From: Pohlia nutans
Lineage: Eukaryota > Streptophyta > Bryopsida > Bryales > Mniaceae
Assembly (NCBI GenBank): GCA_022496805.1
Contig: CM040085.1
Coordinates: 14,289,811-14,353,810 of the forward strand
Reading direction: 5' to 3'
Length of the DNA stretch: 64,000 nucleotides
Below the pieces are notes generated by a model. That model saw only the letters and a list, made by a program, of their open reading frames with translations, did not search any database and had not been told where the DNA came from. Each line of letters opens with the position of its first letter. Within the stretch, counting starts at the first letter, position 1. Of this stretch, positions 1-64,000 are shown piece by piece. The position numbers and the translations under genes are program-made.

Positions 1-228
1 TATGATAAACTGCAGGGTGAGTGCAGGGTGAGTACGTTCAACATACGTAAAACGTAGGATGTGCATTTATCGTATGTTGAACGTACTGTTAACGTATGTT
101 GAACATATATTTATTGTATGTTTATCGTATTGTTATTGTATGTGCTTACGTGCGTACGTAAACATCGCAGAAACGTGACTTGCCAACATTTTGATGCAGT
201 ACCCATCAAAACGTGAGCCCCAACTTAC
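1..228. other. Glucuronokinase intron 5 with a perfect 16-bp hairpin
   Basis: After the donor at 228-227 the intron runs off the window. It contains GTACGTTCAACATACG at 32-47 and its exact inverted copy at 71-86, with further partial copies to about 180, and GCAGGGTGAGT twice in tandem at 12-33. No coding sequence is visible. Probably an unstable simple repeat or hairpin. Confidence 0.7.
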
Positions 229-2708
229 TTTCGCAGGTCAAAGTTGCGGTCCATGAGCTTTGCAAGGGTGTGGAAGTCTTGTACAAGCAAAGCATCTCGA
301 CCCATCACAGCAAGATTGGCAACTTCATTCATGCAGCTTCTCACCATCTTATCACCATCCAACCACCTTTTCCTCACTGTACTATGCACCTGCATTAATT
401 GTGAAGTCCCCAGGCAGAAAGATATATCAAAAGCAAGCACTCCACAACATTGATGCTCAGAGAGATACTTTAAGACAAGAATGTGTTGACAAGCTAAATG
501 CCACCGTTGGATGCAGCATGTTTAATTTCTTGATGGAACCAGAAAAATATCTCTTCAGTAAATTAGGTCTGCAGCTCTAAGTACTTGACAAGCCAAAGAA
601 AGATATTTAAGCAGGGAATATTATAGGTAGAAGCACGAGCCTTGCCAGAGTCGCTGGGATTCTTCGCGTAGATCAGGTAGAGTGGTGGAATCAATTTCGG
701 ATCCATGGGTGTGTATATGCCGTTCCCAGTCTTCTCTAGGGTATCTCTATCAAAATCCTGTGTTAAGCATTACGTTAGAAAAGGGCAAAACCCAATACTA
801 TGTCAACCGGTGTTACTAAAAAAGAGATATAACTGCAAGCTCCGTCCAATGCAAGCAAAGAAAGCTCTTACAACATCCCATTCCAAAGGACCCCACGAGA
901 TTGACAAAGTTCCCAACGTTAAGTTTAGATTCATTTAGTCCTCGTGTGGAGTTATGTGAAGTTCATGTTAGTAAAACGCAAATAGTCTGAACTTAAAAGA
1001 TCGAAGTCAACATCAACCCTTAAAGGACCAAGAAGCACAAATTGGGAGCTTCATGTTTTTATAAGCACTTTTGAATAGGTCCTATGTGGAGTTTTTTTCA
1101 ATATCGATCTAGTATCCTATTGGATTGAGATTAACTTGCCATTGATGACTTTGTCAATGTGATTGGGGATCTTTTGAGATGCCATGATATCGTTCCTCAA
1201 TCACTCTTCAAAAGTACATTGAATATTCATGGTACGTACACATATAGAGAAGCGGAACTGCAAGAGGACGAACCATGTACACAAGACCTCCATAGACTTG
1301 AGCCACCCGGTCTTGCAAACCTGCAGTTATGCCGAGTTCCTCTTCAGCGCTCAAGATAACTCGGGGTCGGTCTTCGACCTTCATACGATCTCCGACGTCG
1401 TAGTATTCCAGCAAACATGACAGTGTTGCACAGACAATCGCACTCGATCCTGAGAGACCAGCCTACAGAACAGAAACGTTAATTACCTGACACGCCAATC
1501 ATGCCCATTAGATTGGCAAGTTAATGTTCATCTAATAAGACATTAGATCAATATTAACATAATGTTTTGATTTAATAATTGCAAGTGACACTACCATCAC
1601 ACTAACCTTCAGTTAACCCCTAAAGGACCAAAAAAACCTCATATATTATTATTTTTAGCAGTTTTGAGTAGGTCCAATATGGACAACCTTTTGTTTAAAT
1701 TTATTTGTTTTCTGACTAATGCATGCAATGCTCTTCACTAACTCTCGTAAAATAAAATTCGATCCCATCTGAATTATATTTTTCACAATATGATCAATTG
1801 AAATTTGGCATTTTAAAACCATGAATCCTTGGTCCATTAGGAGTTAACACCATTTGCATTTCATTGACATTAACTTAACATGAATCTAACATGAATATGA
1901 GGACTTGGTGAATCTAACTTCAATACAATCAATAGTACCACGGGATCTAGTTTGTGATAGCAGATGAATGGTTTGCGCATACCACTCACCTGTCTGGGCA
2001 CATTCGTATCATAAGTCAACGTGAAATTGCGATCATGTAAAGGAATAGCATGAGCTGAACAATAGGCATGGAACACCTTGCACGTCGCCACCAGCAAACG
2101 CACACCTCCATAGTACCCTTCGCCTTCTACTCGCTCAACCTACATGCCCACCACAACCATCACTCAGCAAAAAGAAACACACCTGATTGCTGAAAACAGA
2201 AAAAAAATAAAAATGAAAATAGGTTCTTTCTTTATTTCCAACTGATCGTAAGAGTGACTTGTTCCTAAAGGCATTACCAGTCATTTCTATCTCTGTAAAT
2301 GAAAATGAGGTGCCATTCATGAATAGAAACACTTCGATACAGAAATTTGAAAACAGTCTCTATTCAAGGATAACGCCTCATTTTCCGATACAGACATGGC
2401 TGGTAATTTTCACACAAGCAGATGATTTGCAGCAGGGGGTCCAATTTTCCTACACTACAGAAAATACAGTGACAATTTCGTGATTGTTGTTACATGAACT
2501 CAAGAAATGGTACCAGATGTTGCAAGGAGGCGAAGTGCGCAGGGTCGTGCACAGGGTGAGGGCGAAACACGAGCGTCTCAGAGGGCTCGAGAGTGACCGA
2601 GGCGCCGAAGTTGCGGATGGCAATGGCGATTGTGTTGCCGTAATAGGCGTCGCTGGGGTTGCCTAGCAAGCCTACTCGCGCATACGATTCACACTTGATA
2701 CTCTTCAT
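229..2708 (-). CDS. GLCAK: Glucuronokinase (GHMP kinase family), C-terminus cut off by window edge
   Basis: Phosphorylates D-glucuronate to glucuronate 1-phosphate in the cytosolic myo-inositol oxygenation route to UDP-glucuronate and cell-wall sugars. Five exons on the minus strand, in coding order: 2708-2514, 2139-1990, 1462-1274, 757-641, 389-229, giving 270 complete codons; plant enzymes have about 360, so the end lies beyond base 1. Seen: [11 protein letters not shown] near residue 10, the GHMP ATP-binding motif GLSGSSA at 117-123, [12 protein letters not shown] near 164-175, and RKRWLDGD near 223-230. All junctions keep frame and match the plant family pattern. The start is the ATG at 2708, just before the conserved N-terminal block; no upstream in-frame ATG was found in that exon. 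Intron 4 appears to begin GC instead of GT. Introns 1 to 3 carry transposon fragments, including a 235-bp TTAA element in intron 2. The symbol is by family similarity. Confidence 0.93.
1014..1130 (+). mobile_element. Left end of a family C TTAA element (fragment), in glucuronokinase intron 3
   Basis: Begins CAACCCTTAAAGGACC and continues with the family C interior (a motif near AATAGGTCCTATGTGGA), also seen at 25922. No right end is found, so this is a truncated copy. Confidence 0.55.
1613..1847 (+). mobile_element. Family C TTAA element, 235 bp, in glucuronokinase intron 2
   Basis: Left end TTAACCCCTAAAGGACC, right end GGTCCATTAGGAGTTAA, TTAA at both edges. Related copies lie at 25922 (interrupted), 35333, 40661, and fragments at 1014 and 19060. 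Too short to code. It is away from the splice sites and should not disturb splicing. Confidence 0.85.
2395..2478 (+). repeat. Copy of part of element L within glucuronokinase intron 1
   Basis: A run of about 33 bases starting GGGGGTCCAATTTTCC is identical to the interior of the TTAA element at 2877-3121. No terminal repeats are seen. Either a decayed copy of L, or L picked up intron sequence. Confidence 0.6.
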
Positions 2709-2819
2709 CTTCTCCTTCCAATCCACCAAGAACTGAGCACCACACCAATTCCGCAAGAGAATTGTCACAGACGGGAAGGAAGCTATATAATTTTTTTATA
2801 AATTAAAAGGAAAAACAAA

Positions 2820-3440
2820 AACAAAACCGATTCTCTCCAAAAATCTACAATCTCTACTAGCACAAGCGCCAATTCCTTAACCCCCTAAGCGTCCAAAACG
2901 CCCAATATGGCCATCTGCATCACTGAACTTTGGTATTCCTCATTTTATCTCGGTTTTCTGATTGCAATACATCATTTTAAAGCTCTTGTTCTATACCACA
3001 AGATCAACATTGTCGATCGTGTCAAACGGAAGTCATTTTCACACTAACAAATGATGATTTGTACCAGGGGGTCCAATTTTCCTACACTACAGAAAATACA
3101 CAGTGGACGCTTAGGGGTTAAACCCTAAACCTCAGGAAAATCTTGTCCAATTGATGCTCCCTTGGTTTATTCGCTAGATCATCGGTGTGCCTAATTGCAT
3201 TTACGAAACCCTAGCTCCGATTGATTCAAGACATATTCTACCACATTGGCTTCCATTCATGAAATCGGCTTCCTAGGCTTACCGGGAAAACACAGAAAGA
3301 GAAAGAGGTGATCACATTGTTTTTCTCCAATACTCCCTCTCTCCTCAACAATCTCTGCTTGCGCAAATGCCAATACAACCCTAAATTCTTGTCCAATGGA
3401 TTGATGCTCCCTTGATTAGATCATGATTGCATTTCCAAAA
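2820..3440. repeat. Local duplication of the glucuronokinase promoter region
   Basis: The stretch 2828-2880 plus 3122-3205 (either side of element L) matches 3320-3435: both hold a CTCTCC...CAATCTCT pyrimidine stretch, a GC(A/C)AA(A/G)(T/C)GCCAAT-like motif, ACCCTAAA, then TTGTCCAAT...GATGCTCCCTTG and AGATCAT. The remainder to 3958 is AT-rich spacer with a purine-rich stretch near 3600; I see no gene there. Confidence 0.6.
2877..3121. mobile_element. Element L, 245-bp TTAA element just upstream of glucuronokinase
   Basis: Left end TTAACCCCCTAAGCGTCC, right end GGACGCTTAGGGGTTAA. It lies about 170 bp upstream of the glucuronokinase ATG, inside one copy of a duplicated stretch. The other copy (3320-3440) lacks it and so shows the empty site. 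Confidence 0.85.
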
Positions 3441-3958
3441 TAAGCGCCACCAAGAAATTGCAAGAGCAGATTAGATTGCGATGGAAACTAAGCAAGTGCG
3501 ATCGGAGAATTGTGCAGAGAATGCAAAGAAACCAAATGCTCTGATTCCTCTTCCAAAACGAGAATAAGTAAAGGCTGTGAGCTGTGAAGAGAAAGGGACT
3601 TGGATGCAGAAGAGGACGAAGAAGAAGAAAGCTGTCAATCCTTCACGGGAACAACGTGCATGAACAAAAAATAATTGGCTTGCACCAAGCCTTTAAGGAA
3701 AAATTTGAAGAAAAATGGATGAAGACGCCAGATTTTTCCAATTTTTGAAAACATATTGGATGAAATTTCCCATTTTTTAATGTGAATGAAAAGATAGTCC
3801 TATCCAAAAAAAACCTTAAACACACATTCAAAGGAATAAACACCATTGTTATACATCATGCAGGATCAATTATACTACATAAAAGAAAAATAGAAAATAA
3901 CCAATCACTACCAATAGAATAAGCAGAATAAACAAGGAAGAAAAAGGGGGAGTAGTGG

Positions 3959-4535
3959 TTAACCCCTAAACGTCCTCACCTATGTCCAGTTTAGGCAGTT
4001 TTGCAAAGATGCATTATAAAATGCAATTAATATGAATATTTAGAACTTGATGTATGAATAAAAGTTATACATTTTTAATTTTAGATTCTATCTATACAGT
4101 TAGATCTATGACTACTATCACTAATCTTTTTTTATAAATTTTGAAACATAAAATAAAAAATTACTTTGTAATTCAATTACGAATAAGATATTGACAATAT
4201 GTGGATGAAATTTGTTGTGATGGGTTATAATGTAGTACTTTAGGTGTAGTGATTTTTGGAGATTTTTTGGATGCTTGATTTTAATAGTTTTTTTTTTCAT
4301 GAACACTTTTAGACCAAAATCTTCAAGATTTTCGGTGAAACACTACAACACAAAATGAGGCATAATTTTTTCAAAAATTATTTCCTTTCCGATCGGATCA
4401 CACATACATGAAGTTAACTTCCCATAAAAAATTCAGTAAAAAAATCACACCACAAAAAGTGCATGACGGATGAGAAAATACGGATGAAATCTGTACATCA
4501 GGCCAAAAAGGCCTGCTTGGGCAGTTAGGGGTTAA
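3959..4535 (+). mobile_element. Family A TTAA element, copy 1, 577 bp
   Basis: Ends TTAACCCCTAAACGTCC and GGGCAGTTAGGGGTTAA. The interior (TTTTGCAAAGATGCATTATA near the left; a GATCGGATCACACAT motif near the right) recurs at 23099, 27126, 58638 and, inverted, at 34532, 40080 and 59994. No open frame of note. Confidence 0.9.
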
Positions 4536-5150
4536 GAACACTATTTATTTATTTTCGTCTTTTTTTTATTAGCTCAACATAGACAATTGGCTCAGGAAGG
4601 TGGGACGGGCCTGGTTGGTTGTTATAACTTTCCTACCTATGATAACTCACTAGCAGTACCAAGTCATGAATATCACATTACTGCTCAAACGGGCACAACA
4701 GAAACCGAACCCGGACCATTTGATTGGAATACAACGTTCTTTACCAACCAACCCAGGAACCATGACTTAATGATCACCAACAAAACAAATTCTAATACTA
4801 TACTTTAACTAGATTTAACACTCATTTAGGGTTGCTTTTGTTACTAGCATTTGTTACTAGTCACTAAAGTGTCTATTCTCAAAAGGAAAGAACAATCTTG
4901 CACCAATGGCCCTTTGTCCATTGAGCACTGGCTCGTTGTTATAACGAATACCGGTAGACACTCTATTCACACCGGCTTTTAAAGAGGACCGGAGTTTCTA
5001 TCTATCTTCTATCCAAAATATAGATGAATGTGAAAATATTTGGCTACATGATTTAATTTATATCACCACTTTAGCACTTCTCCAAAAACCCAAAAAAAAA
5101 ACCTTAATACTACTATCCTATAGAATGAGAAGAAGTTTGGGGGCGTTTGT
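4536..5150. other. Spacer with a dispersed ~120-bp repeat
   Basis: No gene recognised. Bases ~4880-4995 resemble 60735-60850: both hold a TCTTG(C/T)ACCA(A/T)TGG core, then CCTTTGTCC, GGCACT or GACACT with TTATTCAC, and GAAGTT or GGAGTTTC. A short open stretch at 4587-4808 matches nothing I know. Confidence 0.5.
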
Positions 5151-5962
5151 ATGGTAAGGTCCACTAACTCCTCTTGATGAACTAACTACATTTTGGTGCA
5201 CATTTGTGCACTTTGAGCATTTTGTTTAAAAAGCTAACTTTCAAATTAATTTGAAAATTATGTAGCAATGATTCAATGAAAAATGAGTGAACCAACTTCT
5301 AAATTTATCTACATGTTATCCAAAAAATAAAATTTTAGAATGTCAAAATGATTTTATGTTGAAGATTTTGAGTATCAAAAGTCCCATTTTAATATCAGTT
5401 TTACCAATTTATGATCAAACTTTAAATGTAAATATAGCTCACGTTTGATTCTATATTGAAATATTTAAAACTTAGCCAACTTGCAAAATCTCATTCTCAA
5501 GTACATTAAAAAAAGGAATCCATCAAAAAAGTTTTTTAAAATATAGAAACAATTAATCCCTCCCAAAAATAATACATTTTAAAATTTGAAACTTTAATCA
5601 ATTCCAAAAAGATTGAAAAAATTGGAAGATATTTTTCTTCACATATTTGAACACAGGAAAAATTCATAGCTCAAAAGTCCATCCACAACCTTTTGTTCTC
5701 TTTCTCTTTTAGAATTTAGAGTGCATATTATGCATTGTGACAATGCACTAGTTTACCATTTGTTTCATACTCCATTAAAATATAATGCTAAATTTTTACT
5801 TTTCTATCAAATTTTTTTTCTCTTAACGGTACAGTTGATCCTACCACTTTAGATTTCACAAAAATATTTTTCTTTCTTTGAAATGGATTTTTCAAATTCT
5901 CAAAATCCTCAAAAGGGTGCATAGAGACAAGAATTCTAGTGGACCGTACCATACAAACACTT
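5151..5962. mobile_element. Inverted-repeat element W, ~810 bp
   Basis: Left end GTTTGTATGGTAAGGTCCAC, right end the inverse, GTGGACCGTACCATACAAAC. About 22 bp of terminal inverted repeat with one mismatch. The interior is AT-rich and non-coding. The target duplication could not be resolved, so its superfamily is open. Confidence 0.65.
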
Positions 5963-6326
5963 GAGGGTGAGGCCTTAGTGTAAAACCATTTGATTTGATT
6001 TGTCAAATTTGAACAATCTTATTGATTAAAATTTGTGAAATATGGGTTGGAACAATAATTGGGCCCTAATGTATAGTAACCTTATTGAATGCTCAACTAT
6101 CTACTAGTAGGATTATCAAACCGTGTAGACCTTCTTGCAAAATATATATATATATATAACTAATAATATATAATTATTTTTACCAAAAATATTAAAAAAA
6201 TAAAATCTGACGTGGCACCATTTGGGCCACGTCAGTATGGTTTTTTTTAATAGTTATTTTGTTATTAAAATTTTGATTTTTTAATATTTTATTATTTTAT
6301 TATTTTTACATGGCAGTTTCATTGTG

Positions 6327-8139
6327 TTAACCCTTTAACACTTTGGGTACTATAGCTGGGTTCACTTGTTTTCACTGGGTTTTTCCACTATGATTGATAC
6401 TGCGAGAAATAGAATGGATTAAATTAGAAAGTAACTGTACAATTGTATTCTCAACTGGGGTGCAGACATCTTGCCAAAATTAGAGAATCATCCGATGGTG
6501 GAATTGGAAGATCATAGTATGTCTTTGAACCGTATAATGCACACTCAAAAATTAGATTTTGGAGGGTGTGTGACTTCAAAGTTAAATAGAATTTGGGTAA
6601 AATTTTCTAAAATGAAAGTACAAATGTTCAGCAATGACTTATGTCAACATCTCAGAGACGTGACTATCGGAATTTTAGAAAACCACGTGAGATAAAAAAT
6701 AGGGTCAATTTAATTTGTTTAGGGTAAAATCTATAATTTCGTTAAATCTACCATAGCATTGGAAATATGTCCCCTACATGATTATATGTAAAATAGGGAG
6801 GTGGATAATCCCTCCATTTTAGTAATCAGTAGAAAAAAATAGGGTCATAGACATAGGATCCCTCTAAAAGTGTGTAGTAGGATTAGTATAATAATTATGG
6901 GTTTGACGACTTGGATGAAGAAGTGTGTAGTTTCTGTCCAAATTTGAATCAATCGCGTTAGTATGGAGGGAAATGTCGTGGTTTTTTTGGGGGGAAGGAA
7001 TGTGCCGGCGCTCCTCTACGGCCGTTGGGTTTTGCAAGGGCGCTGAACATGTGTGACCTCTCTGAATGCTTAGAACCTGACAGCCTCCACCGTCACCCTC
7101 AACCGCTTCCTGCAATCTTTTTTGGTTTTGTCACAACCTCAATCTTTGATTGTCAAGCTCACGCTTTTTCTGAGCATTTTCTAGGGTTTCTTTCATGCAG
7201 ATTGATGCTACAGAGTGGCGACTTCCTTTGCAATGTTTTCCACGTTTAGGGTTTAGGGTTTAGCTTTCATGGTTCGTCTCTTCTTTGTTGGTTTTGTGAT
7301 TAGGATTTTGCTCAAGTTTTGGTAGAGCAATTTCATGGTAAAGCTTGCTTAGAGTTTGGGTAAACATATAGACGGTTAGGTGAAGCATGGAGTTTGGTTT
7401 CGCAATGCTATAGTATTCTGTCCACTATTTGGTACTTGTATGATTTATAAAAAAAATATTGTGCCAAAAATTAGCCTCTCTAAACAATTACAAATAAATA
7501 TAGGGTGCTAAAAAATACGTCAAAGTAGCTTTTTATCTACAAATAGGGAGGGAAAAAATATTGAGAGGTGCATAAATATCCCCCTATTAAATACCCCATT
7601 ATCGCACGTGGTTACGAAACGTAAGGGGGTGTGATCGCCCCGAGGTCAACACCTCTCCGTTGCAATCTTTCATGTTAAGAACGGACTCGCACATAATTAT
7701 TGTGAATTTTATAAGTGAGAGTGACTTATCCATGTATGGTTTAGGACAAAAATTTATACGTTAAAATAAGATAGGAGTTGGTACATGGATCAAGATCTGA
7801 ATACATACACTTATGGAACATGAACAAGAGAACACGATCCAAAAAAATAAAATAAGACAACAAACTTCCAAACACAAGAAATACCGCATAGTACATGTGT
7901 TGTATTTGTTAGTATTTACTGTATTTTCAAGTATTTACAGTATTTTTGCACCTTGTTCATAGGTATTTTGATAGTTGCACAACTCCAAATTGAAATTTTC
8001 TTTTTCTAAAAGATGTATATTATAACGCTCATCATTTGAACTTCACAATTCAAAATCCGATTCTTCACAAATTTTCCATTATTCGCATTTTTGACACATC
8101 AAAGACCACAATGTGGTTTCTTGAGCACTAAAGGGTTAA
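6327..8139 (+). mobile_element. Family F TTAA element, copy 1, carrying a 991-bp insert
   Basis: Ends TTAACCCTTTAACACTTTGG and GCACTAAAGGGTTAA. Homologous to 53433-54947 in inverted orientation (shared: AACCGTATAATGCACA, CTTCAAAGTTAAATAG, AACGGACTCGCACATAATTA). Copy 2 lacks the insert at 6654-7644. Confidence 0.75.
6654..7644. mobile_element. Mutator-like (Pack-MULE-like) insert within F1
   Basis: Absent from the second F copy. It is flanked by an 11-bp imperfect direct repeat, GTCAACATCTC (6643-6653) and GTCAACACCTC (7645-7655), the length expected for Mutator-like elements. The ends carry long degenerate inverted repeats sharing CACGTG(A/C)GATAA and GGGAGG. The middle (~6960-7440) is richer in GC and looks gene-derived: CTAGGGTTT, a TTTAGGG run at 7244-7262 (telobox-like) and possible exon/intron edges. 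The captured gene is not recognised. Confidence 0.55.
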
Positions 8140-9246
8140 CGGCCTTTTGGAGGCCTGAATTTTTTTGTAATGGTAGCCTTCCAGGGATCAAAGGTTTCCA
8201 ACAATATTCGACTTTACCAAACCGACTTGATGAGAAATGTTCAGAAATTGATGAACTGTGAGATCTGGGTCGAGAGCAGTCGGCCAAGCACACTCCATCT
8301 CCCTCATGCTTCCAACTCGTCACCGTATTGTTTTGGCAAAAGTATGTCTTAAGCACAACCAATTGCTTGAAAAATGACTCATGATCCGCATACTCATCCT
8401 TGCAGAACTAAGAGAATACAACTCCCATTGTGTCCACGACTGGCTGAGATAAGAACCGAAAGTGAAGTTCAATACGGTTGGAACGAGTTGCACTTGCACA
8501 AAACAATAGAAAGAATCACTAACATCCACGGCCACAAACAAAAAGGAAAGAAAAGAAAAAGTAAAAGAAGGCACTAACATAAAGTCAATTGAATATGAAG
8601 AGAAAATAGTGATTGGAAAACTTGCTAGTGACTACAAGTTTGCTTTTATGGATGAGATAGAGACTTTAGATGCACAACATGCTATGTTCCATTTGGCAAT
8701 AAAGACCAATTGGTCAATAGCCATAATCTGCCCATTTTCAGTTAACCCACTTAGTCGCATTTGGTAACAACTTGGTGCGAACAACATTTAATTGGCAGGC
8801 TTTGTTGAGTACTTCAAACTCGCGGAGATCGCCATTGTGTTGGTTTTGGGAATTGTGAAAGACGAAAGGAAGTTTTCTACATTTGGCTTTGTGAAGAGCA
8901 AAGTACAAAACAAATAAATAGATCATTTGGCCTCGTGTGTTCAACTGTAAGGTAACTATATCTAAAGGCGACCATTTCCTTAAAGCGTCCATAGCTCAAT
9001 CTTTCATAATAAGTAGATTCTGACACCCTACTATTGATGAGAATGTGCACAATCTGAACATCAGAGTTTAGGGTCGCTTTAAGGTCAGCCTATAGTCAGC
9101 ACTTTGGAAATTCATAACTTATTCATACGGTGTACAAATAATGCATGCTAAAGTGCGTTGAAATCTCTTGAACTTGCTAATAAGACCTACTAAAAATATT
9201 TTCTGTTTTATGTGTGTAAATAGGCTCAGTTGGTAAGGTGAACGCT

Positions 9247-9977
9247 TTAATTCCTAAAGGTTGGGCCTATGACCATGGAATCATGTTTGATCTGTCACAC
9301 TCAATTTTGTTACTAAAAATAATACCAGAATTCAAATTTATATTTTTAGTAAATGAAGTCACATGTCTACTACAAATCATGAATTTTTCATAAATATTGG
9401 TGAAAATTTGAAATTACTATGGTTTTATGAAGTGATTGTAACGAAAATCTATATCAATTACAAAATGTACTAGAAAATTCCGATTATTTTATCTAAGGTG
9501 TAAATTACAATAAAGAAAAGTTTAGTTAATGAAAATCATCCGTGTATTTAAATTTAGAAATTTTGCTACACCTTGGTGATACCTACTGAACTTGTAACTA
9601 CAATAAAACACTCAATTTTTAAATTTTTCCAAAAACTCAAAGTGGAGTAGAAACTAGACTTGGCAAGCTTCATTTTGTTAGTTAAGCTCAAATGCAATGG
9701 AACTCATTTTCATGGCCTAAATTTAGTTTAAGTAGAACAAGCAAAAAAATTCAAAATACACTACACGGTGAACCGTTTTTACGACTCTTTTTGTAGTTGG
9801 GACCCCATGTAAAATCTAAAAATAGCTTGAATGATTTGAATTTAACTTGAAGGGGTGGCACTACCAAGCAAAGCCCTTCACATAAAGAATTGGATGGAAA
9901 TCATCCATGCAGTTGGAATTGAACAGTCAACTTTGTTCATAAGCCATTTTTTGGTCTCGGCGGCGTTTAGGGGTTAA
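9247..9977 (+). mobile_element. Family G TTAA element, copy 1, 731 bp
   Basis: Left end TTAATTCCTAAAGGTTGGGC, right end GGCGTTTAGGGGTTAA. Close relative at 54240-54939 throughout its length (CCTATGACCATGGAATCATG near the left). The final TTAA at 9974-9977 also begins B1. Confidence 0.88.
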
Positions 9978-10523
9978 CCCCTAAGCGCTCAAACGACCAT
10001 TTTCTGGTCGCTATCCGAATTTAACAGGCTGCCCGGAACAAAAAAATAAAAAATTGAAAAAATAAAAAATATTTTAAAATACTACATCAAGTCTACTTTC
10101 CAACCCAATTTGAATTATGGCAATCCGAGTTAAACTCCACCCGGAAGAATTTTTCAAAGTAGATCATCTCAACATTGTCTTAGTGTTATAAAATTTGCTA
10201 TTTGGGGAAAGTAATGATGATTCCTCCATCATTTCTTTTGCTTTTTTGAAGTTTACAATAGATAGCCCAACTTTGACCAATCATACTAAACTTTGAACTC
10301 TAAAATTGAAAATTATAAGTTATACATAATTTCAAAGGTTAATGCTTTTAAATTCATTAAAAAATGATCTAAAGTTATTTTTGGAAGTTTGACCGTACGG
10401 ATAATTTGTAGAGATGATACTCTACATTTTGTCTATTGAACCAAACTTCATCAAACATATGGAAGGCACATATTATAACACATCTATGTTTTGTCCAATA
10501 CCCCTCGGGCTTTTAGGGGTTAA
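9974..10523 (+). mobile_element. Family B TTAA element, copy 1, 550 bp
   Basis: Ends TTAACCCCTAAGCGCTC and GGGCTTTTAGGGGTTAA. Near the left is an internal palindrome around CGACCATTTTCTGGTCG. Other copies: 24158 (inverted), 33775 (truncated), 61583. It inserted into the TTAA that ends G1. Confidence 0.9.
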
Positions 10524-10850
10524 GGTATAGTTACCTTACATGCAAACTTTTTGAAACTTACAAAAATTTCCCTTCAATATGGCAAATGGGGAGTGGATGT
10601 CAAACTGTGATCACTTGGCCAAGTTAGACTGCAATTTTTTTATAATTTTGGTATATATATATATATATAATTTTAATCTAGCCTGCTGGATTCAGCTGAT
10701 CAGAAGTGAGACCTTCTTGAGGCCCCATATCTCTCCTAATGCAATGCAAGGTCAAAAAATACATTAAAATTTTATTTTATTTTTTACCAACAGCCGCCAT
10801 GACTGAATCTGAAAAAGATCAATCGAATGAAATATAAGGGGGGGGGGGCG

Positions 10851-12353
10851 CACAGGGAATCCAATTCAGTTGAGTTGAACTTAGCCAGTTGAGATTTTCA
10901 ACTATCAGTTGAAAGTTTTCAACTGAACTGGAGGCCGCACATGCAGTTTAGTTTAATCAATCCAGTAGAAAATTTTCAACCCAAGTTTGAGTGTTTTTCA
11001 ACTGTAGGCCGCACAAGAAATCCAGTTGAAAATAAAGTGATGGATGAGAATTCATAATTCATCAATGCACCTTTTAATTTTTCATTCATGAAGATCATTT
11101 AATTGCACTTATTAATTAGTGTATGAACCTATGCCATCTTACTTTTAAATTTGTACTTAATTGAATAAATTATTTGAAAGCCATATTCAAGTGAATAAAA
11201 ATGCATTGTTATAATTTGGCATATATTCATTATTTTGGAATATAATGATATGTTTTAAAACAAATTAGGCTTTTTTTGAAACTATGAGGTGAAAGTTTTC
11301 AACATAAATTTGTAAAGCTTAATATGAGCTTCCAAAATGAAGTACTTGACTTTAGGGTAAAAGCTTGATATGTGTACTTGACTTCCTAGACTCACCGCAC
11401 TGTAGAAAAATGTTATTCTGGAAATGAAAAAAACATTATAAAATAAGGCGGTATTGTAGATAAGATTTTAGTACGCAACAATCAATCATGTGTTGTATAG
11501 GTCAAATTTAAAAATTGAATTTTTTCCTAATTTAACTAACTTAGCACTTGGTGACATTGTAGTAATGAAGGAACTATTTATTTAAGTTTTTCTATTAAAA
11601 AGTAGCCATAAACTTCATTAGTATCCCAAAACTCATTCCTTTACCGTCAAAATATTCATTCATGTTAACATATTTTTATTCAATTTCATTCAAATACTAA
11701 GCAAATTTTCTTTCAATTATGACGTTTTCATCAAAAATCTACATGAATGTGCAACTTTTGTTTGTTTAGTTTGTGCCACTTGTTTAAAAAAACACATTTT
11801 ATTTTAAAAAAAATTTAAAATTTCAATTCCCATTAAATACACATATATATGTAATTTTAAATATATATACATAAATACTTAATAATAATATAAATACTTA
11901 AATTTTTAAATAATTGAAATACTTGAAATGTACAGCACCTTACCTGTTTTCAATGAAATGAAAACATAGTAGAGCACCTTACATATTTTCAGTGTTCAGC
12001 ACAACCCCCCCCAAAAAAAAAAAAAAAAAAAAAACAATTATATATTATTTATTAAACTAGATTATTTATAAACGGAGCATTTTCCGTAAGCGTGGAGCGA
12101 AATCATCCAAAAACTTCACTCAACGGTGGGGGGGAGCACCGTTGAGTTTCGTAGTGTTAATTTCAACCGTGGTGTGGGGGACCACAGTGGAGAAATTTTC
12201 TCACGTGGGGGGACCACGGTGGAGAAATTTTCTCACATGGGGGGACCACGGTTGAGAACTTTTCTCCCAGTTCAACTGGGCCTCCCTGTGCGGCCTCCGG
12301 TTGAAATCAATCTCAACCGGAAAGCGCCCAATTTTCAACTAAACGGCCCTGTG
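10851..12353. mobile_element. Candidate hAT-like element, ~1.5 kb
   Basis: Left end CACAGGGAATCC next to a G run, right end GGCCCTGTG. The flanking ~100-bp regions are rich in CAACTGAA/TCAACTGG and GGCCGCAC words in inverted orientation, as in hAT subterminal motifs. No 8-bp duplication is clear, so this is tentative. The interior is AT-rich with no transposase. Confidence 0.45.
12172..12270 (+). repeat. 32-bp minisatellite, three copies
   Basis: Copies of GGGGGACCACGGTGGAGAAA followed by TTTTCTCACRTGG, with ACCAC at 12181, 12213 and 12245. It opens a 176-codon frame that is not a real gene. Confidence 0.85.
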
Positions 12354-13243
12354 CCCTCGTTTGGCAGAGTGATGATCGTCTCACTAAAAGGAAGGCTAAA
12401 TCTCAGTGTAAAGGACGAAAAAAAAACAAGAGCCAGCAGGGATTCTTGGAGGAAAAGGAATCAGTCAAGCACCTCTCACTTCTGTATGATTCCCCAATTG
12501 TCTCAGGGTACCAAAACCTCTGCAGCAGAATTTCTTCTGATTGCTTCAAAAACCAAAGGAGAAAAAATCATGGTAAAAAGCGCACCGCTATGTAAAGTGC
12601 GCTCAGTTGTCGACATAAAGACCCCACAATTTAGAGATATAACTAATCCAAACTAAAAATTGAAACGGCTTGACAACATGAGTAGCAAAAAGAGGACATA
12701 CACAAAATGAAGCAACAAGCATTCAAAAGAGTAGAACCTTTACAGAGCTTCCGAATGGATTCCATTTTGGCAAGGTGATAAACCTCACATGGTTTGTTTC
12801 AGACAATGAGGAACCAGTGTACTAACGGCCCTTCCGCCCCCCAGTCAATAGCAGTACGTGAATGCAAAGCATAGTCTTTCAACCCCTAATACGGTATCTA
12901 CGGTCGGTCGGAACAAAGCTATTAAGCTCTCCTCTGGACCAGACCTACGGCATCAAGTTTGTTTGAAGAAGATGTCGTTCAAAAAAATGGGGCTAAATTC
13001 TTGCTCCGAAGTATACTCACAGAAGTATGACTAGCTGCCAGGATAACCTGGGAACCCTCAAATCTATGAGTACCTAAGGGATAGGATAAGAGAAATTATA
13101 CACAGGCGATAGTAAACCATGTGCTCCCAGAGAAACTTGTACCTCAAAACATTGGTGAAGTACTGTACAGAGCCCTAACAACAGCACTAGACTTTCATCA
13201 ACACGGCCTAAACGTCACAACATATAGTGAGTTTATATTATCG
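12354..13243 (-). other. Hexokinase 3' flank and probable 3' UTR
   Basis: No further exon is visible after the hexokinase stop at 13246-13244. The base composition is more balanced than in the spacers, consistent with a 3' UTR. No clear poly(A) signal was chosen. Confidence 0.5.
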
Positions 13244-18450
<5,207 letters not shown>

Positions 18451-19059
18451 CGCGCTTGATCACTCCCAACGTCCACTAAAAAAATAAAAAAAATAAAAAC
18501 CCGATCGATCCTCACCAAACTGGATCCTCACTCTGTTTCTACAAATTTCGATTTCTCAGCGGTTCCTGCACCAAATTTCGTGAGTCCAAATCGACGATCG
18601 CCTTCCACACCTCGCCTTCAAAGCATGCGCCATATCAAATCGCCTCCCGCATTGCAATGCATCGATCTCCTCTACAATTTTTGGTTGGCAAGCTTGGAGC
18701 GCGAAAGAATGAGAAGGAAGACCGCAGGCAGCCAAAGCTCATGACAACAAGTGCGTCTCGGTATAGTGAAGCCGACGCTCCTTTCATCCACCTGATGAAT
18801 GTCGTCCTGTGGGATGAATGTCGTTCGTTGGGACGCTGCCCGAAGCCAGATGGCGACCGGAGGCGGGGCGGACTAGCGGCCACATGGATTGTCTCGTTAC
18901 CTAATTCGGACGGGCAGGGGCGAAATTTTTTTTTCATAAGAACATGGCGGACACGGCTAAACTTCAGTTACGATCTTATCTACAGTCGGTTGGAACACTC
19001 TGTTGTCTACAAATAACTTTCAAACTGTAATATTCTTACCTCCAAAGTCAAATAATCTA
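18451..19059. promoter_or_regulatory. Hexokinase upstream region
   Basis: Contains the presumed hexokinase promoter and 5' UTR, including AAAAATAAAA runs and a short repeat GATGAATGTCGT at ~18795-18825. A 119-codon plus-strand frame (18657-19016) has no recognisable content. No TATA box could be fixed with confidence. Confidence 0.45.
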
Positions 19060-19241
19060 CTAAAGGGTAGTTCCTTTATGTGGACTTTCATTTGTTTAGA
19101 TTTATTTCTTTTTTATCCGCTAGTTCTTCATTGATTCTAGTGATAAAAAATGTTGGTCCCGTTTGAATTCTATCAATCACTATATGATTGATTGAATTTG
19201 TCATTTTAAAACCATGGATTGTAGGTTTTTTTAGGGGTTAA
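19060..19241 (+). mobile_element. Family C TTAA element, left-truncated
   Basis: Right end TTTTTTAGGGGTTAA with the family C interior before it (TCATTTTAAAACCATGGATT). The left TTAACCCC end is missing. Confidence 0.6.
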
Positions 19242-19394
19242 GATCTTTTTCTGTAAGTGTCTGCACTTTACTCGTAATTTTCCTTTTATCTATCAATGTA
19301 TAAGAGACTAAAATGTTTTAAGATTAGCAATTATGTACACGCATAATTGCCACTAATAGAAATTGAGTATATTAAATATTAAATATCTTTAATG

Positions 19395-19520
19395 GATCTT
19401 ATTAGCAAATGAAAAAGGAATTCTAACGCACTTTAGCATGAATTATTTGGACACCGTATCAATAAGTTACAAATTTTCAAAGTCTTGCTTATAGCGGTGT
19501 ATCCAAAACCGACCCTAGGC
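19395..19520. repeat. Diverged fragment of element H
   Basis: Shares CACTTTAGCATGAATTATTT and the following ACACCGTAT...ATAAGTTAC...TTTTCAAAGT with the H copies at 8950 and 38114. No ends preserved. Confidence 0.55.
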
Positions 19521-19765
19521 TCTTATAAGCTTTCACGTTCTAATTGTATACTCTTGTGTAATCAATATCTTGGTTTTAGTGAACATTTCTTCTGGATTCA
19601 AATGCAAGAATCACGTTTTGAGCTAGGATCCATTATGGATGTACATATCTTATAACATTGCCACAATTTTAGCAGTCTAGCCTATACAAAATTGTTTGTG
19701 GGTAAAGCACTATTGGGTAAACCAACAGTAGTGTTCATTACCACAGTTTGAGCAACATTGCAAAC

Positions 19766-20212
19766 TTAACCCCTAAAGGACGATAAGGCCCCTACGCAGC
19801 TTTTGGAACTAGAAAATGAGGAAATTTGAGTTCTTGGGCTTTGAATTGTAGGATGAGCAACAATCAGACCCTAGCTCATTTTGAGAGCTGAATCCGTTGA
19901 TACCTCCTGATTGGAAATTCATAAAATATGCGATTTTTAGTGATTATTTTCAGTTACAAGGAGGCTATCTAAGCGTCACTTCAGACTTCATATCTTCCTT
20001 CTCACACCTTCAAATTACGTGAAATTTTTTACACACGTTAAAATAATGATCTCTATGTACAGTAAAAATTTCAAATTTTTTGGAGCACTTTTGAACAATC
20101 CGAGTTCAGCATATGTACAAAATACCCCGAACAAGTTCCATCGATCTTTTCAACGGTGGAATTTTCTCAAAATTTATTGATCCTTTTTTCATACAAAATG
20201 ATGATTTTATAC
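19766..20212 (+). mobile_element. TTAA-element left part inserted in U1, right end lost
   Basis: Begins TTAACCCCTAAAGGACG exactly where U2 reads AACTTAACATGAC. No TTTAGGGGTTAA follows; about 130 bp of U flank seen in U2 is missing too, so a deletion removed the right end plus flank. Confidence 0.65.
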
Positions 20213-20251
20213 ATCATTGACCTATTTGCAAAGTATAAATAACTTCAATAT

Positions 20252-20322
20252 TGAGTGACTAAGTAGGTGACTAAGGTGACTAAGGTGACTAAGTAGGTGA
20301 CTAAGGTGACTAAGTAGGTGTT
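20252..20322 (+). repeat. GTGACTAAG minisatellite
   Basis: Repeats of GTGACTAAG, some with an extra TAG. U2 has only one short unit here (31973-31990), so the array expanded in this copy. Confidence 0.85.
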
Positions 20323-20875
20323 TGCATAACCATAAAAAAATAACTTGATCGGAAAGTCCAGTGGTTTTCAAAAAAAATTGAGACAAATAACAACCTTGTT
20401 TGTGAAGATACACACCTTTTTCTAAATGAATGACTAATTAAAGTTCCATGCATCAAATAAATTCCCAAAGTTGGTACTAGTATGTAATTTGTGCATTTCC
20501 ATAATTGGCACTAACACACAACTAAATTATCAAGATTTATCTTGAACACAACAACAATTATGTTAATATGGAAAGATTCATAGTGTTGGTTATAACATCA
20601 CATACACCCACCTATATGCAACTAACCAAAACGTTTGTACTTGCATAATAGGGCATAATCTATTAAAAAAACTCAAAAAAAATATTGAAGAAACCCTAAA
20701 CCAATTTTTTGGAAGCACTAGCCTATAGTTGGAGGAAGTAGTGGATTAAATTTGGTGATAGAATACAATACGTAAGTGCTATTTTGTAAGGTGTAAAAAA
20801 ATAGACTCTCAATTGTGTCTTTTTATAGGGAATTTGGAAGCCTTGTGCAACAAAACTCGAGCTATATAGGATGTG

Positions 20876-21868
20876 CAGTGGGGTGACGATAAAAATGGCA
20901 TTTTTGAATTCACAGTAAAACCATTTCACTGCTGCCAACTTTGACAGCCTCCCGAGGGCTGAAAAATTGGTATTTTACCACGAAATTATTTTCACAAAAT
21001 TATCTCTAAATTCATAACATTTGTACCAAATTCTAATGCCAAAAGATTTACCAAAAATAATTTATTAAAAATCCACCAACATGTGTAGCTATGAAATGGT
21101 TTCCATCATTGTTTCCCACAACTACACATGTTGGTAGATTGTGGATATCTTTTTTTGTATATATCTTTTGACCTTCAAATTTGACACACATGTTATTAGT
21201 TCAAAGAAAGTCTTGTGAAAAAAATTCATGGTAAATAAAGAACAATTCAGCCCTTAGGAGGGTGTCAAAGTTGGCAATAGTGAAATGGTTTCTCATAGCT
21301 ACACATGTTGGTAAATTTTGAATATCTTTTTATATATGACTTTTTTGAGATTAAAATTTATCACCCATGTTATTAATATAGAAATCATTATGCAAAAGAA
21401 ATTTTGTAGTAAATAAACAATTTTTCAGCCCTTGAAAGGGTGTCAAAATTGGCAGTAGTGAAATGGTTTCCAAGATTGTTTCTCAAAACAACACATGTTG
21501 GTAGAATGTGAATATCGTTTTTTTTTTTAATCTTTTGGCCTTAAAATTTTGAAAATATGTTATTATCATAGAGAAATTTTTGTTCCAAAACTTTCATGGC
21601 AAAAAAGAAATAATTTAGTCCTTGGAAGGCTGCTAGAGTTGGCAGCAGTGAAACAAAATTCACAACTACACATGTTGGTAGATTTTTTGGTGGATTTTTA
21701 GGCATTCAAATTTGGTACACATGTTATTCACTTAGAGATGATCTTGTAAAAAAAAGTTTTGTGGTAAAATACCAATTTTTTACCCCTTGAGAGGCTGTCA
21801 AAGTTGGCAAATGTGAAATTTCTTTCATTGCAACAATCAAAAACGCCATTTTGATTGTCACCCCATTG
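20876..21868. mobile_element. Foldback element, 993 bp, with ~180-bp tandem units
   Basis: Termini CAGTGGGGTGAC and GTCACCCCATTG, continuing as a long (~200 bp) imperfect inverted repeat. U2 has the uninterrupted sequence GGATGTACAAGG, which implies TA at the insertion point (TG on the left here, TA on the right). The interior holds about four tandem units with ACACATGTTGGTA at 21123, 21303, 21490 and 21667, each with a GTTGGCA..AGTGAAA block. Tc1/mariner-like by TIR start and TA target; no transposase. Confidence 0.8.
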
Positions 21869-23098
21869 TACAAGGAATATTAACTACATCGATTGCTTTA
21901 GAGTTGAGCACATTTTGATTCCTATTAACCTTCGGCAACTGGAAGTAATTACCTTTACTAATTAATATTCATAAGTTGCCTATTTTGGTCCACCCTAACT
22001 TACTTCTACCCATATGCCTTAAAGCTGGTACATAAATTTCTTACTTGTGAGCAATGTAAAATCTTCTTTGTTGTAATCCTTACAAAACTTCAAAAAACTT
22101 CTTTGTTGTAAACCTCCTTACATTAATCACCACCATTTTCATACCTACGTAGTTAATAATTTTTGAGATTCAAGGTCTTTATTTGAAATGTTTTCAAGAA
22201 ATTTAGCATTTCACTGTTCTGTAACTTCACTTATTTCTTCAATTTACTACTTACTATGGCACCTTACTATCAATTCCCAACATATGATTTGAGAGTATCC
22301 AATCACATTTTAGTTGCATCTTTTAAGGGCCAAGATGTTGTTTGTCAACGACAAGGTTGGTCTCTCTTTCAGATTGTAACGCTTGGTCGGGCCCTTGGTG
22401 ATCACTCCACGATGTCAAGCCTGGATAAGAGTGATGAACAGGTACAAACATAGTGCCACTTCCTTGTCATGTACGTAGTGAGAAATGTATGACGTGTAGC
22501 ATAATGCACTTCATTGATCAAGATAAGATAACTATCCATGGAGACTTGAACCAAAATGACACATTGTTTTTACATTTGTTATATGGAGTGAACTAATGAG
22601 GGAATTGCACTTGTGCTCAAGGGTCATAAATTGCAACACTTGCGCTCAAAGGTCAAATTACATTGTTTCAAATGCATGGAGTGCGTGTACACTATGTGCA
22701 CAAGTCTAAATGCACCCCATACAAATTGCACCATTTTATAATAACATTTGTGGGAATAAAGTCACTAAAAATACACTCTGGTGGAATGAAATGTTGGTAG
22801 AATATCATAGGTGTTAGTCTTGTAAGGCACTATTTATTATATAAAAAAAAAGAGTGGATAAGTATGGTAAAACAAAAGTATTTCACTTACGTGCTAATTG
22901 TAATCGTGAACAATAGGCATGGACAACAGGCATGAGCTTTCGTGCATTTTGATTCTTATGGATTGGGTTCCAAGTTGTGTTCACTTGGAGGGTTTTCATT
23001 TCTTAAAAACAAAAAGAAAGTTGCTATGTATGGTATAAAATGTCATTGACTACACTATTTTATCTCATCAGTGACGGTGAAAAATAAGATAGGTGACT

Positions 23099-23674
23099 TT
23101 AACTCCTAAATGCCCACAATTCTTTCCAGATTGGGTAGTTTTGCAAAGATCCATTATAAAATGAAACTAAGGGGGATATTTTAAACTTGATGTATAATAA
23201 AAGTTGTACATTGAGAATTTTAAATTCTATCCATGCAGTTAGATCTATGATTACTATCACCAATATTTTTGTATAAATTTTGAAACTTAAAATTTAAAAA
23301 TATTTTTTAATTCGATTACGGACAAGATATTGACAATTCGTAGATGAAAATTGTTATGGTGGGTTCAAATGTAATACTCTAAGTGTTGTGATTTTTGGAG
23401 ATTTTTTGGTTGCTTACGCCTATGAGTTAACTTTTTCAAAAGCACTTTTGAATTAAGATTTTAGAAATTTTTGGTAAATCAATGCAACATGAAATGAGGC
23501 ATAAAAATTTCACAAATCATCCCCTTTCTAATCGGATCACACATGCATGAAGCTAACTTCCCATAAAATCTATAGTTAAAAATCCACACTACAAAAAGTG
23601 CATAATGGATAAGAAAATATGGATGAAATTTGTACATAGTCCAAAAAATGGACGCCTGGGCAGTTAGGGGTTAA
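23099..23674 (+). mobile_element. Family A TTAA element, copy 2, 576 bp
   Basis: Ends TTAACTCCTAAATGCCC and GGGCAGTTAGGGGTTAA; interior as in copy 1. Confidence 0.88.
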
Positions 23675-24000
23675 TTCACTTATTTGTTAAAAATTAGCAA
23701 CATTGAAAATCAATTTATATTGTATCTCAAAGCAACAAACAGTTTTTTTTAACAAGTGTTTTTTTTAATAGTATAAATTTGTAAAGACATTGGTTTCATA
23801 CATTAAAAGGTATGAAAACATAGAAGGGCTAACGTGAATGAAGAGCCTGTTAGGGGAAGTGCTACCAACTTGACCACCATGACATCAACGACAAATTGTC
23901 TTAGCACCCTTGATGCCCTCTTTTGAGAGCATACTCTAGTATGATAACACATACTAATTATATTTGATGAAAACTAATGTAGTGTAACAAACATTTCAAA

Positions 24001-24929
24001 TTAACCCTTAAATGTCAAGAGGGCCTGGGCGGGACACACCAAAAGGCATCTAAATTTTTGGAGAGAAAAGAAGAAAAAAAATATAAAATTTGAATTAAAT
24101 TAAAAACGGCTATGCTGGTCAGCCACTGCTACGGCACTCTTTCACTGCGGCACTTTTTTAACCCCTAAAACCCCGAGGGGTATTGGACAAAACATAGATG
24201 TGTTATAATATGTGCCTTCCATATGTTTGATGAAGTTTGGTTCAATAGACGAAATGTAGAGCATCATCTCTACAAATTATCTGTACGGTCAAACTTCCAA
24301 AAATAACTTTAAATCATTTGTTAATGAATTTAAAAGCATTAACCTTTGTAAATTTGTATAAATTATAATTTTCAATTTTAATGTTTAAAATTTAGTACAA
24401 TTGGTTAAAGTTGGGTTATGTATTGTAAACTTCAAAAAGCAAAAGAAATGATGGAGGGAACATCATTACTTTCCCCAAATAGCAAATTTTATAACACTAA
24501 GACAATGTTGAGGTGATCGACTTTGAAAAATTCTCCCGGGTGGAGTTTAACTCGGATTGCCATAATTCAAATTGCGTTGGAAAGTAGACTTGATCTAGTA
24601 TTTTAAAATATTTTTTAATTTTTCAAAAAGTTATTTTTTTGTTCCGGGCAGCCCGTGAGATTCGGGCAGCGACTAGAAAATGGTCGTTTGAGCATTTAGG
24701 GGTTAAAACGGCCTAAGGTGACCAACCTCAACTCTTGTTCAAATCGATTACTTTGATTGCTTGTGGATGATTCCACAATCTCCCAAATGAGGAGCAAGTC
24801 GAGAATCTAACTCGCTTTTTTAGTAGCTTTCCAACGCACCAATCCTCGCTTGTTTTGGTTGAGGAAAACTTTTTTTAGATTGTTCTTTCTTAAAAAGCCA
24901 TGGGGCTTGCTTTGATGTTCAAGGGTTAA
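24001..24929 (+). mobile_element. Family D TTAA element, copy 3, interrupted by B2
   Basis: Ends TTAACCCTTAAATGTCAAG and TTTGATGTTCAAGGGTTAA. Without the insert it is about 384 bp, the same as the intact copy at 39698-40083 (shared GAGGGCCTGGGCGGG, CCACAATCTCCCAAATGAGG). Confidence 0.87.
24158..24706 (-). mobile_element. Family B TTAA element, copy 2, nested in D3
   Basis: 549 bp, inverted relative to B1, with TTAA at each end. The intact D copy reads CACTTTTCAAGAAACGACC at this point, so B2 entered a TTAA-like site there. Confidence 0.9.
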
Positions 24930-25258
24930 AAAAAATCAAAGCAAATTAAGTCCAATCCAGAACTGAAGAGGGTGACCCTAAAGCCACTTGGGTAATTGAC
25001 TATGCTTGGATAGCCAATTAATTGAAGAGGGAGGGTCAGTCAATGTTAGAGCACATTTGTAGGGCTGGGCCATACTGCCCCCAGTATCCCCCCATATTTG
25101 CTCACCTGGATAGATAGCCCTTTGAGTGTGAGTGCCGTGCCTTACAACTGAAGTCCTCAAGGGCTTAAAAATAGCAATATCAGAAATGGACATCAGAGTA
25201 GGTGAGAGTTAGATCCTTCATGTCTCAAAATGAGATAAGTTACAGTCTGCCCTTCCTC

Positions 25259-25517
25259 CTGCAAAAAAATTCAGGCCTCCAAAAGGCAAACTGCCATGCA
25301 AAAAAATATAATAATAGTTCTAGTATTATTATTATTATTATTTAAAAAATTAAAAATCCGACGTGGCACCATTTCGGTCACATCAGACTAGATTTTTTTA
25401 ATATTTTTTTGTGAAACTTTATTAAAATTTAAAAAAAATTAAAATTTTATTATGTTATTATTTTGCATGGTAGTTTGGCTGAGTTAACGGCCTTTTGTAG
25501 GCCTGATTTTTTTTGCA
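25259..25517. mobile_element. Element J copy 2, uninterrupted, 259 bp
   Basis: Inverted ends TGCAAAAAAATTCAGGCCT and AGGCCTGATTTTTTTTGCA. It contains GAGTTAACGGCC, the empty site of the F1 insertion at 6327. Confidence 0.75.
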
Positions 25518-25676
25518 ATGCAGTTGTGCAACATTGATGTGTCAAAGAAACGCTTTGAAGAAGGAAATGCTACATGTGTACGAATGATTTAAAGATTTGT
25601 ACGGTAGATGATGGACTCACTTGTACACAAGCGGAGAAGTAAGAGAACCAAATGCAGATTCAACTACTATATTGTA

Positions 25677-25880
25677 CTACACCAATTATTGCCATTAGTG
25701 TGAGTCACAATAATTCAATATTTTCACAGTAATTTGAGTTTAGAACAAAATGTGACTCACACTAATTGAGAATTCTCAGAGTGAGTAGTGAGGATTGTGT
25801 AAAGTCTCACACTAATTGAGGATTGGTGGGAAATTTCACACTAATTTTGTGACTCACACTAATGGCAATAATCGGTGTAG
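25677..25880. mobile_element. Element S, 204-bp TA-flanked MITE
   Basis: Terminal inverted repeats of about 32 bp: left CTACACCAATTATTGCCATT, right the inverse with one mismatch near the end; TA on both sides. Internal short repeats CTCACACTAATTGAG. Stowaway/mariner-like by target. Confidence 0.8.
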
Positions 25881-25921
25881 TAACTAGTCAAAACCCGTAA
25901 AGCATAAGGTACACCAACCTA

Positions 25922-26665
25922 TTAACCTCTAAAGGACCGAGAAGTCCAAATTGGGCCTCATGTTGTTTTTAGTATTTTTGAATAGGTCCTATGTGGACTT
26001 CTTTTTGTCCAAATTTATTTGTCGTTTGACCAACACATGCAATGATTTTTACTGAATCCGATGATATAAAATTTGGTCTCATCTTAACTCTTAAACGTCA
26101 AAAAATCCCCAATGGCTTGTTTTGAGAGAATAATGAAGAAAAAAGTAGATTTTCTCAACCAAAATTGAAATGGATTGGTGCTTTGGAAAGGTGATGAAAA
26201 AGAAATGCTAAATTTAGAAAATATTTGGGAAATTGTACATTCCAAGGAAATTGGAAAGAAAATTCGTGAGGAGGGAGGGGAGGGAGTCGGGCAGCTTGAG
26301 ACCTTGATGTATACTAGAACTGGCAATGCATGCCAACGCTAATCAATAATGTTTTTTTTTTTTCAATTTTTTTAAAATCCAGAATTGAAGAGCTCACTAC
26401 GAAGCCGAAATCTTATTGAATTTTTTAATTTTTTTTTGGAGTGACACTGTTCACTCCATTCACTATTCATAGAGGATTTGAAGAATTATCATTGGTTATT
26501 CACGTTACTCAAAGGGTGACTATTGGGGGCAGTGAATAAAAATTATTCCTTTGGGATGCTCGTCCAAGACCCTCTTGACGTTTAAGGGTAAAATGTACTT
26601 TTCACAACACCATCAATTGAATTCGTTCATTTAAAACCAAGAATCCTTGGTTCTTTAGGGATTAA
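25922..26665 (+). mobile_element. Family C TTAA element, interrupted by D1
   Basis: Ends TTAACCTCTAAAGGACC and TTCTTTAGGGATTAA. Removing D1 leaves about 245 bp, close to the 235 bp of the intact copy. Confidence 0.85.
26094..26592 (-). mobile_element. Family D TTAA element, copy 1, nested in a C element
   Basis: Ends TTAACTCTTAAACGTCAA and TTGACGTTTAAGGGTAA (one T of the TTAA lost). Inverted relative to 39698. Its middle differs from the other D copies. Confidence 0.8.
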
Positions 26666-27125
26666 CCCCATGTTTCCAATTTTACTCTCATGTTTTGGTG
26701 ATGTACATTCCAAACCAAAAATGTCTATCGTTAGTACATGAGGACAAAATTGAAAATGTGGTAGTAATAGGTTGGTGTACCTTAATGGATAAGGCAAAAA
26801 TGCCCAATTCCATCCTTCAATCCATTCCCGCACTATAGACTTGTTGTAAAACCATCCTATAAATGCTTTTAAATCATCCCCAAATATAATTGTCATTGAA
26901 TTTTATACATTTTTGTTTTCTAACAAGTCAGTAAACAAGAGAGACACAAGCAAGCATCTTCCCTGGCATCTTCCAGAAAGATACTATTCCAAGTTAGAAT
27001 TGACGTAGGGCTTCATGCTGGGGGGTTGAGTGTTCCATGGAATTCTCTGCCCCTCCTCACATTGCCCATGATATGACCCATGGCTTCTTGCACTACACTC
27101 TTTAGATGCATTAGGCTCCTCCATG

Positions 27126-27757
27126 TTCACCCCTAAACGTCCTCACCCCTCTCCAAATTCTTTGCATCATAAAATGCAATACAGAGGGATGTTTTGAACT
27201 TGATGTATGAATAAAACTTGTACATTATAAATTTTAGATTCTATCCATATGGTTAGATTTGCGATTGCTATCCCCAATATTTTTGTATAAAATTTGAATT
27301 ATGAAATTGAAAACTCTTTTGTAATTCGATCCCGAATAAGATATTGACAATCTCTGGAAGAAATTTTTTGTGATGGTGTTGAAATGTAATATTGTAAGTG
27401 TAATGATTTTTGGAGATTTTTGGGTTGCTTCATTTTATGAGTTGACTTTTCTAAGAGCACTTTTACACTGAAATCTTCAAAATTTTGGGTGAATCACTAC
27501 AACATGAAATGAGGCATATATTTTTTTTAGAAACCATCCCCATTCTAATCAGATCACTTATTTCTAATCGGATCACTTTCTAATTGGATCTAATCGGATC
27601 ACTTAGATAAGTGATCACTAATCGGATCACTTATATAACTTCTCGTATAATATATAGTAAAAAATTCCATGCTGCAAAAAGTCAATGACGGATGAGAAAA
27701 TTGTATTTGATTCTGTCCATTGTTTACTTTCTAGATGGTTGGACGTTTAGGGGTTAA
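27126..27757 (+). mobile_element. Family A TTAA element, copy 3, 632 bp
   Basis: Left end TTCACCCCTAAACGTCC (TTAA mutated), right end GGACGTTTAGGGGTTAA. Longer than its relatives because of a local multiplication of the ATCGGATCACTT motif at ~27548-27630. The next 200 bp (27758-27959) look like a decayed element fragment. Confidence 0.87.
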
Positions 27758-27959
27758 TCCTTATACCTTTAACGTCCCCATTCAACACTGATTTTGAAGA
27801 TGTTTTATAAAATGTTTGATGAATAACAAAAATGGAGTTGATGTTCAAAGCTAAGTTATAAATGTCAATGTGAAGATCAAATCTATACGATTGGATTTAT
27901 CATATTTTTTTATTCATAAATTGTAATTAAATTTTCAAGATTTTTCTTTTGAAATTCAA

Positions 27960-28777
27960 TTAATCCCTAACCGTCCCGACATCCATATTTTGGACGTTTT
28001 TGGGGGTACATTCACATTCGAAGAGCTGTAACTTTTGCACAAAGTGCCCGATTTTAATAAAAATTTAGAAAAACAAACCGCATGATGTATGGAATGAGTG
28101 GTAAAAATTTCAGATCAATCCAAGATGTATTGAATTTTTGGTGATCATTTGAAAGTAGGGGTCTTTTTTTTGGACAGTTTTTGTGCATTTTGATAGCTGC
28201 AACTTTGGGGGCTTATATCTCCTTCATCCCATGTTCGTTTTCAATAAACATTACTGGGTTGGATTCCCCTTGAAGTCTAGTTATCATGGTAAAATATTCA
28301 TGTCAATCCATGTTGTTCAGAATGTTTGGGAGTGATTTTAGTGCACGGGTCTAATTTGGACACTTTTTGCTTTTTGGGTCAAATCGGTCACTTTTCGGGC
28401 TACTTTTTGACATTGCAAGACCATTTTAGGGCACATTAAATTTTTTTCATGAGTATTCTTGGGAATCAATGTGTTTATATGATGATTTTGAACTACTTTA
28501 TAGCTCAAAGGTTTTTCATTTGAGTAATGTTGAAAACAAATTTCACCTCCAAGTGTGTTGCTAGGAAAATTTCAACATCCATTTTTAACACTGAAACACT
28601 ATGATCTTGCAATCTATATGGCCAAATGACCCCAAATTTGATCTACATGATGTACGACATGTATATCACAAGATTGTATAGTTGAGATTCCTATACCTCA
28701 CTTACATTTGAATTTATAACACATCAAAAGCAATGATGGTTTTAAGCCCTAAAAAGCTAGGGATGCTTAGGGGTTAA
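27960..28777 (+). mobile_element. Family M TTAA element, copy 1, 818 bp
   Basis: Ends TTAATCCCTAACCGTCCCG and GATGCTTAGGGGTTAA. The interior matches 41841-42537 inverted (e.g. GGGCTACTTTTTGACATTGC). Confidence 0.87.
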
Positions 28778-29387
28778 AATCCCAAATTAACCAAAAAAGA
28801 TAAATTGGTTTAATGAATTTGAAATAACATGCACTACGAGATGGTATGATTTCCATTATTTGATTCTATTTATTTTGGAAAATCATGTTTAAGGTCTCAT
28901 TTTTGAACTAAGTATGAAACTTGACATAAACCAATTATATTATTTAAAAAAAATCACAATATCTTATTTTGAAGATCCATACCGTACAAATGATAGTCAA
29001 CTAGCACAAGAACCAAGAGAAATTTGGATGGATGAAAAATCGTCCATGGATGTAGTCAAGAGAATAATATGAATCTGTTTATCATCCACTATGTGGACGC
29101 CGGCGTGTCAAAGCATTAAAATTCCTTCCCCGATTTAGAAAGAAAGGAGTATTTTTGAATTTTAAAGTCACTTGAAAACTCATACAATAGTCATGGGTTT
29201 CAAAGATCTTTTCACTTAATTTTTTTTTAATAAATTTAATTATGAGAAGCAAGAAATTGAAAAAAATACCATTCTACAATATCTTTGTATCTCTATAAAA
29301 GAAAAATATCTCAATAGTAAAACTTCAACATTTTCCAACTTAACAACCTTATTTTATCAATTATAAGTACTTCCACCTTAACCCCTA
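28778..29387. other. AT-rich spacer
   Basis: No gene, repeat family or RNA recognised; long A/T runs only. Confidence 0.5.
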
Positions 29388-29638
29388 AAGGAGGATTCCC
29401 TTGTTCATATGGTGCACATACAGGGAAGAACATTTAGATATAGGTGGCGTTTACTGTAAAATAACATGTCCTATAGAGTCAAAAAAAAAATTCAGCTTTA
29501 TAATAACTACAAGGCATGTTGCTGTAAAATTCTCATAATTTTTCCTTGTGCGGAAGACGGTAAAAGAATTTCCTGTACAAATGTGGTAGTAAGAAACAAT
29601 AGAACACATTGAGGTTGTTGCATGCATTTAGGAGTTAA
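29388..29638. mobile_element. Element O, 251-bp TTAA element
   Basis: Ends TTAACCCCTAAAGGAGGA and CATTTAGGAGTTAA. The interior has no match elsewhere in the window. Confidence 0.65.
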
Positions 29639-29828
29639 GTGACCCCATTAGTGATGAAATTTTCCCGTACGAGTGGAGATGCTAGAAAGAGTGTAGCAAA
29701 ATCATAAAATGAAATGATTGCTTGCCACCTCCAAGGTGTGGTGTCTGTACATATAGGTACTATATTAGTGTAGAAGATTTGGCCAATCAGGAAGAGGCCA
29801 AAGGCCCTGAGAAAACAAAAGGATCTAA

Positions 29829-30288
29829 GGGCCTCTTTACACTAGAGGCAAGAAGCCGTGAAGAGAGAAATTTCAGCCAATGGGAGGCCTAAAAACCGAG
29901 AAGACCAAAGAATGTCACTTTACACCCGAAATTTTCAGTCCAAGGGACGGAAGGAGGAGAAAATGACCTAAACATTTTTGTCCTTCGTGGCAAGAAAAGT
30001 GGACATTTTTCAAGGCCCCCGGATTTTGGGTCAAGCCCACCTTAAGAGGTGGGTCTAACGCAAAATCTGGGGGGCCGTTCGGCCAAAATTCTCACAACCA
30101 ATCATTTTTTATTTCTTAAGAAATATGTAAGAACTTTAATTTAAAAAATCAGCACATTACTTTGTGGCCCCTTCTCACTTTACACTATATCCAAAGGCCG
30201 TCAAGTTCAAAGGTTGGCTTCTTAAGGATGAGCCATGGCCCTTGTGAGGTTTTCTCCACAGCTTCTCGCCCGTAGTGTAAAGAGGGCC
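29829..30288 (+). mobile_element. Element I copy 1, 460 bp, PIF/Harbinger-like MITE
   Basis: Ends GGGCCTCTTTACACTA and TAGTGTAAAGAGGGCC, flanked by TAA on both sides. Contains a palindromic stretch with GCCCACCTTAAGAGGTGGG. Inverted copy at 55119-55581. Confidence 0.8.
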
Positions 30289-30291
30289 TAA

Positions 30292-30797
30292 GGTGATGAT
30301 TGGCAAAGATATTTGCACTCCGGCGTAGGCTCTCAGGGCCCTCCAGTGTTTTTTCTGTGTTTTTTTTCTTGAAGCCTAACTGGCGACATAAAACAAATTA
30401 GGAAAGAATATTTGGCAAAACCTCAAGCTTACAATCATATTTAGATAGAATTTCTTCATATAATTAGCTATCTTCACACAAAAATATAGAGAAAATATGG
30501 CGAAAATTTCAAAATTTTCTCATTCTATTCTTTAATAAAAGAGAAATACCATATTTTGAAGAGAAATTTGGCAAAATATAGTTAGGAAAAAATGTTGGGG
30601 CCCTCCTTCTGTACAAAGTCAGGCCGGTCCTTGAATCTTGCTCTCCATTGATAAAAATAGCACAGAGCACTTCCATGCACACCTCGGTAGAACAATCCAG
30701 TAGATATAATTAGAAACTTTCCACAAAGCAACCAATCACGTAGCCCATCGATGGGAGTGAGAGTGGGTGAAATGCAAAGTTTGCTTTCAACGCTCAT
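30292..30797. other. AT-rich spacer
   Basis: No gene recognised. A minus-strand frame at 30582-30821 has no known domain. Confidence 0.45.
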
Positions 30798-31352
30798 GGT
30801 CCATTCACACCAGTCACCCAACGCAAGTGCGGCAAAGAATATGCATTCGTCATGTAAGTTTTTGGAAACTGCAGTGTGCTCTTGTAATTTATTTATTTAT
30901 TTTTAACCTGACGCATGCAAGAAGTTGATCCAATGCATTTTGGGTGCCACAAGAAAGTTGCGTCTCCACCAACACACATGCGTTGGCCAAAAGCAAGAAG
31001 AGACGAGGCTTTAACACCGCAAGAAAGATAGATAGATAGAAACTCCAGACCTCTTTCGAGGCCGGCGTGAATAAAGTGTCTGTTCGTCTTGACAATGAGC
31101 CAATGCCCACCGGACAAAGGGCCATTGGTGCAAGACTACTCTCCCCTTCACCACAAGAAACTATATATTATTTTTGATATTTACTTTGTAGCATTCCAGG
31201 AACGCAACGCAAGTGCTGCAGCTTCTTGGTGTAAATGCACCATCACCGAGCATAGGTGGAAGTTGGGATCTCATTTTTTTTTGTCCTCTAGCTGTATACA
31301 CCGGCCCAATGCTCACATGGAAGCCCACCCTCAGTCGGCTGGTGATATGGCC
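30798..31352. mobile_element. Element T copy 1, ~555 bp
   Basis: Left end GGTCCATTCACACCAGTC and right end CTGGTGATATGGCC, nearly inverse. Shares CCACCAACACACAT and inverted copies of GACGCATGCAAGAAG with 52606-53265. Confidence 0.55.
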
Positions 31353-31535
31353 ATAAGTTATGGCCTGTGTGCTTGACAGTTGACATAATCACCTTTTCAG
31401 CTTGCCTCAGTTTTTCAGTTTTTCAGCAACACAAAAATGAAGAAAGGGACTACTGTGCTCTGGTGCCCTTCCCTGCCTCTCCTAGTAAATATATTGAAAC
31501 CCATACAGCCTCCAACACACACCCTGGAATATATG

Positions 31536-31642
31536 TAAATGTAAATGTATGTGTATATGTATATGTATATTTTATGTGTATGTGTATGTGTATATGTATA
31601 TGTATATTATGTGTATACGTCTACGTATACGTGTACATATAT
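31536..31642. repeat. TGTATA-type microsatellite
   Basis: About 105 bp of TGTATATGTATATG-like repeats, directly before the start of U copy 2. A 103-codon frame here only reads the repeat. Confidence 0.9.
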
Positions 31643-31644
31643 TT

Positions 31645-33770
31645 GTTTTTGGATTCAAATGTAAGGGTCACGTTTTGAGATAGGATCCATTATGGATGTT
31701 CATATCTTATATCGTTGCCACAATTTTAGTGGTCTAGCCTATACAAAATTGCATGTGGGTAGATCAATAGTAGTGTTCATTACCACAATTTGAGCAACAT
31801 TGCAAACTTAACATGACTATAGTATAAGCAAAACTAATGCAAGCGTTATAAAAGTGGTATACACCAATCACATATATGTTTGACAAACTTTACAATACAT
31901 CATGTTTGTAAAAATACATTAGATCATTGACCTATTTGCAAAGTATAAATAAGCTCAATATTTTCCGTTTTAGTAGGTGACTATATAGGTGTTTACATAA
32001 CCATAAAAAGAACTGATAGGGAAATCCAGTGGTTTTCAAAAAAAAAAGAAGATAAATAACAACCTTATTTGTAAAGATACACAACTCTTTTCAAATGAAT
32101 GACTAATTAAAGTTTTCATGCATGATAGATTCCCAAAGTTGATACTAGTATGTAATTTGTGCATTTCCATAATTGGCACTAACACACAACTAAGTTATTA
32201 AGATTTATCTTGAATACAACAACAATTTTGCTAATGTAGGACAATTCATGGTGTTGGTTATAAAATCACATACACCCACCTATATGCAGTTAACCAAAAC
32301 ATTTGTATTGGCAGAATAAGCATATTCTATTAAAAAATACTCAAAAAATAAATTGAAGGAAACCCTAAACCGATTTTTTGGAAGCACTAGCCTATAGTGG
32401 AAGGAAGTACTAGATTAAATTTGGTGATAGAATACAATACATACCTGCTATTTTGTAAGGTGTACAAAAATAAACTCTCAACTGTGTCTTTCTATGGGGA
32501 ATTAGGAAGCCCGGTGCAAGGAAACTTGAGTTATGTAGGATGTACAAGGAATATTAACTACATTGACTGCTTTAGAGTTGAGCACATTTTGATTCCCATT
32601 AACCTTCGGAGATTGGAAGTAATTATCTCTACTGATTAATACCCATAAGTTGCCCATTTTGATCCACCCTACCTTACTTCTATCCATGTGTTATAGTTAG
32701 TACATAAATTTCTTACTTGTAAGCAATGTAAAATCTTCTTTGTTGTAATCCTTACAAAACTTCACTTGTTGCAATCTCTGCAGAATTTCCTTTATTGTAG
32801 CACGTGTAAAACTCTTCATTGTTGTAAAGCTTCTTACTTTAATCACCTCCATTTTCATATTGACCTAGGTAGTAAATTTTTTTTAAATTCAAGGTCTTGA
32901 TTTTGAAAAGTTTAGAGGAAAGTTAGCATTTCATTGTTCTGAAACTTCACTTATTTCTTCAATTTGTTACTTTCTATGGCATTTTACTATCAACTCCCAA
33001 GATATGATTCAAGAGTATCCAATCAGATTTGAGTTCCATCTTTTGAGGCCGATGACAAGGTTGGTCTCTCTTTCAGCATCCTAGTGACACGGGCATCCTA
33101 GTGACATGGGTTGTAACGCTTGGTCGGGCCCTTGGTGATCACTCCACGATGTCAAGCGTGGATAAGAGTGATGAACAGGTACAAACATGGTGCCACTTCC
33201 TTGTCAAGTACGTAGTCAAAAGTGAATGACGTGTGGGATAATGCACTGCATAGAATCTTTTCACTAAGGTAAGACAACTATCCATAGAGACTTGAACCAA
33301 AATGACACATGTGTTTTTTACGTTGTTATATGGAATGAACCAATGAGGGAATTGCACTTGCGTTCAAGGATCATTTGTTGCAACATTTGCACTCAAAGGT
33401 CACATTACACTGTTTCAAATGCATGTAGTGCGCTTACACAAGTCTAAATGCACCCCATACAAATTGCACCTTTTTATAATGACATTTGTGGAAATACAGT
33501 GACTAGAAATACACTCTGGTGGAATGAAATGTTGCTAGAATACCATAGCTATTAGTCTTGTAAGGCACTATTTATTGTAAAGAATAGAGTGGATAAGTAT
33601 AGCAAACTACACATAAGTATTTCACTTACCTGCTAATTGTTAGCGTGAACAATAGGCATGGACAATTCGCATGACGTTTGGTGCATTTTGATTCTTATAG
33701 ATTGGGTTCCAAGATGATTTCACTTGGAGGGTTTTCATTTTTCAAAATCAAAAAGAGAGTTGCTATTTGA
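31645..33770 (+). repeat. Large dispersed repeat U, copy 2
   Basis: Lacks the foldback element and the TTAA element seen in copy 1 and so gives their empty sites (GGATGTACAAGG at ~32538; AACTTAACATGAC at ~31806). Ends where a truncated B element begins. Confidence 0.8.
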
Positions 33771-33774
33771 TGAG

Positions 33775-34086
33775 AATTATGATGTTCACTCCATTATTTC
33801 TTTAAGTTTTTTGAAGTTTACAATAGATAAACCAATTTTAAAAAATCATTCTATATTTTAAACTCTAAAAGTGAAAATTTTAATTTATACAAATTTTCAA
33901 AGGTTAATGCTTTTAAATTCATTAAAAATATATCTAAAGCTATTTTGGAAGTTTGACCGCATAGATAATTGTAGAGCTGATGTCCTACATTTTGTTTATT
34001 GAACCAAACTTCATCAAACATATGGAAGGCACATATTATAACACATCTACGTTTTGTCCAATACCTCTTGGGCTTTTAGGGGTTAA
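33775..34086 (+). mobile_element. Family B TTAA element, right part only
   Basis: Right end GGGCTTTTAGGGGTTAA and the preceding ~300 bp match B1. The left ~240 bp are missing; the break is at U2, where both sequences share GCTATTTG. Confidence 0.75.
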
Positions 34087-34531
34087 TTGACGAAATTAGC
34101 AATTTTTCATTGCTATGAAGTAGGTCATTAAAAAGTGCTCATGAGGCCATTTTTGGTTTTTCCTCAATTTCGATGACGGGATGAACCTAGAATTAGAAAT
34201 TTAAAAGACCAAAACAAATAAAGATTCATTTGACAGAGTTTGGAAGAAAAAATAAAATAAAATAAAATAAAAACCGATTGGACAAAACCTCATGGAATTA
34301 TGAATGGTCAAAGTTTAGTTGACTTGAGGATAGGCACATTTTTGGATGTATATATCTCACTTAGTATTTATTATTTTAAGAAATAAAAAACTCCAATAGA
34401 TGGATTGGGAAATCTTAGAAGGGGAAGATTTATTTATTTATTTATTTTTGGCTACACACATCATTTTGGAGCTCAAAATACTATTAAGCCTCCTAGTCGT
34501 TTACGGCACAAATAGTCATCTCTACCTTAGA

Positions 34532-35033
34532 TTATCCCCTAAAGGACCAAGTGTCCATATCTGGGTCGATGGACAAATACAATCACAGTTTTCTCATCTG
34601 TCATGGACTCTTTGCAAAGTGGAATTTTTACAATATATTTTTATGGGATGTTAGCTTCATGCATGTGTGATCCGATTAGAAAGCAGACAGTTTGTGAAAA
34701 TTTTATGCTTCATTACATATTGTAGTGATTCACCCAAAATTTAGAAGATTTTAGTCTAAAAGTGCTCTTGAAAAAGTCAATTCATAAAAGTAAACAACAA
34801 AAAAATCTCCAAAAACCACTACACTTAGAGTTTTACAGTTCAATCCATCACAACAAATTTCATGTACAAATTGTCATTATCTTATTCGTAACCAAGTTAC
34901 AAAAGAATTTTCAATTTCTTGTTTCAAATTTTATACAAAAATATTGGTGATAGAAATCGTAGATTTAACCATATGGATAGAATATAAAATTTATAATGTA
35001 CAACTTTTATTCAGACATCAAGTTCAAAAATAG

Positions 35034-35035
<2 letters not shown>
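34532..35035 (-). mobile_element. Family A TTAA element, copy 7, truncated by a TA repeat
   Basis: Left edge TTATCCCCTAAAGGACC, interior inverted relative to A1. The sequence stops at ~35035 where a TA microsatellite starts. The spacer at 34087-34531 holds nothing recognised. Confidence 0.75.

Positions 35036-35081
<46 letters not shown>
35036..35081. repeat. TA dinucleotide microsatellite
   Basis: About 22 TA units, replacing the end of the preceding element. Confidence 0.95.
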
Positions 35082-35084
<3 letters not shown>

Positions 35085-35332
35085 GTATATAGAAGCCCGG
35101 AAACCATGCTTTAGAAGAACAGAATGCTTTTGAGCTTTAGCCAATCCATAAAGCAAGATGGGTAGGTAATTTTAAGACAAAATCATTTGTTTCTATTCAT
35201 TTCATGACATGTTGAAATCATCTTTGAAAAATAGATGTCAAATAAATTGATTGAGAGGGAACTACAAAGGCATATTACCAAGAGAAAAACATGTCTGTTA
35301 TCAAAAGTTTACGATTTTCACATTCAACCCTG

Positions 35333-35559
35333 AAACGACCAAGAATTCATGGTTTTAAAATGACAATTTCAATTGACCGTATTGTGAAAAGCTTAATTAG
35401 ATGGAATCTAATTTGATATCAAAAAGAGTACTGAAGAACATTGTATGAGTTGGTAAGAAACAAATAAATTTGAACAAGCGGAAGATTGCATATGACCTAT
35501 TCAAAACTTTAAAAAAAACATGAGACCCAATTTGGGCTTCTTGTTCCTTTACAGATTAA
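35333..35559 (-). mobile_element. Family C TTAA element, 227 bp, degraded ends
   Basis: Left TTCAACCCTGAAACGACC, right CCTTTACAGATTAA. Interior matches the C copies at 1613 and 40661 (ATGGTTTTAAAATGACA). Confidence 0.75.
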
Positions 35560-37513
35560 TGATTATGAAAATTCAATATATTCAATAAGACACTTTCTTA
35601 AAATATAGAATAGAGCACGTGTTATTTTTAATTAGAATTAGAAAAATGTTCATTTTTTAGTATATGCTTTCAAATAGTAGAAAGGTGGTTTTTTAGAAAC
35701 CAAACAACAATGCCAAAGCATGGTGTCAAAAATAAACCTTTTTTTATTAGTGTATTGGTCTTTTAATGTACATAGTTGTTTAAAGTATATATATTTGCAA
35801 AACACAATTTTTTCCCATAACTTGAATAAAGCCTATCTTGTCTTATAAATTAAAGAAAAGATTATGTAAACTAAAATATAAATATAAATATAAATATAGA
35901 ATCTACCCCTTAAAATATGTAGTTTTTGTGCTACTATCATTGATTTCTGGCCAATGTTGTAGCATTAGTAGATAAGGGGTATTTGGAGCATTGCGCTCTA
36001 GTGTCAAAGCATGGTGTCAAAAACCCATTTGATCACTAAGCTTGTGTTCAAATGGACATATTAGTTGGCATATTAGACTATGATTTGGAATTGTAGCTTG
36101 GTGCCCTAAGTACACCTATCTATTACTCGCTTTGTCCTACTAAAACACCATATTTTCCTTTGTACATTACACTTGACATTCCAAAGGAAACACTACGGTA
36201 AAAAAGGTGGCAATGCCGAGGAAGATGCTCATGCAAGTGGTGCCCAATACCACGCATGCACAGTGATTTTGCTTGATCATCTCCCTGGGGAGCGCCACCT
36301 TTTCTACTAGTGGTAAACATGGTCTCGACATAGGGAGTAGTATACTAGTGTAAAACCTTACATTTCTAATGTACACTGGTTCAAAAATGAATTGGAGTTT
36401 GGTCTCTCTAATTTCAAATATTCAATAATGACATGCTTTAGAATTCCTTAGGCCCACAAGGGTTCAAATCTATTGATTCCGTAATGACAAGGAATCTAAA
36501 GCCAATTGGGTACGAGTATTCTTGTGGGCTAATAAGATTCCTTGTGATCATGGAATCAGAAGAAGATATGAAGGCACCAAAGAGTGAAGGACCACAAGAA
36601 TTTCTTCTCTTGAGAATAGAACTTGCCCAACGAATCTTCAGAATTGGAGAGTGCTGAGGGATACAACTTGGTCGTTTTTAGTTTGTTTTTGGAAAAACAA
36701 CTAAGATTCTGCATCTGTGAGGAAAATAAAAATAAAAATAAGCGGCTAGTCGCATAGTCTCTGCCTTAGTATTTACCTTATACTTACTTTTATGCATTGA
36801 TTATATTGTTCAGCCAGGTAACTCCTTGAAAATGATGCATTTCCGTAGTCTCTCCACTGGTAGGACAGAGACAATAAAAATATCAAAAATTGGGACCTTG
36901 TTTTGCAAATATGGCTAGTAAGGTAAGCCACCGTGATTGTGCCACGATCTAGAAGTCATCTTGTATGTGTCACTATGCATTAGTAGTGTACATACTAAAA
37001 TTTTAAATGTAAGACATTGATACATAGTGATACAAATAGTCACATGGTACAAATAGGATAGTTTACCTTAATGTCTTTAACGTAGTAGGGTTATGGGACG
37101 GTTTTGAACGAGATTAAGAAGAAATCTAAATTTATGAATGCAATCATAGAAAGAGTCAACTTACCATTTTATCTACATTCGGACGTGGTTGCCAAAGGTA
37201 TCACATAAAAGAGTTCTAGGTGTACTTGCCACTAGAATGCACTACTTCAAATCCTAGTTGAATTAATTGAAGCATTCCACTCAAGTGTTACTCGTAGTGA
37301 AGCCCTTAGAAGTGAGATGGGGTCTCGATTGCTGAGAGCCTATAGTCTCTACTCGTATCAATTGCAAAGCACACTCTTGGCACCTCCACTTTGTTGTCCT
37401 ATTATAATGGTCTATTTTCACTCATCCCACTCAAGTGGGGCTTAGACAAAATAACTCAAAAACGACCAAATGCTGAATCTACTAGGATTTGTAGTCCAAT
37501 GAATGTGCGAAGA
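35560..37513. other. AT-rich spacer with two small repeats
   Basis: No gene. Bases 36122-36347 resemble a Stowaway-like MITE (TACTCGCTTTGTC against inverted TACTCCCTATGTC). An AATATA repeat is at 35878-35900. An inverted repeat around GGCCCACAAG...CTTGTGGGC is at 36448-36530. Confidence 0.4.
36757..36872. mobile_element. Element Z copy 1, ~116 bp
   Basis: Ends GTCTCTGCC and GGACAGAGAC. Shares a CTTAGTATTTACC motif and the flanking GCGACTAGCCGCTT-like sequence, inverted, with 49015-49139 next to the CHY1-like promoter. Confidence 0.55.
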
Positions 37514-37597
37514 ATTGTGGAGGAGGGATCATAGGAGCATTCAAGTAATTACAATAATTGTGATTACTTAGACAATCCTTTGATCCCTCTCCACAAT
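37514..37597. repeat. 84-bp palindrome
   Basis: Arms beginning ATTGTGGAGGAGGGATCATA pair with the inverse of GATCCCTCTCCACAAT; an inner AAGTAATTACAATAATTGTG palindrome extends the stem. It would form an almost perfect hairpin. The flanking 37598-38113 has no recognised gene. Confidence 0.75.
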
Positions 37598-38113
37598 CTC
37601 TCACACACCACTATTAGCAAAGGCATCGCCTCTCACTTAGAACAATCTCAGAGTTCACTGTACACACTTGTCCTACGTGACAAATCGCACTCACCAAGTC
37701 TAGGCAGTGAGTGCGAAGTGCCTTCTCCTTGTAGTGCACCCATTCTACGAACAACTTGTCTTCTCAAACAAATTTCATGGAAGGGATCGGCTTTGCTTTC
37801 GCAAAAAAACAGTCCATCACCAGGCTCGCCACAAGTCTATAACTTAGCAATTTGAAATGGTGCTTGACCAAATCTATGCACTAGTTTTGATATTGCACAT
37901 TTTGCATAGCAGCCAAGTTGAAATTTCCACCACCTTCACATTGAAACAAGCTCACCAGAGTATATTCTCTAGGACTTCTCACAACAAAAAGAAAAAGTGA
38001 CAACAAAAATTGAGTATTTCTAGGGCAGTGTTGATTGCCCACCTTTTCACTGTGGTTGGCAGTTGTTTTATATTATATATGAATGAAGGACTTTGAGCTC
38101 CCATCTTTTCATA

Positions 38114-38407
38114 AGGTAACTATACCTTAAAGCGTCCCCTTACCAACTGAGCCTATTTACACACATAGGGTCTTAATAGCAAGTTCAAGAGGATTTCAAC
38201 ATACTTTAGCATGCATTATTTGGTCACCGTATGAATAAGTTATGAATTTTCAAAGTGCTGACTTTAGGTTGACCATAAAGCGACACTAAACTCTGATGTT
38301 TAAACTGTGCACATTCTCATTAATAGTAGGGTGTCAAAATCTACTTATTATGAAAGATTGAGCTAGGGACGATTTAAGGAAAATGTCGCTTTTAGATATA
38401 GTTACCT
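38114..38407. mobile_element. Element H copy 2, 294 bp, TA-flanked
   Basis: Ends AGGTAACTATACC and GATATAGTTACCT, TA on both sides. Intact reference for the interrupted copy at 8950. Confidence 0.85.
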
Positions 38408-38439
38408 TAAGTGCACTTTTTAGTTGAAGTTCACCTATA

Positions 38440-38659
38440 AGATAGGAGCACCAAAAACCAACATTGTACCTAATGCAGATAGAATTTAGACCATGCAATC
38501 ATTTTAGAACTCAAATTTAGGCACATCATAGAGCCTTTATTGTATGTTGACCCAAATGATAAGCTATCTATGGACTACCTAAATTTATGTTCTAGAATGA
38601 CTATTGTACTTAGATTATGTCGGCATTAGGTACACTGTTGGTTTTTGGCGCTCCTACCT
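38440..38659. mobile_element. Element Y, 220-bp MITE, TA-flanked
   Basis: Nearly 40-bp terminal inverted repeats: AGATAGGAGCACCAAAAACC at the left, GGTTTTTGGCGCTCCTACCT at the right. TA on both sides. Confidence 0.82.
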
Positions 38660-39697
38660 TAAAAGAAAAAGAAGGGGGTGAAAAATGAAATATTGGAAGT
38701 AACCACACTTGTCTATGCTACTGTAATCAGTCATAAGGATTGGCAAAAAAAATAAAATTAAAAATGAATTACATCAAAAATAAAATAAAAAGAGATTTAG
38801 TCCACAATACATTAAAATATTTATTATAAGTAAAGATTACAACAAGATGTAAAAGCATCTTATAAATTCAACAATAATTGTACTACGAGGTGTAGAAGAA
38901 AACTTTGCAAATTTGGTGACTTGAGAGTTCCATTCACTTCTCCAATTATCAAAATGTCGTATGCTTACCAATATTCAAAGGTACACGGTATATTTTATTT
39001 TTATTTTTTGGTATTATTTTTTTCTCTCATATAATACATTTATCATCTAATACATTTTCTGATATAATACATTTAATAAAAAATAAAAGTTTTAAAGGGT
39101 TTTTTTTAATAATGAATACCGTACCTAGCCATCAAGGTCGGCATCTCATGTTGAATAATTATTATTTTTGAATATTTAAAAAAAAAAATGTCAAATATTC
39201 TTCAAGATTCTCCATTCCACCATATAATCTTTTTTTTTTGAAAAATTAAAAAATCCTAAAGACATGGGCTTCTTTTCTTATGATTTTTTTTTCCGATCTT
39301 CACAACCAATTACCGTACAAAGAACTAAATATATGTTTGGACCTGGTGTTAAAAGTGATAGGAGTAATAAAATCTAATCCACTGATGTACTCAAATTCAT
39401 TTTTAATACCCTTACTAACACCACTTCTAACACCGTGTGAACACGGCTTGACAGTCTTGGGGCTAAATGAGTAAGATTTCTAAAATTCTTCAATTGCATG
39501 CAGAACGTGTTTGATTGCTTCACACACACGTGAAAAGTAAGCTCAAAAAAGTGAAGAGAATTCTGAGCCGGCACTTGAACAAAGTAGTGAATGTGTGAAC
39601 TAAGAGTTGACTAAGTTAGCACTTTCATGAACCTATCTAATCTTCCCTTGAAATCTAAACAACCTCAAAGCAAAGCAAAACCACACCACTTCAATCC
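38660..39697. other. AT-rich spacer with a small hairpin
   Basis: No gene recognised. A/T tracts at 38990-39290. A GGTGTTAAAAGTG...CACTTCTAACACC hairpin at ~39345-39440 resembles the element in hexokinase intron 3. Confidence 0.45.
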
Positions 39698-40083
39698 TTA
39701 ACCCTTAAACGTCAAGAGGGCCTGGGCGGGGCAGCCCGGAAGGCATCTAAATTTTTGGAGGCGAAAAAAAAAAAAAAAAAAAACGAAAAAATGAAAAAAC
39801 GGCTCTGCTGGCCAACAATGTTGCGGCACTGTAGCACTGCGGCACTTTTCAAGAAACGACCTCTGCTGCCCAACCTCAACTCCTGTTCGTTTAGATAACT
39901 TTGATTGTTTGTCAATGACTCCACAATCTCCCAAATGAGGCACAAATTTGCAATCTAGATCGCTTTTTCAGTAGCTTTCCAACGCACCAATCCTCGCTTG
40001 ATTTGTTTGAGAAAATCTACTTTTTTCCTCAATTATTCCTTTATAACAAGCCCGTGGGGCTTGCTTTGACGTTTAAGGATTAA
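39698..40083 (+). mobile_element. Family D TTAA element, copy 2, intact, 386 bp
   Basis: Ends TTAACCCTTAAACGTCAAG and TTGACGTTTAAGGATTAA. Serves as the empty-site reference for D3. Its last TTAA is also the first of the next element. Confidence 0.88.
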
Positions 40084-40654
40084 CCCCTAACTGCCTGAGC
40101 GTCCATTTTTTGAACGATGTACAGATTTCATCTGTGTTTTCCATCCGTCATGCAATTTTTGCAGTGTGGATTTTTTACTCTAAATTCTGTGGGAAGTTAG
40201 CTTCATAAATGTTTGATCCGATTAGAAAGGGGATGATTTGTAAAATTCTTATGCCTCATTTCATGTTGTAGCGATTCACCCAAAATTTCGAAGATTTCAG
40301 TGTAAAAGTGCTTTTGAAAAAGTCAACTCATAAAATTAAGCAACCAAAAAATCTTCAAAAATCACTACACTTAGAGTATTACATTTCAACCAATCACAAC
40401 AAATTTCATCTACAAATTGTCAATATCCTATTCGTAATCGAATTAGAAAAGAATTTTGAATTTTGAGTTTCAAATTTTATACAAAATATTGGTGATAGCA
40501 ATCATAAACCTAACCGTATGGATAGAATCAAAAATTCATAATGTAAAACTTTAATTCATACATTAAGTTCAAAATATCCCTCTTAGATGCATTTAATAAT
40601 GCATCTTTGCAAAACTGCGGAATTTGGAGAGGGCTCTTGGCATTTAGGAGTTAA
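40080..40654 (-). mobile_element. Family A TTAA element, copy 4, 575 bp
   Basis: Ends TTAACCCCTAACTGCCTG and GGCATTTAGGAGTTAA. Inverted relative to A1; shares one TTAA with D2. Confidence 0.88.
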
Positions 40655-40660
40655 TGCCGT

Positions 40661-40896
40661 CTAGCCCCTGTAGGACCAAGGATTCATGGTTTTAAAATGA
40701 CATTCAATTAATCATATTGTGAAATATATAATTTAGATGAGACTAAATTTTGTATCACTGGAATCAGTGAAGAATAATGCATATGATGGTCAAGAAACAA
40801 GCAAATTTAAACAAAAGGAAGTTCACATAGAACCTACTCAAAATTGTTAAAAAAATACGAGGTCTAATTTGGACTTCTTGGTCTTTTAGGGATTAG
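40661..40896 (-). mobile_element. Family C TTAA element, 236 bp
   Basis: Ends CTAGCCCCTGTAGGACC and GGTCTTTTAGGGATTAG, both TTAA sites mutated. Starts 6 bp after A4. Confidence 0.8.
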
Positions 40897-41840
40897 ACTA
40901 ATAGAAAGAGTGGTCTTTGGGCACCCAAAAATAATGTCAGAGCGTGGTGCCCCCTAGGCCGAATAGCAGGTGAGTGTTTCTAATGTGATTAAATCAAAAT
41001 AAAAATGAATAAATTGTGGATCTTGTCTTCATATTGAATAGGATTCCAACGCACTAAGGTAAGTATCATTTGGATACCAAATGAATAGGATATGAATTTT
41101 AGAAGTTTTTTATTTTTTTTATTTTTTTATGAAGAATATTTGAAATTTTGCTTGTGATTCTCAATTGATGTACATTTACTCAACTTAGTTAAATCTTGGT
41201 CCATACATTCATTCAGGATTTACCCAATGTATTTGTTTTAGCACAAGAATGTATTAATGCGGTACATTTTGTTAGCGTCTTTTGGAAGACAAGTTAATGT
41301 ATGTACCACAAAATTATATCCTCGTCCTTGAACTTACACTTTAGACATACTTTGGCCAAATTTAGTACATTATCCCATTAAGATACAACTACTTAATAAG
41401 AAATTTAAGAGCTATATGACCTCCAAGCCTTTTAGTTCCCCGTGTTTACCACAACATGCTATATATCCAAGTACTTTTGGCACTCAAGAATGTGACTTGA
41501 TTTACACATTGCCTCACTTTTAAAGAATGGCACATGGCTAATCTTGTTTGTTTCATCTTCTTGAGCCTCACCACTTCATTCAAAAATTTCATACGATTTT
41601 GTTCTCAAAGTTTGATTCTTTACACTTGAAGAGTTGATTACTTTTCAAAATTCTTTTAAATAATCTAAATAAAGTCTTGGAATATACTAACCACAAGAAA
41701 GACCTATGTTAGTGTGTCTAGAAATGATACAACTATTGCATAACCTCCCGAGAATTTTGATTTTGCACAATGACAATTGTACTAAAAAAATAATTAAAAA
41801 TGCCCTCATGATATATAAATCCTCATAAATGTATGGCTTT
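40897..41840. other. AT-rich spacer
   Basis: No gene or repeat family recognised. Confidence 0.45.
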
Positions 41841-42537
41841 TTAACCCCTAAGTGTTCTTGGCTTTTTTGGGCTTAAAAATATCATTGCTTTTGATGTGTT
41901 ATAGATCTAAATGTAAATGAGGTGTAGAAATTTCAATTGTACAATCTCGTAGTATACATGTTGTAAATGATGTGGATCAAATTATTAGTGGTGAAATTCG
42001 TTTTCAAAACTACTAATGAAACAAAATTAACTATAAAGCGGTTAATGAAAAAATTTGATGCACCCTGAAATTACCTTGCAATGTCAAAAAGTAGCCCGAA
42101 AAGTGACCCATTTGACCCAAAATGCAGAAAGTGTCAAAAATAGACCTGTGCACTAAAATGACTCCAAAACATTCATAACAATATGGATTGACATGAAAAG
42201 TTTACCATGATAACTAGACTTCAAGGGGAATCTAACCCGACAATTTTTTATTTATTGAAAACGAACATTGAATGAAGGAGATACAAGCCCCAAAGTTACA
42301 ACCATCAAAATGCACAAAAACTGTCCAAAAAAACAAACCCCTGCTTTCAAACGATTCCCAAAACTTCAATACATCTCAGATTGATCTGAAATTTTTACCA
42401 CTCAACTAGACATCATGAGGGGAGATTTTCCAAAATTTCATTAAAATCAAACACTGTATGCAAAAGTTACAGCTCTTTGAAGTGAAAGCAACTCAAAAAA
42501 CGTCCAAAATATGGACGCCGGGACAGTTAGGGATGAA
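41841..42537 (-). mobile_element. Family M TTAA element, copy 2, 697 bp
   Basis: Ends TTAACCCCTAAGTGTTC and GGACAGTTAGGGATGAA. Inverted relative to 27960. The following 600 bp up to the CHY1-like stop codon hold its presumed 3' UTR and nothing else recognised. Confidence 0.83.
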
Positions 42538-43135
42538 CGCATGAATAATTGATCAACTTGAAAAGTGAATGGAACTCATGGACCAATTCTAAGAAGATTT
42601 CTTCTATGGTAGCCAAGATACTATGTGTAGCTCCAAGCGTTTCGCATGCTCAGGAGAGTGATTTTTGGGAAACATACTTTCACAATTGGTGTTAGGACCG
42701 ATCTTAGCAAAGTGAATGGAGTCCAAATATGTACCTAAATTTATTCCTAAGACCCTCATTGACAAAATGAAAAAATACCATTAGGAGATTGATTTTTGAG
42801 AAACATACGTAAGACAGGTTTTTGTGAGACGTAAACACTCGGGGCAATATCTTTGCGTACGAGAGACAAATCTATTGAGATCAAATATTTATCACTATAT
42901 AATTTCTTATGCAAGTAGACAACTATAAGTAACAATAGTAAACCCCATTTCCATTCAAAGATTAGTGGCCATAGACATTTAGCTACTAGAGCTGCCCTGA
43001 AGGTGTCTGTAAAACCACTTACTTATTCATGTGCAGGGCGCCATTTGGCGTTAAGAAAACACTTCAAGAAGACCATACTAGATCACTTTAATCTCAGACC
43101 AATGTCATCCACCCTGTACACGAATGTGAAGTAAA

Positions 43136-46100
43136 TCAAAGTCGTGAACGTGGTCTTGACCTGCTTTCACGTTGCTGAACCGGAAGATCCAACTCTTTCT
43201 CCCCACGATGGAACGGAGCAAATATATCATCCACCATTTCTGTTGTAACCTCGGCCAAAGTCGGAGGATTCCACTGCATAAACAAGATGCACAGACTCTC
43301 AGCAGAAATTTGAAGGCGTGTAAAAACACTAGCATTTAGAAATCACACATTTAATATCTGGTTCCTCATTGGAATACACACCATTGCTAAAGTAAGCACA
43401 TCAGCACAAGACCCTATTGACATGTAAGTGCCCAAACGACCAAAAGTGGCCATTTCCACACCTGTAGGAGTTTGAAAAATATATCATTTAGGAAGCTTCA
43501 AAGAAGGTAACACAATGTACCAATAAAAAGAAAATATCATTTTTTAACAATAGAAATATGTATCAAAAGTTACTATAGTCGACTATTAGCTTTCAAATGT
43601 GGACTTTCTATTTATTGTTTGGGCACTTAGGGGTTAGTCTATAAAGGCTAAGTGTACGATTCCAGCATTTCTGAGAAGAAATAGGGTACCTAACTTGGCA
43701 CAACTGAATGCAAACTGAAGATAAGACACTTGTCGACAACAAAATCCAAATTGAAACTACGAAGGCAAATTTTGCCTAGAAATCACCAATCCATCAGTCA
43801 GGTTAAGTGCCTCAGTCACAACCATGGTATAAATTTAGCAGTCCATTCATGTTGGTTCACTTGTGACCAAGAGAACCAGGGCAGAAGGGTACCTTAGGCT
43901 TGTTGTCCTTGTCCACCAAAAGAGCTCGGCAACCCTGTCACACAAACAAAGATAGTTGAGAAGCCAAAATAAACCACATTTTTCATCTATTATAACTGAA
44001 AGACTATGAAATGAAACTATACCACCTAATGTCATAGAATCTAAGAATCTATCCAGGCAATAACTTGTGCCAGAAAATTCCATATTCTAGAAATAGAAAA
44101 GGCCCACCTCATAGAAGTCCGTAGAATGCGTTGCATTCACAGCATGCACAGAAAGTCGATACTCACGCTCCAAACATTGAAACAGACTCTGTTTCCTACC
44201 TTCTCGAATCTGAGGCAAAATTTGTAAACAGGGCAGAAAGACACGAGGTCAAGAAAAGCAGCATCTAAAATTCAAAAGAAAACAGACGACTGCAAATGCA
44301 AAATATTGCTGTCAAACACATCGAACTTTTGTGTCTGGTTGGAAACTATAATCATCGTTCCCAAATTTTGTCGACGTAAAATGCACGATAAGATGAATTT
44401 GCGATCATCAAACTTCTCCCAACAGAATTTATACAAAAAAAAAGACTGAACTTACAGATCTTAATGTTACTTTCAAACTGATGGGAGATACTTTCTTCAG
44501 TAAAGCCACAGTATCCGAGGCCCACTCATCTCCAGATTTCTCTACTTTAGCCTCCTGTAAGTAGCAGAGCATGTGCTAATTAGAGCGTATTGATATTGTA
44601 AACATGCATTGATGGTCATACGATCGATGCACAATAGTAGAGGACCCACCCACGAGGCATTCTAGAAAACCTAGCCGCATAACAATTGCCAGGGTTTGCG
44701 TAAGAAACTGCCTAAAATGGCGTTCCAATTGGCAGGATTAAACACAAGGGGAATACCTCTAAGGGAGGGCGTTTTCTATTAGTGGCATTTTCTAACTATA
44801 ACTAGACCAACGTTCACAAAGTTCGGTCAAACCCCTATTAATCAGGAGCGCCAGCGGCATCAGGAGAATCCCTAATCAACTCTAAGAAATTTACTCAGCA
44901 GCTCACTATTCCAACTTATACCCTTCGCTGAGACAAAATTTGCTAGATAATAAAGAAATGATTTACTTACAAGAGCCTGTACGATCTCTTCCACAGTCTC
45001 CTTCTCAAAGCATTCATCAATATCTGCTTTTCTTCACATCCAAATAAAAATCAAGAACATTAACCTTCACGGTATTGACGGAATCCTGGGAAAACAACGG
45101 CTTAGCCTAAAATTAATCTGAGGAAAGCTTCGCCAAACCAGATTATTGCATACCTATACAAAGGGCTTTTCTCTCCGGGGTAGACAACATCACAAAATTC
45201 GTCAATAGCAATGCCTACAACCTCTGAATCTCCTGTGTTTAGACCACCAAGTCGGTCTTCCAGATCGGCCAGCCTCTGCAACCCAAAAAAACGAAGGTCA
45301 GATCAATATGAGCGCACAGCCTTGATTTTAAAATAAGTTGAATAGAAGCATCAGAAACAGACACAAAAAAAAAGTAACCAGATGACTTGCGTGAGGAAAA
45401 ACATGTGCAACAGAGAGATATGCACAGTTAAGCTGAAAAATGTTGCTCTTGTCACACAAACACGTCTGTCTACGGTCTTAAAGTCACCTGAGAGGGCACA
45501 AAGTGTGTGGCAAGACCACAAGAAAGCAAGTCTGCTCCATCAAGACGAGCCCCTGTAAGACCTAAGTATTCACCTGCCACAACCACATAACTGCTCAGAG
45601 AACCGCAACAACCTTTGTCATAATGTTCCCACTGCATGTAAAAACCTGTGCTTATGTGCCTTCGCACACTCTAGAGCTCAAGAGCACAGTTTCTTCAGTG
45701 CAGTAATGCATTTAAAATTCAATGTATCAAGAAAGCTGATGCTCAACTGTTCGTTTAACCTTAAAGACCAAAATGTCCGTGGACAATGTAAGCCAGTATA
45801 ATAAACTTTGAGGAAAGAGTATGATCTCGCAGCTGTACCTAGATGACCCGGCAATCTTGAGAGAAAATAAGACGCTCCAACATCAGGGTGTAGCCCTATG
45901 GCAGTTTCTGGCATTGCAAACAACTGAATATCCAGCAATTAGCACACCTATACATAATATAAGATTTCCACAAAACACAGCCAAGGTAGCCTTCTCCATA
46001 GAACCAACAGTACCAAAAACGAACATCAAATCCCACTGAACCTAAAGACAGGTAGCAAAATTCAATGGTCATTGCTATCATAGAACTCACGGTGTTTTCT

Positions 46101-48672
46101 GTAGCAACTCGAAACTTTCCATGCATGGAGAGGCCATTACCCCCACCCATACATACACCATCCAGAAGAGCTACCTGAAAATTTGCATTTCAAGAAAGAT
46201 GTTAAAAATGAGAATATTAGAATTGCTCCAAAATCGAAATAACAATTAAATAATAATTCTGGAGCAGCAAATCCATGCAGCTTAATTAGCCATTTGCAAA
46301 ACTCAATTTCATTAAACAAATCACCAATACCCATCCTATACACATACATGGATTTTCTTGTAGGTTCCAATGATGTAATTGAGATGATACTCCTTGTAAA
46401 AAAACGCATCACCACGTTCCGGTTGACCTGTGTATACCAATCCACAATTGAGTATCACGATAGACTCAATATCATGTTTGAACTTAAAATATATTGACAC
46501 AAAAATTGACTAGACCATACAGCGTGCACTCTAGTATGCAATCACAAGTGGTCGAGAAATGAATCTGCACACTAACCTGCCTTCCCAAGATGATACACTG
46601 TCGCTACATCGCCCCCTGCACAAAATCCCCGTCCAGCACCCTTGCAGAGACATCGTAGGCTTGTTAGACAACGTAAGAGGGCCAACATTCTCATACAAAA
46701 CTCATGAACTCACATGCTTGGAAAATACGTGAGGATTATATTGACATGAACGAAGGAATACGCTATGGCTTTCTTCTCTACTCACTCGTAGAAAAACACC
46801 CAAAGGTATTTTAGAAAACGTAGTAGCGTTAAACCCTACCAACTGTAACGTCATTTAAGGGAATTTCTAACACAAACCCTGCCAATTGTAACGCAGCTAA
46901 GTTTTCTAGAATACATGTGGGAGGGGGGTTCTCAACTAGTGACTCCTGATTCCCTCACATTTTTTTGTGAACTACAGTTAATTGTGACTAGAAACTACAA
47001 ATATGAGAAGACCAATGACACTTACACATGTCCTTCGTTAAACTGCTTATAATATAACAGAGCACTAAATAAATCCACTGGATTCGGGTAGATGTCGTCC
47101 ATTTAGAAGTAGTAATGTTGAATAGGAAACTCAAGTTTCGTCAATCCAAGGATCTGTAAGTGGCAACTCAGGTAATAGTGGGGCGTTGAAGGTTTAATAA
47201 TACCTTTCTTGTCTCAAAATTGACCCTGGATTTCACGTTTGACATTGTTCGTTCAGAAATAGAGACAAGGCCATAAAATAACTCACTGCTAGTATAACCA
47301 TGCGCACATGCTTGTCCTTCTCCCACTTCACGTAGATCTCCAGCAACCGGTCAATCTAGTCAAAGACAAATTTTCAGTGAGAATCTCCACAAACAACAGA
47401 TTCAGCCCTTTTTCAAATGTGAAACATCCAGTTAGTCATAAAATTCTAGAGCTAGACCCTTCCCTGATTAAGCTACATAAACTTACAAGCATAACGTAAC
47501 GTTTTGCCAAATGTGATGTCCATTATCTTTGAAACCATGAATAAACTTATGTGCGGACATATAAATAGTTAAAAGAGAAGGGTGAAACATTCAACTAGTT
47601 CAACATTTAGCATACGACCAGATAATCGGAAAAAAACGGATTATTATATCAGGACAAAGGGTTGCCATTACCATATTTTCGTTGACGGCATTAAGTTTTT
47701 TCGGCCTATTCAAAATGGCAACCTTTGTAGCAAACCCATCCTCCACCAAGACCTGCAACCAGCATCAATTCAAGACTTAGAGAATTAAGAGAGAATTCGA
47801 TTCCACCAATTCAACTCTATCATTTTTTTCCCAAATCTGACCCTGCACCAGAATCCTAAGCTCCAAAATACCGCCTTAAAGTACTAAACCCTGGTAGAAG
47901 TCTTAGATCGCATTTCACAAATACCCTAGTATAGGGGCAGCTTCGACACTAATTATGATCTTTTGAAGAATGTTGAAAATTTTGGTCATTATTTTCTTCA
48001 AAGAAGAACAATATTGTGAAGAAAAATATAGAATCTGTGGGAATATTCCATTGTTCGACAATAAAATAAAATAATTATTCGACAAAGGAGTGTTGAAGTT
48101 GCCCCTGTACTACAGTAGGCTCCATTATCGGCGCAAAACTCTTGCCCTCTAAATCCCCTAATGAATCTCGAACCATTTTTTCAACTTCAAGAATTTCTGA
48201 AAAACAGGAAAAACAGCTCAAAAAAATGGGATTTGAACTATGACTTTTTTTAAATCGTGATTCCCTAATAGACTCCATTCTGAGAGCACAAGTCATCCTC
48301 TTAAAACCCTTACTGAATTCCTGCATTTTTATCATTCCTCCCCGTGCGAAAGGCATCTTCTAAAAACACAAACAGAATTCAGAGAGAAATAACCAATCCA
48401 ACACACAATCACTGACGGAATCCAAATTCAGACAGCAACCACAACCGATCCACTCTCTGATCCAGCAGAGGAAAACCCTAAAAACGCTCAAAACGCAGTA
48501 CCTCGTCCGGCGTGGGAGCTGCAGAAGCCTTGGCGTGCATGGCAGCGGAGAGAGAGGGAGGAGTGGAGGGAGCCATGACGGAGGCCGCCGCAGCACGCAA
48601 AAGCGGAGCGTGCGAGGAGCGAAACAGAAGCGAGGAGCGCAATCCCGCTAGCTTGTGGAGCCCCAACACCAT
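43136..48672 (-). CDS. CHY1: 3-hydroxyisobutyryl-CoA hydrolase (CHY1-like), with N-terminal extension and C-terminal SRL
   Basis: Hydrolyses 3-hydroxyisobutyryl-CoA in valine breakdown; the plant enzyme CHY1 is peroxisomal. Fourteen exons, in coding order: 48672-48502, 47752-47672, 47355-47287, 46640-46577, 46427-46348, 46174-46091, 45923-45839, 45573-45488, 45275-45154, 45031-44971, 44554-44456, 44209-44108, 43934-43893, 43273-43136, all GT-AG and in phase, 427 aa. Seen: crotonase-fold [10 protein letters not shown] (109-118), [10 protein letters not shown] (160-169), and [12 protein letters not shown] (188-199) with the conserved Glu and Asp. The last residues are RSRPRSRL, a type 1 peroxisomal signal with basic residues before it. 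The first 57 residues are Arg/Ser/Ala-rich and look like an organelle transit peptide; Met33 and Met45 could start a shorter form. The ATG at 48672 was chosen because it begins this transit-like stretch; the frame stays open further upstream. The last intron holds a TTAA element. Confidence 0.95.
43425..43637. mobile_element. Element P, TTAA-type, in the last intron of the CHY1-like gene
   Basis: Right end TTGTTTGGGCACTTAGGGGTTAG; the left side keeps AAGTGCCCAAACGA but has lost the TTAACCCCT tip. Lies wholly within the intron 43274-43892. Confidence 0.6.
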
Positions 48673-49417
48673 CGCTGCAAAAAAAAAAATTGAGCTCGGG
48701 CTGGTGATGGAGAAGCAAGGAATTGTAGCAGCAGCACCGCAAGAGTGACTGGCAGACGGCGCGAGGAACACGGTGGTGCTGATGCAACATTCCAAGGTCG
48801 CAAGCAAGCTCTGCCGTGCTGCTGCAACGGCGCTGCCGCTCAATGCCGCCCAAGAAGGTGAGGGCTGCCGCAGCCGCTGGTGTAGCGGCAGTCTCTGTTT
48901 GTTCGCGTCTGTTGTCGGCACTTTGGGGATTGTGACGGATCTCGGTCAAATCTTTCATTAGGGCGCCTCCACGAAGAGCGCGTGCTCGCTTTCACAAGAA
49001 GGAATAAATTTATTGTCTCTGCCCTACCCAGGGAGAGACTACTGAAACGCTTCGTTTTTTAGGAGTTTTGAGGAGTTACGCACCTAGACAGTAAAAAGAA
49101 ATCGTAAAAATAAACTTAGGGTAAATACTAAGGCAGAGATTCTGCGATTAGCTGCTTGTTTTAGTAGGTGCTTTGGATTAGAAGATGGGTGCTTGACGGA
49201 TTGTATGGTTTGCGACTTCCTCAAGCGATGACCGATGTTTTTTCACTAACCCTCTCTCACTTTTATTAGAGGAGATTGAACCAATTGTCTATTTGAGGCA
49301 GAGCGGGGCCAAATGCCTCTTGGGAAGGGGCTCTTAGAGGTGTCATAGTGTAAGTATTTGTCCCAAGTTTTGCACATGCTTTTGTAGCAAGCTTAGGTGC
49401 CCTTCTCTTATTAACCC
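48673..49417. promoter_or_regulatory. CHY1-like upstream region with element Z copy 2
   Basis: The first ~290 bp upstream of the ATG are relatively GC-rich and likely hold the 5' UTR and promoter. Element Z (49015-49139, ends GTCTCTGCCC and GGCAGAGA) lies about 340 bp upstream of the ATG. No TATA box could be fixed. Confidence 0.5.
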
Positions 49418-50259
49418 TTAATCCCTAAGCACCGAATGTGTTTTTCCTACTAACTGGATAAAATCAAAACATTATAAAATGAGGCTTCTATAACTTATTT
49501 GGGCTTCAACTTTGAAGAGTATATGTAAGACACTTGTACATCGGTCAAGTTTGAAATAATATGGCTAAATATTTTTCAAATGAATTTATAAGAAATAGCT
49601 TTGAAAATCCACCGTAATTACAATTATACCACTATCATATTGAAATTCAATGTGATTGGTTGAAATCACTATGCTTCACTAGTGGTCAAAGTTGTCATCT
49701 AATTTTTATCATAGTTTGGTAGAAATATGTTGAGATCGCTATGTAAGCAAACAAAATATGAACTTATATGTTGAAACTTTTCACATTGTGCAAAAATGAC
49801 TTAATGTTGTACATTATGCACTTTTGGCAAATCATTCCAACATTTATAAGACAATGAGTAAATTTGTATTTATTATTTAATTTTTAAAAAATCCTTTTAA
49901 AATCATATTTAAATATATTGTAACACTATAATTTAATCCAACCATATGGATGTCATGCAAGATGTCATCGAAAAGTCATCATCTACAACTTTTGTTGGTA
50001 TGTAAACCTCAAAAATTGCATTTAGTGCGCTTTTTATGCTAAATTTCATAGCTGCCCGATTTTGACATTGGGATATAAACACACTCAAGTTTAGTTTTGA
50101 AAATCAAAGATGAATTTTAGAAAGTTAACTTTTATATAGATTCGTCCAAAAACAAATGGAAAAATGAAAAAACTTCACCAAGTAGGGTAACCTACCACTA
50201 GGAAAATTGAGCAACCAAATATGGTCGATTGGGCACTTCGGGCCCGACTTGGGGATTAA
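49418..50259. mobile_element. Candidate TTAA element N, ~840 bp
   Basis: Left TTAATCCCTAAGCACCG, right CGACTTGGGGATTAA. Termini resemble the TTAA group but match each other less well. No second copy here. Confidence 0.5.
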
Positions 50260-52605
50260 ACGTCAACTCAGCACTTTGGGCTCGGTTTTTCAAGAATTTT
50301 CAAACCACTTTGACCTTGAATTGTTGATAATGAAGAAATGTTTTTGTAAAAAAAATTCATGCATCATTATTGACAAGAATAGTACGTATCTACATTTTTA
50401 AAATGTAAATTATTTCTATATTTTGAGGCTGAAACTCAAAAATATTATTTTCATTTTAAATGAGGAAATGAAGTTTAAAGATTGAAAAGGCGGTCGTAGA
50501 AGTTCGCAATTTCTATTTGCAAGAGGAAGGCAATTGCTTTGATGACAGTCTCGCCATTCTAAGTGTGGATTATGGCAAGCGCCACATATGAATCATATAA
50601 GAGAGTCTCGCCTCAAAGCTCACACTCTAATAACCCCTATTTGCTTTTTACAAAACAAGAACAACATAACCGTGAGGCTTTGTCCCAATCTTTTTTATGT
50701 TTTTTGTAAATATTTGGATAAATTTTGAAATTAAGTTATTATTATTGGAGTAGTATAAATGTGTAGATAATATATATCATAAAATAATACGTGGTGTATT
50801 AGAACAATATATTGTTTGCAATTTTAGTTTAGATAGCATTGTGTGAAAAGGGTATGTTATGAATCACCTTAAAGTGCAAAATGTGAATAGGGTGTTCAAT
50901 AGGATGTTTTTTATGTCAAAAGTCTATATTGTGAATTTATGTGAATTTTCTTTATTATTTTTAATTACTCACAATTTTTTGAAAAAAAATAAACACAATG
51001 TACAATTTCATTTAAAAATTTGACCCTTTACATTGCGATAAATAGTACTAAAAATACTTTTAAGTTTTCAATAAATGAAGGCTCATTTATGATTTATATA
51101 TACCAAAGTTGGATGCTATAGTCATCCAAATGCATTTTTGATAAATGTTTGAAGTAAAAATACAATCATTTTAGTTCAATCTTCGATTGTGTTTTTAGAG
51201 GTGATGTTGAATTCTAGTGACGACGAAAGTCAAAGTTGGTTTAGCATGCATGGGATGGTAAGTTTGTCAGCACAACAGTTCCATTTTGTCACCATGACTA
51301 ATTCTATTTTGTTTCATCTCCAAGACTGTTTTATACTATCTCCCCGATAATTCCAAGTATCAAGGTTAGGATTTCAATTTCAAACGCACAATATTTCTTT
51401 AGAAATAGGTGAAAGAGTAGTTCACTTTGTATTGAACTCTTGGCATGGTACTCTTTACATGGCTAGTCTGTGTAGATATACTCATTTGAGGAAGGGATGA
51501 TTGCAAACCTTATGGGTTAAACTTGAACAAAAAAGAGACAAAACAATTGCGATTTTGGGAAGCAAATGCAAAGTGGAAGACAACTGAGGCTTCAACCTCA
51601 AATAGAAATCAACAGGTAGCACAACAAAATGTCTCTATTGAGTTTTAATGATTATAAATGAATTTTGGGAGGCATCATACAACTTGACATAGACAATCAG
51701 TAGAAGAAGAACCGTGACCCAAGGCGGTCATTGTAAATAAAGCGTCATTTCTTGCCACTATAGAGTAATGGGTATATTCATGTTGGCTTTTTTACCCAAC
51801 CTTATGTTTCATGTGACAATCATAAAAATTTCGTGTAAAGTGCGTCTGAGAGTGCGTCTTCCTTGAAATAGTTCCCATTTGGTTTGATTCCATGGTAAAG
51901 GACAAGGGTCCATTGTTGAAATATCAAGCTCAAACTCTTGGGCCTTGTTTATGCTCCAATTTATTTTTTCATAATTTATTTATTTTGGGCATAGATAAAG
52001 ACCCCATTTTTGAATGAAAATCCATGTTTCATAAAAAGACAACATGGCTATATTTTGTTTTAGTGACTTTACAATCTCTATTATGTAATGTATACAATAA
52101 AGTTTCTAAAACTCAACAAGTTTTTTCAAAAAAGAGACAGTTTACTCAATTATTGTCTTTAGGTTCTGAACTACATATAAGAAGAGAGCATTGTTGTTTG
52201 CGTGTCTTTGAAACGCAATTGAACGGGAAATTTATTTTATTTTATTTTTCATTCGTAAACTGAACGTGAGGTGTAGGTATTCCATTTACGAATGCAAACA
52301 AATTATTTTACTATCACCATAACCGGTTGTTGACTTTTCAACGCTTACGTGGCTCCATCCCATTGGCAACCCGTCACCATCACCATCACAAGTTGCAACT
52401 CATAATCTTCTCTCCTTGCAACTTCCATCCTACGTCCTTGGATCATGAAGATCAACGGTTGTGATTAAAAAATGAACAACCAGTTATGTACGATAACCGA
52501 CTCGCCGCTACGCGGCTCGACGGGTTATCTAATACAATCATGATCAAAATGCACATAGTACAAAATCTGTCAATTTGAGATTATCATGCTCAGAACATTC
52601 TTGAT
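50260..52605. other. AT-rich spacer
   Basis: No gene recognised in 2.3 kb. There is a small imperfect hairpin at 51941-52010 (GGGCCTTGTTTATG against inverted GGGGTCTTTATCTATG) and a GC-rich hairpin CGCCGCTACGCGGC near 52503-52516. Confidence 0.45.
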
Positions 52606-53265
52606 GGGCCATTCACACTTGCTTGCTACGGCACTTACGTTTGCATTCCTAGAACAGAGGGAGGTAAATTGAAAAAATAATAAATTATTCGACCTTGTCT
52701 TGACCTTGTCTCTTCCTGCATTTAGGTGACGCAGGTGCGTTCCACCAACACACATCTCTTGCGGCACACAAGATGCGTTGCATCAGCTTCTTGCATGCGT
52801 CAGGCTAAAAAAATAAAATTACAAATGCATTAGAGTTATCCGTAATGTAAAAGGGGGGTACCCTATCTGCTGGTTGGAGCTTGCAACCTTCAAATAGTAT
52901 TTTATGTACTTATTAGTCACAAGTCACTAAACACTTGCTTTGGATGAGCATGAGGGTTGATGTGGGGGCATGGATATATTCCCTCTTGGGAACTTGAGTG
53001 CGGTGTGGGAGAACTTCTCTTGTATTGATGAAGTACAAGGTTCGGATCTCCTTGACAACACAGAGCCTTGTGATTGATCGAAAAAGAACGAGCTAAAACT
53101 CGTTTTTGCCGCCTTTCAAGCTAAAAATTGAGTTCTACCTTGTCTTTCCTCTTGGATAAATGTTTTGCTTTACTTTATGGATAACTCTATTGTAGACTAT
53201 CAGAAACTTATTTCAGGAACGCACATGCTGCTGCACTCACTTTGGGCGACTGGTGTGAATGGGCC
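52606..53265. mobile_element. Element T copy 2, ~660 bp
   Basis: Ends GGGCCATTCACACTTG and CTGGTGTGAATGGGCC. Internal GACGCATGCAAGAAGC and AACACACAT blocks match 30798-31352. The target duplication is unresolved. Confidence 0.65.
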
Positions 53266-53432
53266 ATAAGGAACTACCTCAACACTTTTGTAAAAAAATA
53301 ACATTCAATAGCCTCTGTGACTGTTGCCTTTGTCCAACAAAATGATGTGGAATATCCCACATCATTTCATCCACCCAAAGAAACGATGTAGGATATTCAC
53401 ATCACATCAATAGCTATGGGGGCAGGTGACAT

Positions 53433-54947
53433 TAACCCTTTAGTGCCCAGGAGACTACATTGTGGTCACTAATGTGTCGAAAACGCAAATAACGGAAAAT
53501 CCACGAACGATAGGATTTTGAATTGTGATGTTCAGAGTTGGAAACTTATAATATACATCTTCTAAAAAAATAAAATTTCAATTTGAAGTTGTGCAACTAT
53601 CAAAATATTGATGAACAAAACGTGAAAATACTGTAAATACTTGAAAATACGGTAAATACTTACAAATACATCACATATACTATGCGATATTTCTTGTGTT
53701 TGGAAATTTGTTATCTTGTTTTATTTTTTTGGAATGTGTTATCTTATTCATATTCCATTAGTGTATGTATTCCGATCTTGATCAATGTACCAACTCCTTT
53801 CATATTTTAACGTATAATGTTTTCTCCTAAACCGTATATGGATAAGTTACTATCACTTCTAAAATTCACAATAATTATGTGCGAGTCCGTTCTTGACATG
53901 AAAAATTTCAACGAAGAGGTGTCAACATAGGTCATTGCTGAACCTCTTTACTTTTATTTTTGAAAATTTAACCCAAATTCTATTTAACTTTGAAGTCACA
54001 CACCCCCCAAAATCTCATTTTCGACTGTGCATTATACGGTTCAAAAACATACTATAATATGCCAATCCAACGGTCCGATCTTACCAAGGTTTAACCGACA
54101 CTGGTTTGATTAAACTATGCTTACATTAATACAGTTAAATACTATTAATAGTATCCATAAATTGAACAGAGAGAGTTTTAAGAAAAAATACACCAAAAAA
54201 CTGTGGTTTCTCCAGAACCACCTTGGGCACTAACCCCTAAAGGTTGGGCCTATGACCATGGAATCATGTTTTATCTATCACACTCAATTTTGCTACTAAA
54301 AATAATACAAGAATTCAAATTTATATTTTTAGTAGATGAAGTCACATGTCTACTACAAATCATGAATTTTTCATAAATTTTGGTGAAAATTTGTAATTAC
54401 TGTGGTTTTATGATTGTAAAGAAAATCTATATCAATTACAAAATGTACTAGAAAATTCCGATTTTTTTACCTACGGTGTAAATTACAATGAAGAAAAGTT
54501 TAGTTGATGGAAATCATCCGTGTATCTAAATTAAGAAAATTTGCTACACCTTGGTGATACTTACCGAACTTGTAACTACAATAAAACACTCAATTTTCAA
54601 AATTTTCCAAACATTCAAAGTGGAGTATAAACTAAACTTGGCAAGCTTCATTTTGTTAGTTAAGCTCAAATGCAATGGAACTCATTTTCATGGCCTAAAT
54701 TTGGTTTAAGTAGAACAAGCAAAAAAAATCAAAATACACTACACTGTGAACCGTTTTTACGACTCTTTTTGTAGTTGGGACCCATGTAAAATCTAAAAAT
54801 AGCTTGAATGATTTGAATTTAATTTGAAGGGGTGGCATCACCAAGCAAAGCCTTTCACATAAAGAATTGGATGGAAATCATCCACGAGTCGACTTCATTC
54901 ATAAGCCATTTTTTGGTCTCGGTGGCGTTTAGGGGCTAAAGGGTTAA
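53433..54947 (-). mobile_element. Family F TTAA element, copy 2, interrupted by G2
   Basis: Left TTAACCCTTTAGTGCCCAGG; the right end GCACTAAAGGGTTAA is split by G2 after GCACTAA. Without G2 about 820 bp. Lacks the Mutator-like insert of copy 1. Confidence 0.85.
54240..54939 (+). mobile_element. Family G TTAA-type element, copy 2, with CTAA duplication
   Basis: About 700 bp; tips CCCCTAAAGGTTGGGC and GGCGTTTAGGGG, flanked by CTAA at 54240-54243 and 54936-54939. The host site is the terminus of F2. Confidence 0.88.
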
Positions 54948-55118
54948 GCAAGAGCAAGTAACCATGGTGAATAGTAATTGAATGCACTCACTCAGTCACA
55001 ATTCAATAGTGTCTTGTAAATGTTTATTTGATTCAATAGCCCATTCAATTACAAATCAGTGGTCACTCCATATATAAAGGTGGATGAAACTAACAGGCAG
55101 CCTTCTTGAAGCTACTGA

Positions 55119-55581
55119 GGCCCTCTTTACACTACAAGCGAGAAGCCGTGGAGAAAACCTCACAAGGGCCATGGCTCATCCTTGAGAAGCCAACCTTTGA
55201 ACTTGACGGCCTTTGGATATAATGTAAAGTGAGAAGGGGCCACAAAATAAAGTGCTAATTTTTAAAAATAAAGTTCTTACATATTTCTTAAAATATATAA
55301 AATGATTGGTTGTGAGAATTTTGGCCAAACTGCCCCCCGGATTTTGCGTTAGACCCACCTCTTGAGGTGGGCTTGACGCAAAATCCGGGGGCCTTGAAAA
55401 ATGTGCACTTTTGTTGCCACGAAGGACAAAAGTGTTGTCCATGTCATTTTCTCCTCCTTCCGTCCCTTGGACTGAAAATTTCGAGTGTAAAGTGACATTC
55501 TTTGGTCTTCTCGGTTTTTAGGCCTCCCATTGGCTGAAATTTCTTTCTTCATGGCTTCTCGCCTCTAGTGTAAAGAGGCCC
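55119..55581 (-). mobile_element. Element I copy 2, 463 bp, PIF/Harbinger-like MITE
   Basis: Ends GGCCCTCTTTACACTA and TAGTGTAAAGAGGCC, flanked by TGA on both sides, so a 3-bp target duplication. Inverted relative to 29829. Confidence 0.8.
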
Positions 55582-55584
55582 TGA

Positions 55585-56576
55585 ATGTTATGAACTATCC
55601 AAATTCTTTCAGTGTACAATTATTGGTAAGTTATTGGTAAGTTACCAATAACTACTTGCACTAGCCACTCACTAAACGCCATACATACACTCTCTACAGT
55701 GCAAGTGAGACTTTTAAGTTTGTTTTTCTTACAACGTGAGACTTTTGTGTCAGTTTATTTTTAAGTGCTACCTACAGTGGAGAAAGGTGGCGGAATTTTC
55801 ACAACTGCTAAAGAAAGTTGCACAATATGGTAGCATGCTCATCACTCTCATCTGTCCGAACGGCGGACATGGTGCCGGCCTGCCGGCTACATTGCTGCAT
55901 AGCAATTTGGCAATAGAATATGCGCAGGTTGATTGCGGGCACGGATCCCGAAGCGCTATTGAGCCGACTCAGCCGAGGACACACTCACTCCAGGCAGGCT
56001 TGGCGACACGATTTAATTAAAAAAAATGGCCGAAAAGAGGAAAGAAGCTCAACTAAAATTAATAGAATACATGTTCTTTTGTCCTGCCATTTGTAAGTAG
56101 GTAGCTTGTGTCGGTTTTTCTGCAATAAAATTCCATTTGTTTGTTTTTTATTATTCACTGTTTTGCTCGCAATAAAATTCGATTAGTTTTTTTTTAAAAT
56201 ATTTTGTTCTCTGCTTTTGCTCGCAGAACGCCATGGCCGGAAGTGAAGGGGCCACGCTGCCGAAACGATGGCCGTGGCCGTGCCGACGCTGTCTCGCTGG
56301 CTCGCCTACTGCCGACGCGCATCCCCAAATGTACGTCTAGAAAAACGTGCCAGCAGCAAGCCACCAAGCTCCCTCACACGCACATTGCTGCATTTCCCGA
56401 ATATTCATTCATTGCGAAGATAACACCTGCTCATGTTCTGGATTCGTGCAGGCTTCTACTGTGAGATCGGGTCGATTGCTTTGTTTGATCGCGTCGATTA
56501 TATAAGCCATTTGGCTATCATCTTTGTCATTTGTAGGTTCAATATGCTTAGTGTTTGTTTTATCTTCTCTTAGGAT
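55585..56576. other. Upstream region of the HMA gene, with a GC-rich patch
   Basis: GC rises at ~55850-56000 and 56215-56345. Two overlapping ATG frames at 56231 and ~56265 could be a first exon ending before GTACGT at ~56329, but joining them to downstream exons is not supported. May hold the promoter and 5' UTR. Confidence 0.4.
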
Positions 56577-56976
56577 GGAGCATCTATAAGTCGAGTAAAT
56601 CAAGAAATTATTCTTTTTATTGTTTGGAGCTTAGGAAATCTTTGTGTGTTAATAGTTATTAGTTGCTCTCTGTCTTAAGAGGTCGTAACATTTGTTACGT
56701 TCATTGGACTTGGCCGCATTCATTCCGCTGTGTACATACTACTCGATCAGGCGTTCTTTGATCGCTCCTTGGATCATCCAGAAGTCGAGTAAATCAAGAA
56801 TTGCTTCTTTTTATTGTTTGGAGCTTAGGAGATCTTTGTGTGTTAATATTCATGTGGTTCTTTAGTTAATCTCTGTCTTAAGAGGACGTAGCATTTGTTA
56901 CGTTCATTGGACTTGGCCGCATTCATTCCGCCGTGTACGTACTACCCGATCAAGCGTTCGTTGATCGCTCCGTGTG
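56577..56976 (+). repeat. 194-bp tandem duplication before the HMA gene
   Basis: Two units in which GTCGAGTAAATCAAGAA occurs at ~56590 and ~56784; both also hold GCATTTGTTACGTTCATTGG or a close variant, and CTTGGCCGCATTCATTCCGC. Confidence 0.88.
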
Positions 56977-56982
56977 GCAGCG

Positions 56983-57898
56983 ATGCAATATGATTACGAA
57001 GGTCGGAAAACGATTCCGGTGAGTGAGAGCCTTGTGAGACTGATTATCGGGATCTTTAGACATAGATGTTATTGAGTGTATGAATTCATACGTAGTTTGC
57101 AAATTTTCCTTGTTATGTAGCGGGTTATGTAGCAAGAATTTATCCGCGTGCTTGGTTAATATGGAAGTGTCCGTGGAGGTAGGTTGAAGAGGAGACTAGG
57201 CTTGAGAGCCAGATGCTTGTGTGCTGAATGTCGTTGACACGATTTGTGCAGGTTTATGCCAATGGGCTTAAGGATGTTCCGGACAGGCTGAGGAAGCACG
57301 ACTGGATGGTGGCGGTCAAATTTGACCAACTGCCGGTACGCCGGTTGAGGAAACTCATCAATCCTCAAGCAATAGCGTTTTAGAGACATTGTAGCGCGTG
57401 TCTTGTTTGTTAAACAAAAAATGTCGTGGACAATATGCGCAGAAATATCAGTTGAAGGTGCATATGTGTTGCGAGAAATGCATGGAGAAGGTGGAGGAAG
57501 AGATTTGGGAAGTGCGGGGCGTTTTTGACGTGAGGGCCATGAGACCGAAGAAGGTGGTTGTGACGGCCATGCACGAGGATCCCGACCGTGAACCAGAATT
57601 CCGGGATGAGGTTTTGAGGAAGGCGAAGAAAATCGATTGCAGAGCCAAGTTCGTAGAACTTGATGCAACCGAAAGACCTAAACCAACGAAACAGGACCCT
57701 AAACCACCGAAACCACCACCACCACCACCACCAGTGGTTGTGACAAATGTTGTGTATCCTCCAGGTGGGAGTATCAGCCTATATCAGCCTTCCCCTCCTT
57801 ATGATCGCCGTTCTGAGCCTCCCAACCAAGAAGACTTCGTGCATTACTTCCACCTCTTACTCCTTGCTCTGTTTTTAATTATGCTTATTCTCAGGTGA
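56983..57898 (+). CDS. HMA-domain metal-binding protein with Pro-rich linker and C-terminal membrane segment
   Basis: Small protein with a heavy-metal-associated domain, probably binding Cu/Zn-type ions through CxxC. Model: exons 56983-57018, 57252-57335, 57443-57898, GT-AG, all phase 0, 191 aa. Residues 1-40 (exons 1 and 2) match nothing I recognise. The HMA core starts at residue 41 with KYQLKVHMCCEKC; the ligand pair is Cys50 and Cys53. The domain ends near residue 115; then comes a Pro run (~118-137), a polar stretch, and a hydrophobic segment at ~174-190 ending in Arg. No CaaX prenylation box is present, unlike typical isoprenylated HIPP proteins, so this looks tail-anchored. The third exon is secure. 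Exons 1 and 2 rest on splice sites and frame; an alternative first exon may lie near 56231-56330, where GC is higher. A 194-bp direct repeat lies directly upstream. Confidence 0.75.
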
Positions 57899-58637
57899 AC
57901 AATATGACATTGGAGGATGTTTCCATATTGTCCATAGATTCCTCAATCTCACGGTTAGGACATTGAGAGGCCTATGAAGATGGACCTCTCAATTTCCTAA
58001 TCACTAGATTTGGTAACATGGCCAACATGGAAACACACCTTTCTGAACTTTTTAATGCATACCTCTTGTCAAAAATGAGGTTGATACAAGTTTATTCATA
58101 GTTTGACGAGGTATTCTTTAAATCTTAAATGAATTGAATAAGAGGGATAAGTTAGCAAACACTTTTTAGAACCTTTGCAAGTTTATCTTTAAAGAAATGA
58201 AGAAATAGATTTTTCTCTAGATTTTTTCTTTCTCTTTATATTTCTTTAAGAGAAAGATTACTAAATTTGAGCAACAATGTTGAGCATAGAACATTATATT
58301 GTAGTAGTTTCATTAACCATCGTTAGTGAAACTATTGCGTGAAAAAACATTTTAGGGTATCTCAAGAGATTTTGAAATACATCTTTGTACAAGGTGTTGA
58401 TGTTACCTTGCAGTTAGATTCTATGCACATTCATTATGTACAAATTTATTTTAATAAAAAAAAGTCAAACACTCTAAGATGGTGATTCTTGGATTGAGTA
58501 ATTGTGGTGCATATAGATAGCTTTGCATGTGTAATGATGCATTAGCAAAATTGACAAATTTGAGTTTTCCTATGCATTTGATAATTCTAGTTCATAAAGT
58601 GTAGAATCAAAGTGAAGAAAAGGTGGTGCTGAAAGGT
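57899..58637. other. HMA gene 3' flank
   Basis: A short inverted repeat at ~57935-58010 (CCTCAAT...TTGAGAGG). The rest is AT-rich with no recognised feature. Confidence 0.45.
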
Positions 58638-59212
58638 TTAATTCCTAAATGTCATCACCCCTCTCCAAATTCGGCAGTTTTGTAAAGATGCATCATAAAA
58701 TGCAACTAAAAGGGATATTTTGTACTTGATGTTTGAATAAAAAGTTGTACATTATAAATTTTAGATTCCATCCATATGGTGAGATCTATGATTGCTATCA
58801 CTAATATTTTTGTATGAAATTTGAAACCTGAAATTCAAAACTATTTTGTAATTCAATTACGAATAAGATATTGACAATTTGTGAATGAAATTTGTTGTGA
58901 TGGGTTGAAATGTAATCTTCTATTTGAAGTGATTTTGGGAGATTTTTTGGTTACTTAATTTTATGAGTCTATTTTTCAAGAGCACATTTAGACTAAAATC
59001 TTAGAATTTTTTGGTGAATCACTGCAACATGAAATGAGGCATAAAAGTTTCACAAGTCATCTCCTTTCTAATCGGATCACACATGAATGAAGCTATCTTG
59101 CCATCAAATTTTGTTGTATTTCTTTCCTTACAAAAAATGCATGATGAATGAGAAAATGTGGTTGAAAACTATACATCGTCCAAAAATGGACAATTGGCCC
59201 TTTAGGGGTTAA
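58638..59212 (+). mobile_element. Family A TTAA element, copy 5, 575 bp
   Basis: Ends TTAATTCCTAAATGTCATC and GGCCCTTTAGGGGTTAA; interior as in A1. The spacer 59213-59993 after it holds nothing recognised. Confidence 0.87.
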
Positions 59213-59993
59213 TCAGTGATTTACAAATGGAAGGTTCAATACATTGATTACTCATCTGTGTTTAGAACTGCCCTAGTGATCACGTGTAAAATAGATGGAT
59301 CAATTTTAGAAAAATTCTAATCACTTGGTAATAGTGATTTTTTTCAATTTTCCAATGTAGCTAGTTTTTTTCACGATACTTTGGTGATACTTGGTGTTAC
59401 CATGATGATACTTGGGTAATACCTAGGCAAAATTTTGCTAATCACTTAATCTTTTCCTAATTATTTGGCTATTACAACTCACACTTATTTTTAAAAATCC
59501 TTCATTAAAATTAACCACTGTATTTCAAGTGTAGCATTTGGGCTATTTGTAGTTGGAAAAATCATTGCTTGTTAATCATCCATATGCATAAGATATAACA
59601 AAAATAAAAATTCTCTATATGTGCATATAATATCTACTACAATGATTATCCCATTTAGTGAAGGGGGGATTATAGTTCGTGTGGGAAACTAGTAAAGGTA
59701 ATACTAAATATCATTATGATATAAAATTAGCATGATATGAAGATTTTAGCCACTTAGTAAAAATTCCAGCCCTTACTAATTTTGAGATTTGGCAAAATAG
59801 TACGTGCTTCCGGAACTAGTACTACATGCACTAAATGGGATAATCAGTGTGTATGATATAGACTATGCACACACGCCTACAAGGACAATTTTGCCATTCA
59901 AATTGTCATGTTGAGCCAACCTAGTAACATGTATACCAAATGTATACTATTCCACATTGATATACAATAACACAAAATATATGAACAATCATA

Positions 59994-60578
59994 TTAACCC
60001 TTAACTGCCCGTGCATTCATTTTTTGGACATTGTACAAATTTCATTCACGTTTTTTCATCCATCATGCAATTTTGTAGTGTGGATTTTTTTACTATAGAT
60101 TTTATAAGAAGATAGCTTCATGCATGTGTAAACTGATTAGAGAGGGGATGATTTTTGAAAAAATTATACCTCATTTCATGTTCCAGTGATTCACCAAAAA
60201 AAATCTAAGATCTTAGTTCAAAATAGTTCAGAAGTGCTCTTGAAAATTCACCTCATAAACTTAAGCAACCAAAACATCTCCAAAAATCACTACACTTAGA
60301 GTATTACATTTGGACCCCTCACAACAAATTTCATCCACATATTGTCAATATCTTATTCGTAATTAAGTTACTAAAGAATTTTGAATTTTGGATTAAAAAA
60401 TTTATACAAAATATTGATGATCGCAATCATAGATCTAACCGTATGGATAGAATCTAAAATTCATACTATACAACATTTATTCATACATCAAGTTCAAAAG
60501 ATCCCTCTTAGTTACATTTTATAATGCATCTTTGTAATTCTCCAAATCTCGAGAGGACTGTGGGCATTTAGGGGTTAA
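59994..60578 (-). mobile_element. Family A TTAA element, copy 6, 585 bp
   Basis: Ends TTAACCCTTAACTGCCCG and GGGCATTTAGGGGTTAA; inverted relative to A1. Between it and the next element is the second copy of the ~120-bp repeat seen at 4880. Confidence 0.87.
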
Positions 60579-60942
60579 TATCTACTATTTGTATTGTAAT
60601 GTAAATAGACGTTCAACACAAATTATATTTGAGATTATGTCAAATAATTTTTTCAAATTAACATAATTTTTCAACAAACATATGTTGAACCTTGATGGAA
60701 CCACGTTATTATAGTATAATACAAATGTGTACCTTTGAGAAGGGGAGCTAGTCTTGTACCATTGGTCCTTTGTCCGGTGGGCATTGAACCAAAGATGGGT
60801 TGAAAAGGCACTTTATTCACTTCGACCTTGAAAAAGAACTGAAGTTCTTCCTACTACTACTAGAATACAACAAATACTTTTGAGATGAGACATCATACCC
60901 ACCTTATGACTATGAATTCCAAAATAGACTCTTTATCCACAA

Positions 60943-61175
60943 TTAACCCTTAAAGGGCTAATGGGGATAGTAGATACGGTGGTGTATATTTGACATTTGT
61001 TGTAAATAGAAAGTTCCAAATTGAGACCCCAATAGCTCATTAAAATCATGTCAACGTGAACTTTAACTTCACTTTTGATCTTAAACCCATAGGAGGTTTG
61101 GAACCATGTCAAATACAATGAAATATTGATGTATAATACTGATTGGAAAGGGCCATTTGGACCTTTAAGGGTTAA
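60943..61175. mobile_element. 233-bp TTAA element
   Basis: Ends TTAACCCTTAAAGGGC and GGACCTTTAAGGGTTAA. The interior has no relative in the window. The spacer to 61582 is unremarkable, with a C-rich stretch near 61520-61550. Confidence 0.75.
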
Positions 61176-61582
61176 GTTAACTGAAAACAAGGCGGACTCT
61201 GTACAAAATCTATGCGGAATCAACAATCTTATATAAATTAATTTCGATATGCCTTACACATGAATAGTCCCATGATCTCTTCATAAATAGAGCCATAGGC
61301 TTGGGAGAACTTGTGGAAACTCTCTTCTAGCATTGGAGAGATCACAAATTCCACTCTCACGGGCGATGCAGGTTCTTACTTTAGATTATCCTTCAACTCA
61401 CTATCGACTAGTTTTGTCGTTTTTTTGAACTGAAAATGAGTTGAAGGTGAGTATGAAGTGAGTTTCCACTTTGAGACTAAAATCTTTACACCCAACAATA
61501 CGCCTATACAAGCACCCCTACCTGCACCCCCTCCCACACTCCCCCCAACAATTCAATACATCGCTTACCTACTCATTATAGG

Positions 61583-62132
61583 TTAACCCCTAAACGCCCA
61601 AACGATCATTTTCTGGTCACTGCCCGAATCTAACGGGCTGCCTGGAATAAAAAAAAGTATTTTTTTGAAAAATAAAAAATGTTTTAAAATACTACATCAA
61701 GTCTACTTTCCAACCCAATTTGAATTATGTCAATCGGAGTTAAACTCCACCCGGGAGATTTTTTCAAAGTGAATCACTTCAACATTGTCTTAGTGTTACA
61801 AAATTTGCTATTTGGAGAAAGTAATGATGTTCCCTCCATCATTTCTTTTGCTTTTTTGAAGTTTACAATAGATAAACCAAATTTAACCAATCATGCTAAA
61901 TATCAAACTCTAAAAGTGAAAATTAGAATTTATACAAATTTTCAAAGGTTAATGCTTTTAAATTCATTAAAAAATATCTAAAGTTATTTTTGGAAGTTTG
62001 ACTATACAGATAATTTGTAGAAATGATGCCCTACATTTTGTCTATTGAACCAAACTTCATCAAACATATGGAAAGTACATATTATAACACATCTATGTTT
62101 TGTCCAATACCCGTCGGGCTTTTAGGGGTTAA
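61583..62132 (+). mobile_element. Family B TTAA element, copy 4, intact, 550 bp
   Basis: Ends TTAACCCCTAAACGCCC and GGGCTTTTAGGGGTTAA; interior collinear with B1. Confidence 0.9.
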
Positions 62133-62375
62133 CTACTTAACTCACTCTCTTATATAATAGGATTAGCGGACATAGGGTTTATTTTTGAAAGAAGGCACCG
62201 AGGGTAGTCTGCGCTACCGTGGTCCTGGAGACTACGCTCGCAGCACTTCCCCCAACAGACCCTTCATTCACGTTGGCCCTTTAGGCCAGAGTTCCTCTTT
62301 CTCCACTTTGAGACATCTTTTTGGTTAACTCTAATGGTCAAAGGATTGATTATCATTGTTTAGAGTACACTAATA

Positions 62376-62680
62376 AGGTCGAGGCACCTAAAACCGACCA
62401 GATACCCAAAATCAACCACCCTAGATTCTTGCCTAATTTCTAGGTTTTCAAAGGGAAGATGTACCTCATTTGTACATTAGAGCATGTGATCGGTTTTAGG
62501 TAAACCTATGACTTTCACTTTGAAAATTTGTACTTATTCAAATAATTATCAAAAAAATTAAATTAAATATGAAAACTTCTTAATTTCTTATTGCTAAAAG
62601 AGGAAAATACTTAAAATATCGATTCATCTATCCCATGTATAGTGAATGTCTTAACTGATCGGTTTTAGGTGCCTCGACCT
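62376..62680. mobile_element. Element R, 305-bp MITE, TA-flanked
   Basis: Terminal inverted repeats of 22 bp: AGGTCGAGGCACCTAAAACC at the left and its exact inverse at the right; TA on both sides. Confidence 0.85.
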
Positions 62681-62682
62681 TA

Positions 62683-63439
62683 CATGGGGAAATGTGTTGC
62701 AGCCGATGAAGAAAGAGTAAGACGTTAACTTACGAGAGACGGAAGGAAGGACATGGGAGTTGCGTGTTGTGCGTGTGTGCGGTTGACGTGCTGCCCAAGC
62801 CAGTGGTGATCACTGTTCGGGATATTTTTTGAGCCGACCAGTCAATTTCCTTTATTTTATCAAACCAACCGGTTTTTAAAGAATATATCCAGTATGTTTC
62901 TTTTATAAATACTAAATATAACTAATTTTTAGTCATTTGGTGCGGTTTTTTGCCTCTATTCTTGAGATGCAACCAGTTATTTTGCAAAGTCAATCGGCTC
63001 ACTTGTAACTAACCGCCGGTTCTTCCCGGACGCTGGTGGTGATGGTGGAAACCCTAGATCTCGCACTGTACTACCAACAACACTACACGAACTAATTCAT
63101 CGCTGCCAATTCATTCGCGCACGCCCGATCTCTTCCATCACGGCCGCTCACTGCTTTTGTCAAGATGCTCTGATTCTGCCGACCAATGTCCTCAGTCATT
63201 CCTGAGCCTGGCCACGAATTGCCGCACATCGTCCGATATTCCAATGGAGCCGACTGACGACATGCGGCACCTGATGGGATGAGCGTGGCTCTCGTGTTAC
63301 TTGCGTGCGGTTTACATCATGTTGTGAGCGCCAAGAACAGGGGAGGCAAATTGCAAGGTTGGAAGCAGAGAGAGCGAAGAAGCATCCTCTTGCCATTCCA
63401 AGGGAGGAGGCCTCGTTCTGTTTTGAAAGCGTACGTCAT
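62683..63439. other. Higher-GC stretch, possible edge of a neighbouring gene
   Basis: GC is clearly above the spacers from about 62990, with GAAACCCTAGATC and several CG-rich blocks, like the 5' regions of the genes here. Short frames exist on both strands but none has a recognisable domain. Confidence 0.35.
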
Positions 63440-64000
63440 CTCTGTTGTGCCGTAGATCTTTTCTTGTTTGCAGTGCCGGCTGGAATGGAACTTTCTTTTC
63501 TTATGTAGCGAGATCAACTGGACTGTTACGTGTACATGTACATAGATTTACGGAGTCTTGAAGTGTGTGAATGTTGTGCCGACACTTTTTGCTAGTTCGG
63601 AGTACATCGGCAAGAATGAATTATTTAAGGAGTTGTATGAAGAAAGCCAAATTGTAGTGCCGGCTGCAGTGGATCTATAGTATACTTTCCTTTTTAATGC
63701 GGCGAGATCAACAGGACTGTTACGTGTACATTTACGAAGATGTACGGAGTCTTGAAGTTTGTGAGTGTTGTGCCGACACTTTTTGCTGGTTCGGAGTACA
63801 TCGGCGAGAATGAATTATTTGAGGAGTTTGTATGAAGAAAGCCAAATTGCAGTCGTGCTTGTAAAGGTGCCGAGTATTTTCTATTCTGTACTGCGAGCTG
63901 CTTTGCGATTTCCTATAGCGTGAAGATTTGGCGGAGTTTGTATGTGAATGTTGTGCCGACATATTTTGTCGGTTTGGAGTAGATCGGCAAGAGCTTTGTG
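63440..64000 (+). repeat. ~190-bp tandem array reaching the window end
   Basis: TGTTGTGCCGAC occurs at 63572, 63766 (as TGTTGTGCCGACAC) and 63949; units also share CGGAGTCTTGAAGT, TTCGGAGTACATCGGC and GAAGAAAGCCAAATTG. Periods are 194 and 183 bp, and the last unit is more diverged. Confidence 0.85.

Follow-up and report, generated by a model that had tools for sequence, protein, structure and literature searches.

Families of TTAA-flanked MITEs in Pohlia nutans and their probable piggyBac relatives

How do many short elements with unrelated interiors come to share nearly the same tip, and what moves them? The question is raised by a 64,000-nt stretch of Pohlia nutans DNA (hereafter the window), in which a preliminary description had reported about 30 TTAA-type elements of 230-850 bp with a common terminus. 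The piggyBac system that it invoked is known mainly from animals. Our analysis confirms that the swarm is real. We count 29 TTAA-type elements, which make up 11 groups whose interiors are unrelated to one another (Table 1): A has seven members, E five, B four, C three, and D, G and K two each, and four groups have a single member (starting at 2877, 19766, 29378 and 60943). Both ends are present in 24 of the 29, the other five being truncated or decayed, and together the elements occupy 15,127 bp, or 23.6% of the window. Solo ends at 1013 and 43637 were left out of this count. The multi-group picture of the preliminary description stands, with differences in detail: its six-member family C is our three C elements plus others, and its size range fails for the two K elements, which are longer because they contain nested insertions.

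The shared end is far more frequent than expected by chance. Allowing up to two mismatches, TTAACCCCTAAA matches the window 59 times, whereas 100 dinucleotide shuffles gave a mean of 10.3 and a maximum of 16. Of the end pairs lying 100-1000 bp apart, 31 are convergent, 13 divergent and 23 direct, compared with a mean of 0.4 convergent pairs (largest 3) in 30 shuffles. When the right ends were rotated against the left the mean rose to 12.2, and 31 or more pairs were reached in 6 of 2000 rotations; clustering of the ends thus accounts for part of the pairing. The tips are rich in pyrimidines and start with CC, CT or TT.

Table 1. Positions of the TTAA-type elements in the window
Feature	Position	Strand	Details
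Family E MITE	1613..1847	+	TTAA/TTAA, tip CCCCTAAAGGACC
Family E, other copies	19078-19241, 25922-26665, 35324-35560, 40660-40896		First truncated; second with nested element inside; third decayed
Single-copy group, 245 bp	2877..3121	+	TTAA/TTAA; tips CCCCCTAAGCGT / CCCCTAAGCGTC
Family A MITE	3959..4535	+	
Family A, other copies	23099-23674, 27126-27757, 34532-35029, 40080-40654, 58638-59212, 59994-60578		Third truncated
Element K1	6327..8139	+	Nested non-TTAA insertion at 6654-7648
Family D MITE copy 1	9247..9977	+	Right TTAA common to following B element (9974..10523)
Family B MITE	9974..10523	+	
Family B, other copies	24158-24706, 61583-62132, 33760-34086		First on opposite strand; third truncated
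Single element, left end only	19766..20209	+	Begins on TTAA
Family C MITE	24001..24929	+	Holds nested B element 24158-24706
C-like element	26084..26592	+	Nested within E element 25922-26665
Family G MITE	27960..28777	+	Second copy 41841-42537
Single-copy group, 261 bp	29378..29638	+	TTAA/TTAA
Element K2	53432..54947	+	Right tip holds inserted D copy 2 (54230-54939)
Single-copy group, 233 bp	60943..61175	+	TTAA/TTAA; tips CCCTTAAAGG

Among the 24 two-ended elements the terminal 4-mers are TTAA/TTAA in 19, CTAA/CTAA in one (TTAG on the other strand) and unequal in four. That these 4-mers are target duplications, as had been proposed, is borne out by four comparisons of occupied and unoccupied sites and one half-site. 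K1 sits in a repeat that carries TTAA twice, while the unoccupied repeat copy at 25309-25520 carries it once. For the B element nested in a C element, the unoccupied C copy for comparison is at 39698-40083. The C-like element nested in E has TTAA/TAAA at its site, and the unoccupied E copies (1613, 40660) have TAAA or TGAA. D copy 2 is flanked by TTAG on both sides (minus strand), with a single TTAG in the other K tips. The half-site belongs to the element at 19766, whose starting TTAA is also found in an unoccupied repeat copy (31647-33766). The 20 family B copies most similar to ours, fetched from the genome, point the same way: 18 have TTAA/TTAA, one ATAA/ATAA (L057) and one TTAG/TTAA.

The transposase had been predicted to lie outside the window. 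The MITEs encode none, and a six-frame hmmsearch of the window, using a 60-protein piggyBac profile, gave a best E of 3.7; this search recovered 60 of 60 held-out sequences, although its profile was built from a T. ni query and is mostly insect where named, so that a decayed plant copy could escape it. Elsewhere in the genome the prediction succeeds, as does the suggestion that a DDE_Tnp_1_7 (PF13843) domain be sought in longer elements with ends of this type. At least 116 matches to PF13843 were scored, out of 1305 first-look candidates, and every one listed lies above the cut-off. The exact sequence TTAACCCCTAAA occurs 83,024 times in the whole genome, against 285 for the reversed control, and of family B, 40 full-length copies were scored at 96% or above.

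One transposase-bearing element was found at two sites (L034/L032), in copies 99.4% identical across 5038 bp that end within one base of TTAA on both sides, one end being TTTAGGGGTTAA. Its 1002-aa ORF matches PF13843 with E 1.3e-82, and the solved structures of piggyBat and piggyBac with E 1.1e-26 and 7.8e-26. The C terminus of the L034 ORF shows pairs of cysteines, with all Pfam zinc domains below the cut-off. Six bounded transposase-bearing elements have TTAA on both sides, and full-length elements span 5.0-5.6 kb where the ends are best defined. Bounds are better supported where a second copy is available (L034/L032, plus the 3′ ends of L031 and L036) than for L033, L038 and L039, whose bounds come from single copies with TTAA-CC on both sides. 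The L039 bounds enclose an A-type piece. Around the transposases of L035, L037 and L040 a clear pair of ends was not found. Searches for TTAA-flanked inverted ends around transposases gave 0-8 matches (up to 4/12 mismatches) versus 0-3 in the reversed control, and chance pairs arise. One pair in L032 (999-7624) was rejected as element bounds: positions 7074-7624 are a B MITE, and the element itself runs from 999 to 6035 or 6036. We also discarded the idea of swapped shells among transposase copies. The L013/L025 matches had stopped near the coding part, and in longer sequence collinear homology resumed up to the 3′ TTAA.

Of 30 transposase domains fetched, 24 are without a stop. Aligned to piggyBat, they keep three aspartates in 30, 29 and 30 cases, which we take to be the catalytic ones of the piggyBac transposase. 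dN/dS is 0.05-0.32 in seven of the eight computable pairs; the eighth, at 1.41, rests on very few changes, and one further pair is saturated. At a 60% identity threshold the domains form 10 clusters, the lowest pairwise identity being 35%, and transposases of this genome cluster separately from the sampled animal ones. L034, L033 and L031 have an N-terminal region of about 500-600 residues that is rich in RG, while the L035 lineage has a frame of only 565 codons.

The preliminary description had supposed one transposase for all families. The 10 clusters and the kinship of the MITE ends speak against this, and several diverged piggyBac lineages seem, from sequence comparison, to be involved. 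The right end of family A is 79% identical over 115 bp to the 5′ end of the autonomous L036 and its left end matches the 3′ end of L035. The A ends are kin to one transposase clade, C ends to another and the B left end to a third; for A and C the sequence common with particular clades extends past the tip. For E, D, G and the elements at 19766, 29378 and 60943, the 14 sampled autonomous ends include no clear partner. End-match scores of 7-9 for other groups may just reflect tip positions 9-16, which are common to all lineages. We consider it unlikely, though still a view to be reckoned with, that a single lineage mobilised every family while the others were bystanders. The outermost tip is indeed common to all families, and related ends can serve as substrates for animal piggyBac transposases. 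Beyond that tip, however, the ends of families A, C and B have their matches in different transposase lineages, and several lineages have open, conserved domains.

Could the elements belong to another superfamily altogether? The elements show characters of piggyBac: a TTAA target with a 4-bp duplication, pyrimidine-initial CCC-type tips and a PF13843 transposase inside an element with such ends. Sola3 and Kolobok elements likewise use TTAA, and the duplication by itself would fit them, but we hold either origin to be very improbable, as the transposases found in elements with these ends are PF13843. Sola3, whose likeness is confined to the TTAA target, is not needed as an explanation, and Kolobok, which shares the TTAA duplication, has 5′-RR..YY-3′ termini according to the available portion of PMC9587614, whereas the window tips begin with CC, CT or TT. 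Scarcely credible is the idea of Tc1/mariner (TA; Stowaway) or PIF/Harbinger (TWA) MITEs that merely favour TTAA. At a TTAA target alone, TA and TTAA duplications yield the same product; the ATAA/ATAA copy L057 and the TTAG/TTAG flanks of D copy 2, however, require a duplication of 4 bp rather than the 2-bp TA, and elements with these ends carry piggyBac transposases.

It is very probable, judging from these alignments and profile matches, that the window MITEs are non-autonomous piggyBac elements of a plant, probably moss, nuclear genome, whose full-length relatives elsewhere encode DDD-type transposases. The piggyBac type and land-plant host proposed at the outset both hold, and the host is moss-like. 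We infer that the MITEs are mobilised by these transposases, with seamless excision, and that several lineages, not a single one, are at work. A transposase would recognise a short tip (CCCCTAAA and variants) adjoining TTAA, excise the element and insert it at another TTAA, with the target duplicated. Nearly identical outermost bases would persist across related lineages despite turnover of the MITE interiors, which may explain why one tip accompanies many interiors.

Compared with Trichoplusia ni piggyBac and piggyBat, the TTAA 4-bp duplication, the rare ATAA, the CCC-type tips, PF13843 and the match to both structures are alike. In the parts of the sources available, an ATAA target is reported for piggyBac-type elements (PMC8634313), and beetle elements have mostly CCCT or CCCTTT tips and span 2.1-3.5 kb (PMC12732532), shorter than those described here. 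The plant host, the RG-rich N terminus of some lineages (not that of L035) and the grouping of the transposases apart from the sampled animal ones are further differences. Insect piggyBac-derived MITEs in iMITEdb are likewise short and noncoding, with paired tips and a TTAA duplication (PMC5199201, available part); ours differ in their plant host and in that 64 kb hold several groups whose interiors are unrelated but whose tips are near-identical. For plants, the accessible text of PMC6890710 tabulates 1230 PiggyBac repeats in a fern and that of PMC8319324 one in feather grass, while that of PMC10619864 and PMC12531127 holds only the word ‘piggybacking’. No piggyBac system of a bryophyte turned up in our literature search; subscription journals and Repbase reports were outside its coverage, so absence from print is not established.

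We rate the plant elements as a separate clade of large elements within the known piggyBac superfamily. On balance, we lean slightly towards a wider reading, in which a separate piggyBac clade of a bryophyte genome has split into many lineages that live side by side. Several of these would have long RG-rich extensions at the N terminus, some would have been active recently, and each would supply a MITE swarm of its own; jointly they would account for a large part of the genome. Such a plant system would have been retained or gained independently of its animal counterparts. With transposase domains in at least 116 copies, near-identical elements and 83,024 exact tips, this genome would offer a native plant piggyBac system open to testing, and it invites the question of how one nucleus accommodates several lineages belonging to one superfamily, together with their MITEs.

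With two mismatches allowed, the window has 59 hits to the tip motif TTAACCCCTAAA and 10.3 are expected; end pairs are convergent in 31 cases, divergent in 13 and direct in 23. Shuffled sequence gave a mean of 0.4 convergent pairs; with the right ends rotated the mean was 12.2, and 31 was reached in 6 of 2000 rotations. Self-comparison and clustering of the interiors resolved 29 elements in 11 groups, in agreement with the preliminary description of about 30 TTAA elements with unrelated interiors. They cover 23.6% of the window and 24 keep both ends. A weight matrix of 40 trusted ends has the consensus TTAACCCCTAAACGCCCAAA, with information mainly at tip positions 1-11, 14 and 16.

Across the genome (697,796,988 bases, 332 contigs; the window is C1:14289811-14353810) the exact tip, allowing no mismatch, is found 41,466 + 41,558 times, compared with 129 + 156 for the same pattern read backwards; for TTAACCCCTAAACGYCC the counts are 5253 + 5145 versus 0 for the control. 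There are 15 exact tips in the window for its 29 elements, and the genome mean is 7.6 per 64 kb. Scaling by the window's ratio of tips to elements suggests on the order of 10^5 elements genome-wide, a figure extrapolated from one window twice as dense as the average. For family B, at least 40 full-length copies of 96% identity or higher were scored (3832 first-look candidates).

The proposed TTAA-type 4-bp duplication is borne out by occupied and unoccupied sites in the window, and by B copies elsewhere. Element K1 (6327-8139) lies inside a repeat; the second copy of that repeat (25309-25520) lacks the insertion and has a single TTAA at the matching point. D2 (54230-54939) interrupts the tip of K2; TTAG stands at either side of it, and the other two matching K tips contain one TTAG at that place. 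Among the best 20 of the 40 scored B copies, the window's own included, the terminal 4-mers are TTAA/TTAA in 18, ATAA/ATAA in one and TTAG/TTAA in one. Pairs such as ATAA/ATAA and TTAG/TTAG are not expected from a 2-bp duplication. Some of these 20 copies sit inside other repeats, so comparison of their 300-bp flanks gave 13 matches, 3 of which lie within a single copy. Two nested insertions also fit a 4-bp duplication: a B element (24158-24706) in C, where the unoccupied C relative has diverged to CAAG, and a C-like element (26084-26592) in E, where two unoccupied relatives have diverged to TAAA or TGAA and the third (35 kb), with TAATTAAG, is not clean. The single-copy element 19766, its right end lost, starts exactly on a TTAA also found in the unoccupied copy. 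One TTAA is common to D and B (9974-9977), another to C and A (40080-40083).

Host genes and other repeats share the window. An HMA-domain protein (57395-57895) is close to moss proteins, matching a Logan contig at 77% and, among named sources, Ceratodon purpureus at 52% and Physcomitrium patens at 63% over about half of the query. Hexokinase exons, one of them confirmed, span 13247-18459; for the exon at 16233-16670 the closest PDB entry is rice hexokinase 6, with animal hexokinases slightly behind. Together these two matches point to a plant host, probably a moss. The interval from 10.5 to 19.0 kb yielded no TTAA element. A stretch of about 995 bp (6654-7648), present in K1 and absent from K2, has a near-repeat of roughly 10 bp (TCAACAYCTC) at its borders; with its loosely inverted ends this insert looks like a different type of transposon, perhaps MULE-like. 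An internally repetitive stretch (20872-21867) splits a larger repeat (20304-23027 versus 31975-33766) into two halves, and similar sequence adjoins a transposase at another locus, L018. There are also a 93% identical repeat pair lacking TTAACCCC tips (29828-30292 and 55115-55582) and local tandem duplications of roughly 200-bp units, 85-86% alike (56576-56974 and 63468-63992).

As anticipated, a transposase is encoded outside the window: PF13843 genes lie inside TTAA-bounded elements elsewhere in the same genome. At least 116 scored matches were obtained genome-wide, all those listed being above the cut-off (1305 first-look candidates), and none in 14 control genomes. Of 30 domains fetched, 24 have no stop; the three motif aspartates are conserved in 30, 29 and 30 of the 30, respectively. 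Clustered at 60% identity the domains form 10 groups, at 50% identity 7, the lowest pairwise identity being 35%. Domain dN/dS is 0.05-0.32 in seven of eight computable pairs and 1.41, on very few changes, in the eighth (L002/L012); a ninth pair is saturated.

Transposase-bearing elements at loci elsewhere in the genome (coordinates within each locus)
Locus	Position	Length	Remarks
L034	60-5094		same element as L032; 99.4% identity over 5038 aligned bp
L032	999-6035 (other strand)		same element as L034
L031	1544-7098	5555 bp	tips CCCCTCAACGCC and CCCCTCAAGGCC; same 3' end at three sites
L036	2334-7720	5387 bp	3' end common to L061
L033		5076 bp	bounded in single copy
L038		4736 bp	bounded in single copy
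L039		5968 bp	bounded in single copy

On each side the L034/L032 match stops no more than a base from TTAA, and the flanking sequences are different. The element ends in TTAACCCTCAAGCGCC and TTAACCCCTAAACGCCGG, of which the latter agrees with the MITE consensus through position 16, and its 1002-aa ORF matches PF13843 (E 1.3e-82) and the piggyBat structure (E 1.1e-26). With the L034 protein as query, two full-length stop-free copies were found; a third copy matches residues 1-789 at 99% identity, and many others are more diverged or broken. The end-pair search gave no clear pair around the L035, L037 and L040 transposases. Short-repeat arrays with offsets of about 40 bp lie on both sides of the L035 transposase (3765-4368 and 7056-7985), possibly as subterminal binding-site arrays; copies of this lineage (L008/L010/L015/L020) are about 99% identical. 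Window-type MITEs adjoin these transposases on other contigs, thus MITEs and transposases reside in one genome.

Target, tip and transposase together identify the system as piggyBac. It differs from known piggyBac in its plant host, in element length (5.0-5.6 kb, versus 2.1-3.5 kb for beetle elements in PMC12732532) and in an RG-rich N-terminal part; L034, for example, has 27 RG or GR dipeptides in residues 1-505 versus 5 in the other 497. Since parts of this region align between L034 and L033 (39% over 172 and 79% over 33 residues) and other copies match L034 residues 1-396 at 57%, the comparison argues for its being coding sequence. This part is absent from the 565-codon frame of the L035 lineage. 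In a midpoint-rooted FastTree of 95 tips, an unbalanced sample drawn from two similarity searches, the 30 transposases cluster with 13 metagenome or Logan proteins, apart from 20 sampled via a T. ni search. Two reviews (PMC10794571, PMC10004981) include PiggyBac in their lists of superfamilies in plants or angiosperms; no bryophyte piggyBac system was found in the literature searched.

The preliminary description held that a single transposase mobilised all of the MITEs. Their interiors have no internal match to the bounded L031, L032 and L034 elements, and family C finds only short A-rich matches inside L033. Longer matches occur at the ends, where the shuffled 99.9th percentile of the score is 7 and 336 comparisons were made. 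The right 115 bp of A match the L036 5' end at 79% and its left end scores 12 with the L035 3' end; the two ends of C score 16 and 13 with those of L038, and the B left end scores 11 with L034 and L033. Of these transposases, L035 and L036 share a clade, while L038 and L034 fall in others. Families E and D, family G (its best score is 8) and the single-copy groups 29378, 60943 and 19766 lack a clear partner in the set of ends sampled. The weak scores of K (8-9) and of group 2877 (8 and 6) may reflect tip positions 9-16, common to all lineages. We infer these partners from sequence alone, and on that footing a single transposase does not account well for A, C and B, whose longer end matches point to different clades. 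These matches favour a model in which several transposase lineages have conserved the outer tip, rather than one with a single enzyme.
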